Source of the DNA: Medicago truncatula | Taxonomy: Eukaryota; Streptophyta; Magnoliopsida; Fabales; Fabaceae | Assembly: GCF_003473485.1 (NCBI RefSeq) | Contig: NC_053047.1 | Span: 31,916,972 to 31,980,971, forward strand | Length of the DNA stretch: 64,000 nucleotides | Reading direction: 5' to 3' | Shown here: piece after piece, positions 1 to 64,000 of the stretch | How the letters are laid out: each line of letters begins with the position of its first letter | How positions within the stretch are numbered: the first letter of the stretch is position 1 | Program-made: the position numbers and the translations under genes | The notes under the pieces: model-generated | Seen by the model: the letters and a program-made list of their open reading frames with translations, nothing else | What the model was told of the DNA's origin: nothing | Database searches by the model: none

Positions 1-1814
1 AAGATTTTCATATTAAATTTGGTCTTTATAATATTTATTTTAGTCATTATTTTGCGTGATTAAATTTAAAAATTCTACATTTACATGGACCAATTCCATT
101 AAGAATAAAATATGTAGGATCTAAATTAAAAAAGTGGTATATTTATACGGAATAAAAAAAAAAAATTGTATTTTAATTCCCAAACCAATTAACCGTCCAA
201 TGATAAATAATTTACTAGCTTCCACACCCCGATACTTTGCTAGACTAAAACAAGGTTGAGCTATGAGGTCGAAAGATTTGGTATGAATCCCAGCATATGT
301 TAGAACCTGTGTTAGGGGTCTGCTGCAATAACTTGATTAAGAAGATGATAAAGATGAATATGACAAAGTGTGCATATAAATTCCAAAGCATGTATGAAAC
401 AAACTAAAATTTAGATTTGATTAGTCGCCATCAGTTATACCAACCGGGTACAAAAGGGTATACCGGCCTTTCAATCTTAATGCCAAATTTTTATTGTTAG
501 GTTGTTATGGCTAATTTAAATTCTATGACTCTAAGAATTCCAACTCAATATATACGAAGGCAATGAAGGAAATAAAAAGGAAATCAAATGAACATAAAGG
601 TGTTTTATGCTTCAGTGCAATCACAATGTTGCTTTAGTGCCTTGAACACATATATTAATAGAGTTTATTGTCGTATTGTTGCAATTCATTGATAATCATC
701 AAACCTCTCTACCAAGCTCTGTTGATAGGGACATTGCATAATATATAGGGTTTAAACATCCCACTTATTCATCTTAAATGTGAATTTTTAGCTACTAAAC
801 TACTTGATAAAAAAAATCAAACCTTTTGTGCCAAAATAATCCAATGGTTAGGTAATGTAATTTTCTAGTTCTCCTTTTTGTTTACATTGCTCGATTTCTT
901 CTTTTATATAGGATAGGATGTTATTTCTTATTTCTTTTAAATATTTGTTTGTAATGTTTGTCTATACGACTCTAAGAATTCCAACTCAATACATATAAAG
1001 GCAATGCAGGAAATAACAATGAAATCAAAGTAGAATACATTTAGATTTCTACCAAAATAATATCATGGTCATAAAATGTAATTTTCTAGTCATCCTTAAT
1101 TAAAATGAGTGATGAGAACTTATATTACTCTAACTTAAATCGTTGCATGTGGTATAAGGGAAAAAATTACAATGGTCCTATCGACTTTTTCTCATGATAC
1201 ATATATTTCTAAATAAATTTAATCAATTACTATAGTGATGTCAACTAATTTTTTTTTTTAGGGAACTAATTTTTTTTATTTGTACAAATTTAATCAAGTA
1301 CAATCTAACTCGTGTAATGCACGGATTATATACCTAATCATTTATTAAATAAGTGTTTATTCGAGTCTTTTATCTTTTGCTAAAATAGACTTTTGGTCTA
1401 TTAAGTATCACGGTTTGATAACTTCGATATCTCACTTTTAATTAAAATGAGTTAATTATTTTATTTGCTATTGTTCTAGTGACACATATTGAAATAAACA
1501 CACACATGGAGAGAGAGAAATTCGGGATCCAAATTTAAACCTGAGATTTCACAAAAAAAAAAAGGTCAGGTTGGTGGTAGATAAACCCTTCACACATTGA
1601 TATGTGCCACTAGGATATAAGGTTGGTATCAGTATGACCCATGTTTATATTTTGTCGCATCGTTGTTGCTCAAGAAGAAGTTTATGAAAAATGGTTGTTC
1701 ATCGCCACTTTCTCTAAGAAGCTATTAGGTGGTACCTCTTCAATTTGGTATTATAGTTTTTCTTCTCGTTTTTACTCTTAAGTTTTCCTCATTCAATGGT
1801 GCCAACTTTGTTTC
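1..1814. other. AT-rich non-coding flank
   Basis: No convincing coding exon was seen. A stretch of roughly 75 bp near 520-595 (beginning gactctaagaattccaactc) recurs as a direct repeat near 965-1040. A degenerate SINE-like segment lies at about 705-816. The rest is AT-rich. In particular I see nothing here like the missing first two exons of the terpene synthase that begins at 3902. Confidence 0.6.
705..816 (+). mobile_element. Degenerate tRNA-related SINE-like copy
   Basis: The layout matches the better copy at 53975-54120: gttgatagggacattgcata, then a C-rich cccacttatt block, then a ctactaaactacttgat end followed by an A-run. The internal pol III B-box (GGTTCGAACC type) has decayed to gggtttaaac. 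Family assignment rests on this within-window comparison only. Confidence 0.45.
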
Positions 1815-3332
1815 TCAAAATAAATACTCATACCCTCCTAGAATAATCATCAATGATAGATAAGAAGTAGGAATGGTTCCCCCATGAGTAATTGTCTTAG
1901 AAGGACCCCAAATATTCCATTGCACATACTCAAAGGGTTTACTAGAATAATGCATGCCACTTCCAAACTTCACTTTATGTTGTTTACCTAGTATGCAATG
2001 ATCACAAAATTCTAACTTATCCAATTTATCTTTTCCTTGCAAACCTTGTTTAGCTCATTATATTAAACCTCGTTCACCGACATTCCCTAACCTTAAATGC
2101 CACAATTTAGAATTTGTATGTGATGCTACAGTAGTTAATGATGCATGACCAATTACAATGGAACCATCTAAAATGTATAAACCATTCATCTTAGACCTTT
2201 TACAATAACCTAATTAATGTACCATGCAAAAAATTTACAAACCTCATGCTCAATCCTAGTACAATAACCTAGACTATCAAACATGCTTATGGAAATTAAA
2301 GTTCGCTTATGTTCAAGAACCTATCTCACATCCCTTAGAATGAATTCATGGATATCAAACATATTTAAACGAACGGTAGACATGCGTTGGACTTTGCAAG
2401 CCTTGTTATTTTTGAGTCGAACAACTCCACCTTCTTTTAGATCCAAAGTCTCAAAATATTCCTTTCCCAAAAACATGTGATAAGAGCACCCTGAGTCCAA
2501 GACCCAACTCTTCTCTGATTCCCAACTTGTGATCGCTAATGCACCCGCACTCTCATAACCATCTTCATCGGACGCCATTGCAACTTAAACAGAAGAACTA
2601 CCATTTCCTCCCTTGTCAGGACAATCCTTCTTGAAGTGACCATGTTTATGACAAATGAAATATCGATACTTTGATTTATCAAACCCCTTGAACTTAGACT
2701 AAGACTTCGACTTCCCCCCTTTGCATTTTCCTCTATGATCACTCCTTTCTCTTGTAATATTCAAGCCTTCACTACTTTTATCAACCTTCATGCCCTTGAA
2801 TTTGGTTAACTTCTTGGTTGTCAAAGTTGCTTGGACCTCCTCTAAAGTAGTGGTTCCTTCCTTTTCGTAAAGGATTCTTTCCTTAAAATTCTCAAAAGAC
2901 TTGAGTAAAGAACATAGCATCAACAAAGACTTATCTTCATCTTCCACATTCACTTCAGTTTTTTCCAAGTCATCAAGAATCTTGTTTAATTTTGTTAATT
3001 GCTCTATGATAGGTTTAGACTCCACCATATCAGTTACCTATGAGCCAAAGTTTTCGTCATGTATAATGACTCCAAATTAGCCCACATTGATGCCACGATA
3101 GCTTTTCCTGCGACATCCCTTAAAACCTTGTCTCCAAAACATAAAAATAAGTGGTACTCTTTGCCTTGTCTAGCATCTCACGCTTCTCCGCTTGTGTCAA
3201 GGTAGCCGACATCGCAGCTTCACCCTTTAATGCTTCCACACACTTTTGTTGTGTCAAAACCACTTTCATCTTAACCTTCCATAGCCCGAAATCATTACTT
3301 CCGGTGGTCCACTTTGAACCCATGATAAACAC
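1815..3332 (-). pseudogene. Ty1/copia retrotransposon gag-pol remnant
   Basis: Reading the minus strand from 3332 gives, in order: a copia gag (UBN2-like) start with the MGSKWTTGSNDFGLWKVKMK motif, a zinc-knuckle-like stretch near 2650 (YFICHKHGHFKKDC, where the usual first cysteine is tyrosine), an aspartic protease start (WVLDSGCSYHM, near 2500), a GAG-pre-integrase stretch and the beginning of the integrase (CDHCILGKQHKVKF, near 1990). The order protease before integrase is the copia arrangement. The frame is broken several times and reverse transcriptase and RNase H are absent, so the copy is dead and 3'-truncated. A TGGCGCCCATCATGGGG stretch (minus strand, about 3350-3366) lies just before gag, where a primer-binding site would be. 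Confidence 0.85.
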
Positions 3333-3752
3333 TTTATTTACTCTTTTACCCCATGATGGGCGCCAAATTTATTTTCTCAACAAAACAAAAAAAAATGTCA
3401 AATATAATTTTATGGAGTTAGAATTACTTTTTGACACTTGAAAAGCATCTCTAAAACGTCTTGAATTGCAACCAAACACTTGCTTAATTGAATGGACAAC
3501 ATTTAAACTTTTAAAGTGTGTTTTAGTTCAAGAACATTCAAGGGCTGTAGTGAAGTTTTTTTTTTTTTTTTTTGTGGTGCATTGAACTTGATTTCAACAA
3601 TTGTGTTGAGGCCTAATTTTGAGCTGTCCAAGATCAAGCTAATCTAGTAAGGAGCAAAAATTTGTTTAGATGATATATAGATTGTGTTTTTTCAGTTAAT
3701 GGTTATACATATAACTGGTAAATGTGATGTTGCAATGTGCAGCTAAACAAAT

Positions 3753-3795
3753 GTATTATATTTGGTTTGTCAAAAAAAAAAAGTATTATATTTGG
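3753..3795 (+). mobile_element. A-tailed micro-insertion with 13-bp TSD
   Basis: The 17-nt insert tttgtc plus 11 A (3766-3782) is flanked by exact 13-bp direct repeats gtattatatttgg. It looks like a LINE copy truncated almost to its tail. Confidence 0.75.
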
Positions 3796-3901
3796 ATTTG
3801 GATGTTCAATAGAAACTCTAAACTAATGCAACAAACTAAGATAGATCAAAAGTGCCTCAGAAAATAAACAAGTATGAGTGTAAGGCACATTTTTTGTGTA
3901 G

Positions 3902-5584
3902 ATTTATTTGACAGCTTGAAGTGTAACAAAAGAATGTTTGAAGAAAAACATGGTGAGGATGTGAAAGGTCTCATTGCCCTTTACGAAGCATCGCAACTAA
4001 GTATTGAAGGAGAAGATCATCTTAACGATGTAGGATACCTCTGTTGGGAACTTTTACATGCATGGTTGTCAAGAAATCAAGAACATAATGAAGCTTTATA
4101 TGTTGCAAACGCTCTTCAGAATCCACTTCATTATGGCTTGTCAAGATTTATGGATAGAAACATATTCATCCATAATTTGAAGGCTGAAAAGGATTTGATA
4201 TGTTTAAAGGAACTTGCTAATATCAACTCCAGCATAGTTAGGTTCATGAACCAGAATGAGACCACTGAAGTTTCCAAGTATGTTTTTTAGTTCAAAATAT
4301 ATGTTAGACTTTATATTATAATAATTCAAATTTTACATAGGGGTCACTAACGTAATTATTCCATCAATTAATAGATGGTGGAAAGAACTTGGACTAGCCA
4401 AGGAGGTGAAGTTTTCAGAGTATCAACCTCTGAAATGGTACACATGGCCCATGGCATGCTTTACAGATCCAAACTTTTCAGAACAAAGGATTGAGCTCAC
4501 AAAACCCATCTCTTTGATTTATGTTATTGACGACATTTTCGATGTTCACGGGACATTGGATCAACTTACAATATTCACAGATGCTATTAACAGGTATTAA
4601 ATTTTGAACAAATATATACATCTCATTTGTTAGTTAATACATATACACACACGTATACCTCTGCATGGATATACAAATTTTATATTGATGTATCACTCTG
4701 ACTACACTTACTATGAAATGATTTTTGATTCAGGTGGGAAATCACTGGCACTGAGCAACTTCCAAACTTCATGAAAATATCTTTGAATGCACTTTACGAC
4801 ATTACCAATAATTTTGCTGAAAAGGTCTACAAGAAGCATGGATTCAACCCTATAGACACTCTTAAAAAATGGGTATACTAACTAACCGTCTTTTATATTT
4901 TATCATATATATAAATTATTTTTTCAAATGACTGAGTCTATATAAAACTATTTGGGTGAAACAGTGGATACGCTTATTGAACGCTTTCATGGAAGAGGCT
5001 CGTTGGTTGAATTCTAGTCATTTGCCAAGGGCAGAGGATTACTTGAACAATGGAATTGTGAGCACCGGAGTCCATGTTGTGCTTGTACATGCATTCTTCT
5101 TGTTGGATCATGTTAATGGTATAACAAAGGAGACAGTTGATATCTTGGATGAAAATTTTCCAAATGTCATATATTCGGTGGCAAAAATTCTTCGTCTCTC
5201 TGATGATTTAGAAGGAGCTAAGGTAAGAAATATGTCTCCCAAATATATCTTGGATGATTATATTGTTCTACCGATTACTCAACTGTTAAATGTAAAGTTC
5301 TAATGATAAGAATTATTATCCATGGATGAATGTAGAGTGGAGATCAAAATGGTCTTGATGGGTCATATCTTGATTGCTTCATGAGTGAACACCAAGATAT
5401 TTCCGGGGAAGACGTGCAAAGACATGTTGCTCGCATGATTTCAAATGAATGGAAATGTCTCAATCAAGAAATTCTGGTTGCAAATAAGTTTTCATCATCA
5501 TTTTCCAATTTTTGTATCAATGCTGCAAGAATGGTTCCCCTCATGTACCACTATAAGAGCAACCCTAGCCTATCTAATCTCTAG
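3902..5584 (+). pseudogene. 5'-truncated terpene synthase (TPS-b, ocimene-synthase-like)
   Basis: Five exons join in frame: 3902-4277, 4375-4593, 4734-4872, 4965-5222 and 5336-5584, with GT..AG introns, giving about 413 residues. A full plastid monoterpene synthase is near 580. Exon 4375-4593 carries the Mg-binding DDxxD motif as [10 protein letters not shown]. The second metal motif reads LSDDLEGAKSGDQ, so the usual Ser/Thr and Glu positions of the NSE/DTE motif are Gly. The C-terminus (MVPLMYHYKSNPSL, then a stop) is typical of the family. The first two exons (RRX8W region and transit peptide) are missing: the first retained exon starts with a split codon after an AG, but nothing upstream fits and the copia remnant lies 570 bp away. 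I infer a 5'-truncated, probably non-functional gene. The retained exons have no stop or frameshift, so the loss may be recent. Confidence 0.85.
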
Positions 5585-7056
5585 GAACATGTCAAGTTAT
5601 TGATTAATGTTGGTGTTGGATGCAATTAGTACAGTTTCAAATATTGTAATCTGTTGTTTATGTACAACATATATTGATTTGTAATTTCAGTTGGGCATTA
5701 TTGTTTTCATGGTTCTTAAGTTATTTCATTAATATTGTTATTATCGGATCTACTTTTGGGACTACACACTATAATGAAACTATATGCATTGCAATTTGGA
5801 CGTTCTTAATCTTATACCTAATACATGGTAGTACGGTACACCTCACAAATTGAGATGTATTGGTACTTTTGCTCCATAAATTTATAAATTAACGATAATT
5901 TTATGAAATAAAATGCTATTTGTCAATATTTATATTTTAGTAAACATCATTTCATAAGAAAAAAACTTCATTTTATTGTTTATAAGAATCATATTAAATT
6001 TTTAACATTTTCTCATTAAAAATAATCAATATTCTTTATTATGAGTAATATAAATTCAAAAAAAGTAAATTTTATTTCTTCAAAACTTTTGGTAAATAAG
6101 ATTTAATTATTATAATTGTCAATGATAGAAAAAAAAAAACATTATTTTTCTTCAAAAAAAAAAACAACTCATTTAATTATTAATTTAACGATATGGTGTA
6201 TTGCTGCACTCAATTTTTTAGGAGCTCTTAGTTTAATAAATAAATAAAACAATATATATAGGGCTGCTAATTTACACATTAAAAACACTAAGTTGTAAAT
6301 TAGCGAGCTACACCCACTTAAAAAAACTCAGGTGTACGTTAGTAACCTACACCCACTTGATTATATACACTCATTTTTATCAATTTTATCAAATTTTTTT
6401 ACACTCACCTCACTAATTTACACTCACTCCATCATTCCAAATATTGTTTCTATTACATGTTTTGTACTTCAAGCATGTCATTGTCTTTTTTGTTTCTTCC
6501 AGGTGAGAAAAAGTGCACCTTTTTATTTGGATAAAAATATCTTTCGTCTTTATTATTTAAAACTAATAGCTTGAGAGTTATTTTAGTAATTTTCATTAAA
6601 AACATATTTGTTAATTTGCACCAATTTTCTAACTTAGACCCACTTTTATTTTATAACAAATAGCTTGAGGGATATTTATTAAACTATCATTTACTTTAAA
6701 TTGGTTTGCACCGATGGATATTGATTTTTTTGTCCGAAAATTTCTAACTTGGTCCCACTTTTATTTTATAACAAATAGCTTGAGGGACATTTACTAAACT
6801 ATCTTTTACTTATAAATTGATTTACACTTACGGATATTGATTTTTTGCCCAAATAAAAAGGTGCATTTTTGCTAACTTGCACCTTCATGTTTTTTATAAA
6901 GAGAATAGCCTCGTAAAAAAAAATAGGCTTTTAAAAAAAATATAGGATTTTGGACTCACTTTTTATTATTCTAATCATACCTTTAAAAAAAAATATAATA
7001 AGGTTATATTATTGATATCATTAAAAATATAAACACGATTTGTTAGTTTTAATATC
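5585..7056. other. Non-coding, with a local tandem duplication
   Basis: AT-rich intergenic DNA. Two tandem copies of a roughly 117-bp unit lie at about 6622-6860, each with ctaactt-cccacttttatttta and caaatagcttgaggga blocks and ending at a ggatattgatttttt block. Nothing else was recognised. Confidence 0.6.
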
Positions 7057-7446
7057 TTGTATGCCGAGTTGATGAGTTTGCTTAAAGGTATGTTGTTGTG
7101 TTGGGAAGAGGGGTACCGGAAAGTTCAATGTTTTACTGATTCCTTGGAAACTATTAGACTCCTTAATGGAGGCAAACACATTATATCATCTTTATGGTAA
7201 TGAGGTTGTTTTGTTGCGTAAGCTGCTGCAACGTAATTGGCAGGTGCATATATCTCACATCTACCGCGAAGGTAATTCTTGTGCGGACTGGTTTGCAAAG
7301 ACGGGTGCTAGAAACAATGCCGACCTCACAGTTTGTAGAAACCCCCCTACAGATTTAGGCCCCCTTTTAATTGCTGATGCTAATGGTACTCGGTTTGTGA
7401 GACCTTAGTTTTTTTTTTCCTTTTTCCTTTGTAACCAAAAAAAAAA
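7057..7446 (+). pseudogene. LINE 3' end: RNase H-like domain fragment plus A-tail
   Basis: The reading starts YAELMSLLKGMLLCWEEG and continues to QCFTDSLETIRLLNGGKHI, then a frameshift near 7190 leads into NEVVLLRKLLQRNWQVHI and HIYREGNSCADWFAKTG, ending RFVRP-stop at 7408. The E, DS and N-x-x-AD positions are those of the RNase H-like domain at the end of plant L1-type LINE ORF2. After the stop comes a T-rich 3' UTR ending TTTGTAACC and ten A. That 3' end resembles the ends of several micro-insertions in the window. The copy is 5'-truncated and frameshifted. Confidence 0.8.
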
Positions 7447-7669
7447 TTTAAAAGTTACAAACATCTATACATATACTTTAACTCAAAATAAAAATAAATT
7501 TTTCATAAAAACATCTTTCAAAATTTACAAACATTAGCGCTCTATAAACATAAATTGTGGAAAGAAGGACACAATACAATATAAATATAATTGTTTAGTT
7601 AAAAAAAAAAGATAAATAGTCATTTTATTCTCCGAATATATAACCAATAGTTGTAATGGTCTCTCAATG

Positions 7670-8685
7670 GTGAGGCCTACGTTACCCTCTCTTATTTAGA
7701 GGGTAATTACCCTCTCATGATATCAACCAATCATAATGTAATATACATAGGCAACATTAAATGTCAAATAAATGAATCAATTTTTTCTAAAAATAAAAAA
7801 GTTAATCTTAATCATAAGGTAACATTTAGTACTTTTAATTTTTATTTAATTATATTAAGGTGTTCAATCTTAATTAATTTACACTACAAGACTTATAACA
7901 AATAAAATTTTACATCAAATTTCTTTCATCTGAATGTCCTTAAATTCATCACTTACATTCATAAAATTTCTTTCATTTGAGAATCCTGAACATGAGAACA
8001 AAAACATCTTCTTCATTCAAATTTCTTCTTCTTTATTCTTCCCTATTAATCAATTCTTGTTTCTTTTTAATTCTTCTTCTCATTTTGATTGTTCAATTTT
8101 GTCGTTCCAAACTGCTGCAGTTTCCAATTATATTGAGAATTGTCATTGTTTCTAGAACCGAGTCAGGTATCGTGACTTTTTTTTTATTTAAGCAGGCAAC
8201 CTCATAAAATCTGCTAACACGCATAGACCTGTCTCACTATCATCCAAAACCTTTAAGTTCAAACAAAAGAACAAAAGCCTCATGACATAACCATTTCAGC
8301 AGCAACCGAAAAAAAATGCTAGCAAACTCCCACAACATTGAAGCGGCAACATCTGCTAGTAGTCCTCAAAGTATGGCGGATGACTTACTCAATTATTATA
8401 ATTAACTACCTCACAACCAAGAAAAATCAAGTCGCCATACTTGACGTGGTTCTGGAAATAACGACAATTCTCACAATATTTGGAATCAAATGAACGACAA
8501 CGATCTCACCAAAATTGAAAAATGCTGCAGTTTGGAACGATAAATTGAACAACCAAAATGGGAAGAAGAAATTTTATGAATGTAATTGATAAATTTAAGG
8601 ACATTCAAATGAAACAAATTTGATGTGAAATTTTAATTGTTCTAAGTCAGTCATGTAGTGTAAATTAATTAAGATTGAACACCTA

Positions 8686-8716
<31 letters not shown>

Positions 8717-9302
8717 TACGGTGTGACAATTTATATAACTAAATCTTTTTTTTGCGATGAAACTAAATCTCTTTCTCTATAGGATTTTCATTTTTGTGTT
8801 TAAAAGAAGATTTGAGGTGAACATAACATTAATTCGTGATATTTGGAGATATATTTGTGTAGAATTTTTTTTTATTCAATGAAGATGATGAAGATTCAAA
8901 GGAAGAAGATGAAGATGATGAACATCTTCATCATATTTCTGAATTTTTTTCATTTTTAATAAAAATATATTTTAAAAAATAAAATTATGTTTTTTTTAAT
9001 AAAAAAAAATGAGAAAAATGATGCATATGTGCTTTTATGAGAGATAAAAGACCTAAACGGAAAAAAAAATAAAGATAAAGGACCAAAGTGTTACAAATAA
9101 ATAAGATAAAGGACCTCTAATGTAATCTTGTCTATAACTAAATAAAAATTAAAAGTATTAAAAGTTACCTTATGATTAAAATTGATTTTTTTATAGAAAA
9201 AATTGGCTTATTTGTTTGACATTTAATGTTGTCAATGTATATTACATTTTGATTGGTTGATATCACAAGGGAACAAGATAGGGTAATCTAGAAAAAAAAC
9301 CT
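7670..9302. mobile_element. 1.6-kb fold-back MULE-type element, 9-bp TSD
   Basis: The left part (about 7670-8170) and right part (about 8515-9302) are inverted copies. The gatatcaaccaatc and gtaatatacat blocks near 7720 and the gctgcagttt block near 8110 each have reverse complements on the right, near 9250 and 8525. The element is bounded by direct repeats CTCTCAATG at 7661-7669 and 9303-9311, fitting a Mutator-type 9-bp target duplication. Short ORFs inside it do not look like proteins. The right arm contains an (ATA)n run near 8690 and a micro-insertion. Transcription would give a long double-stranded RNA. Confidence 0.8.
8737..8770 (-). mobile_element. A-tailed micro-insertion with 10-bp TSD
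   Basis: Insert tttttttgcgatga (8747-8760; reverse complement tcatcgc plus A7) lies between exact 10-bp repeats aactaaatct, inside the fold-back element. Confidence 0.65.
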
Positions 9303-9544
9303 CTCTCAATGTATCAAAATTTTAAAATAGTATTTAAATATACACTTTGTTAGTCAAAATAGTGTTTGACCTTAAAATTGTCTCTCAATGCTCATAATAA
9401 CTCCTTTTATATATGAGCAAAATTGTCTCACAAAAGTAAAAGTAAGAAGGTATTTATTTTATTTTGTTATGCAAGAAAGTAAGTAGGTATTTATAAGCCT
9501 TAATATGAAAATAAGTAAATATATTTGAAAAAATAATATGATAA

Positions 9545-9780
9545 TATTAACGAAATATTTTAGGCTTAAGTGTATTTTTGACATCTTAACTTTTAAAAAG
9601 TTGCGATTTTGATCCTCTAATAGAAAAATTTAATTTTTGCCCCTGAACGTTGCAAAGTGCAGAGAAGACGGCATGTGTCCCAAAAACAGGGGTCAGAATC
9701 GTAACTTTTTATAAAGATAAAGGACCAAAATAACATATTTTCCTAAACATGGGTCACATTTGCCAAAAAAAATTAAAAGA
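9545..9780. repeat. Degenerate relative of the 44161 MITE family
   Basis: The stretch beginning ggcttaagtgtatttttgac and containing aaaagttgcgattttgat resembles the terminal repeat of the element at 44161-44505 (ggcttaattgcacttttgg...aaaagttgcgattttgg). No clean second terminus was found. Confidence 0.4.
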
Positions 9781-9901
9781 AAGTTAAAAATGTTACCTTT
9801 GCAAACTTAGAGGTGAATAATGCGTTTAAGCCAACATTTTAGAAAATTGTTGTTGACACATCTTGTTACGCGGAGAAACACAAATAAATATCAAAATAAC
9901 C

Positions 9902-10010
9902 CCTCGTTAGTTAACTGCCGAGGAAATACGAAACCGACTGCAGTTAACTACCGAGGATTTCCTCGACAGTTAACTACCCAGATTTTCCTCGCAGTAAACT
10001 GCCGAAGCGT
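9902..10010. repeat. Left subterminal palindrome cluster of the PMD element
   Basis: Four units built on cagttaactg with cctcg/cgagg arms: 9902-9923 (cctcgttagttaactgccga, then gg), about 9936-9956, 9961-9981, and a mutated one (gtaaac centre) at about 9988-10004. The related right-end cluster is at 13461-13505. Confidence 0.7.
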
Positions 10011-10284
10011 CCTGAAGCCAAAACAGAGGCAGTAGCTTCATTTCCTAAACCTGTAATGTATTTCAAACACAAACAAAACATATGTACTTATTTTTTTTTA
10101 CGCATAATGGTTCAAATCATGAAACAAATATTGGCGCAAATGCACAACTTAATTAAACCAACATTTTTACCATTAAACAAAGTAAAATATCCCAATGAAA
10201 TGAAAACTAATGTCATCAAAATACGAATATACAAACCAATGTCATCAAAATACAAAGATTAAAAAACAAGTCCTAAAAAACAAA

Positions 10285-12650
10285 CTATTGTTGGTCCTGG
10301 TCCTGCTGATGTTGCTGGTGGCTCCTCCTCGGCCTCTGGCCTCGCCTCCAAGTAATGATCGGCGCAATCTGCTGCCTAACATCATGCAAGGCCGCATAAA
10401 ACTGCTGAGGTGTCATGCTCATCACCTCCTGACCCAAAAACTCATCAGCATGGGCAATAACGCCAGTAACCATATCATAGGTATCAGGCAAGCTTCTCGC
10501 CTTGTACCGCTCCCACTGCTATGCTCCTCATTTGGAGGCCTCCGAATATCTCCTACAAGAAGTGGCAAAATCTGAGGGTGAGACACAACGGTGTACCATC
10601 GTACATAGCCATCTGCCATACGCCATGCCTGCTCTCCTGCATGCTCACCCCAATCGGCCGCCTTAAGTGTGTGAGTGCGGAAGTCGACGAAAACATGCAC
10701 AATCTCAGTCGGTGACAGCTCTACAACATCCGACGAATGTCTAAGGGACGGTCTGGACGTATCTGTACTGCCTCAAAACCCTCTCGGGGCAAGTGACGGT
10801 ACACCCTACGATCACCGCACATAATCCATCCTGAATACCAGAATACCTCCTCGAAAGCCTGAAAGTCACTGTGCTCTTCGTACGACCTCCAGCATACGTC
10901 ATCAAACGTAATACAATCAAGCAATGACCGATATGTGACCCCCTCTCCATGACCCTTCTGAAGCTTCCACCTCGCCGCAACCAGTAAGTTTTCAACATAG
11001 TTGATGTTTGGATAAACAACATAAAACTGAGGAAAGTGCGCCAAAAACCATGCCTGCACAAACCAAACAAATCACATTTATAAATTATTACGCACAAAAA
11101 ATATAACAAAAAAAATAATAGTTAACAAAAAAATAAAAGTTAACAAAAAAATAAATATAAGTTTTCTTACAGTGAGCAGTGTCACACTTCCCCCAATTTG
11201 CCTGTCTCCAGGCAAACAGGCCTCAGCTAGTCGCTGTAATTATGCATCCCTTTGTAGCAGTCCTCCATGGTCGTCAGATAGACCAACTCGATGCGTTTGT
11301 TGCTTCTATCCCCAAACAACAAGCTTCCAACCAAGTAGATAAGGTAATACTTCACATAATAAGTCCTAACCCTATCCAACTCCAGCTCATCTGGATCCTC
11401 TGTATTCGCCAAAATGTTAGCCCTACCAAGGTTAGTCGTATATAATTCCTTCAGCTTTGGATAACTAATGTACCCACCATACTCTTTATTGCAAATTTTC
11501 TCTGCCTCCCTCTTCGACGCACCCAAGTGCTTCACCAGTAGTGCCTCTCCCTCCTGTCTCAACATCTTCTTTCGGTGGCCCAACATCCGCCCTTCAATCT
11601 GAAGATGCATAAGACATGCGACATCCTCCAAAGTCACGGTCATCTCCCCCATGGGCATGTGAAAAGTGCTGGTTTCGGGAAGCCACCTCTCGCATAGAGT
11701 CATCAGCAAAGCATGAGGCACAGTGGCGTAGCACAAGAAAACAAAATCATGTAACTCGCTCTCCCTAAGCGGATCCCAAAACCATCTCTTATTGTCGTTT
11801 GGACGTCCGAGACTCAAAATCTTAGCGCCATGATTAATCGGTTTTACATAACGGATCTTACGACACTTAAATAATAGAAAAATAAATGTAGTTTAAACAA
11901 TGTAAACATTTAACTAATAAAAATAAAACTTAGCAAATGCAAAAATAAAAATCACAAATTTAATTTTCCGCACATATTTTTAATTTAAGACATAACACAT
12001 ATAAAACTTAAAAAAAACACATAACAAGAACAATTTAAATCATAATTAAACCTGAAGAAAACAATAAAAGTTGAAAGAAAGAAAATATAAAGAAAATAAT
12101 TAAACATAAAGAAAAGAATTAAAAAAAACACATATAAAAATTGATATAATAATTAAACAAACACATATATAAAGAAAATAATTAAACATAAAGAAAAAAC
12201 ATTTAAAAAAATTACACTTATGTTCTATGAATTATACAAAAGCGGCAATGCCACATGCTTGGCATAAGAGCGCAGCTGAGATAGGTTTTCCGGTCCTTCA
12301 AGAAAGGGAGGGTCCACAGGTAACACCTCCGGGACAGCCGCTGCTGCAATGTCATCATTGTTTGGTTCATATTGTTGCTGCTCTAGTATATGATCATGGT
12401 CATACCCACCATCAGTCACATCGTGGTGTACCTGATCCTGATAATTCAGGTACTCCATCTCAGACTGGTCAACAAGCTGTGACGGGTCAACAACCTATGA
12501 CTCTTCTAGGTGTGTAGCCTGAGAAGTCCCTGAACCATCTCCCCTCTGACCTTTTCCCCGCTTTGGGATGTGCCTGTTTTGCCTCTCCTTCCGGTGGCTT
12601 TGGGTCATCGCACGCCTACCACCAATCATCTTAGATAGATCAATGGGGTC
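10285..12650 (-). pseudogene. Plant mobile domain (MAIN/MAIL1-like, DUF1985-type) gene, broken
   Basis: Exon A (about 12650-12225) encodes a basic N-terminus (IGGRRAMTQSHRKERQNRH) and ends with the family-typical GPENLSQLRSYAKHVALPL stretch. Exon B (from 11865) encodes the PMD core: RWFWDPLRESELHDFV, HMPMGEMTVTLEDVACLMHL, DRVRTYYVKYYLIYLVGSLLF. Exon C (from about 11058) encodes AWFLAHFPQFYVVYP, WYSGWIMCGDRRVYRHLPRE and, after frameshifts, VVELSPTEIVHVFVDFRTH and the glutamine-rich tail that ends at 10285. PMD proteins occur as host factors (MAIN, MAIL1) and as cargo in retrotransposons and MULEs. Damage seen: an in-frame TAG before QSEMEYLNYQ (near 12500), a frameshift near 11245 (the LQRLAEACLPGDRQIGGS stretch is out of frame), and frameshifts near 10725 and 10500. 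Exact splice sites between A and B are uncertain. Confidence 0.8.
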
Positions 12651-12659
12651 CTGATCGGC

Positions 12660-13440
12660 CGTATCTACACAAAAAATTAAAAAATTAACATCATTTCCAT
12701 AACCTAATCAAACACTTTAAACCTAGACTAAACATAAACATTAACATTAAACCTAAACTAAACATAAACATAATCAAACACATTAAAAGTACAACAATGA
12801 ACATCATTTTCATAACCTAAAATCATTCAATATAATCATCATTACTATAAAATTTGTGTCAATCATTTCCATCATAACCTAAACATCATTCAATAATTAA
12901 CATACACTGAATCATTTCTATACACTTAATCATTTGTGTCCATCATAATTCTCATAACCTAAACTAACTAAAAAATCAATATACACCTAATCAAACTATC
13001 ATTAACATCATTTCTATCATTTCCATAACCTAAACTAACTAAATAATCAATATAATTTTCATTGAGACATTTGATCAAACACTTTGTGTACAAAGTATAA
13101 AACATATTCAAATTGTGTTCATTTGCCACCATTCAAAGCCACATTATCATTTAAACAACATAGACAACAACTACATTCATTTATCAATTCATAAACTACA
13201 CATGCAATTATCAAATTGTCAATTTTAAAATCAACACTAACCACATGCAAACTACTCTATTTTTTTTTTTAAAAATAAACCTAAACAAACTAACATTATC
13301 ATTAAAATGATTGATACAACTTATTTGTGATAATTTGCGGTTGATTTGCTTGCAATTCGTGAAAATAACTTTAATGAAAATTGGAGAGAAATTGAGAATA
13401 TTTTAGAGAAGTTTAGAAACTAACATGTTTGTGTTTCTGC
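12660..13440. other. A-rich leader/intron of the PMD element
   Basis: No coding potential. Loose repeats of cctaaactaaacataaacat and catttccataacctaa. By position this is the 5' leader or first intron of the PMD gene. Confidence 0.5.
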
Positions 13441-13460
13441 TTCTGTTTATGTTCAGCATG

Positions 13461-13505
13461 CCTCGACAGTTAACTACCGAGATTTTCCTCGACAGTTAAC
13501 TGTAG
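13461..13505. repeat. Right subterminal palindrome cluster of the PMD element
   Basis: Two units, cctcgacagttaactaccga at 13461-13480 and cctcgacagttaactg from 13488, separated by gatttt. Same core and orientation as the left cluster at 9902-10010. Confidence 0.7.
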
Positions 13506-13639
13506 CCGTTTTTGAATTTCTACCAAGGGGATAAAAACGTATTTTACGTACATCAGCCCTTATGAAATGTGTCCGACATCAATTTTCGAACATTTTATCA
13601 CCAAAAACTACTGCTACCAAGAAAACAATATAAATATAA

Positions 13640-13776
13640 CTCTGTCACACAAACACAACACAAACACAAACACAAAAAGAACGCACAAAGAGAAAAGAAA
13701 GACGCGCCTCGCCTCGCCGTTATTCAAGGTTTATTCTTCTCTTCTATTCTCTTCTTTCACTCTGCACAATTTCTAG
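13640..13776 (+). other. Probable 5' UTR exon of the HDC1-like gene
   Basis: A CA-rich then CT-rich leader (cacaaacacaacacaaacac, then ttcttctcttctattctc) ends TTTCTAG followed by GTATTTTT at 13777, a fair donor. The matching acceptor would be TTTTCATTAG at 15028, six bases before the ATG at 15034. Typical of a plant leader intron; the start is approximate. Confidence 0.5.
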
Positions 13777-14059
13777 GTATTTTTTTCTTCGATTCTTTTT
13801 CTTTTACTCTCTTTTTTCCAATGCATTCGCATTTGTAATATCTTTTTCATCATATTGTTTTGTTTCGAAATTTATGATTATAGATTCTGTTTTTCTGAGG
13901 TTTTTCTATGTTCTGCACTTCAATTGTTTGTTCAATGCTTTAATTGGCATTGTAATGTGTTAAATTGGGTTTGATTTTATTTTCATTCGATATAACTGTT
14001 TAATTGGGTATCTTTCAAATTAGAGTTCTGTGATGTTGAAAAAAAAATTATGATTGTGT

Positions 14060-14220
14060 GTGTGAATGTGTTCGTGGCTAGCTATGAAGCACATACACAG
14101 ACACCGAGCATGACACTGATACTGACACATAGACCTCGGTAACATTATGAGAAAATGATATTGATTGAATGTAATTACATGTGTTAGTGTCATGTTGGTG
14201 TCAGACATTGAACATATCTT
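14060..14220. repeat. Dispersed GTGTCTGACAC-type repeat copy 1
   Basis: Begins ctatgaagcacatacacaga, contains the inner block ttgattgaatgtaattacat and ends with gttggtgtcagacatt. Related copies are near 24650-24790, 26695-26815, 29750-30055, 40495-40640 and 62809-63599. Confidence 0.55.
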
Positions 14221-14373
14221 TAATACAAAGTGTTGGTGCTACATAGGTGGCTAGATAGTTTTTTTTTTTTAGTTTAATTGGCATGCACCGACAGTGTAAA
14301 ATATCCAATAAGAAACCATCAATCTGCCATGTCATAGAAATAATTTCAAAATATATTTGACTTGGAATATACC

Positions 14374-14512
14374 TTCCGGTCACTATTATAAGCAAAAAAA
14401 ACCACTTTTTAGGTTCATTGAATAATTGATGTATCTAATCTATAATATTGACCACATACATCGGTTATTCAGCGAACCTAAAAAGTGGATTTTTGCTTAC
14501 AAATAGGACCAG
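14374..14512. mobile_element. Hairpin MITE (CCGGTCACTATTATAAGCAAAA type)
   Basis: Left end ccggtcactattataagc, then ccactttttaggttcattga. The right half is its reverse complement (tcagcgaacctaaaaagtgg, then tttttgcttacaaataggacc). It lies in the leader intron of the HDC1-like gene. The same family forms the outer element at 34894-35911. Confidence 0.65.
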
Positions 14513-15033
14513 GTAGTGTACAAGATTCTCATACTATTTTACATTGTCAGTGCATCTTCTATTTTCTCATTTTTTGTTGTTGAACTTCTTACTTTGGCCA
14601 ATTGGCATTCTAAACTTAATTATAGTGTTTGAATTGTATTCGTACTGAGTCTAAGTGCAGTGTATGATAAGTATTAAATTTAAAACACATTTATAGTAAA
14701 GTTTGATGTTTGATATTGTATGTTGTTAATTTGATGATGAGTATGTTGAGGATTTTGCTTTATCAATTGCTGTTTTGTTGATCACTCTATCGTTGTTCCT
14801 CTTTGTTGTGTTTGTTTATGCAATGGACCTTTTTGCATATGGACAATGCTTTGGCATGAGAAATTACTGCGACCTTACATAGTCTCCATTCTTGGTTTGC
14901 AGTTACTGACAAGCAAGGGTTATTTGGGTGTCACGTCATTTAGTTTTGAGGTTTATGACCGAGTTGGAGAGACGTCTTCAAGCGAATTCATCAAGATTCA
15001 GGGGTACTTTCAAAGTTGTTTTCATTAGCTTCG

Positions 15034-18000
15034 ATGGACCACCACGTTCCTCGTGAAATAGGTCAGGATTCTCGGGTGGCGAAGACATTTCGTGTTGAAG
15101 GTCGTGATGCGGATAGAAGATCTCCTCTTCATTCAGTTTATCGCATGCCATTATCTTCAAATGATTCTCAGGCAGATCATCCAATTGGAACTGGTAACAG
15201 GATAGAATCAAGGGATCTGAAGGATAATAGAGATATCCGTAGCGAGAAGGATGTGTGTCTTGAAAGTCGAGGAGATGACAGCAACAAGGGCACCAGACAT
15301 GAAAGGGATAGTCATAATGATACAAAAGGTGATATTAAGACAGACAAGGTCACATTTGGTTTGGTTAGCAGCCCCTTGAATTGGAAAGACTCGAAAGATT
15401 TTAGGGGAAAAAGATATGGTGATTCTCCTGGTGGGAGTTTGGATTCCCGGCATATGTCACATGGAAATACACCAACAGAAGTTGGAAAGGAGAATCCAAC
15501 CACAAAAGATAGGGACTCTTTGGAAGCTCATGAGACTGTTGGTGAAAGCAAAATTGATTCTAAAAGTGAGGATAGATTTAAAGATAGAAAGAGAATTGAC
15601 GGGAAACATCAAGGTTGGGGAGACAAGGAAAAAGAGAGAAGTGATCGCAGAAACAGTACACAAGTTAACAATAACATTGGTGAAAACAAAGAATCTGCCA
15701 AAGAAGATCAAGCAGCAGAAAAGTTGGAGAAGGAGAAGAAAGATATTCCAAAAAACAGAGAAATTTCAAAAGAACACATGAAGAGGGAATCATGGAATGG
15801 AATGGAGAAAGAAGTTTCATATAATGAGAAGGAAGTTGCTGATGGATCAGTAAAAATTCCTAAGCACGAAACTGTGTTACCAGAACAGAAGAAACACAAA
15901 GATGTTGACAGCGGTAAAACTGTTGATGGTGAAACTAGAGATAGGAGGAAAGAACGTGACAATGATTTAGAAGGAGATCGACCTGATAAGCGCTTTAAAT
16001 CTGAGAAGCAGTCAGAAGATGGATTTGCTGGTGAGGAAGAGACCGGAGAGAAAGAGAGTGAAGACCATAGTTGTAATGTTCAGCATCGTAAGAGGATACA
16101 AAGATCGAGAGCTAGTCCTCTTGTCGCCAATCTTGAGTCTCGTTTTGGACCCCACGCCCAAGACAATGAAGGGTATTTTCTTCCTCTACCTTTTCATTTA
16201 CTTATTTGTGAGAAGTTAGTTATCCATTATATATATTTTTTTTTCAAATACGCTTTTAATATATACAATGTACTCAGTATCTTTTAGTTATAAAGTCTAG
16301 AATGACTTTATAAAGTTTATATTTTTTAAGTCATTTTTTTATTTTGTTTCTCAATTTTCATGAGAGGACTCTGTCTACTTTTTTGCAAGTTAAGGCATTT
16401 CATAGGGTTATCACAACATTAGTCAACAATTGTTCATGGATATTTTCATAGCCTAAAATATGTAGGAAGAACAAGTGACCGTGTAATGTTTAGAATAGGT
16501 GAATTTTTCAGCATACAAATCAGTGTCGGTAAGTAAACACCTTAAAAAGAATATATTTATATTGGTGTATCAGTAATGTGTATTCTTTTTGTATCGCAAG
16601 TTCTTCTAATATCTTATTTTAATAATAAAAAACAATACTTACAAAATCTAGTTACAGACTTACATCTAGCTGTCAAAGTATATATATATCTTAATGTGGT
16701 AACTGTTGCACACTGACAAGAACTTAGTTTAGGCTGTTTCTCGTGTCAAATTGATATCTTTATTCCTCTATACTGCATTACTCTTTGTGCCTTGAAGCAT
16801 CCTGTTAATAGAAGTCGATGCCTCTTCTTTGATGCTTTGATTTAATCCTACTGTTTTGGTTTTTTGATTAATTGTCCTTTGTTCTATTTTATTTTTTATT
16901 TTTATAATTACTTCCTTTCACTTATTTTGCAGGTCTCAAGGTATTCTTTCATATTTTGTTCAGTAGCTCAAAGTTTTTAGGCATCTTGTAGATTCGTGCT
17001 TTCATGAATTAGTTTGGGATGTCAACAGGCACCGCTTTATTTAGCCAATTGGTTTACAATGATATTCTCTCTCCTTCAGATTTACTCATCTCCTTTGTAC
17101 TACTCCCTTTTGAATGTCCTGTGTTGGGTGGTAGGGTATTAATATAATATGCTATAATTGTACCCAAAAAAAAAATATATATAATATGCTATAATATGCT
17201 TGTCAATTATAGTACTTATTGGTGGAATGAAAAATATTGGAGCTAGATATCTGTATTATTTCAATTGCTTGTCCATTATATGTAAGTTCTGCTATTTCAG
17301 GTAAAGCAGGAGTATCACATGTTACATATAAAGTTGGTGAAAGTGTGCTAGAACTGATCAAGTTGTGGAAGGAATATGAATCATCACAATCTCAAGCTGA
17401 AAAAAATGCTGAAACCTCTAATGATGGCCCCACTCTTGAAATTCGGATACCAGCTGAGAATGTTACTGCTACAAATCACCAAGTAAGATCAAACTTTGTT
17501 ATCGTAATTTAGATGTGTGCCTTCGTTTTTGGGGACATGGTACATTTATGACTGTTTTTACTGCTTCCTGTTGCCGGTGATTCCTTTGTTCTTATTTTGC
17601 TTCATTTCGGTTTGTTTCTTCTTTTCTTCTGTTGTTGTAATCTGGTACTAAGTAAGTAACAATTATATTTGTTGTTTGCTTAAGAGAAGTTTGAGAATTT
17701 TAGTTCAGTAGCTCATGATGGTGTTCTTGAATTGATTTCTGCTTTTATGTTTCATATAAAATCACTTTGCATGTCATTTTCCGCTGCTATACTTTTCAAG
17801 GTCTGCTTTATCTTATGTCTTGCATGAATGCAAATCTTAATTCCATTTTATAACGTTTTGTGTGATTATCATGGACAATTTTTATTGACTCTTCCCTACC
17901 TTTGGGAAGAATGCGGAAGTACTTGAGTTCATAAAATGATTTGTTGAGATGAAAGTCTTTATTTTATTTTTTTGCCATTTTTTTCTTACACCAATTCTTG

Positions 18001-21000
18001 AGAGTTAACTTTTTTATATTTAGGTCCGAGGTGCCCAGCTATGGGGGACTGATGTGTACACATATGACTCAGATCTTGTTGCTGGTAAGTTTTATTACAG
18101 AAAGCATGCGGCCAGCTTTTGATTGCAAATGACCAGTGTTGGCTTGTTGAAAACTTGAAATTAGTACTGATGTGAAAATTTTGTTGGACAGTTCTCATGC
18201 ATACCGGTTACTGTCGCCCAACAGTTTCTCGTCCTCCCTCGGCCATACAAGAGTTGCGCACATGCATTAGGGTGCTACCTCCGCAAGATTGTATGTCCTT
18301 TTAGATCATAATAAAGATGCACTTTTTCTCCATCATCTACTAATACCCTTGGTCACCAAAAAAAATCTACTGATACACTGGCACTGCTGTCTTCAATAAC
18401 ATTTATTGTGTCCAGTGTTAAAGTATGGGAAATGCTAACAAATGCCCTTAGGTAAGGGCACTTGTTAAGAAGCTTAAAAGAGAAAGTTTATCTTGGGAAT
18501 GATGTATTCAACACCTTGAAACTTTAAAATGAACTTTTTCTACATCAAATTTATAATTCATTTCTATTTTTGAGTTCTTAACTAGTACCCTAAGGGTACT
18601 TGTTAGCATAACCCTTAAAGTATTAACTAGGAATAACTTTATGGTAAATTATTATAGTATGAATCAGTCAGTATATAACTTACGTGACGAGTAAAAGAAA
18701 CTTGATTCAATTTTAATGTTTTTTAAGATTATATTAAGTGGAAATTTTGTGTTGAGTTCCACCAGCAGAATAAAGGAGAAAGATAAAAAACAGCCGGAAT
18801 GACATATGGCTATGGATTTTCCTTTTTAATTTTGATGGAGAGCAGATGGAAGCTAACGAGAGAGAATGCATTTCAGGAAATGCTGAAGACAATGTTTTGA
18901 AATTTTTCAGAATTTTCAGAAATCTAGTTTAGAATACATTTTCAAAAACTTCCAAATATTTTCTCTAATTTTTATTTTATAAGTGGAAATGAAAACATGA
19001 AACACTAGAAATAAAAGGGACCTTTAGAGCCTATGAAGTTCTCATTTCTGTTTTTCTTTTTTATTTCCTTTTTGCAGTTTTAATTACCAAAATGCTACCT
19101 TAGTTTACAAAGAACAGGTAAAAACAATATAAAAAGTTGTTTTGCCTTATTTCTATCAAAAACTTCGAAACAAAAAATAGTGAAAACAGGGTGAAGCATT
19201 TGTAATTAAAACTGATAATGTAAATGATAACAGAAAAACGGTTTTTTGGAACCGAACAGCATTCAGGTCCTTTTTTTTATCAAGTGTTATCAATGAAGTC
19301 GAGACTTGGTGTTTGAATTTTATAGGAAAGAGTTTACTCTTTTAAAGTAGTCCATGTATGATGTATCAAAAGAAGATAGAGGTACTTGTATCATAAAAAG
19401 GAGATATCTATTGCACCAAGCACCTTCTTGGAACTTATTTAATTGTTTTTTGCATAATGTCAATATAATATTATTTTCTTCTTCATAGTGAGTAATCAAG
19501 TAGTTCTTTTGATTTCCCTCCATTGAGTAATCGACTAGTTCTGTTGATTTCCCTTCATTGCAGTCACTGATATGCTTTATCATTTAAGCTCTATTCGGAT
19601 AATCTAAAGTTGTTGATTCTGTGCATTATCAGGCTATATATCCACCCTGAGAAACAATGTGCGTTCCCGAGCTTGGGGTGCTTCAACTGGTTGTAGTTTT
19701 AGAGTTGAGTGGTGTTGCATTGTGAAGGTAGAGTAAAAAAGGCCTTGTGAAATCCCTTATCCTTTGAACTTTTGTATACTGAAATTATGCCATATTTTCA
19801 TTGCAACTTCGTCTACTCTAGATGCTTGTATTCGGTCTGTACTGTTGACATGTTCACATTCATACCTGTCTTTGTACGAAGATGTTCGTTCTTACTTAGA
19901 ATAGATAACTACATTAATTAATTTTTAAAAACATTGCGACTCAGACTGTTTTTATTTCTTTGGTTTTCAGAAAAGTGGTGGAACTATTGATCTTGAACCA
20001 TGCCATACTTACACATCAGCTATTGAGCCCACCCTTGTACCAATGGCTGTTGAGCGGGCAATAACTACCAGGGCTGCAGCTTCGGTTTGTCCACTATTAT
20101 CCATTAAACAATTTTTTTTGCATTCACAATAGCATTCTACATCATCATCTTATAACCTGTTTGTGTGATGCCCAAACTGTCATTAGCAGTGAGGAAAATT
20201 GTGTGCTTGTTGGAATTTTTAAGGTGGAAAAAGTTTTTGTTTGATTTCGTATAAGGGACTTGCTAAAAATACTTCACATTTACAATTTAAAAGTGATTTA
20301 CTTTATCATCTAAACAAAATCAGTTCTTCTAACATATCTTGAAAACATCATTCCTAAGCTCTAGTCATTTTTTTCAACTTCATTTTTTCAAAATGAAACT
20401 CTCTTCAAGTAAATTATTTCATAATCAATTTTACCAAAATCTAGCACAAACAGAACCTAACTTAGTTTCATTTGTTCTTCAGAATACATCGCGGAAACAA
20501 AGATTTGTAAGAGAAGTCACGATTCAGTACAACCTCTGCAATGAGCCCTGGTATGTAGCTTTTAGTTGGCGAAGTATTGTCTACTATAGTAATATTGTGT
20601 TTTATCATAGAACAAAAACAAAAACCAAGCTTATGGAATTTTTTAAATATTTGAAGCTATGTTCTGTTTTGGATGATAATGTTTCTTATTCCCCCTGTTG
20701 GATAGAGGGTGCCACAGTTTTGTTTTTGTAGCTTGTTTTTAGTATTTAATAATAATATTATTATAATAATCATCAGGATCAAGTATAGTATCAGCATTGT
20801 TGCTGACAAAGGACTAAAAAGGCCACTCTATACATCTGCTCGCTTGAAGAAGGGAGAAGTTCTGTATCTGGAGTCACATTCATGCAGGTATGTTTAACAA
20901 GATTCTTGACCAAAATTAGTGATGTCATGTCAACTGTATTTTATTTCCCTTTTAAAAAGCTTATCTTCATAAGCTATCAAGTGCAAGATTCAACTGCATT

Positions 21001-21737
21001 ATTATAAATTTGAAATCATTGTGGATTCTGTGTCTTCTTTCACTAATGGCTTCTCAGTATCCATTTGATCCAAGTTTCACTGTTATTAATGTCATTGCCG
21101 TTTTGTAATGTTTTTTTTTACAATAAAAGATTGCCTGTTTAATTTATGGAAATCTAAAAAGGATCCATGATGTCGGTCTTGAAAAATAGTCTCGCTATTC
21201 TGTTTCCATGGTCCTCTTGAAGTCTGATGTATCGTTGAAATCATGAAGAAATTCTCATCATTATCAATTATTTGTAGATATGAGCTCTGTTTTGTTGGAG
21301 AGAAAATGGTCAAAGCTATACCAGCAATTCAGTTGCATGACTCAGATATAGGAAAGTCTCAAAATCATCACATGCATTCCACAAATGGTGAAAAAGTTGA
21401 TTCGGATAATGTCACGATTGATGTATTTCGCTGGTCTCGTTGTAAGAAGCCTCTACCCCAGGAAGTGATGCACACAGTTGGCATCCCCCTGCCTCTTGAA
21501 CATGTAGAGGTATATTTGAATCAATTGTTTTGATACATAAGTAATGTTATTAGAATTAATTGCAAAATGCAAATATTTGCTCCTTTTGTTCAATAATTAT
21601 TGACATTCTGTATTTTCTGTTGGTAGGTGCTAGAGGAAAATATAGATTGGGAAGATATTCTATGGTCTCAAGCTGGTGTTTGGATTGCAGGAAAGGAATA
21701 TGCCCTTTCAAGGGTGCATTTCATGTCAATGAATTAG
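15034..21737 (+). CDS. HDC1: HDC1-like histone deacetylase complex subunit (Rxt3 family)
   Basis: Eleven exons join without a break: 15034-16172, 16933-16940, 17301-17482, 18024-18084, 18192-18290, 19633-19727, 19971-20084, 20483-20550, 20777-20887, 21278-21509, 21627-21737, giving 739 residues. Residues 1-379 are a charged Lys/Glu/Asp-rich, probably disordered region with DRRSPLHSVYRMP near residue 30. The conserved part follows: VGESVLELIKLWKEYE, RGAQLWGTDVYTYDSDLVA (445-463), NNVRSRAWGASTGCSFRVEW, GGTIDLEPCHTYTSA, QRFVREVTIQYNLCNEPW, DVFRWSRCKKPLPQEV and DWEDILWSQAGVWIAGKEYA. In Arabidopsis, HDC1 (the Rxt3-type protein) is a nuclear scaffold of the HDA6/HDA19 deacetylase complex. Exon 2 is only 8 nt (GTCTCAAG) and is required to keep frame. 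Arabidopsis HDC1 is longer (about 900 aa). The frame stays open upstream of the ATG to 14959 and reads VFKRIHQDSGVLSKLFSLAS, so an N-terminal exon may be unrecognised or lost. Confidence 0.92.
16933..16940 (+). other. HDC1: 8-nt micro-exon of the HDC1-like gene
   Basis: TTTTGCAG precedes GTCTCAAG, which is followed by GTATTC. The exon before ends ...GAA GG (16172) and the one after starts GTAAAGCAGG (17301), so the junction reads DNEG-SQ-GKAG in frame. Without the 8 nt the downstream exon is out of frame. Confidence 0.85.
17142..17195 (+). mobile_element. A-tailed micro-insertion with 17-bp TSD
   Basis: Insert tgtaccc plus ten A plus tat (17159-17178) between exact 17-bp repeats atataatatgctataat, in intron 2 of the HDC1-like gene. 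Confidence 0.7.
18335..18376 (+). mobile_element. A-tailed micro-insertion with 12-bp TSD
   Basis: Insert ccttggtcacc plus A7 (18347-18364) between atctactaatac and atctactgatac (11 of 12 identical), in intron 5 of the HDC1-like gene. Confidence 0.7.
18427..18614. mobile_element. 188-bp MULE-type MITE, 9-bp TSD
   Basis: Left end gggaaatgctaacaaatgcc and the reverse complement of the right end (gggttatgctaacaagtacc) match over about 40 bp. Exact 9-bp direct repeats TTAAAGTAT flank it at 18418-18426 and 18615-18623. It lies in the same HDC1 intron as the preceding micro-insertion. Partial relatives (aatgctaac plus a TTAAGG-type motif) occur near 33335 and 34172. Confidence 0.8.
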
Positions 21738-22215
21738 TTCATTCACCTGTTTTCTTTTAAATGGGGGTCGAAATGCAGAAAGAAAACGGTGTTGCGATGA
21801 TCTAATGCATTCATTTGTATACTTCAAAGATTATAAAAAAGATAGTATCTGCTAGAATTTTCTGTTCTCAATAAAAAATACTTTATGTTCTTTTATCTGG
21901 GAGTCTTCCCCCTCCCTGTAAATTATAGATGTTGTATTGGAATTCTCGGTTTGAAATAGCACTAGTGATTCGTTACTTCCATTGATGTCATTGTTGCATT
22001 CATAATCTGTTAGTTTAGTTAATTACAAGATGCTTGTTTATTGAACAATGATGAGATGAGCTTATTAGAACTCATCAATGGAAGAATTCAAGTGTAAGCA
22101 GTGTGAATTGTTACAGATGAAGTAGTCTTCAAGATCATAAGAGCTTGATGTGATATCTCTTATAAACTCTGTAAATACCATAAATGTTTCTCCGCTTTCA
22201 TTGTTTAGCTTCTGA

Positions 22216-22392
22216 ATAAACTTGGCACAACTGGTAAAATTGATGTCATGTTACTGAAAGGTCACGAGTTTAAGTCCTCGAACCAGCCTCTTGTATAAAA
22301 AACAGGGTAAGGCTGCTTACAACCAAATGGTGGGACCCCTTCCCGGACCCTGCGTATGCGGAAGCTTTAGTGTCCCAGGTTGCCCTTTTTTA
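22216..22392 (+). mobile_element. Au-like tRNA-derived SINE
   Basis: An A-box-like ggcacaactggtaaa and a B-box-like ggtcacgagtttaagtcctc are followed by the Au SINE-type 3' part: acagggtaaggctgcttaca, ggaccccttcccggaccctg, cgtatgcggaagctttagtg, ending tgcccttttt. Short flanking repeats (taaactt/ttaaactt) may be the target duplication. Au SINEs are widespread in angiosperms, including Medicago. Confidence 0.8.
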
Positions 22393-24119
22393 AACTTGGC
22401 TCTCATAAATTTGAATGGAAGTCCTGCACATAACTTTTGTTTTAGTAGGATTTTGTGTATTATTCACAACATTTATATTACACTCTCCACCAAATTATTC
22501 CCCTATCTTCCACCATTAGTGTGGAAACTGAAAACTGGTAAGGCAGTAAACTGAAGTAAGCCAAGTGATGTGGCTACCCATCAGATTCATACACACATCC
22601 ACAGTTTTCTTCATCACTTTTTTAAATTCACACACATTACAATACATCACCTTCACTCTTCCTCATTTCAGATCCCAAAACAAAAAGAATATGAAGAATT
22701 AAATGATTTTCATGGATTGTTGACCAAGAGACGACAATCAAGAGAAGTCCTCAAAATTGCCAACAATAACAGTAAACAAAAGTTGGGTGTCATGCACTAC
22801 TTATACCACTTGTGCACTCCCTGGCTCTCAAATTATAAATCTCTTTGGTAAAAAGAATTGTCCTAAATTATAAGTTGTTTTGGAGAAAAAAAAAATTGTT
22901 GCCAATTATAAGTTATTTTGGAGAAAAAATTTGTCCCAAAATTATAAGTTGTTTTACAATACCAATAAAGCGTTAAATGCTGCTTTTCCTACTATACTCT
23001 CAACAATATTTATTTATTACTCACTTCTTTCATTTTTTTAATTTATCTTTCATGTACCATTAATGAAAGATAATTTTGTAAAATTATTTGTAATTTCTTT
23101 TTCTCACACAACATTAATTACATTTCTTAATTGATGTGAAATGATCAAAACATTGTATAATTTGGGACGTATAAAAGTAATAAATTTACATTGAAAACTA
23201 CATTTTTTTAGCAGGAAAACTACAATTTTTAAACTTTAAAAGTTGAATTCACAACTTTTCATCACTTTCCAACTAAACATTTCTATTTTTATTTCTTGAA
23301 CCAATGCCCTAAACTCCTAGGACAAATTTCACAAAAACTACATGTTCAAACATGCCTTTTCAAGCCTTTAGTTAGAGTTCTTCCTACTCCACCTCATGCA
23401 TTTTTTCAGTACATTTTTTATTGGTAGAAATTAATTAGATCCCACTAAATTAAATGAATCTCACATTGGGTATGAGAGCCAATACATTGAAAAGTGTTGT
23501 TAGAAATATGTAACTAACATTTCTGTCGCACTTCTGTGAAAAAGAAATAAAATGAAATAAACATTTGGAGAGAAATATAAATGGCCATCCCTGCTCACAG
23601 CAAAACACTATATGCATACTTCACATAAAATAAAACCACAGCCACATCAAAAGCATATGCATGTATTACGTTTTCTTCTGTAACCTGTATTACATTTTCT
23701 CTAAACTTTTCACATCAAATTTCATTTGCATCATTATAGGATAACATATACATTCACAACTATATACATATGCAACACAACATAAAATAAAAAAGAAGCA
23801 CTGTTCATCCTCATTTCAAATTTCACAAATCCAGTTAAAGCTTTTGCATAGTAATGCAATTAGGTTGTTGTAACATAGACATTCACAACTATATCAGCAT
23901 CTACCCAGGGTTCCATCACAATCTCATCTCAATAAAACTGTCACTGACCATTATATGCAGAGCCTATACAAAATTTCATGTTAACATTGAGCATTGACCT
24001 AACTTCAAATCAAATACTGGTCATAAGTAAAATGCAAATGATTGAATCATATCGGGCCATTTGCAACAAATCCGCAAATTGAGCGCCATTCGATGACGAC
24101 GACATATCTCAGTCCAGTA
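22393..24119. other. Intergenic, repeat-derived
   Basis: Around 22850-22965 three loose copies of aattataagttgttttggag occur, resembling the end of a stowaway-like MITE. The rest is AT-rich without recognised genes; its last part would include the 3' UTR of the minus-strand gene ending at 24120. Confidence 0.5.
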
Positions 24120-25696
24120 TCACCACTTGTCCCATTTATTCAAGAAGTCGTCAAACATAGATGCAGAAACTGATTCACGTAATGAGAATGCATTCTGTTC
24201 TTGTATCGAAGAAATAAATTGAACATCGGGAAGTTCGTCGAGATCTGATGGTTCATCCACGAATGTCCCCCCTAAACTACTGAATAACCAGTCATTTCTT
24301 TCTTCGCGGCGGATGAAATTATGCAAAACACATGCAGCTATGACTATATCCCGCTGAGTCTGAAAAGAATACTGAGGAGCAAGTTTCATGATTGGGAATC
24401 TAGTTTTCAACACATTAAATGACCTTAAGATAGTATTTCTCAGAAAGCAATGCCTGTGATTGAACAACTCCTTTGCATTTCTTGGTAGGTGATTAGCACC
24501 TCTAAACTCATAAGGCTGGTACCGCACACCTTGAAAAGGAGCAAGAAATCCTTCTGTGTTTAAGTATCCTTGGTCAACAAGGTAATACTTTCCTATGAAA
24601 CAAATCCAAAGGAAATAAATTAATAGTTATTTTTAATGTAATGTGTAACAACCTATGAAACACAAACTCACATGGACACCAAACACGACATTGACAAGTG
24701 CATATTGATAATGATTTGACAAAATTAATTAATTGAATGTAATACACGTGTCAGTGTCGACCATGTCGGAAGCCAGACACGCCTTTAATCAAACATTCAA
24801 ACGTGTTTGTACTAGACAGATAACTAACAAGGACATATAATGAATTCAAGATCACAGTCATAATGCTAACGAACCTTGAGAAATTTGTGGGAAATTCTGA
24901 TCTGGGTCATCAAGGACTGCCTTTAACACCCGTGAGTCGCTGACAGAACCTTCCCAACCAGGAAAAATGAATATAAACTGAAGGTCAAATGTGCAAGCTG
25001 CAAGCACATTTTGAGATAGGATGCCTTTCTTATTGCGAAATCGAGATTGATCTTTGGCCGGAACATGTGCAGGAATTTGCATACCATCAATTACTCCTAT
25101 ACAATCCTGAAATAATAGTAGGGAGATGGGAAAAGTCAGTAAAGTAGCACATAGAGTGATAAACAGGGAAATCTTAAAAGATCATACTAATATAGAAGAA
25201 GTAGCTAAAAAAAGATCATTCGGACCTTGAAATATGGATAAAATCTAGCACTGTTGAGAATTTCTGGAGATGTTGTATCCTCAGAAGGTTGCAAAAATTC
25301 ACGCGATAGTGATTTAATAGCTTTCAATACATTATTAAAATGTCGGCTAATGGTTTCGCCCGAGTGCTGAAACCGCTCCTGAATCACTCTATTACGTTCA
25401 CTATGGCCAATGACATTTAAAAATATCGCTAACTGCTCTTCTATCATTACACCAGAAGTATCACGTAACATGGCTCTTTGGCGGAAAATGCCACACAGCT
25501 TCTGAAATACATGTCTGTCCATCCGCAACATTTCACGACAAAAGTCATCGTGTCCATTCAGCACTTCTGTCATAAATCCACGTCTCCTGGGTGATAAACA
25601 ACGGGAAGGCTGTTTGGTCAGAGAGCTATAATAATAGTATCCAGCAGCAGCTGCAACAAGTTCCATCTCATCCAATTCCAAGTCAATGTCACCCAT
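24120..25696 (-). CDS. Domesticated PIF/Harbinger nuclease, ALP1/HARBI1-like (At5g41980 type)
   Basis: Three exons, 25696-25226, 25106-24875 and 24592-24120, join in frame to 391 residues. The N-terminus runs MGDIDLELDEMELVAAAAG with YYYYSSLTKQPSRC and FMTEVLNGHDDFCREML, as in the Arabidopsis At5g41980 lineage. The HTH-like part has SGETISRHFNNVLKAI. The DDE nuclease fold shows the first Asp in CIGVIDGMQIP (D164) and the second in GWEGSVSDSRVL (D214). Where active transposases have the third acid (RNxIER), this protein has RNTILRSF with Leu at 290. Loss of that Glu suggests a host gene without nuclease activity, like ALP1, which partners Polycomb PRC2. No terminal repeats were found around it. 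Acceptor TTTACAG lies just before the start codon, implying a spliced 5' UTR shared with the upstream ORF region. Confidence 0.9.
24655..24790. repeat. Dispersed GTGTCTGACAC-type repeat copy 2
   Basis: Begins ctatgaaacacaaactcaca with the inner block attaattgaatgtaatacac and ends with cagacacgcc, in an intron of the ALP1-like gene (between 24592 and 24875). Confidence 0.5.
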
Positions 25697-25908
25697 GCTG
25701 ATTGGTGCATCTGTAAAGATAAACTTCAAAACTACGAAATGTACAAGATAACATGTCTTTCTGATACATCTAGTTGATATAAAACATTCCAATTCCAATC
25801 ATGCATAAAACAAATCTAGTTTGAAAACAGAGAAATGATTGCATTAGAAATTCAAAATATAAACTGATTAACATAGGCTTTGAGCACAAAATCAAATTAG
25901 TTATAGTA

Positions 25909-25988
25909 ACTAACATCATTCCTTTGCAGTCTAGTTAACTATACAAAGACTAACATCATTCCTTTGCAGTCTAGTTAACTATACAAAG
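25909..25988. repeat. 40-bp exact tandem duplication
   Basis: Two identical 40-bp units (starting actaacatcattcctttgca) at 25909-25948 and 25949-25988, between the Myb-partner ORF and the ALP1-like start. Perfect identity implies a recent slip or duplication. Confidence 0.85.
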
Positions 25989-26040
25989 GTATGAGACCAT
26001 TCGTAACCAAAAACAAAAAAGGACGATTTTCTCAAACAAT

Positions 26041-26427
26041 TCAAATGGAGGAAACACAAAATTTTCCCTGCAACCATGGCATTCTTTTTTCACTCTTAAT
26101 AGAGATGAAAACCTCCCGGGCATTAGGGTGATTCTCAAACAAATCCAAAGCAAAAAAGTAAATCCTTTCATCAAGACCTTGCATCTCATCCAACACATTG
26201 ATGCACTTGCTTATAGAGAATTTGTCCTCATTCTTCATAATTGCATTTGCCCTCAATTTTGAAGCAGCTGCTATCTGCATCATGGCATCCACTATGGCAT
26301 CACCCGAAGCTTTTCGGCCCCTCTTCCGACCACCACTAGCTGGAACACTAGCTTGACGCTTGTGTCCGTCTAACATGTTCGCATCATCTCCTGAGCCTGA
26401 AGAACCATCCTCATCATCGAAAGCCAT
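26041..26427 (-). CDS. Small Harbinger-partner (Myb/SANT, ALP2-like) C-terminal domain protein
   Basis: A 128-residue ORF from [11 protein letters not shown]. An acidic start is followed by a basic, NLS-like [13 protein letters not shown] (residues about 34-46) and then [40 protein letters not shown] and [12 protein letters not shown], the conserved C-terminal module of Harbinger-type Myb/SANT partner proteins (L10-interacting-MYB-like family). The N-terminal Myb/SANT domain is absent. An acceptor-like TTTTTGCAG lies a few bases before the ATG. The stop at 26041 is 345 bp before the ALP1-like ATG on the same strand. Whether these are two genes, or one transcript with two ORFs, cannot be told from sequence. 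Confidence 0.65.
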
Positions 26428-26454
26428 TAACACTGCAAAAACATAGCAAACCAT

Positions 26455-27440
26455 TCAGATTTCAAATTTTTAATGCAAAACACAGCATAATAAAACAGTA
26501 TATAACAACCAAGAATCAAAACACACATAAATAACCAGCCCTAAACCCCCCCAAAAATTTCAATTTCTCAAAACAAACAAAAAATAGCATAATATAACAC
26601 ATCATAGCAACCAATAACCAAAGCACAGAAATTTGAAACGCAAATAACCAACCCCAAAACCTATGTATGTAGCACCTACACTTCAGATTGAAGGTGTGCA
26701 CAGTGTCTGACACAAGTCAAATACCGACACGTGTGGTTACATTCAAATAGTTCACTTACTCAAATTATTACCAGTGTCAAAGTGTAAGTGTTGTATCCGG
26801 TGTGATGCTTCATAGATCAAAACACAGAAATTTAAAACCCAAGTTAGAGGAAAATTACCAAAATACAAATAACCAGCCCGAAAACATTACCCCAAAAAAA
26901 AAAACTGATTGGCATACGAAGCACAACAAAATATGATAACATACCACATCATATCAACCAATAATCAAAATTAGTAATTTAAAACACAAATAACCAACCC
27001 TAAAACCCCCCAAAAATTTCAAATTCACGATGCAAACAAACAACACAATGCCACACAACACAGCAACCAAGAATCAAAACCCAAAAATTTAAAACACAAA
27101 TAACCAACCCTAAACCCTAAAAAAAATAATCAAATTCTCATAGCAAACAAAGCATAGCATAACATTGCATACAAAGCACATCATAACATTGCATACACAT
27201 CATAGCAACCAATATATAAAACACAGAAATTCAAAACCCATTTAAAGCTAAATTCCCAAAACACAAATAATCACCAACCACATCCCAATAATTTCAAATT
27301 TTCAACAATAATAATCAAAAATTCAAAAACCCTAAAACCACACAAAAATTCAAAACCTCAGAAAGCTAAATTCCCAAAACACAAATAATCATACCCATAT
27401 CCCAATAACTTCAAATTCTCAATAATAAACAAAACAAAAT
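26455..27440. repeat. Degenerate ~110-150-bp repeat tract in leader/intron
   Basis: Six to seven loose copies of an aaataaccaaccctaaaacc plus cccaaaaatttcaaattct motif (near 26530, 26645, 26865, 26990, 27095, 27265, 27385), interrupted by a GTGTCTGACAC-type repeat at about 26695-26815. No coding content. By position it is the first intron or promoter of the minus-strand pair. Confidence 0.55.
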
Positions 27441-27699
27441 TAAAAAACCCCAAAAATGCAAAAAATAAAAAAATAAAATAAAAATCTAAAATGGGTCAAA
27501 AAAGGAACTTTATTTTCATTTTGGATATGGAATTGATACGAAATTATGAGAAATAGAAAAGGAGCAAAAGGGTCGTACCAAATCGCACAATGCTGTTGCA
27601 GTTTTTCGATTTTTGAAATGGGAATCTGTGGAAGATTTTTAAGTGCTGTTTTTGAGTGAAGCAAAGTGGGGAAATGTAGTTGCAAGTGCAAAAACGCTG

Positions 27700-28737
27700 C
27701 GTTTTCGTTTTGTGAGTATTTTAGTTTTTACGCGTTTATATACTGTTGGAGGGGGGCAAAATGGCCCCATATGCTGGACCGACCCGTTTAGCTTGTGATT
27801 TTTTTTTCTTCAGATTGAGTCGAAGTTTTGAAATTGTCTTGGTTAATCAAATTTGCTTAGTTCGTCGAAAAATAGGATAGGATGGGGTCGGCCGGCCTGC
27901 CAACTCGTCATTTTTTTTTTTAAACAAACTCGTCTGTTAGTTATTTTTTATATGTTGAATTTATTTTGAGATTTATTTTGTGTTTTTGAGTTTATTTTGA
28001 TTGTTTGATATATCGGTGGATTTGTTTTGTTGGATTTATTATGTTAGCGTTGTTGATATAAATTATGATGCTGAATTTTTTTTTAATTATGTTGTTGGTG
28101 TTGGATTTGTATCATGAGTTTGTTTATACCACAAATTATGTACCATTTTTTTTAAATTACAACAACATAGTTTAAGTATTAAAATTTTCACAAACAAATA
28201 AGTTTAAGTATTGAATTGATGCATTTTTCATAGTTTAAAGATAATAATTTCGTTGATTATATAGTTTTAATCTAAGTTGAAGAGTTTGTGATGGTTTAAA
28301 GACCAAATTGACGGTTTATTGATTTCATATGTTTTATTTTTAAAAACCTTTTAAAGCAAATTAGAAATTATTATCATAATAAAAAATTCTTCTACCAAAA
28401 AAAATAATAATAATAAAAAGAAATGTTAACGAGTGATTCCGAAACACTCTTTAATACTTTAAATAATAAATTTTTAATTAAAAATTGTGTATTAAATTCA
28501 TTAAAAATTGTAATAGTTAATTTTTAAAACAAATAATTACTAAATTTTGAATGGTTACAGGTATTCGGGTCACTACTAATTGCCATAAATAATTTGTTCG
28601 GTGTGAATTTCAATTTACACATTCTGTTGCAAAAGAAATCCCATATACTCGTTCAACTTCACAACTTTGCCCCTTAAACCCTTTCACAAAACCTCATCCC
28701 TTTCATATCACAATCACATTCTCCAAATCCAAAAACG
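27700..28737. other. Intergenic between divergent genes
   Basis: AT-rich. The probable 5' UTR/promoter of the Harbinger-derived pair is around 27560-27720 (minus strand) and the PPR promoter is upstream of 28738. No further genes were seen. Confidence 0.5.
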
Positions 28738-29739
28738 ATGTCGTTTCTCAGAAAACACCTCAACAACATTTCCCATAGTCCCCTTTCTACCCTCCGCCGT
28801 TTCTCAAACCTTACCCCTCCCCCCACCTCCGCCACCTCCTACGACACCCTCGCCGCCAACTTCGCCACCTCCGGCGACTTCACCTCCCTCCACTCCATCC
28901 TCAACAAACGCATCCAACACGGCTTTTTCAACACCAAACACACCTTCAATTTCATCACCAACTCAAACTTCACACCATCCCTTCTTCAAAACCTCATCAC
29001 CACCCTCTCTCGTCTCAATCCAGGATTCACGCGCCGTAACGCGTTTGATTCACTCATCACGCGCCTCTGTAAGCTTCGCCTCATCGAGGACGCACTTACT
29101 GTAGTCCAATCCATGTCGCGTGTGGACGACATGGATAATGAACTTAAAGCATGTACTTTTCATCCAATACTAAGTTTTTTAACTAGAGTTAAGTCACTCG
29201 ACCAGGCTAAACGCGTGGTCGAGGTAATGTCTGAACTTGGTGTGCCGTTAGACTTAACGGCACACAATTATTTTCTTATGACTTATTGTTATGTTGGTGA
29301 TGTGGAAGCGGCGGTTACGGTTTTGAGGACGATGGAGGAGGAGGGTTTTTGTTTTGATTCGCGAACTTATGACGCGCTTGTGTTAGGCGCGTGTAGGAAG
29401 AGGAATGTGGTTGGAGCTATGGTGTTGGTGAGGAGGATGGTGGATGATGGAGCTCCGATGTTGTATTCGACGCATATGTTTGTGATCGAAGCGTTGGTGA
29501 AGAGGGATTTGTTTGAACAAGCTTTGAGTTATGTGAGGTGTTTTAGTGGGAAAGATAAGGGTTTGGATTGTGAGCTTTTTGGTTGTTTGGGTGGGAAGCT
29601 TATGGGGATGAGTAAGTTGAAAGAGGCTATGTTGGTTTTGAGGGAAATGGATGAAAAGGGTTTGAAAATGTGTAAGAATGTGAGAGAGTTTTATGATATG
29701 AATGTTGGAGTTGAAAATGATGATAAATTGTTGGAGTAG
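28738..29739 (+). CDS. P-type pentatricopeptide repeat protein, probably mitochondrial
   Basis: Single-exon, 333 residues. The N-terminus MSFLRKHLNNISHSPLSTLR is Ser/Arg-rich without acids, as in mitochondrial presequences. From about residue 101 come roughly six PPR helices-pairs, for example NAFDSLITRLCKLRLIEDAL, HPILSFLTRVKSLDQAKRVV, AHNYFLMTYCYVGDVEAAVT, RTYDALVLGACRKRNVVGAM and EALVKRDLFEQALSYV. No E or DYW extension is present, so a role in organelle RNA processing, stability or translation is more likely than editing. The 3' end is GC/AT-skewed relative to the C-rich 5' half, common in legume PPR genes. The last 36 bp of the CDS recur at about 30416-30451. Confidence 0.88.
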   Translation: MSFLRKHLNNISHSPLSTLRRFSNLTPPPTSATSYDTLAANFATSGDFTSLHSILNKRIQHGFFNTKHTFNFITNSNFTPSLLQNLITTLSRLNPGFTRRNAFDSLITRLCKLRLIEDALTVVQSMSRVDDMDNELKACTFHPILSFLTRVKSLDQAKRVVEVMSELGVPLDLTAHNYFLMTYCYVGDVEAAVTVLRTMEEEGFCFDSRTYDALVLGACRKRNVVGAMVLVRRMVDDGAPMLYSTHMFVIEALVKRDLFEQALSYVRCFSGKDKGLDCELFGCLGGKLMGMSKLKEAMLVLREMDEKGLKMCKNVREFYDMNVGVENDDKLLE

Positions 29740-29742
29740 TTG

Positions 29743-30060
29743 TGGTTGATAGCTCTCTAGCAACGCATGTGTCTGCGACTAATATGACACTGAGATATGT
29801 GATTACATTCAATTAATTTATTTTTAAAATTTTCACATATAAGAGTTTCACGTCCATGTCTGTGCTTTATAGATTGATAATAGAGTTATAGTTGTGATTG
29901 ATAGCTCCTTAGCAACACTTGATGGAACGTGGGTCTGGTGTCTGACATGTGTCTGGGACCAACATGACACTGACACATTTGATTATATTCAATTAATTCA
30001 GGTTTTGCAAATTTTTATCTATGTCGATATGTTAGTGTCATGTCTGTGTAGTTTAGGAAT
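29743..30060. repeat. Tandem GTGTCTGACAC-type repeats after the PPR gene
   Basis: Two tandem units of about 148 bp start at 29743 (gtggttgatagctctctagc) and about 29892 (gtgattgatagctccttagc). Each continues into catgtgtctg, atgacactga and the inner tacattcaattaatt-type block of the dispersed repeat family. Confidence 0.65.
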
Positions 30061-30415
30061 TGAGTATAGCAAAATGGATACTCTCTGGCTGGTTGTACAT
30101 TACAGATTGATTATCATGTCTTCATGGCATTTGTTTCAAATTTTATGGCTTCATGTCTACAAGGGCTACTATTTGTTCTATTTTCCTTAATGAAGCATTG
30201 AAAGAGGTTATAGAAGAATTTTTTGATATAGGAAGATGCTGTAAACATACGATTCTGTTCTGTCATTTCCTAAAAGAGAAGTGAGTACTTATTCTGTTCA
30301 TGAATTCATTGGTGCTAATCAATAACTAAGGCATTATTTATGTCATTGTTGAGTGAATATGAATATTTGAAGGTAACAATTTTACTAATTTAGTTGCTAT
30401 CTATTTTTGTTTTTG

Positions 30416-30451
30416 TTGGAGTTGAAAATGATGATAAATTGTTGGAGTAGG
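30416..30451 (+). repeat. Displaced copy of the PPR CDS 3' end
   Basis: The stretch gttggagttgaaaatgatga...ttggagtag repeats the last 36 bp of the PPR CDS, including its stop codon, 710 bp downstream. It suggests the original 3' UTR was displaced by inserted or duplicated DNA. Confidence 0.8.
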
Positions 30452-30980
30452 CTTTAGATGAAGGAATGAAGTTTAGAATTTGTACATAAATCTTGCAATG
30501 GAAAGTATATGGAAATTTATATCACGTTTGAATTTATTTCTTTCTCTAAATTAGCAAATTTGTTTATCTAAAACATATATGAGATTTTCTTAATTTTGAA
30601 CATTGTTGTTTGGTGTTTTGTTAAGTTTTGTAGAGCTGCTTATATGCCAAAAATTATTTTAAGATTGTAGAGTATGCATTGACATGTACTATTATTTGAG
30701 TAATTCTACAATTCTTGTCTTGTTTCTACTAGAGGCATAAAATAAAGACATGAATCAGACTCCAACAAAACATCAAGTTATAGTATATTAGCAAGACTAG
30801 ATTAATGAGAATGCATGCTCCTATTCTAAATGATCCAAATAAGAGAATTCTCAATACAGATGAAATTTTAAATGATCCGGGGATCTTAGAAGTAAATTTT
30901 TAATTAACAATTACTATAACACTCCATTTGATTTTCACTTAGTAAGAGAATATAAGTTTTTTTTCTTTTAGGAATTAAGT

Positions 30981-31020
30981 GAATAATTAGTTGTTCCTTT
31001 AAAAAAGAATAATTAGTTGT
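30981..31020 (+). mobile_element. A-tailed micro-insertion with 14-bp TSD
   Basis: The 12-nt insert tccttt plus A6 (30995-31006) lies between exact 14-bp repeats gaataattagttgt. Confidence 0.75.
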
Positions 31021-31070
31021 GTTGATTTCAATAATAAAATGAATCACATTTACTAAAACACCTTTAATTA

Positions 31071-31117
31071 AAGTGAAAATAACATTTTTTTTTTTTTGGT
31101 GAAGAAGTGAAAATAAC
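31071..31117 (-). mobile_element. A-tailed micro-insertion with 13-bp TSD
   Basis: Insert at 31084-31104, reverse complement cttcacc plus an A-run, between exact 13-bp repeats aagtgaaaataac. Confidence 0.75.
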
Positions 31118-31142
31118 GTTTATAAATACAACTTATCACTAT

Positions 31143-31262
31143 CGTAAGAAGAAAATTATTTTAGATTCATTAGATAAATAATATATCTAGTCTAGATCAA
31201 ATACATAAGTTATTCAATGAATATAAAAATTAAATTTTTTCTTATAATAGTGATCAGAACTT
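31143..31262. mobile_element. Hairpin MITE, TATAAG-type
   Basis: The first half (taagaagaaaattattttag, then attcattagataa) and second half (ttattcaatgaat, then attttttcttataatagtg) are inverted copies. It is related to the CCGGTCACTATTATAAGC family. Confidence 0.5.
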
Positions 31263-31900
31263 GTAATGTCTTGGTATATTAAAGGAACGAATATATCGAG
31301 ACATATAATAAACACTATAATGAGATAAATGAAGCAAAGAGTGATTTCAAATTTTAAAAAAATGAAGTAAATTTTTCTTTTGTTTACAAAATGAATTTTC
31401 TTAAATCCTTTTGGTTATTTTTGTTTTTCGAGTAGAAATTCTTTTAGTTTTGTTATTCACTTAAATAAACATAAATGTCCATAATTATTTTCTAGCCAGT
31501 AGTCAAATCATTAGCCATAATAGACAAAAAAAGAAACATTTTTAAATAAATAGACAAAAAAATATTATTAGTCAAAAACAATCAAAACACTTTATTTTAT
31601 TTTTCCAATTTTATCAAAAATAAGTCTATTATTTTTTTCCACAACAAAGACCAAGAAATTCAGCTTGACGTCGTTCATTTCTATCCTCAAATTCTCGAAC
31701 GCATAATTTCTTCTATTCCCGTAAATGGTTAAAAACAACCAACTAATAAACGATGAAAATTACACTCAATCTTCTATGATTGATTATTATCATTCTAACC
31801 TTCTTCACCTTTTCATCAAAAGAGAGAAAATAAGAACGAAAAAAAGTGAAGGAGATAATCCAATTTGTTCATAGAACATCGCACAAACCTCAATTTGACA

Positions 31901-32929
31901 ATGTCAGCACCAAAAAAACCCAAACTCCCTTTTCCTTTGAAGACTCGCCTTTCGATTTCATTGATTATGACTTTAACGGACGCTGCATGTCGATCTAATG
32001 GTAGTGTTAACCGCCGTCTTCTCAACTTTTTAGATAACAAAACATCGGCTAAAGCAACTCCCATTAACGGTGTTTCCACAAAAGACATAACTGTTGATGC
32101 CGAAAGTAAAATTTGGTTCCGTCTCTTCACTCCCACCGGCATCAATGCCAGCGCCGGAGGAGGTAGTAACACCGAAACCACATCCCTTCCCGTGGTAATT
32201 TTCTTCCACGGTGGAGGATTCACGTTTATGTCTCCCGCTTCATTATCCTATGATACCATTTGTCGGAGATTCTCACGGGAATTGAATGTCGTCGTTGTCT
32301 CCGTCAACTACCGCCGCACACCGGAGTATCGTTACCCGACACAATACGAAGATGGAGAAACCGCATTGAAATTCCTTGACGAAAACAAATCCGTTTTACC
32401 GGAAAATGTTGATGTGTCAAAATGTTTCCTAGCTGGAGACAGCGCGGGTGCAAATTTGGCACATCATGTTGCGGTTCGGGCTTGCAAAGCAGGGCTCCAG
32501 AGAATCCGGGTAGCCGGGTTGATTTCAATGCAACCGTTTTTTGGTGGCGAGGAGCGAACAGAAGCAGAGATTCGCCTTGAAGGATCGTTGATGATTTCGA
32601 TGGCGAGGACAGATTGGATGTGGAAGGTGTTTTTGCCAGAGGGTTCGAACCGAGATCACAACGCAGCTAATGTTAGTGGGCCGAATGCGGAGGATTTATC
32701 CCGATTAGATTATCCAGATACGCTTGTTTTTGTGGGTGGGTTGGACGGGTTATATGATTGGCAAAAGAGGTATTATGAATGGTTGAAAATATCTGGAAAA
32801 AAAGCTCAGTTGATTGAATATCCAAACATGATGCATGGTTTTTATGCGTTTCCTAATGTTCCCGAGGCTTCTCAATTGATTTTGCAAATCAAAGATTTTA
32901 TCAACAATAGAGTCTCCAATTTTATATGA
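31901..32929 (+). CDS. CXE18-like carboxylesterase (copy 1)
   Basis: Single-exon, 342 residues, alpha/beta-hydrolase fold of the plant HSL/GID1-like carboxylesterase family. HGGGF (oxyanion hole, His103), GDSAGAN (nucleophile Ser181), VGGLDGLYD (Asp282) and MMHGFY (His312) supply a complete catalytic set. The N-terminus has RSNGSVNRRLLNFLD, a feature shared with GID1, but GID1 gibberellin receptors have lost the catalytic His, which is present here; so I call an esterase, substrate unknown. I chose ATG at 31901 because it aligns with the start of the paralogue at 37022 (MSxPxKPK). No signal peptide, so cytosolic. Where copy 2 and relatives have GGFDPLND, this copy has GGLDGLYD. Confidence 0.92.
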   Translation: MSAPKKPKLPFPLKTRLSISLIMTLTDAACRSNGSVNRRLLNFLDNKTSAKATPINGVSTKDITVDAESKIWFRLFTPTGINASAGGGSNTETTSLPVVIFFHGGGFTFMSPASLSYDTICRRFSRELNVVVVSVNYRRTPEYRYPTQYEDGETALKFLDENKSVLPENVDVSKCFLAGDSAGANLAHHVAVRACKAGLQRIRVAGLISMQPFFGGEERTEAEIRLEGSLMISMARTDWMWKVFLPEGSNRDHNAANVSGPNAEDLSRLDYPDTLVFVGGLDGLYDWQKRYYEWLKISGKKAQLIEYPNMMHGFYAFPNVPEASQLILQIKDFINNRVSNFI

Positions 32930-32951
32930 TGATGATTATTGTTATTATAAT

Positions 32952-32989
32952 AACATCAATTAATTCTCTCCAAAAAAAAACATCAATTA
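32952..32989 (+). mobile_element. A-tailed micro-insertion with 11-bp TSD
   Basis: Insert attctctcc plus A7 (32963-32978) between exact 11-bp repeats aacatcaatta, 23 bp after the stop of esterase copy 1, so within its 3' UTR. Confidence 0.75.
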
Positions 32990-33277
32990 GTAATAATAAA
33001 TTCCCACTTGGGTCATGATATGTTGTAGTTTAGTGATATGTGTTTATTTTATAACCTCGAGTGGTTGTTTAAATTTCATTTGGAATAAATGTAAAATAAA
33101 AACTAGTGTCATAGTTTTTAATATTAACTTAACTAGATTTCAAATTAAGGACCACCATATGGTACGTAGTATGTTTATGATGTTGCTTAATAAAGAGAAA
33201 GGTTATTTAAGATCAATAGTTATAAGTGGTGCATTTTTATACGATGTTAAATGTATTGTTAAGTTTTTTAGATGTTT

Positions 33278-33319
33278 AAATAACATTCAATATTTTTTTT
33301 TTAAGAAGCAAATAACATT
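33278..33319 (-). mobile_element. A-tailed micro-insertion with 10-bp TSD
   Basis: Insert 33288-33309, reverse complement gcttctt plus A10 plus tattg, between exact 10-bp repeats aaataacatt. Confidence 0.6.
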
Positions 33320-33439
33320 TAATGTTAATTTAGGAGAATGCTAACCAATGCCTTAAGGGCATTAATTTAAATACAATGTGAATGATCTTCATTATTATTA
33401 TGACAATGTTTCACATTTTGAAAGTTTATACTTGAATTT

Positions 33440-33560
33440 AGAATATGAGTTTTCATAATTTGATATGATAGATCTGTTGATTAGTTTGCTTATGGTTTGG
33501 AATTGATTACATGTCAGAATAAGTGTTGCTTATGGCCTTCTCATCTCACATCATAATGTT
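33440..33560 (+). repeat. Esterase 3'-flank repeat, copy 1
   Basis: The block gaatatgagttttcataatt and tttgcttatggtttggaatt corresponds to sequence downstream of esterase copy 2 (38330-38450) and at 44550-44640. It shows that the duplication unit of the esterases reached beyond the coding region. Confidence 0.6.
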
Positions 33561-34710
33561 TGATCGTTTTCCGCATTGGTAGTATAGTGCTCTAGAATAT
33601 TTGTAAAGATTATGACAAAATGGAATGCTATCAAAATTGATTAGGTTGAAATATAATACAATTAAACCTTGTGAAAATGTTGAAATTAGAATGAAATATA
33701 ATGCATTGGAAGGTTGTGAAAATTGTCAAGCTTATATCATCAGCATGCACAATGTTTTTATCAAAATGCAATTTAATCTTAGTAAGATCAGATAGAAAAT
33801 ATAAAGAATATGAGTTGGTTTGAGACTTTGGAGTGTGCTTTTCTCAAACTCTCAGTTCGATTCTTTCTGGTACCAATTTGATGGCTAGTTTGATTTCTTT
33901 AAAAGAAATATAAAGCAAAATTATAGTGCGACTATGAAGAATTTGAGACTTGATCTTCGTTCTCTAATGATCAAGAATATTATCCATCATTCTTGAAACT
34001 TTGAGCTCGTATTCATCAACTTAATTTGCAAGTGTGTCGAAGGGAAAGAGGGCTGCTCAACAAGTCGTGAGTCCTAAACAATCAAGCGATTAATCGTCCT
34101 GATCTGAGTGATAGCTATGTGCTTTTAATTAGTTAATTAGATTTCTATTCTATCCTTTTTATTTATTTTAAGGGAAATGCTAACAAGTGTCTTATTATTA
34201 TTTTAATTATTTATTTTGATGCATCTGTGAGAAATTGATTTACAGAAGGGTGCAAATAACAATATGGTTATGTGGGTTGATAATTGGTTTGTGCTCCCTT
34301 GTCACTAGTAAATTTCAATATACACCTACATGCTTTCCCTAAACAAAAACAAAAAAAATGCTTTGCTATTGACCACACCTAGAATTTTTTAGAAAATCGC
34401 AATTGGATTTTCCTTCTATTTTTCTCTCCTCAAACCTATAATGTTCTAGGAGGTTATAATTGTTGATGAATAACATGATGAGTCTCTAAGGGAGAAAATA
34501 ACTACTATTTTGAGGTTCATGGATAAAAACGGATGTATACAAAAACAACTTTGTGACTATCATCACTCTTAAAAAATTAGTTTTTGATGTTCTTTCTCGA
34601 CATGGTCTTGATGATTAAGATATCCATGGAAAAGGGTATAATAGTTCTAGTAATTGGAGATTGAGTTGGAATTTATTGTCAGCAATATTTCTCAAAAATG
34701 TTTTTATGCT
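33561..34710. other. Intergenic, nothing recognised
   Basis: AT-rich DNA with no coding signal, apart from a possible micro-insertion at 34330-34364 (ccctaaac plus A-rich tract between 7-bp repeats atgcttt), which I regard as weak. Confidence 0.5.
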
Positions 34711-34888
34711 TAAGAAATGCTAGCAACACATATTCTAAAATACATTTTTCAACACACTCTCTTTGATTGGTTAAAATTCATATGTGATCCACCAAATTTA
34801 GGACATACATGGTTTGGAGACCCATGTGAATTTTAACCAATTAAAGAGAGTATATTGAAAAGTGTGTGTTGCTAATATATTTCTCTTT
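34711..34888. mobile_element. Hairpin MITE (GCTAGCAACACAC type)
   Basis: Left arm aagaaatgctagcaacacat then aacacactctctttgattgg. The right arm is the reverse complement (ccaattaaagagagtatatt then agtgtgtgttgctaatatat). Target duplication not resolved. Confidence 0.65.
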
Positions 34889-34893
34889 TACTC

Positions 34894-35911
34894 ATTCCGG
34901 TCACTATTATAAGCAAAAGTTGATTTTTTAGGTTAATTCATTAAAGAGTAAATAGTCAATTTCCCCCCTGAAATTGTAAATTACCCCCCTGAAATTAACA
35001 AAACTTCAATTATCCCCCTGAAATTTCACAACGTTAGTCAATTTACCCCATTCATCAAATTTTTCTGTTAGCGAACATGACGTTTTGCAAATACCCCCCC
35101 CCCCCCCTGAAGTTTTGCACTTATTTGCAAAATGCCCCCCAAACTTAAAAATTTATATTATTTTTTCGTAAAAACAAACAATTAATAGTTAAATATTAAA
35201 GCTAACTATTAATTTTGGATTTTGGAAAAACTACAGACATATATACATCAAAATAGGGGAAAATGTGTATTTTTAAAGTGACAATAATGGTTATTTCTAA
35301 TAGACAAATTATTATTTTTAGAGGTTTATAAACAAATTAATAATCAGATTTAAATTTATATTTTCTCCTTCACCAACTTAGTCTTTTAACTCCTCCAACT
35401 CCTTCAAGAATTTGCTCAAACCATTTAAACTACACAACCCCAATATTAATCCACAAATCATCCCATTACTGTCACTTTAAAAAATACATATTTTTCCCCA
35501 TTTTGGAGCCTATTTTGATGTATATATGCATGTAGTTTTACCAAATTCCAAAATTAATAGTTAGTTTTGATATTTAACTATTAATTGTTTGTTTTTAAGA
35601 AAAAAAAATTTTTAAGTTTGGAGGGCATTTTGCACATAAGTGCAAAACTTCAGGGGGTATTTGCAAAACGTCATGTTCACTAACAGAAAAATTTGACGGA
35701 GGGGGTAAATTGACTAACGTTGTGAAATTTCAGGGGAGTAATTGATGTTTTGTTAATTTCAGGGGGGTAATTGATGAAACTTACAATTTTAGGGGGGAAA
35801 TTGACTATTTACTCATTTATTAAATGATGTATGTGGTTTATATATAAACTATATACATCATTTATTGAATAAATCTAAAAATTGAACTTTTACTTATAAT
35901 AATGAACGGAT
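34894..35911. mobile_element. Outer hairpin MITE split by a nested element
   Basis: Ends attccggtcactattataag and, at the right, cttataataatgaacggat are inverted copies of the family seen at 14374-14512. The normally short hairpin is interrupted by the 869-bp fold-back element at 34946-35814. Confidence 0.65.
34946..35814. mobile_element. 869-bp fold-back element nested in a MITE
   Basis: Arms of more than 250 bp are inverted copies: gagtaaatagtcaatttccc, aatttcacaacgttagtcaa, gaacatgacgttttgcaaat on the left have reverse complements on the right. Flanking 9-mers attcattaa (34936-34944) and atttattaa (35815-35823) differ at one base, compatible with an aged 9-bp Mutator-type target duplication. 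A C14 run near 35093 and several C5-7 runs lie in the left arm. Confidence 0.75.
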
Positions 35912-35953
35912 GGATCTCTGCTTCGGTCTTTATTATGCTTATTACATACAATG

Positions 35954-36041
35954 GTTTGTTTGTAGTATGATAGATAACCATAATCTAACTTGTTGTTTGT
36001 TTGTTTGTAGTATGATAGATAACCATAATCTAACTTGTGTG
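35954..36041. repeat. 45-bp tandem repeat, two units
   Basis: gtttgtttgtagtatgatag and the following aaccataatctaacttgt occur twice with a 45-bp period (starts 35954 and 35999). Confidence 0.8.
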
Positions 36042-36913
36042 GTTCTTAAAAGATATTAGGAAGAATGGATGAAGTTATGTTACACGTGGGGACTTTAGTA
36101 TTGCTTATAAGTTTATTAAATTATTTGAGTTCATAATGATTAAAAAATTATGGATTTTTTTTTTTTAAGAAGTTAAACTAGTCCGCATGAATTGACATTG
36201 AAGTAAATCGAACATCTTGAAAATAAGCATACTTCAAAGTCTTAAGTTAACATCGTCAGACTAATTCAAGTGACTTTTTTTTATGGGGATTACTGATTTT
36301 CTTAACCACGGATTGAGTTGAAAATATAATTAAGTGAAGAAAAAAATAATTTAAAATGCATAATTTATACAAGATATTTAATAAATTATAAGATATAGTA
36401 TTAAAAATTAATAGATATCTAAAATTATAAGAAATATTAAATATACAAAAAGTTGAGAACATTAAGGTTTTTTTTCAAAAAAAGACGAAAGTAAACGATA
36501 TTTAAATAACACATAAAGAAAATATGAAAAAAAAAAATGAGAATATAGGAGGATGCAATCGCAGCCAATAAATCGTTGATAGTTGATGAGAGTGTTAAAA
36601 CAAAGTTGTAGACAATAATTCAATATTTTAAAAAGAAATTTAATCGAAGAATCATAAATTGGAAAGAAAAAAAAATAAAATTACTGTATTAAGGCCAACA
36701 AATTTAGATGTACTCATAATTGAATCTTGACTAATACTAGTACAAATCTGACGCAAGAGTCAAAATCATTAGTTAGAAACAATTTAATCATTTTCCTAGA
36801 AAAAAAAAAAGAAACAATTCAATCACAATCCATAAATGACCAACAAATTCTTCATAGACCCCACTTTCCTTTCCTTCCTCAACCAAAACTCATCTAGTCG
36901 GCACCTCCTTCAT
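36042..36913. other. Intergenic, upstream of esterase copy 2
   Basis: AT-rich; contains one A-tailed micro-insertion (36776-36825). No genes recognised. Confidence 0.5.
36776..36825 (+). mobile_element. A-tailed micro-insertion with 15-bp TSD
   Basis: Insert ttttcctag plus A11 (36791-36810) between gaaacaatttaatca and gaaacaattcaatca (14 of 15 identical). Confidence 0.75.
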
Positions 36914-36921
36914 TATTTATA
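36914..36921 (+). promoter_or_regulatory. TATA-like element of esterase copy 2
   Basis: TATTTATA (36914-36921) lies about 100 bp before the ATG at 37022, a normal distance for a plant TATA box with a short leader. Inferred from position only. Confidence 0.35.
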
Positions 36922-37021
36922 CGGCTCAAAAAACTTATAACAACAAAAAATCACTTATCTTGAATAATCGATTATTTATTCTCTTTAGTTATATCACTTT
37001 CTTTACAACCTCAAAACAACA

Positions 37022-38053
37022 ATGTCATCACCAAACAAACCCAAACCCTTTCTCTCTTGGAAATCTCGCATTTCAATTTCATTTATAAGCGCTTTATCAG
37101 ACGCATCACGTCGCTCTAACGGCACCGTTAACCGCCGTTTTCTTAATTTCTTAGATCGCAAATCTTCCCCTAACGCCATCCCTGTTAACGGCGTTTCCAC
37201 CAAAGACGTTATCGTTAACGCAGAAGATAACGTTTGGTTCCGTCTCTTCACACCCACCGCCGCCGTCAACTCCGCCGGAGAAGATAACACCGACACCAAA
37301 ACTGCCACCCTTCCGGTGATCGTTTTCTTCCATGGAGGTGGATTCACCTATCTCACCCCTGATTCATTTGCTTACGATGCTGTTTGCCGGAGATTCTGCC
37401 GGAAAATCAATGCTGTTGTCGTCTCCGTCAACTACCGTCACACACCGGAGCATCGGTATCCATCGCAATACGAAGACGGAGAAGCTGTTTTGAAATATTT
37501 GGACGAGAATAAAACGGTTTTACCGGAAAATGCTGACGTGTCAAAATGTTTCCTCGCCGGAGACAGTGCCGGTGCAAATTTAGCACATCATGTTGCGGTT
37601 CGGGTTTGTAAAGCGGGGCTCCGGGAAATCCGGGTTATTGGGTTGGTATCCATCCAGCCGTTTTTTGGAGGGGAGGAGAGGACGGAGGCGGAGATTAGGC
37701 TCGAGGGATCACCCTTAGTGTCGATGGCGAGGACGGATTGGATGTGGAAAGCGTTTTTACCGGAGGGATCAGACCGGGATCATGGCGCGGTTAATGTATG
37801 TGGGCCGAACGCGGAGGATTTGTCGGGTTTGGATTATCCGGATACGCTTGTTTTTATTGGTGGATTTGATCCTTTAAATGATTGGCAAAAGAGGTATTAT
37901 GATTGGTTGAAGAAATGTGGGAAAAAAGCTGAGTTAATTCAATATCCAAATATGATTCATGCTTTTTATATTTTTCCTGATTTGCCTGAATCTGGTCAGT
38001 TGATTATGCAAGTCAAGGATTTCATCAGCAAAGTGTCCAATTCTAGATTATGA
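37022..38053 (+). CDS. CXE18-like carboxylesterase (copy 2)
   Basis: Single-exon, 343 residues, tandem paralogue of the gene at 31901. Catalytic elements: HGGGF (His104), GDSAGAN (Ser182), GGFDPLND (Asp283) and MIHAFY (His313). The N-terminal [17 protein letters not shown] resembles the GID1 lid region, but the His is kept, so an active esterase is expected rather than a gibberellin receptor. Nearly all of [17 protein letters not shown] and [19 protein letters not shown] is identical to copy 1. Copy 2 has the family-typical GGFDPL where copy 1 has GGLDGL. No signal peptide. The two copies are separated by about 4.1 kb filled with MITEs. Confidence 0.93.
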
Positions 38054-38896
38054 TTTTTTTAGTAATAATATTGTTATGATTGTTATATTAATAATAATAA
38101 ATTCATAGCTGTGTGGTAATTTGAGGTTTGATGTACTGTTAGTAGCAATTATGGACCACAACATATGAGATGTTTAGGATATTTTTTTATTTTTTTTGCT
38201 TTCACATCGGTTTCAGACCCATTAAAGGTGGACGATTAATCCAGCTAAATTAACGAGTACAATGTGGGTGTTCTTAATTGCAATGTTTTGTGTTCACATT
38301 TTGGAAGTTTGATAGTTTGTATTGAATTTATAATATGGGTTTGCATGATTTGATATGCCAAATTTGATGAGTAGCTGCTTATGCATCGTTTGGAATTGAT
38401 ATATATACTAGCATAAGTGTTGTTAGTTGTTACTGGTTACTACCCCACTTGTGCACAAATAGTCAATTACTTGATTTTGTGTTAGAGGCAGTTGATGACA
38501 ATTATAGTTAAAAGATTTTTAGACAAGATTTTTTTGATATTGGAAGAAGTAGATTGAATGAGTTTTGTGATATTTGAAGTATATATGAATGAGATTTGTG
38601 ATATTGGAAGTATATATGAGTCTCTATATATAAGTACATTGTGTTCTGTACACTGACGGATTCGAAATAAGTTATTGTATTGTATTATAGCAAACAATAG
38701 AGATAATTATTAAAGCAAATATTATGTGAAATAATGGGCACACATTCCAACGAATGGAGGAAGACCTTCAAATAGTATATGTGAAATAAGTCACGGATAA
38801 TTATTAAAGCACACACTACAGACTTGACACCACTGACAATTATTAAAGCAAACTGTGGGGACTAGACAACACTGACAATTATTATATTTGATTGAA
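38054..38896. other. Esterase 3' flank (copy 2) and insertion boundary
   Basis: 38330-38530 matches 44545-44735 (for example ctaccccacttgtgcacaaa and tagtcaattacttg). The match stops near 38530 and resumes at about 40318, so 38530-40318 is inserted DNA that includes the pseudogene at 38898-40015. Two short direct repeats (gagatttgtgatattggaag type) lie near 38560-38610. Confidence 0.6.
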
Positions 38897-38897
38897 A

Positions 38898-40015
38898 TTA
38901 ATTTTCAAACAGCTCACGCTCCAACTTTTCCAACAACTCTTTCTTCCGGTCATCGAGATGCTCTTCGGAACTTAACTTTAGATGCAACTTCATTTTCTTA
39001 GCTTCACTTTTCCTTCATCAATTTGTTTTTCTCATGTTGCACCAAGGTTAACTCTTTCAATTGTTCAAGCTCTTGCTTCTTGAATTGTTTGAATTCAATC
39101 CACTCCTTTTCAACCTCCTCCAAGGCAGCGTCCTTGTTTTTCTTTTTATCTTTTTTTAGTTGCCTCCCTACCCATTGGACGAGCACTAGATCCTACAGAG
39201 TTTGAGCCACATGCACCACTGTCGTGAGATCTCTTAGATCCACTGAGCCAACATTTCCTCCTACTTGACTACCATAACGTGGTTGATCACGGAGAGCGTG
39301 TCATTCTTCCATTAAAGTAAATTGAACATTCTTCCCACATGCATATAATTCTTGCGCTTTTGCCAAAACATTAGTATCTGACCAAGCACTTCCTTGCAAA
39401 CGTTTAGCACCTTCATAAGCGCCAATCCATTTATTCGGTATTTTGCTCATATAATTAAAACGGTTTTGGCATGCAATTACATCGAGCGCAGAATCGAATG
39501 AGTAATGCTCATTACAATACTCAGCAATTTTACCCCAATATGCTTTATCTGTCTGGTTTCTCCCGACAACACTGCATGTTCCATATTTAATCCACCCACT
39601 AATTAGCACCAAATTTTGTTCAGTGTTCCATGCTGGTTGCTGGGTTTTCTTGCTCTTAGGAGTTGAATCCTCTGGAATTGGAGTGGCTTCATTAGCTCTT
39701 GTCATTCCATCACGATTTATTTGTGTTGAAAATTCAGAAAATTCACCAACACTCTGAAAATTTTCATTCACCATTGACATATAACCATTAAATTGGGGTG
39801 TTTGAGATGGATATCCCATCATAGATCTATAATATAGATTAAAGTTTAGAACAGAGGATGAATGGTTGAAATCTGATGCAAAACCAAAAATTAGGCATGT
39901 TTTGAGGATGTTGGTTGGGAAATTGATTTGGATGTTGATAATTGTTTGGATTTTGGTAGCTAAATAGGTATTCAGAAGAATTCTGGGTGTTGAAATGATT
40001 ATTATTGGGATCCAT
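38898..40015 (-). pseudogene. Harbinger ORF1-like (Myb-like plus NAM-associated domain) pseudogene
   Basis: From ATG at 40015 the minus strand reads MDPNNNHFNTQNSSEYLFSY, shifts frame near 39885, then continues RSMMGYPSQTPQFNGYMSM, the trihelix/Myb-like WNTEQNLVLISGWIKYGT and WGKIAEYCNEHYSF, ending at a stop near 39301 where a Trp codon is expected (EE-stop-HALRDQPRYGSQ). After further shifts it resumes with DAALEEVEKEWIEFKQFKKQ, a Glu/Lys-rich coiled coil, and KLSSEEHLDDRKKELLEKLE to a stop at 38898. This is the plant family often annotated as NAM-associated or GST-T3-like, related to Harbinger ORF1 partner proteins. It has at least two frameshifts and one nonsense change, so it is dead. Confidence 0.8.
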
Positions 40016-40317
40016 TTCACTAAAAAAAAGACTAAAAGTTCAAAAGAAAAGCTAATAGAAAGCTAATAATAAGATTAAGATAGAAAAAACTTGGTCGCCC
40101 CACTCTCTCTGTCGGCGCATGCATCTCACTTGCCGGCTTTGCCCAACGAAAACGCGCCATGTGGCCTGACCGGGACATAATTCAACATGTTTAATTGCAT
40201 CATCACCTCTTTCATCCACATCATCTTTCCCCTCATTTTTAAAGTTGCTTTCAATAGGTCCATTGTAAATGGTCTAAGTCTAACTTTCAAATCAAGAAAA
40301 ATTTGATTTCAAAAACG

Positions 40318-40480
40318 GCTGGGGATGATAGGATGACTTAGTTTATTTCCAATATCTTTTCACTTGTAGTAACGAGCAATCTGTTTTTGACCTCCTCTCA
40401 CATCATCATGTTTGACCGTTTTAAGAATTAATATGTTGAAACAATTTGGTTATTGGATCGGATGCTATGAAACACATATA
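40318..40480 (+). repeat. Esterase 3'-flank repeat, resumed part of copy 2
   Basis: ggggatgataggatgactta, then taacgagcaatctgttttt and catcatgtttgaccgtttt match 44752-44880 and 63648-63800. Confidence 0.6.
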
Positions 40481-40489
40481 TTCTTTAGA

Positions 40490-40645
40490 TTAGTCATCCT
40501 CTAGTGTCAGATACCGAAACGACACCAACATATATAATTATATTGAATTATGTGATTTTTTGAAATTATTAGTTGTGTCAGCGTGTCAGTGCCTATGTCG
40601 TGTTCGGTGTCTGTGTCTGTATCCGTACTTCATAGCTTGGGTGTC
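40490..40645. repeat. Dispersed GTGTCTGACAC-type repeat copy
   Basis: Contains gtgtcagataccgaaacgac, the inner attatattgaattatgtgat block, and ends gtatccgtacttcatagc, the inverted form of the ctatgaagcac end. Confidence 0.55.
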
Positions 40646-40684
40646 ATTAGTCTTTGGTGTCATTGGTGCTATTGGACTTAGGTC

Positions 40685-40820
40685 AGAAGGTGAGAAAAAC
40701 ACAAGGGGGGGGGGTTGAATGTGTTGGCTTTTTCTTCGTTTTCTCCTAAGTTGAAAAACACTGGTCAGAAGCAAATAGAGTTCTGCTTCTGAAGTAATGT
40801 TCAAGACTAAATGCAGCGGA

Positions 40821-40864
<44 letters not shown>

Positions 40865-42004
40865 AAAACAAGTATACAGGTTCCTTCCACAAACCAGAAG
40901 TAGTCCTGTCCCCCTTGCACTTCCAAGGAGAGTTCACTAAAATGTAATATCTGATTACAACTGCTCACTTCTAAACTTAGCGAGAGACTTTAAATTACTC
41001 AAGCACAACTGCAAGAGATTTTCTATGCTCCTGAACACAATCAAGAGACTTCTAATGCTCAAGCACAGCTGCAAGAGACTTCTAAATTCAAACAAAATTA
41101 CACAAAAAATTATTTGAGGTTGAACACTTGATATACAATCAGTGGTGTTTACAATACAAATCAGATACAGACTCTTTAAGACTCTAGAATTTCTAAGATA
41201 TGAACTTTGATAAGAAATTCTAAGTGAACTTTTGATGCAGAACAATTTCAGCAGAGTTTTGGCGCTTTCAAATTGTTGTAGAGTCTTGCCATCCTCTAAG
41301 TCTTCACTCCTTTATATAGAGGTGTGCGAGAGACGTTGTGAATTTCCAGCACATCAAAATAGAGTCGTTTGAAGCTTTGATTAATCACCAATGATCTTTT
41401 GCCTGATATGATTATTGTCCTATGAAGGATCAATTTCAAATCCATTCCCAGTATGTAAGAACATTGTTGAAGGCAGAGCTGTTATCCTTGTCTTGTAGCA
41501 GAGACACAAACTGAGTAGTGGAGATAGTGGTTGTACACTTCGTACAATTGTACTATGTCAACGCTCTTCAAAGAACAAGCATCCAATGCTTTCAAATCCT
41601 TTCAAAATAACCGCTACTTCACTCCTCTGGTCTTTTGCAATGCTTGGACGAGATTGAATCCATTGAACAGCCTTTTGAAGCTTTAAGTCTTGCATCTTCT
41701 GATGAACTTCATCTTCTGGTGATCTTGCTTCTAACCGAGATGCTTCTGATGAACTTGTTTCTGATGACGTCATCACTTCAGGAGCACTTTGACTTCAGGA
41801 GCACTTCTCTTCAGATGCTTTAAGCTTCCTTTTTGTTGATTCCTTAGCTCTCTTTTGTTCTTCCATAACCTAATAATAATATCAAATTTTTGTCTATGGT
41901 CCTGTACACTTGAACAAATATTAGCATATCCAATTGACAATTTTTAATACATTGTTATCATCAAAACTTTCAAAAGGTAATGTTAAACACATTTTGTTCC
42001 AACA
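40685..42004 (-). mobile_element. Copia-type solo LTR, 1320 bp, 5-bp TSD
   Basis: On the minus strand it begins TGTTGGAACAAAATGTGTTT and contains GTTTTGATGATAACAATG, typical of plant copia LTRs, with a TATA motif (ctatataaagg) near 41315. Direct repeats AGGTC flank it (40680-40684 and 42005-42009). The related sequences at 44896 and 63852 (ggtcagct) run through this point without an insert, giving two empty-site relatives. No internal retrotransposon domain is present, so LTR-LTR recombination removed the body. The minus-strand 3' end reads CTTCT where a canonical CA end is expected. Confidence 0.8.
40827..40862. repeat. (GA)n microsatellite
   Basis: About 18 GA units, inside the solo LTR. 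A G10 run lies near 40706. Confidence 0.95.
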
Positions 42005-42129
42005 AGGTCAGTTGTTGAAGTGAAGTGATGTGGTAGAAGATGACAAGGACTCTTGGAGGGTTTACTTACAACACTTTGATGATCAAATTAGTTTGTGAAT
42101 AAGGGTTAGAGGTTTTGTGATTGGAAATG

Positions 42130-42240
42130 TGTGTTTGACTTTTTTTTTTGGGTGGTGTCTTGGATTCAAATCCCGGACCGTACATGTATTTTGCATTGTC
42201 CTTATCAACTGAGTTAAGCTCACGGGGACATTGATTTTGT
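42130..42240 (-). mobile_element. tRNA-related SINE copy (minus)
   Basis: On the minus strand: gtgagcttaactcagttgat, aaggacaatgcaaaatacat, then ggtccgggatttgaatccaa (B-box-like) and an A-run. Same family as 53975-54120. It lies in the esterase 3'-flank copy 2, just after the solo LTR. Confidence 0.65.
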
Positions 42241-43100
42241 TGGTTAATTAAGTAATATTAGGGATTGGATTATGCCAAGACCACCTGAAATCCATAATAA
42301 ATTATGCCTAAATTTTGCATTGAACTTACATACCTAAATTATGTGTGTTTGATAATAAATTATGCCTAAATTTTGTGTTTGATAATAAATTATGCCTAAA
42401 TTTTGCATTGACCTTACATGCCTAAATATATAATCCAATAGGTTGGAGGTAGAAAGACCACCTCAAATCCATAATAACTTATGCCCAAAATCAAAATCTC
42501 TCATGCTTATAAAACAATTTAAGCTGGAAAATAAATAATTTAAAACTGCAAAAATGGTATCCTCAACACCTAGGACCATGGGATTAACAAACACGGCCTT
42601 CTACCACTAGACCACGCGTTACTATCTGAAATGTATCTCGCGTTATTAATATATATTAATTTTTTATATGCATTTTATATAAAAAAAATATTTAGACCCC
42701 AAAATTTTAGACGTTAAGTTCGGTAGAGCTGTTTGCAACTCTTAAAAACTGGCCTGAGCATAATCTATATAGATCAATTTCATTTATTTTTTTATTGTTT
42801 GAAGTACCATGGCCTACAATGCCTCTCAATTGGGTTCGTCCGTGTAGTAATTGAGGTTTAATATACTACTAGTATTTGTAGCAGTTAGAGCCTTGACATG
42901 CAATGCTATATGATGGGTGTCCTAACATTGAAAATTAGGGACCACAATATATGACATGTTTACAACGTGTTGGAACATTTCTTGAACACTTAAAATTGCT
43001 ACTCCACCTGTCGAACACTCAAATAATTGCTGAAAAAATTCAATCTTCGATGCACATAAAAATGGTATTGTTAGTCGAAAAATTAGGTTGAGTTACAAAT
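42241..43100. other. Intergenic with short tandem repeats
   Basis: aataaattatgcctaaattttg recurs several times at 42295-42420. At about 42560-42625 the minus strand has cgcgtggtctagtggtagaa, a tRNA A-box-like stretch, possibly another SINE relic. No genes. Confidence 0.5.
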
Positions 43101-43543
43101 TAAGGCTCTGTTTGGTAAAAAGAAGCTATAAGCTAGCTGATAGCTGATAAGTTAGCTGATAGCTGGTAGCTGATAGCTGATAGCTTATAGCTGAAAAACT
43201 TGCTTATTAAAAATAATGTGTTTGGTAAAATTAGCTGTTGAAGTGGCTGATAAATATAAAATGACATAAAAGGACATGTTTTTTTTTAATATACATATAG
43301 ACGCACACATTTTTTTTGTAATGTATTTATTTTTTAATATTTTTAATTATAGTTAAATATGTTTTTGGTCCCTATAAATATTCAAACTTTTGGTCTTAGT
43401 CTCCATAAAAAAATTCTTCGACCTTTAATCCTAAAAAAAATTCACTAACAATTTTGATCTCTGCTTAATGAGTCCCAAAAATAAGAGAAATGTGGAAACA
43501 AAATGTGAGGTAGAATATATAAAATTTTACAACGTACAATAAA

Positions 43544-43588
43544 CTAGTTATTTTTTCCTTTAAAAAAAAAATAGGCTAGTTATTTTTT
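43544..43588 (+). mobile_element. A-tailed micro-insertion with 13-bp TSD
   Basis: Insert ccttt plus A10 plus tagg (43557-43575) between exact 13-bp repeats ctagttatttttt. Its ccttt-A end resembles the insert at 30995. Confidence 0.7.
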
Positions 43589-43641
43589 GTGTGGTGTACG
43601 ACAGGTTAGTTATAACAAAATATAAAGCATTTCCATAAAAA

Positions 43642-43646
<5 letters not shown>

Positions 43647-43712
<66 letters not shown>
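43647..43712. repeat. (TA)n microsatellite
   Basis: About 33 TA units inside the Tourist-like element. Confidence 0.95.
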
Positions 43713-43714
<2 letters not shown>

Positions 43715-44160
43715 TGCTCCTTAAAAAAAACGGCATTTTATTTAAGGGAAAAAATGGGGCGGTTATAAAGATGAACATGGGTACTTGTTTAATTAAAAAA
43801 ATAATTAATTAAATTAATAGGGTTAAAGTTGGAAGAAAATATAAAAAGCTACCAGCTATAAGCTAAAAAGCTACTTGAAATAGCTTTTCAAAAAACGCTA
43901 TAAGCTCATGAAAAAAGCTTGTTACCAAACACGTCACGTTTTCTTCTAACGAGCTTATAAGCTAATCCAACAAGCTATAAGCTAGCTTTTTTGTGTTACC
44001 AAACACAGCCTAAGTCTCTTTAAGACGTTCCGCAGTTTTATCTCAATGGTGAATACACTCTTTGCACAAAGAAAATCCATCAAACTAACACCGACAAACT
44101 CTTATCGCTCGGAATACACAAAATGGGGAAACTCAATTTTTAACTATGATTTGTTTTTTT

Positions 44161-44505
44161 GGCTTAATTGCACTTTTGGCCTCCTATTTTTTCAAAAGTT
44201 GCGATTTTGGCCCCCTAACTAATTAAAATACAAAACAACACCCTATGTATTGGATCTTTGGCAGTTTTGGCCTCCAAGGCCACTTTTGACTTAGTCTTCG
44301 CTGACATGACATCCACATCCCTTAAGTGAGGTGCCACGTGTCGTCCATTGTGGGTGCCACGTCAGCGAAGACTAAGTCAAAAGTAGCCTTGGGGGCCAAA
44401 ATTGCCAACGATCCGATACATAATGGGTTGTTTTATATTTTAATTAGTTAGAGAACCAAAATCACAACTTTTGAAAAGATAGAAAATCAAAAGTACAATT
44501 AAACC
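44161..44505. mobile_element. 345-bp hairpin MITE, Mutator-type, 9-bp TSD
   Basis: The whole element folds on itself: ggcttaattgcacttttggc, gttgcgattttggcccccta and cttagtcttcgctgacatga at the left have inverted partners at the right. Direct repeats TTGTTTTTT flank it (44151-44159 and 44506-44514), with one extra T at the left junction. Confidence 0.8.
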
Positions 44506-44539
44506 TTGTTTTTTCTACCCTATATATGTCTCCCAATTG

Positions 44540-45080
44540 ACTTCGTCATACTTCAATTCATAATATGATATGGCAAATCGGATGATTAGTTTGCTTATGC
44601 ATGGTTTGGAATTGATATATGTGTTAGAATAATTGTTGTTACTACCCCACTTGTGCACAAATAGTCAATTACTTGGTTTTGTGTCAGAGGTAGGTGATGC
44701 CAATTTTGGTTTAAAGATTTTTGAACAAGGTTGGTTGGGAAGATAAAACAGTTGGGGATGGTTGTATGACAATTTATTTCCAATATTTTCTCTCTTGTAG
44801 TAATCGCCAATCTGTTTTTTTTACCTCCTCTACATCATCATGTTTGTCCGTTTTACAAATTAATATGCTAAAACAATTTTGTAGGGATCTAAAGTGGACC
44901 TAGGTCAGCTCTAGAAGTGATGTGGCAGAATACGACGACGATTCTTGAAGGGTTTACATGTAAACACTTCGATGATAAGTTAGTTTGTGAATGAGGGTTA
45001 AAGGTTTTGTGATTAGAAATGTGTGTACTTTTCTCTTGTGCACATGTCCTATTATAGGACAACCTTTAGGGTTATCTGAT
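44540..45080 (+). repeat. Esterase 3'-flank repeat, copy 3 (uninterrupted)
   Basis: Colinear with 38330-42130 and with 62774-64000 but without their insertions. It therefore supplies the empty sites at about 44710 (ttttggtttaaag), 44806 (caatctgttttttt), 44873 (aacaattttgtaggg) and 44896 (ctaggtcagct). No esterase coding sequence precedes it. Confidence 0.7.
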
Positions 45081-45151
45081 GAAATTCAGCATGATTGCGG
45101 ATTAGCGTTTGATCTTCATAATGTGGCGTTGGTTAGATGATAAATTCTAGG

Positions 45152-45340
45152 GTCATGCTAACAAAAAGTGTTCTAAGGATATTGTTTAAGGATGCATAAA
45201 AAGAAATTTTGTTTTGAAAATACAAATCAAATGTATATCAAAGTCATAATTACATCATTTTCTATGCAAAAATTGTTTCTTTTAGATCCTTAAACAATGT
45301 TCATAAGATACTGATAATTAGTGTTGCATTAAAACTAAAA
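45152..45340. mobile_element. Hairpin MITE (ATGCTAACA ... TGTTGCAT type)
   Basis: gttctaaggatattgtttaa and aaatgtatatcaaagtcat are inverted between the halves (atccttaaacaatgttcat on the right). Related to the 18427 family by its aatgctaac-type end. Confidence 0.55.
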
Positions 45341-46110
45341 AGTGACAAGTAATGTGAAACACAAATTTTCTCCAAAAACGACAAGTTTTTTGAAATGGAG
45401 GGAATACTTGTTAGAGTTTTTCTAAATTCTATTAGGATGTTTTGTCAATACGGCCCCATAGCTCGCTCATTAGTTATCTAGCCCGTTGATGGAATGGGTT
45501 TGACTTTAGGAAATCATAGAAATCGATTAAATACAAATGAAGCTTGTGAACATGTTGAAATTAGGATGAAATTTGAATATAGTGGAAGAAATTAGAAGAA
45601 ATATAAAAATTATTAAAAAAATGTATTGGAAATTGAAATATTTGAGTTTTTTTAAAGATATCTTAATTTGAAATTCTTAAAGAGTTTTTCGGCGCGCTCG
45701 TTAAATAAATAATTAATGAAGTTGAAAATTCATAGAAAGTCTTACAAAGAGTGACGATGAAGTTTTTCAAAAGGATCTTACATTTAAAGATTCAACAAGG
45801 TACGTTGTATTTAAGTTATGTACCTTTGGCATCCATATTTTACCTGAAACAAGATTTAGTCCCTAATGTCTAAATTTGGGTTCGGTCCCCAGTTGACACA
45901 TTCTTGCAATTATCATTGCATTTAAAAAAAAATAAAAAAAAATCCAAAAACAATGATTTTGGCGCCCATTTTTTTGATTTGTTACCCCAATTTCAAATTT
46001 TTAAAGAAAAAGTTAGAGTACAAAAGCTTCACATCATAACTTTGACACCTCAACCATGTTGACACCCTAAAACTACCAAATATCATTTGTAGCACCTTAA
46101 ATAATTTATT
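45341..46110. other. Intergenic, nothing recognised
   Basis: AT-rich with a fragment of a stowaway-like end near 45400 (ggagggaatac) and a retrotransposon-like tract near 45800-45920. No coding signal. Confidence 0.45.
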
Positions 46111-46200
46111 AAAATAAAAGAAAATGATGAAGCAAATACTTTAGGAGACTTGACCAAAATAAAAGAAAATGATGAAGCAAATACTTGAGGAGACTTGACC
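46111..46200. repeat. 45-bp tandem duplication
   Basis: Two units (aaaataaaagaaaatgatga, then agcaaatactt) at 46111-46155 and 46156-46200 differ at one base. Confidence 0.9.
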
Positions 46201-46337
46201 AAAATCCAAGATAGCACTCAAGAGATTAAATGACAATTATCTTATTAAAAATCTTATCAGAAAAAACCAATGGAGTAAAACCATGGTGAAGGGAAAAAAT
46301 GTGGAGTGCAAAGCTACAAAAACAATAAATCTCATGA

Positions 46338-46499
46338 CTAATAAAATCTATACTCACGAAGATCAAGCCTATTCATAATAAATACATCTTTGGTATTACA
46401 CGAAATGGAGTTCCACCATTGCACCCCATCAATATGAAAACCAAGAGTTGCGGTTCTATCAATACAATGATTACCTTCGCGAAAAATATGAGTAATCAT
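46338..46499 (-). pseudogene. LINE RNase H-like C-terminus fragment
   Basis: Minus-strand reading of 53 codons plus stop: MITHIFREGNHCIDRTATLG followed by FHIDGVQWWNSISCNT, ending NRLDLREYRFY-stop. This matches the end of plant L1-type ORF2 (HIxREGN-x-x-AD followed by WWDSIP and RFC-like ends), with the D of AD retained as ID. Only the last part of the domain survives. Confidence 0.65.
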
Positions 46500-46756
46500 A
46501 AAAAGAAAGCTTCTAGTGATATCACCTATTCCTGAATTATCAGGGACTATGTTTAGACACTTAAAAAAAAGTCACGAATTATGAATCAACCTCTAACGAA
46601 AGTGGGAAATCACCCTTTTTATAATGGACCGTCAATATATTCCTAAGGGTCTGAAAGCCCTCTAGATAGGCTTAGGCGTCCTCCAGATGGGATCATGAGG
46701 CCTAGGCGCGCCCTTCTAGAGGTGCCGTCTTAACCAGCTCCTAGAAGCATCAAGAG

Positions 46757-47370
46757 GAATTCTGCTCTTCACCCAGCAAGATTTGCTCCCACCAATCAAT
46801 TTTTCCAAATTTACCCCTACGTTAGTTAACTAACGTTGCGTTAGTTAACTAACGCAAGTTGTTCATGATACGTGACTTAAGTAACGTTGCGGCAGTTAAT
46901 TGACGCAGCGTAACTTAAATCATATAACTGAAACACAACAACACAGAACCACCATTTTCAAGTTTTAGCAAACACGAACTTTTCACCCCCAAATTCGAAT
47001 TTCACGATTCTTGCGCCATTCAAAGCTAATTTCGACCACAATATCAAGTAAGTGATGATTATTCTACTCCATTCCATTTTTTTTGTTGAAATTTTGGATT
47101 TTTTTGAAGAAATTTTACATTTTTAGGTTTTTTGAAATTTGTCTTGCATGTTAGTTTTTAGGATTGTTAGTGATGATTTAACTTAGGAATTGTACTTTAA
47201 ATGTTGTTTAGAGTGAAATGTGGTAGTTTAGGGTTTAGAAATTGTTAGATTCTTAGTTGTTTGAAAATTGCACTCTATGTGTTTGATAAAATGTCTCAAT
47301 TGCACTCTATGTGTAAAAATGAAAAATATGCTGGGCAGGAGCAAATCTTGCTGGGTGAAGAGCAGAATTC
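46757..47370. mobile_element. 614-bp non-autonomous MULE, exact 9-bp TSD and empty site
   Basis: Terminal inverted repeats gaattctgctcttcacccag (continuing caagatttgctcc) at both ends. Exact 9-bp target duplication CATCAAGAG at 46748-46756 and 47371-47379. The tandem LTR-like copy 2 shows the unfilled site (gaagcatctagagcttgg, near 47648). The left part carries two perfect 18-bp palindromes. A leader-like aaacacaacaacacagaacc tract follows, as in the PMD element. Confidence 0.88.
46819..46915. repeat. Perfect 18-bp palindromes in the MULE
   Basis: acgttagttaactaacgt (46819-46836) and gcgttagttaactaacgc (46838-46855) are perfect palindromes 1 bp apart. Two imperfect ones follow: acgtgacttaagtaacgt near 46870 and tgcggcagttaattgacgca near 46888. 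Confidence 0.85.
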
Positions 47371-47528
47371 CATCAAGAGCTTGGTAAAATGACTTAAGAC
47401 CCAACTTGCTTGGGGATTAAGTCACGCTGAAACAAGCCCATAAAGAGCTATAAATACCCATCTTGGGATCATTATAAAGGCATCACATAAACAGTTTCTA
47501 ATATTGTACTCACTGCAAGTACAGTTGT

Positions 47529-47815
47529 GGACCGTCAATATATTCCTAAGGACATGCAAGCCCTCTAGAAAGACTTAGGCGCCCTCCAGAAGGGCTCTTG
47601 AGGTCTAAGCACGCTCTTCCAGAGGCACCGCCTTAACCAGCTCCTAGAAGCATCTAGAGCTTGGTAACTTAAGGCCCAACTTGCTTGGGGATTAAGTTAC
47701 GCTGAAACAATCCCACAAAGGGCTATAAATACCCCTCTTAGGATCATTCTCAAGGCATCACAAAAATAGTCAAAACCCTAGATTCTAATATTGTACTCAC
47801 TACAAGTACATATAA
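47529..47815. repeat. LTR-like repeat copy 2 (uninterrupted)
   Basis: Same order of blocks as copy 1 (46626-47525) without the 614-bp element. Ends near gtactcactacaagtacata. Confidence 0.65.
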
Positions 47816-47934
47816 GTAAATTCAATAGCTTCTAATCATAACATTACAGAAAACAACATTTCTCATCTTTGCACCAAAATCACCTGGGCACCAAATTTCT
47901 ACACCAACATCCCTCATCATTGATCTCATCATCT

Positions 47935-48705
47935 CATCAGCATAGACCCATCTGCCTGAAGCTGCATATGGATTTAAAAGAGGACATACATTCCTGAGTT
48001 CTGAGGTCCCATCTTAAAAACCATCTCAGCAGCCTCCTCGCCCAGTTCAGTATTTCCATATACCCGGCTTGCACCAAGCAGAGCTCCCTATGAAGCAGCG
48101 CATGGCTCAAAGGCATGTTTCTCCTTAAGCCCTACGCTTCATCCAAGCGGCCAGCTCTGCCAAGAAGATCAATCATGCAAGTATAATGTTTTGAAGTTGG
48201 TGTTACATTGTATTCTTCATTCATTGGATAGAATTATTCGGCTCCTGTGTCTAGCAAAGCAATATATATAACTACAAGCAGAAAGAATACAGTGAGCCAG
48301 AGCCGGAGGAGTTAAAGAGCTGCTTGTTCAAATGAAAGGGTCCTAGTAGTATTGTTGTAGGTAGTTAACAAATAAGAATATTTGTTTCATACAATACAAT
48401 AGGTGAAGACAATGCAAATATTAGTGCTTCATAGGTTCTGTGCAATAAGATCCCTTTTACACATTTGCTATCTAGAATTTGTGCATACAGACAGTAGTGA
48501 AACCTTTAAAATTAGCACTTTATATCAATACAAAAAAAAAAAATTAATTACTTTATTAAAATATGAAAAATGCTTTAATATTGTGGTGAAAACGGTGAGA
48601 ATCCCATAATATTATCAACCTTCCAACAATCTTGGATATGTGCTTGATGGCAATATGACAATGTTCACACACGGGCAAGTTTTTCATAACACGGATGGAA
48701 CTCCA
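47935..48705 (-). pseudogene. PPR-DYW pseudogene remnant C (At4g02750-like)
   Basis: Minus strand from about 48215: [17 protein letters not shown]-stop, PFEPCAAS[18 protein letters not shown] and [16 protein letters not shown], the E/E+ region of a DYW-type PPR protein. Separately, 48700-48590 encodes [20 protein letters not shown] and [17 protein letters not shown], part of the DYW deaminase-like domain. Order is rearranged and stops are frequent. Related to the remnants at 58540-59765 and 61600-62700. Confidence 0.7.
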
Positions 48706-49248
48706 CCACAGAAGCCATAACCCTGTCATGCCACCATCTAAAATAGATTAATTTATTTTCAAAAAAATATATGTTCAAAAATAATTTGTAACGTATAAGC
48801 ATTTAATTTGTTTCCTTTCGAAATGCACACCATGATACACACTTCATTCACAATAGATGCATTGACATTTGATGAGACTTGGATTGGTCCAAAATCACTT
48901 ACAAATTTACATCTTAATATATTTCACCATCTCCACATTATCTGGAGCCTTATAGAGGAAGATGCAGTAATTTCAGAGTTTTCAAATTGCCCACAACACA
49001 AGATATAATATGAACGATATCCTTGATTCAACATCATCCACCTGTTTCAATAAGTATTGAGAAAATAAAAGAAAGATTATTCAATATAACCAACACCATC
49101 CGTAGCCATGCATAAATTGCATACCAAACTGTGAAGATAATGTGTAAGTATTTTTTTAATAGAAAATTATTATATATATAAAACAAAGAAGAGATACGAT
49201 ACAAGAGTCGCCAAAAAATGACCTTTGGCCTCCCGAAAGCACCACCTC
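48706..49248. other. Intergenic, nothing recognised
   Basis: AT-rich, no coding signal beyond the PPR remnant on its left. Confidence 0.45.
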
Positions 49249-49257
49249 CGATAAGCA

Positions 49258-49913
49258 GGCGGATGCTAGGGTGGATGAGTGAAGTAGGTCATCCACGGTG
49301 GATGAGTGATGTGAACTGTTGGATGAGTGATGTTATGATGCACCATCAGTAGATTATACATTTCTTTTCTCTCTCTTTCCACCATCTCTGTCATCTTTCC
49401 ATGCTTTACCCGTTCCTTTCTTCCTTCTACACCATAACCAAATCCTCTTTACATTCCCTCTCTTCCCATCACAGATAAATACTTGATCATATTATCCATG
49501 ACTATGATTGATCTAGAATAACTTGATCCGGACAAGATACTCATCATTGTTGAATCACTGAACTTAATTGAAGAAAACACAGAAGTCAATAGGTTTTAGT
49601 TGGGATTCTACAACAAGGATTCATGGTAGGAATTCCAATATATTTTTTAATGGACAATTTGGGGGGATGAAAAATCAAAACTTTTTATATTTCTATAATG
49701 ATAGTAACATAAGATCTTAGAAAGGGAAGATTCAAATTCCAAAGTTGGTAACTAAAATAAATTGGGAGAAAGGGAGCAGAAACATAGACAGATGATGATG
49801 GAGAGAGAGATGTATATTCTACTGATAGTGTATCGTAACATCACTTATCCGACGGTTCACATTACTCGCCCACCGTAGATGACCTACTTCAATCATCCAC
49901 CCTAGCATCCGCC
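49258..49913. mobile_element. 656-bp MULE-type MITE, exact 9-bp TSD
   Basis: Terminal inverted repeats ggcggatgctagggtggatg, then gtgaagtaggtcatccacgg, with inverted partners at the right end (tgacctacttcaatcatcca, ccctagcatccgcc). Exact 9-bp direct repeats CGATAAGCA at 49249-49257 and 49914-49922. Confidence 0.88.
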
Positions 49914-49922
49914 CGATAAGCA

Positions 49923-50631
49923 ATCTAACTGAAAAGAACATTTGGAAACTTTCAAAATAAGAAAAGTGAACACTCCCGGGTGGGGTTGACAAAAACTAGG
50001 TCCTTGTTTCCAGGGATAGTCTGACCTAGACTCACCCCCCATCGCCCTACTCTATTAGCTCCAATATAAAATCAAGGCCAATTTCCACTCATAATAGGTA
50101 CATGATGTATGATTTTTTTCTTCAACGGAACCATTTTCAGAAAGAAAAACAAGTGGAAAGTTGATTCCACATGTGTCCTATAGAGAGCACATGATGCGAC
50201 TGAAGATTCAACAATTACCTTCGTAAGAAAAAGATTAATTCCAGTGGAAAGTATATCCAATAACGTTTGCTAAGAGATGACACATAAATTATATCAAATT
50301 GTAAAAAACTACCATTTATTTTTGTTGGAGATCCGGGAGAGCGGCGACCAGAAGAGACGGAAACACCACATTGCCGTCTAAAACCTTAAGATATTCAATA
50401 TATAAGTCATGTCCTTTATATATCTATCATTTTGCTCATTCAGAGTGGATGTAAGCACTCTGAACATTCATTAAAACGATGAAAAGAACTACATAATTGA
50501 TCATTCATACACATTTATTAGCACAACCAATCAATATATTTAAATTAAAAGTAATCATTATAGCTTAATATATGATGATATAGGCAATTATTGGCTTGTC
50601 TCAAGTTTTCAAGTAGAAAGATAAGTGGTCC
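49923..50631. other. Intergenic between two MITEs
   Basis: AT-rich; no recognised gene or repeat. Confidence 0.45.
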
Positions 50632-50640
50632 ATAAAGTAC

Positions 50641-51435
50641 GGTGGCATTTAATTTGGGAAAGGGGAGTTGTTTCCCACCATGGGAAAGTTATTTTCAGCC
50701 ATTAGATTTAAGAGGAACATTAATTTTATTATAGTCTATCCACACTATATTTTTCCATTTGTCTTCATCCTTTACCATTTCCATCTTTTCACCACAACCA
50801 GCAAACTGAACAACTCCGGTGGTCACCTCCGCCACCACAAATGGTAACGTAACCTCCACCACCTCTGGATATCACTAATAGCGACAACAATTTTATAAGC
50901 ATCTTTGAAACGAAGATCTATAAAGCTGGAGGTAACTTTGAATCCACTATCCAGAAATTGATTTGTGCTGCAACCGTACATTCATTGATATTTGGTGGGA
51001 GAGATGAAAATACAACCTACTTATTTTATCACAATCCAACTTGACATTGACCATGTAGACTAATTAAGGAATAATTGGATAAAAGTTTAACGGCCAATGT
51101 TGAAATCATATATAAATAAGTCCTTTGGTGGGAGAGATGAAAATACAGCCTATTTTAACATTGACTATTTATTCAACATTAAAATTGAGGAATGGTTAAA
51201 TCATGGGCTGGACTGAAATTGTATTGCAAAAATTTAGATCTGGAATGCAAAGTTTGAGACGGTGGTGGAGAGAGGAAAGTGGGGATGGAGGAGAGAGAAG
51301 AGTGGTAGGAGAGAGTCTGAAAAATATCTAGTGTTAAGAGTCCATAATAATACCATGTTCTTCATTTAATCCAAAAGTTAAGATCAACTTTCCCATGATG
51401 GGAAACAACTCCCCTTTCCCAAATTAAATGCCACC
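50641..51435. mobile_element. 795-bp MULE-type MITE in the CAF40 3' flank, 9-bp TSD
   Basis: Terminal inverted repeats ggtggcatttaatttgggaa, then aggggagttgtttcccacca (46 or more bp), with inverted partner ending ttcccaaattaaatgccacc. Exact 9-bp direct repeats ATAAAGTAC at 50632-50640 and 51436-51444. Its edge lies 45 bp beyond the CAF40 stop codon, so the native 3' UTR is probably cut off or formed by the element. Confidence 0.88.
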
Positions 51436-51479
51436 ATAAAGTACTAGTGTAGCAAGCCCAGTAAATACAATACGACATA

Positions 51480-54400
51480 TCATTGTCCCGATGTTGACGA
51501 CTCCACAATATCATTGTTTTCTCCTCCACCTGCTACTAAAGGTTCCTGGTTCTTTCTAACATTCTCCTGCAAGTGTTTTACCCACTCCCAAGTTGTTGGG
51601 TCCTCCTGAAAATAATATCAAATATGACAATCAACTCTTTCAAAAGATATTGTTGTTGTGGATAAAAACAGGTCTTGTAACATTAAATCATATCCTATCT
51701 ATATGAAACAAGTTATGAATCAAATTTGTATATAGTTATGTGAAAGGAAATACTTACACGAACGCGATTAAGAAAAATGGTGTCTCTAAACACACTAGGA
51801 AGAGAGTTTGCTAATGCAATGCCAGCCCTGCTTTAATATGAAAGAAGTTTGATTAGAAATTAGAAAATTACACACGCATTCATACTAGTTGCACACATTG
51901 TTAAGGGAAAATGCATATTCAAGAGCATTTAAGATGATGGAATTGTTCAACCAACCAGCGATCATTAGACAAACGAGCATAGCAAGGAATAATATACTTC
52001 AAAAGACGACATGTAGGTTGCTTGTCAAGACTTTCGGACATCATGTCCAAAACTCGACGTACTGCAAAAAACCGCTCTGCTGTAGCACAAACGTAGGCCA
52101 AACCATCATCATCGAACAAAATTTTCTGGAATATAAAGGTTGCAGTCTACAGAGATAAACAAGAAAATATATATACTTAAATTTAGAACAAGATAACTTA
52201 CATATGAAATGGTGTTAATCACATACCCAACAAAAATGGAACACATAAAATTAAAGAATGGAATAGCAAAAAATAAAATTTCATTTACCAAAATACTCTT
52301 TAAAAAATAAAAATAGAGAAACTAACAGTTTTTGATATTTCATTGCCGATCTCCATGTTGCTCAAGCAGAGTGGAATTATCTCACTTAAAATAAGGTAAC
52401 CCAAGACTTCTTTGGTGTTAACCTGTGAATATCAAGTATCAACAAAAGGAAATTATTACAAGTGATATTTTTTTTTTATAAGCAAGAAGAGAGGACAGAC
52501 ATCAAGAGGTATCATCGACATCCCAGCTAGGTTGGCACCTCGAGAAACCTCCATCCTATGCCGCCAAACTCGAAAAAAAATAATCTAAAATCATGTAAAA
52601 GTTTGAATAGAAGAAAAAAATTAATTAATTAATGACGTATATGAATTCATCCTAACAAGTTATATTTGTAACTCTCAGATACTAAATATATGAAACTTTT
52701 ATAAGAATGAATTTGAAACTTAAATAGATATAATTGAAATCTGTCAAAAAAAAAAAAAATATATATATAATTGAAAGCACACCAAGAGCATGATAAAACT
52801 GCAAGTCAACCAATTATTTGGCTCATAACTAGCTACTTTCTATAGTTTTAAAAATAATTAGTGATTAGTGTTTTTTGTTTGAATATGATCAATAATTTAT
52901 TGGTACAAATTTTATGTAAATGAAACATTCAAGGCACAATCAAACATTGTAAGTTTTTTGTGACGATATTTTTTGTAATTAAAATGACTTTATTTTCATG
53001 TAATACCTTCACTAAAGCACCAATGACTCCAAGACTTGCAAACCTTAAATACTCAAACTGTGGTGACTTTTCTTTTGTTTTAAGGAAGGGATACAAATAC
53101 AAAGGCATGCTAGCTGCAAACAAGAAAATGTAAGTTTAAATAATGTAAATATAAATTAAGAGTAATTATGATGAGTAAAAGACTTGACGTTACCATTTAG
53201 GAACAACATCCTTGTTTCAGAGTGAGATGCCAAATACTATAGTAAAAACATGATAGAAAAGTGTAAGAGGAATTAATAATTTCATATTTTTCATATATGA
53301 AGAAAAGCAAGAAAAAAGACTTTATCATCTGCGGATGAACTCGTTTGTAATTAACATGATTGTTTTTAAGGTATATTTGGGGGTATAATAATAAAAGTGT
53401 TCATATACTAAACACATGATTCAAAACTTGTTAGAATAAACTCATCTCACCTGAAGTAGTGCAAGAACGTTACACACTCGAGTTGATTGTGCTAGAGTAA
53501 GAGTCGGTGGTAAAAGAGTACAATATATTGAAGTTATTTCCTGAAGGAAAAAAAAAAACTACTTAGTGTGTGCAGGGCAACCAATAAACACTTTTTAAAA
53601 CATATGAATGTTTAAAAATTAAAACTATCAAAGAACAAATAGTATTAATAAGTTAATTTAAAAACAGTTAGAGAATAATATTGCTCATATAATATATAAT
53701 TACATTCATATATATCATACCTGTAAAAGTATTGCAATAGTGCCAAAAGAATTCCATAATAAATGTGCAAGTTCTTGAGATAATTCATTCCTCTGAAATA
53801 TAAATGAAGGAAAATACAAAATTATCTCAATTGTAAAAGTTCGAGAAACATCATCAACTAAATTGTAATAAAAAATGCCAAAACATAATAAATCTATGTG
53901 ATACACATTTGAGATAGTAATAGCCATTTAATATAAGTAGATTTTAATGTCGTCAACATCATCGCACCATCTTTGTCCTCGTGAGATTAACTCAGTTGGT
54001 AGGGACAAATACATAATATATACATGGGCCGGGGTTCGAACCTTGGACATCCCACTTCTCCACATTAAAAATGTGTGAGCTTCAGCCATTAGGCTACCTG
54101 ATAAAAAAAATAAAATAATTGCACCACCTTTTACCACTATTGTTTCTCTCTTTACTTTCCATCATCTTAAGTATCAAACTCTCATTTTCATCCTCTTCTA
54201 TTTCTAATAATCTCTCTTTCTTACCCCATTTGTATACCTCTCAGAGTCATGGAGTATGATATAAACATTGCTCATGAAACACAAAATGATATGATATCAA
54301 ACCTTCTAAAATACATCTTAACTCTTTTAAGTCTATAACACATAACAAGATATTACTCACATATAATTAACAATGACTAACATACATTAAAACTGGAACA

Positions 54401-55610
54401 AAGCTTTACATTGTATAGAAATATTTTTCTTTTTATAAAAATATCTAAGGAAAAAACACAAGATATAAATGTTAGAATTACAACCAAGTATAATCAAGTA
54501 AATTATAAAAGGTATGGTCTCACAATGACGTGTATCAGTTCAAGTATATGGTGAGGAGGAGCACATTTAGTTTAAGGCTAGACAACTCGTTTAAGAGTAA
54601 GATTGCCTATGGATTTAGTGAAAGACATTAAAAATATAAGAATGAAAAAAATTACAGATAGATTGGTAGAAACTTTCAAGAGGACACAACAGTTGCGGAG
54701 CCAGAAAAAAATGTCAGGGTGGACCACTAAAATTAACTATTGAAAAATTGTTTAAAGTCTCGCAAATTAAACATATAATTGAATTATTTAAATTTTTCGG
54801 GTGGGCCACTACACCAATATGCGGGAATTTGGATCAACCGAAACCTAAAACCGGCATAAAATCGTATAAAAACTCGCAAAATAGACCTATAATTGAATTA
54901 TTTAAATTTTCGGGTGGACCACTACACCACTTTGCAGGAATTTGGATCAACCAAAACATAAAACCGACACAAAATTGCATAAAATCTCGCAAAATTATAA
55001 TCGTTGATTTTTTAATTTTTCCGGGTGGGCAGTGGCCCACCCCAGCCCATGAAGGGCTCCGCCACCGGACACAAATAGGGTTTTCTTAAATATTGATATT
55101 CTAGTGAATAAAATTTCATGATCCACGTGTCAGATAATAATCATAATTTTATCATAAATTGGTTTGATGTTGTCAACATCATTGTAGTCAATGATCTCGA
55201 TTGTTGAACATGATTACCCAATTAAAACATCAAGTTCCTGATTTGCCGACGTCACAACATGGATCACATAATTTCTTACCAACTATTTAGAATGACTGAC
55301 AACAGTAAATTCAACTCGACATGAGCACATTAAATTTAGTGCTAGACACAACTATTCCAAGATTCAGATTAATTGCGAGTATAATGAAAGACATTAAAAA
55401 TAGACAAAAAAGTAATAATAGATTTATAAGGACCTTGGAGAGGACACGAAGAGCGTTTTCTCTGAGATCAGGATTGCTAAGTTCAATAACAAGGCGTTCC
55501 ATGTAGGTCATCGTTTGGGCAATCGTTCTTGATTGAGCAGAAGCACCAATAGGAGCTACAGACGAAGATTCATTCTTCATTGAGAGCGAATGAGGAGAAA
55601 TTTTTTCCAT
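51480..55610 (-). CDS. CAF40/NOT9 (RCD1-like) subunit of CCR4-NOT
   Basis: Nine exons join in frame on the minus strand: 55610-55434, 53792-53721, 53540-53451, 53236-53194, 53113-53007, 52422-52327, 52146-51956, 51827-51758, 51605-51480, giving 323 residues, the usual size. The armadillo-like core is complete: [109 protein letters not shown] and [19 protein letters not shown]9 is a scaffold in the cytoplasmic mRNA deadenylase complex. The N-terminal 38 residues and the C-terminal tail (from NQEPLVAGG) are unlike canonical members, and several core positions differ (TTATF for usual TVATF), so this looks like a diverged paralogue. All introns are GT..AG; the last donor is GTAAGT. Intron 1 holds a SINE and a tandem-repeat element. 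Confidence 0.93.
52728..52775 (+). mobile_element. A-tailed micro-insertion with 12-bp TSD
   Basis: Insert tctgtc plus A13 plus a few bases (52740-52763) between exact 12-bp repeats atataattgaaa, in a CAF40 intron. The gtc-A end matches the insert at 3766. Confidence 0.7.
53975..54120 (+). mobile_element. tRNA-related SINE in CAF40 intron 1
   Basis: A-box-like gagattaactcagttggta and a canonical B-box ggggttcgaacc, then cccacttctccacatt, gctacctgat and an A-run. Flanked by gcaccatcttt (53964-53974) and gcaccaccttt (54121-54131), a likely target duplication. This is the best copy of the family also seen at 705-816 and 42130-42240. Confidence 0.75.
54690..55078. repeat. Element with internal ~115-bp tandem repeats
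   Basis: Ends ttgcggagccagaaa and gggctccgccacc are inverted. Inside are two full copies and one partial copy of a unit with ctcgcaaa, tataattgaattatttaaat, cgggtggnccactacacca and ggaatttggatcaacc. It lies in CAF40 intron 1. The ggctccgccac end also occurs near 63465. Confidence 0.6.
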
Positions 55611-56325
55611 CGATCGGGGTGGAAATGATACAATACAATAAGCATGCAGTTTTATCACTTTACTTTCGCTTTTATCTATGTGTGATGATAATATGATATA
55701 ATATTAAATAATATATATTTAAATAATTTTTTGTATCTATAAATATATTGAATTTTGTTTTTAATTTGTCTAAAAAATTCTTCAAAAAGTGGTACTTCAA
55801 ATATTTTCTATAAACATTTTTGGCCTGTGTTTTTAAGTCAACTCATATATACCCTTTAAAATTTTGAATTAATTTTTACAATCATGTTTAATACATTATA
55901 AAAGGGTTAATCTAATATGGATCTCTAAAGAATAGTCAAAAAAAAGGTAGACCTTTACTTTTTTTAGGAAAAAAATAAGTTTTATAACAATAAAAAATGA
56001 AAATAATATTTTATTGAAATTTACTAAAAATAAGAGGGTCCATATTAGATAACCGCCATTACAAAAATATCCTTTTCAGAATTTTAAAAATTTTAACAAA
56101 AAATGATTAAATATGAATCCCTATAAAAAATCATATTTAATTTATCTTTTGTTAAAAAATTCTGAAATTTTGGGGACTTAATTTTAAAATATTCTATATA
56201 AGTCTCTAAAAACTAATTGAGAAATACGAATGTTACACATGCGTTAACTTAAAAACAGAGAGAAAAAAATGATGATATAAAATATTTAAATGGCCATTGT
56301 TTGAAATTGTAGAGGGACTAAAAAC
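55150..56325. repeat. Segmental duplication, copy A (CAF40 exon 1 region)
   Basis: Colinear with 60290-61470: ataaattggtttgatg at the left, the CAF40 first exon, and aaattgtagagggact at the right. Copy A contains the functional exon. Confidence 0.85.
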
Positions 56326-56449
56326 AAATTTCGATATGCTTATAGATACTAAAAACTTATTTGACCCTATGATATAGTTTAGTTTAAGTTTTACTTTTTG
56401 TTTTATGGAAACCACAATCATAATTCATTTTTTTATATCATCCAAAAGT

Positions 56450-57881
56450 TCATTCAAAAGTTATGTTTGTTGTAGTATTCCCCATATGCATGACTTTATT
56501 CACCCAAAAGTTCACAATCTTCTCCTTGATTAGACCCAAAATAGTACTTTCTACATATTCCACAAACTTGAGCCATTTTTCGCAAACAACTTTGAACCGG
56601 CTGCAATTATCAACATATGTTTCTTCCATATCAGAATCCACAATATCCTCCCATGCACGCATGATCGTCTTCACCATTGAATTTGGCTTTATATATTTGC
56701 TATTCTTGCCTTTGAGATCCTTCACTTTGAAATCCGTCTTACATTTTTCTCTTACATTTCTTACAATATGATACTTACACAACATAGTAGTAGCCTCAGG
56801 GAAACGGTATCCACAACATTCATCAAAGCATTGTCCCGATCTGTGACAACTACTCTGGGGTAAAGATATTTGGAATGCAACAATTCACGACACCTCTCAA
56901 TAGGCCAAATAACGTTATCTTCCTTCTCAGACATCATATAAGCAAATCCAGTGGAGAACTTCAGCTGGGTAGAAGTGTTACCGACAAACTCAAGCAACGG
57001 AAGACAATACTTGTTGGTCTTATATGTGGAATCTAACACAAGCACCGTAGAGAACATGTTAAACAACTTGATACCATCTGGATGCACCCAAAATATATCA
57101 CTGACATCATCAGAATCATGATAATTCCTACAATGATACACATACTTATTCTCAACCAATGAATTCAAGAGATGTTGCATGTTATTTCTCGAACCCCTAA
57201 TGGATTTCCTAAACCTGTGACAAGCATTATAAACATGCTTGATTGTAGTTGAAGTGTTTTTGTTCCTTTTCCTTAATTTGGTAAGAATTTTCCTTCGAGG
57301 AACATTTGACTCAACCATCTCATAAAGATGCACACATTCATTTGGGTTTAGACGTCCGACAGTTTTTTGAGTTTTCAACACATTTTCCATGCCATGGTTA
57401 TTTTTACCGTCACTAACTTTGAGGCTCCAATCACCAACAATCAACAAATAACCTCTCAGCCGAAACGAACACTCACATTTTACTGAACCAACAATTTTGC
57501 GCTGAGTCTTCCTCTTGTACTCCTTGTATGAACCTCCTCTTTCACATATCACGGTAACGAATGCACTTCTTCCATTGCCACCTTTATCGGATTTAGCAAT
57601 GACGGATGTAAATCCACATTTCTTTGCTTTCCCTCGAACCCACTCCAACAAATCATTCCGAGTAGTAAACTTTTTCTTGGTGGTTAAATGTTCTCCATGA
57701 TCAATACAAACAACACGAGGAATAGGAGGAGGAGCATCATCTACTTTTGCATCACCAAAGGAACTATCTCGACTTTGGCATTTCCGTGATCATCAACAAC
57801 TTCAAGTTAAACAACCGGCAACACAGTATGAGGTTCAATATCAGGTGGCAATTCAATAGAGGCATCAACAGGAACATCCAT
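56450..57881 (-). pseudogene. MULE transposase pseudogene
   Basis: From ATG at 57881 (MDVPVDASIELPPDIEPHTV) an in-frame TAA and a frameshift follow, then RVVCIDHGEHLTTKKKFTT, the FAR1-like zinc-binding region (VKCECSFRLRGYLLI), VPRRKILTKLRKRN, and the MULE catalytic core with VLVLDSTYKTNKYCLPLLEF (first Asp) and YPRVVVTDRDNALMNVV (second Asp). A frameshift near 56800 leads to MLCKYHIVRNVREKCKTDFK, after which homology is lost near 56450. Frameshifts plus a stop make it inactive. It has interrupted copy A of the CAF40-PPR duplication; copy B lacks it. Confidence 0.85.
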
Positions 57882-57937
57882 TACTGAAACAGTGCGCGAG
57901 CAGGGTTCGAAAATGCACATAGTTTCTGTACTATTGC

Positions 57938-58471
57938 TTTTCGGATTACATATTCTAAACTACATTGTTAGTTTTCGGATTTCGTAATCTGAATAGCTCC
58001 AGTACAGATTTGTTGACATGATCAAAAGGAAAGCGCCTAGAAATCGAATGAGGGAAGGTTTATATACACATTACCTTTGAATTCAGTCGAAAATGATGAT
58101 GTTAACACATATTGATGACCAGATTGCTGCTCCAAATCACATTTTCACCCAAAATAGGCGGTTTCTAGAGGTGCAGGGAGTGTTTGGAGAGAAAGGTGGT
58201 GAACTGCAGCTAGGTTCTGGTGAACCTTATATATTCAAGCTTTCTGGATTACGTAATCCGAAATATCCCGCTACTTTTCCCGCTTTTTTTTTTTAAAGTA
58301 GGGCTTTCGAAATATATAATCTGGAACATGTATATTTTGTTAGGAGTATATAGTTTGGAAGTTCTTACACCCTTCTATTGCCCCAGATTGAACCAGACAT
58401 AGCTCATCACAGTTTTTGTTTTGTTTCGGATTTCACAATCCTAAACGTGTCTGGATTTTATAATCTGGATA
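57938..58471. repeat. CGGATTNNGTAATCCG palindrome cluster near the MULE end
   Basis: Six units: 57940-57959 (cggattacatattctaaa), 57974-57993 (ttcggatttcgtaatctgaa), 58246-58259 (perfect ggattacgtaatcc), about 58305-58324, 58425-58445 and 58450-58470 (tctggattttataatctgga). They lie in the leader side of the MULE transposase pseudogene. Confidence 0.7.
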
Positions 58472-58539
58472 GAGGGTATTTTAGTAAAGTACGCAGGGCG
58501 TGCGAGAATGGGAAGGGTGGGAAAAGCGATGAGAATCCC

Positions 58540-59765
58540 TTGAGACTATCAACCTTCCAACAATTTTGGATATGTATTTGATGACATTATGGTAGTGTTC
58601 ACACACGCGTAAGTTTTTCATGACACGCATTGGTTTGCCAGCCGGTATGGTCATAATTCCAAATGCCAAAGCTAATTTCAGACTTGCATTCGCCCTTGGA
58701 AACGTTCGACTGAAAAATCTCCAATAACTGATGGGTGGTATATTACAAAGTTGTTTCCCTAGCATGAAAGCAGCCTTACGAACACATGTGCTCAAAGCAC
58801 CACATAAGGTAGATCTATTTACACTTTCGCCGTCCCTTTTCATCTTCACCAGCATGTCCATAACTTCTTCATAGTGATCAGTCTGTGCATAACCATCAAT
58901 AATTGCTCCTGATATGAAAAGGAATGGGTGAAGGGTGGAAAGGACAACATACCAGGCCCCTGTCTTCACCGCCTATCCATGAAGTTGTTTCCTTAACACC
59001 AAAGCAGCCATACCAGCACATGTGCTCAAATGACAACATAATGTATATCTACATAAACTTTCGCCATCCCTTTTCATCTTCACCAGCATGTCCATAGCTT
59101 CTTCATAATGACCAGTCTGAGCCTAACCACCAATAATTGCCACCCAAGATACACAATCGCGGTTAGCCATCATGTCAAACAATTTGCCAACTTGAGCAAT
59201 ATTTCCTTTCTGATCATAGCCGTTGATCATGGTATTCCACGAACCTACATTCCAACATGGCATTGCCTCAAACAATTCCCTTGCCATATCCATTTGCTTG
59301 TATTGCACATTTCCCTTAACCATCACATTGTATGTCATCTTTCATTTTCCCGGCATTTCATCGAAAACTCTTCTCGCATGATCCAACATTCCACTCTGCA
59401 CATATGCAAACATCATTGTTGTCCACCTGAAAACATCCCGCACCGGAGACTCCTCAAACAATCTCCTAGCTTGTAACAAATATCCATTCGGTGCATATCC
59501 GAAAATCAGGGTATTCCAAGAAATTACATCCCTAACAAGCATATGATCAAAAAATCTCCTAGCATCACCCAACATCCTCCTCTTCACATTCCTACCCATC
59601 AAACAATTCCACAAAATCAATTCCCAATCCACCTTCGACGAGCCTCCTCAAGTCTCCCATTTTGAACATACACTACAAGCAATCCATTCCAAAAGATGGA
59701 AATACTTATAAGGCATGTTATCAAAAACTAGTTTAGCCTCATCAAACGCATCCAGTCTGAGCATA
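58540..59765 (-). pseudogene. PPR-DYW pseudogene remnant A (At4g02750-like)
   Basis: PLS-class PPR motifs on the minus strand: ELILWNCLMGRNVKRRMLGD, VRDVISWNTLIFGYAPNGYL, EESPVRDVFRWTTMMFAYVQ, CWNVGSWNTMINGYDQKGNI and RDCVSWVAIIGG. Then, after an internal tandem duplication (about 58745-58905 repeats 58985-59145), it jumps to the DYW-domain part MRVMKNLRVCEHYHNVIKYI, KIVGRLIVSRDSHRF. Stops and frameshifts are frequent. An intact gene of this type would edit organelle RNA. Confidence 0.8.
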
Positions 59766-59787
59766 ACTAGACAAATACATAAGTAAA

Positions 59788-60283
59788 TTGTGTAAAATCA
59801 CATGAAACTTTCTGATTATCATGGTTACATTCACAAATATATTTTATATTTGACTTAAGAATTTAAAATATATTTTACTAATTAATGTTAATAATTAATA
59901 AATATTAAAATAATTCTAAGTTGATTTTTTTTCTTTCTTTCTAGCAACGTGTATATATGCTAATAGCAAACGCCAACAAAGACCAGCCTAAGCAAGAAGA
60001 AAGAGTTTCAAGTCAAAACATTTTGCTCCCTCTTCTTGTTAAGGGTCAATAATGTTTTGACTTGGAACTCTTTCTTTTTGCTTAGGCTGGTCTTTGTTGG
60101 CGTTTGCTATTAGCATATATACACGCTGACAGACAAAAAAGAAATCAACTCAGGATTATTTCATTATTTATTAATTATTAACATTAATTAGTAAAATATA
60201 TTTTAAATTCTTAAGTCAAATATAAAATAATATTTGTGAATATAACCATGATAATCAGAAAGTTAAATGTGATTTTGCACAGT
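59788..60283. repeat. 496-bp near-perfect hairpin at a duplication junction
   Basis: Left arm 59788-60023 and right arm 60052-60283 are inverted copies of high identity with a 28-bp loop. Matching blocks: aactttctgattatcatggt, atttgacttaagaatttaaa, atgctaatagcaaacgccaa, caaagaccagcctaagca and agtcaaaacatt. The right arm abuts duplication copy B at about 60285, and the left arm abuts PPR remnant A. Transcribed, it would make a nearly uninterrupted 230-bp stem. Confidence 0.9.
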
Positions 60284-60289
60284 TTATCA

Positions 60290-61470
60290 TAAATTGGTTT
60301 GATGTCATCAACATCATTGTAGTCAATGGTCTCGATTGTTGAAGATGATTACACAATTAAAATATTAAGTTCTTGATTTTCCGATGTCACAGCATGCATC
60401 GCATAATTTCTATCCCACTATTTAGAATGACTAACAACAGTAAATTCAACTTAACATGAGCACATTAAATTTAGTGCTAGACACAAATTTTCCAAAATTC
60501 AGATTAATTGCGATTTTAATGAAAGACATTAAAAATAGACAAAAAAGTAATAATCGAAGATAGATTTGTATGGACCTTGTAGAGGACACGAAGAGCGTTT
60601 TCTTTGAGATCTGGATTGTTGAGTTCAATAACAAGGTGTTCCATGTAGGTCATCGTTTGAGCTATGGTTCTTGATTGAGTAGAAGCACCTAGAGGAGCTA
60701 CAGACGAAGATTCATTCTTCATTGAGAGCGAATGAGGAGAATTTTTTTTACCATCGATCGGGGTGGAAATGATACAATACAATAAGCATTCAGTTTTATC
60801 ACTTTACTTTTGCTTTTATTTATGTGTGATGATAATATAATATAATATTATATAATACAGACTTAAATAATTTTTTGTATCTATAAATATATTGGTTTTT
60901 ATTTTATTTTAATTTGTCTAAAAAATTCTTCAAACAGTGATCGTTCAAATATTTTCTATCAACATTTTTGGCTTGTGTTTTTATGTGAACACATATATAT
61001 CATTCAAAATTTTGAATTAATTTTTACAATCAAGTACATTATAGAAGGGTTAATCTAATATGGATCTCTAAGGAGGAATAGTTAAAATGTTGGGCTTTAC
61101 TTTTTTAGGGAAAAAAAAGTTTTATAACAATAAAAAAATAAAAAAAATATTTTATTGAAATTTACTAAAAATAAGAGGGTCCATTGTTCGTCCATATTAG
61201 ACAACCCCCATTATAGAAATATCCATTGCAGAATTTCAAAAAATTTAACAAAAAATGAATTAAATATGAATCCCTAAAAACATTCATATTTAATTTATCT
61301 CTTGTTAAAAATTTCTGAAATTTAGTGGGACACAATTTTATAATATTTTAAATATGTCTATAAAAACTAATTGAGAAATATGAATGTCACACATGTGTTA
61401 ACTTAAAAACAGAGAGAAAAAAATGATGATATAAAATATTTAAATGATCATTGTTTGAAATTGTAAAGGG
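60290..61470. repeat. Segmental duplication, copy B
   Basis: Colinear with 55150-56325 at high identity. Carries only the first exon of CAF40; exons 2-9 are absent on its left, where the hairpin and PPR remnant A lie. Confidence 0.85.
60576..60754 (-). pseudogene. Orphan copy of CAF40 exon 1
   Basis: Reads [19 protein letters not shown], then TMTYMEHLVIELNNPDLKEN and ALRVLYK before a GT donor at 60575, matching the working exon at 55434-55610 with scattered changes. The ATG equivalent (60754) is out of frame by one base because of an altered A-run, and no downstream exons exist. Pseudogene fragment. Confidence 0.88.
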
Positions 61471-61599
61471 ACTCAAAACAAATTAGTTAAGTAACTTGAT
61501 TTAAATATCTTGGTTGAATCAAATACATTATAAATAATTTAAATATAAAGGTTTAGTACAGGCCTTACTTAAGTAACTTGATGTTTATGTAAACACATG

Positions 61600-62700
61600 A
61601 TGCTCCTGATATGAAAAGGAATGGGTGAAGGGCGGAAAGGACAACATAGCGTACCCCTGTCTTCACCACCTGTCCATGAAGTCGTTTCCCTAACACCAAA
61701 GCAGCCATACCAGCACATGTGCTTAAGGCAAACATAAGGTAGATCTATTTAAATTTTTGCCGTCCCTTTTCATCTTCACCAGCATGTCCATAGCTTATTC
61801 ATAGTGACCAGTCTTAGCCTAACCAGCAATAATTGCTTCCCAAGATGCACAATCGCGTTGAGCCATCATGTCAAACAATTTCCTAGCTTGAGCAATATCT
61901 TCGTTCTGACCATAGCCGTTGATCATGGTTTCCAGGAACCTACATTCTGACAAGGCATTACCTCATACAATTCCCTTCCATATCCATTTTCTTGTTTTGC
62001 ACATATCATGCAATCATCACATTGTATGTCATCTTTCTTTTTCCCGGCATTTCATCGAAAACTCCTCTCGCTTCATCCAACATTCCACTATGCACATATG
62101 CAAACACCATTGTTGTCCACGTGAAAACACCCTGCACCGGAGACTCCTCAAACAATCTCCCAGCTAGAAACAAATCTCCATCTGGGCCATAACCGAAAAT
62201 TATGGTATTCCAAGAAATTACATCCCTAACAAGCACATGATCAAAAAGTCTAATAGCATCACCCAACATCTTCCTCTTACATACCTACCCATCAAACAAT
62301 TCCACGGAATCAATTCCCAAACCACCTTCGACTCAAACAATCGACGAGCCTCCTCAAGTCTCCCATTCTGAACATACACTGCAAGCAATCCATTCCAAGA
62401 GATGGAATCCTTATAAAGCATGTTATCAAAAACTAGTTTAGCCTCGTCAACGCAACCTCTCTAAACATAACCAGACAACATGACATTCCATGAAACAAGA
62501 TCCTTTTGAGGCATTAAATCAAACAAGTTGTGGGCATCGATGAGTCTGCGGTTTTTGACGTAGCCAATGAGCATTAAGTTCAAGGAAAACAAACAAGTTC
62601 TTGTAAGGCATGGCATTGAAGACACGAAGAGCCAAGTCGCAGTGGCCATTGCGCATGTGAATAGAAATGGAATTGGTACATTTGACAATATATGGGTCTC
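61600..62700 (-). pseudogene. PPR pseudogene remnant B (At4g02750-like)
   Basis: Minus strand in order: LVSWNVMLSGYV, DSISWNGLLAVYVQNGRLEE, VVWELIPWNCLMGRYV, VRDVISWNTIIFGYGPDGDL, EESPVQGVFTWTTMVFAYVH and GMLDEARGVFDEMPGKRK, then a decayed tail to ALSTCAGMAALVLGKRLHG near 61720. Frameshifts separate most motifs. It is the duplicate of remnant A, missing the DYW end. Confidence 0.8.
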
Positions 62701-62808
62701 ATGCTTTCTGAACTTAAAAAACTGAAGTTATTTAAATTTCTCCCTCTCAGATTATAGTTCACGCGCACTGTTTGAAGGAGGTGTAGGTGATGACAATTTT
62801 GGTTAAAA

Positions 62809-63599
62809 TGAAGCACGGATAAGGGGGTTCGAACTTTTGAATTTTACTTGATAATTAACACACACCAGGTTTGATCCCTATAAAATTTAATGCTAATTTT
62901 AGTCCTACATATTATTGCGGTATGTAAAATAGTCCCTAATTTGAAAGTTTTTTTTACAAAAAATCGATACTTTTTAAATCTCTAAAATAGAAATACAAAT
63001 AGGTCCTAAAAGTAAATAATTTTTTTTGTATAAACTAAACTTAAAAACATGTAATTTTATAGGGACTAAATATATGTTTTAACCATCTTTTTTAAATTTA
63101 TCATGTGCCTGATGTTTTAGCTTTATCTCTTTCCATTTTATTTTCTCTATTTTAATAGTCAGAATTTATATATTTCTTCCTCATCAATCCTCAACTCATG
63201 TTGGTCCAAGTCCAAATCTGACACATTCATACAGCTATACGTACATTTGTATATCATACACATACTTTAATAAGTGGGTATAGGGTGCATGCTAGCATTG
63301 AAAACTAATATAATATGAGGTGAGAGAGACAAGCTTTGGGCTAGTGGTGCAGTGCATGGTGCTGGATATACACTTGAGGGGATTCAAGATAGATAAAATA
63401 TAGGATAGTAGGTGTAAATTAAAAAGTTGAGGGGGTTCAGCTGCATCCCCTGGATGTATGCTGGCTCCGCCCCTGGACACTGCTAATAATTTGAAAAAAT
63501 CATATAATTAAGTGTATTTATATGTATCGGTGTTGTGTTGGACATGACACGTGTCTGACACAGAGACATGCCTAATCCGAAGAGTGTCCGTGCTTTACA
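62809..63599. mobile_element. 791-bp element with TGAAGCACGGA ends, 8-bp TSD and empty site
   Basis: Left end tgaagcacggat and right end gtgtccgtgctttaca are imperfectly inverted. Direct repeats GGTTAAAA at 62801-62808 and 63600-63607. The uninterrupted copy at about 44710 reads ttttggtttaaagattttt. The right end carries the GTGTCTGACAC repeat; the inside also holds retroelement-like tracts (62870-63110, and ggctccgccac near 63465). Confidence 0.75.
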
Positions 63600-63700
63600 G
63601 GTTAAAAGATTTTTGTACAAAGGTTGGGTTGGAAGATAAAAACAATTGGGGATGATTTTATGACTATTTATTTCCAATTTCTTCTCTTCTAGTAATCGCC

Positions 63701-63745
63701 AATCTGTATTTTACCTTGTTACCAAAAAAAAATCTGTATTTTACC
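63701..63745 (+). mobile_element. A-tailed micro-insertion with 15-bp TSD and empty site
   Basis: The 15-nt insert ttgttacc plus A7 (63716-63730) lies between exact 15-bp repeats aatctgtattttacc. The related locus at about 44807 has a single, slightly changed copy of the target (aatctgttttttttacc) and no insert. Confidence 0.85.
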
Positions 63746-63790
63746 TCCTCCACATCATCATGTTTGTCCGTTTTACAAATTAAATGCTGA

Positions 63791-63832
63791 AACAATTTTG
63801 TAGTGTAACCCAAAAAAAAAACAATTTTGTAG
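63791..63832 (+). mobile_element. A-tailed micro-insertion with 13-bp TSD and empty site
   Basis: The 16-nt insert tgtaaccc plus A8 (63804-63819) lies between exact 13-bp repeats aacaattttgtag. The locus at about 44873 reads aacaattttgtagggatct with no insert. Confidence 0.88.
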
Positions 63833-64000
63833 GGATCCAAAGTGGACCTATGTCAGCTCTTGAAGTGACATGGCAGAAGACGACGATGATTCTTGAAGGG
63901 TTTACTTGCAAGCATTTTAAAGATAAGTTAGTTTGTGAATGAGGGTTGGGTTAGAGGTTTTGTGATAGGTAGGACCCTCGTTGTGCAAAAGTAAGAATTG

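What the first reader, a model, noticed from the sequence alone, without database searches (positions are those of the whole stretch)
3753..63832. Swarm of tail-only micro-insertions with target-site duplications
At 13 places (3766, 8747, 17159, 18347, 30995, 31084, 32963, 33288, 36791, 43557, 52740, 63716, 63804) a 12-24-nt insert made of a few bases and an A-run sits between direct repeats of 10-17 bp. Several inserts share an end: ttgtNacc-A (63716, 63804, 17159), ggtcacc-A (18347), cttcacc-A (31084), t-gtc-A (3766, 52740), ccttt-A (30995, 43557). The LINE tail at 7425-7446 ends tttgtaacc-A10. Long TSDs plus an A-tail are the signature of target-primed reverse transcription, so I infer L1-type LINE events that aborted after copying only the tail. 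That is about one per 5 kb, mostly invisible to repeat annotation because they are too short to mask. Two weaker candidates lie at about 1241-1277 and 34330-34364.
Basis: partly seen in the sequence, partly recalled or inferred. Interest (0 to 1): 0.88.

Follow-up and report, generated by a model that had tools for sequence, protein, structure and literature searches.

The report
Tiny tail-only jumping-gene insertions
This plant window carries tiny inserts, a few letters plus a run of A's between short duplicated sequences, that look like jumping-gene copies which stopped just after copying the tail, often at nearly the same point.

Summary
A scan returns 12 of the 13 listed sites; the 13th is an exact 17-bp repeat. 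In 264 kb (window plus 20 ten-kb pieces) there are 54 X-N-A(6+)-X structures against 12 in the same DNA read backwards. Of 8 candidate sites with an informative repeat copy elsewhere, 6 (4 of them listed window sites) have an empty copy with one X; 2 weak scan-only candidates do not. Target sites carry two or more A's at the nick in 24/54 versus 12%. Some insert ends equal LINE 3' ends. Target-primed reverse transcription ending just past the poly(A) tail is the best reading. New: N is mostly 5-8 nt (33/54); TTTGTC-A10 occurs 2047 times against 113 for the reversed pattern, and of 20 systematically sampled places 13 were tail-only and 5 carried more of a presumed source. Corrections: the 43557 insert was carried in by a multi-copy repeat, and most templates remain unassigned (matches beyond 3 nt do not exceed background). 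What sets the stop is open. Poly(A)-only L1 insertions are known, as rare events, in humans.

The parts
3749..3798 (+). tail-only insert TTTGTC-A11 between copies of GTATTATATTTGG (longer with mismatches)
   Evidence: scan; no other copy of the flanks found
8737..8770 (-). tail-only insert TCATCGC-A, 10-bp X
   Evidence: scan; one search returned no row for it
17142..17195 (+). tail-only insert TGTACCC-A10 plus TAT, exact 17-bp X
   Evidence: missed by the scan
18335..18379 (+). tail-only insert TGGTCACC-A8, 15-bp X with 2 mismatches
30981..31020 (+). tail-only insert TCCTTT-A6, exact 14-bp X
31071..31121 (-). tail-only insert CTTCACC-A13; N equals the end of a truncated LINE in L013
32952..32989 (+). 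tail-only insert ATTCTCTCC-A, 11-bp X, 23 bases after the end of the ORF 31859-32929
33278..33326 (-). tail-only insert GCTTCTT-A10, X with mismatches
36775..36825 (+). tail-only insert TTTTCCTAG-A11, X with 1 mismatch
43538..43588 (+). tail-only insert CCTTT-A10 inside a multi-copy repeat; carried in with the repeat
   Evidence: 4 filled and 8 empty among 12 fetched copies
52724..52776 (+). tail-only insert TCTGTC-A14
   Evidence: empty copy L078
63701..63746 (+). tail-only insert TGTTACC-A9, exact 16-bp X counted with two leading A's
   Evidence: empty copies at 44727-44884 and 40311-40450
63790..63832 (+). tail-only insert TGTAACCC-A10, exact 14-bp X counted with leading A's
   Evidence: empty copy at 44809-44984
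44727..44984 (+). repeat copy with empty sites matching 63701 and 63790
40311..40450 (+). second repeat copy with an empty site matching 63701
7163..7446 (+). LINE 3' remnant: RVT_3 end, then 3' end TTTGTAACC-A10

Best explanation
Each unit is the product of target-primed reverse transcription by an L1-type LINE machinery that copied the poly(A) tail plus only the last few (typically 5-8) bases of the template RNA, after which the short cDNA was joined to the target, leaving a duplication of about 10-17 bp. Shown: direct repeats, A-run beside the second repeat, empty sites, A-rich nick side, a few N equal to LINE 3' ends. Inferred: the enzyme, the order of steps, and that the narrow N reflects a stop or pause soon after the enzyme leaves the poly(A) tract, resolved into the genome, rather than truncation at random.
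For: 54 vs 12 mirror control; 0.05 per shuffled window; empty copies at 6 of 8 informative sites; two or more A's at the nick in 24/54 vs 12%, p about 1e-9; pyrimidine before the tail in 35 of 38 vs 77% background; CTTCACC equals the end of a 501-bp truncated LINE with 16-bp duplication; CTCTC and TCTTC equal sampled LINE ends; TTTGTC-A10 2047 vs 113, 13 of 20 sampled with abutting repeat; N 5-8 in 33/54.
Against: N matches LINE ends above background only at 3 nt. Only 2 of 34 N of 4-8 nt equal one of 35 LINE ends in full, 4 with three further ends. The mirror control implies roughly one false hit in five; two scan candidates proved not to be insertions. The TTTGTC source was not shown to be a LINE. 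No new event was observed.
Confidence: 0.85

Rival explanations
1. Staggered double-strand breaks repaired by fill-in leave a short tandem duplication with filler that happens to be A-rich.
For: Gives X-filler-X; known in plants and animals (recalled; related papers seen only as a listing).
Against: No reason for the A-run to touch the second copy: 54 vs 12 when reversed. Recurrent ends: TTTGTC-A10 2047 vs 113, TTGTNACC-A10 270 vs 14, CTTGTTC-A10 273 vs 17.
Confidence: 0.05
2. Same LINE enzyme, but the templates are mostly SINE or host mRNA tails.
For: Most N are not matched to LINE ends beyond 3 nt; pyrimidine-rich N would also suit mRNA ends (recalled).
Against: Recurrent ends in hundreds of copies; CTTCACC, CTCTC, TCTTC equal LINE ends.
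Confidence: 0.3
3. The 5-8 nt stop is set by a hairpin near the LINE 3' end that blocks the enzyme.
For: Hairpins with base 7-14 nt from the tail exceed shuffles (z -4.0 to -8.3); 7 of 26 ends at -6 kcal/mol or lower vs 0.8 expected, 1 of 26 at 15-20 nt (two of the 7 are near-identical ends). In 3 of 4 folded forms of the TTTGTC source the stem leaves 5 nt before the tail.
Against: The ends CTTCACC, TTTGTAACC and CTCTC, matched by or close to tail-only inserts, show no such hairpin; strong-hairpin ends have linkers of 7-10 nt and no clear tail-only partner was found.
Confidence: 0.2
4. Chance direct repeats around A-runs in an AT-rich genome.
For: Two scan candidates are not insertions.
Against: Shuffles, mirror control and empty copies.
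Confidence: 0.02

Closest known systems
Poly(A)-only ('pA') insertions attributed to human LINE-1 (PMC4859970, Table 1; rows 58-124 seen)
   Same: Poly(A) inserted at an L1-type nick site with no element body.
   Different: There four rows (121-124 of a table numbered to 124), three with kb deletions and no duplication; here many, with regular duplications and a recurrent 5-8 nt before the tail.
5'-truncated plant L1-clade LINE insertions
   Same: A-tail, target duplication, A at the nick; some shared 3' ends.
   Different: Element body absent; narrow 5' limit instead of a spread of lengths.
Plant L1 3' hairpin ends (PMC3747384, section 4.3 and passages read)
   Same: A subset of LINE ends here has a hairpin close to the tail.
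   Different: The link to tail-only inserts is not shown.
Break-repair tandem duplications with filler (recalled)
   Same: Direct repeats around extra bases.
   Different: No polarity, no recurrent tail.

Membership tests
L1-type target-primed insertion | target-site duplication with an empty site | tested here: met
   6 of 8 informative sites; the 2 failures are weak scan candidates
L1-type target-primed insertion | A-tail at the 3' side only | tested here: met
   54 vs 12 mirror control
L1-type target-primed insertion | nick at a T/A-rich site | tested here: met
   24/54 vs 12% with two or more A's
L1-type target-primed insertion | 3' end equal to a LINE | tested here: inconclusive
   exact for a few; as a group only at 3 nt
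L1-type target-primed insertion | made by LINE ORF2 protein | not testable with these tools
   LINEs abundant in the genome, activity unknown
human-type pA insertion | tail without element body | tested here: met
   N 5-8 nt in 33/54
break-repair duplication with filler | no strand polarity | tested here: not met
   54 vs 12

The most novel reading that the evidence does not exclude
In this plant, copying only the tail plus about six bases is a major, perhaps the main, outcome of LINE-type reverse transcription: a defined pause just after the poly(A) tract is resolved into the genome again and again, leaving tens of thousands of short scars (about 40,000-70,000 if the 264 kb are typical) that keep the last bases of their source and mark nicks that went no further.
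Probability: 0.5. Interest if true: 0.85.

Novelty: new variant of a known kind. Interest (0 to 1): 0.72.

Why it matters
If the numbers hold genome-wide, these scars are a large, easily overlooked class of insertion mutations and a record of LINE nicks that failed. The narrow 5-8 nt range turns 'what holds the enzyme at the end of the tail' into a question that can be tested by counting and by a simple reaction in the test tube.

Tried and rejected
Chance: rejected (shuffles, mirror control). Break repair: rejected on polarity. One smooth truncation curve: an insert-length scan (score 9 or more) gives 38 vs 7 at 10-29 nt, 2 vs 0 at 30-39, 14 vs 5 at 40-99, 73 vs 73 at 100-1599 and 63 vs 36 at 1600-3000, so the short class stands out, but numbers are small and longer copies are harder to tell from background. 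Hairpin block: left as a rival. A first LINE-end test with 18 ends gave 36/63 vs 24% at 3 nt; with 35 ends on the stricter set it fell to 31/54 vs 36%. The L006 site was first listed as having an empty copy; one search shows its copy keeps the sequence, as for window 61111, so both were dropped; an L004/L009 pair at 77% identity failed the stricter span rule and is uncounted. Paper searches (9, 10, 21 and 70 empty) listed no title on tail-only insertions in plants; the library lacks most subscription papers and the search cannot take 'poly(A)', so I do not claim absence from print. The name Medicago truncatula A17 is recalled from contig lengths and untested.
Full report
What was claimed. Thirteen short inserts, a few bases plus an A-run between direct repeats, read as LINE insertions that copied only the tail.

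Where we are. The window is contig 6, 31,916,972-31,980,971, of a 429.9-Mb genome in 42 contigs.

Is it there? A script searched both strands for X, up to 20 bases, an A-run of 6 or more, and X again, and searched the same DNA reversed (not complemented). Reversal keeps composition, runs and tandem repeats but flips polarity. Window 10 vs 1; 20 ten-kb pieces at fixed spacing on contigs 1 (14) and 2 (6), 28 vs 5. Dinucleotide shuffles average 0.05. With laxer settings the scan returns 12 of the 13 listed sites among 19 window hits, control 4; 17159 is an exact 17-bp repeat. A stricter form, in which A's do not count towards X, gives 54 vs 12 in 264 kb.

Are they insertions? I joined the flanks of the 63 candidates and compared them with the sequence in hand, and searched the genome with ten window sites. 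Eight candidates have an informative copy. Six have an empty copy with one X: window 43538, 52724, 63701, 63790 and two in L013. Two weak candidates, L006 and window 61111, do not: the copy keeps the sequence. In one search, seven of the ten sites matched only their own place and one (8737) gave no row; since only 40 candidates were scored, most of them copies of the 43538 repeat, this does not show that other copies are lacking. Site 43538 is instructive. Of 12 fetched copies of its repeat, 4 carry the insert and 8 do not, two of the 8 with a small deletion beside the site. The insert entered one copy of a repeat that then multiplied; it was brought to the window, not made there. A TTTGTC place on contig 1 (L113) likewise shares its flanks with one in L018 on contig 2.

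What made them? The A-run lies beside the second repeat. The target has two or more A's on the nick side in 24 of 54, against 12% at random positions (p about 1e-9), and A's preceded by T in 19 of 54 against 13%. Repeat cores, without A's, are 11-16 bp in 34 of 54. The base before the tail is a pyrimidine in 35 of 38, background 77%. These are marks of target-primed reverse transcription of the L1 type (general knowledge).

Which template? From the zf-RVT search (150 of 6220 candidates scored) I fetched 3' flanks of 54 LINEs and assigned a tail by eye in 35; in 19 none was assigned. Two inserts of the sample, CTCTC and TCTTC, equal such ends over their full N, out of 34 N of 4-8 nt. CTTCACC (window 31071) equals the end of a 501-bp truncated LINE in L013 with an RVT_3 domain (E 3e-10) and a 16-bp duplication. 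The window LINE ends TTTGTAACC-A10, close to the TGTTACC, TGTAACCC and TGTACCC inserts; I take this from sight, not from a test. As a group N matches the 35 ends above background only at 3 nt (31/54 vs 36%, p=0.002), not at 4 or more (9/54 vs 13.5%); the mirror-control set reads 6/12 and 3/12. Most templates are therefore not assigned.

What is new. N is narrow: 5, 6, 7 or 8 nt in 33 of 54 (10, 9, 9, 5); the control has 4 of 12 there. Genome-wide, TTTGTC-A10 occurs 2047 times vs 113 for the reversed pattern, TTGTNACC-A10 270 vs 14, CTTGTTC-A10 273 vs 17. I fetched every fifth of the first 100 listed TTTGTC-A10 places (20 of 2047, all on contig 1). In 13 a repeat abuts TTTGTC and scores above all 19 pairings with other sites' flanks; 5 share a longer upstream end; 2 are unresolved (L101, L105), the latter with a repeat that does not beat the mismatched pairings. 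So tail-only to longer copies is 13 to 5 in this sample. The longer end counts 525 vs 0, but at up to two mismatches and only four A's, so it is not like for like with 2047. Shorter stops: non-T before TTGTC-A10 counts 839 vs 150, but 69 of the 100 listed, by my count, are CTTGTC, probably another end; non-T before TTTGTC-A10 counts 643 vs 57. In 10 of the 13 clean cases the repeat ends in T beside TTTGTC, so a base or more of overlap at the junction is possible and N may be slightly longer than it looks. The pattern itself excludes N below 6 in this sample.

Why there? Among 26 LINE 3' ends judged distinct, hairpins with base 7-14 nt from the tail exceed shuffles (z -4.0 to -8.3; 7 of 26 at -6 kcal/mol or lower vs 0.8 expected; 1 of 26 for bases 15-20 nt away). 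Two of the 7, L043 and L086, are near-identical. This is in line with the plant L1 hairpins of PMC3747384 (passages and section 4.3 read). In 3 of 4 forms of the TTTGTC source the stem leaves 5 nt before the tail. But CTTCACC, TTTGTAACC and CTCTC ends have no such hairpin. A human L1 structure paper (PMC10830416, passages only) describes contacts along the poly(A) tract and an anchored stem-loop; a pause on leaving the tract would fit, but that step is mine. I prefer such a pause, cause open.

Known or new? Poly(A)-only insertions by L1 are known: rows 121-124 in Table 1 of PMC4859970 (rows 58-124 seen), three with deletions and no duplication. The kind is known. Abundance, regular duplications, recurrent 5-8 nt and the 13-to-5 excess are what I did not see described in the searches named under Tried and rejected.

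Limits. 264 kb of one genome, places on contigs 1, 2 and 6; no accessions; TTTGTC source unnamed; about one false hit in five by the mirror control; extrapolation to 40,000-70,000 is arithmetic only.

Noticed in passing
L013:2993-3166 (minus strand): A 136-bp insert with a 19-bp duplication and A-tail that looks like a tRNA-derived SINE (by eye; no RNA search run).
   Followed up: no
43480-43760 and its copies: An AT-rich repeat with dozens of matches in the genome, whose subfamily carries the tail-only insert; its class was not determined.
   Followed up: partly
31859-32929 and 36989-38053: Two similar ORFs in tandem that look like carboxylesterases from their motifs (recalled, no family search); a tail-only insert lies 23 bases after the first.
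   Followed up: no
LINE 3' flanks L035, L037, L043, L047, L059, L083, L086: Strong hairpins 7-10 nt from the poly(A) tail.
   Followed up: partly
25909-25988: Perfect 40-bp tandem repeat, two copies.
   Followed up: no
whole genome: CTTGTC-A10 is the commonest form (69 of 100 listed) among non-T TTGTC-A10 places, probably a further end family.
   Followed up: no
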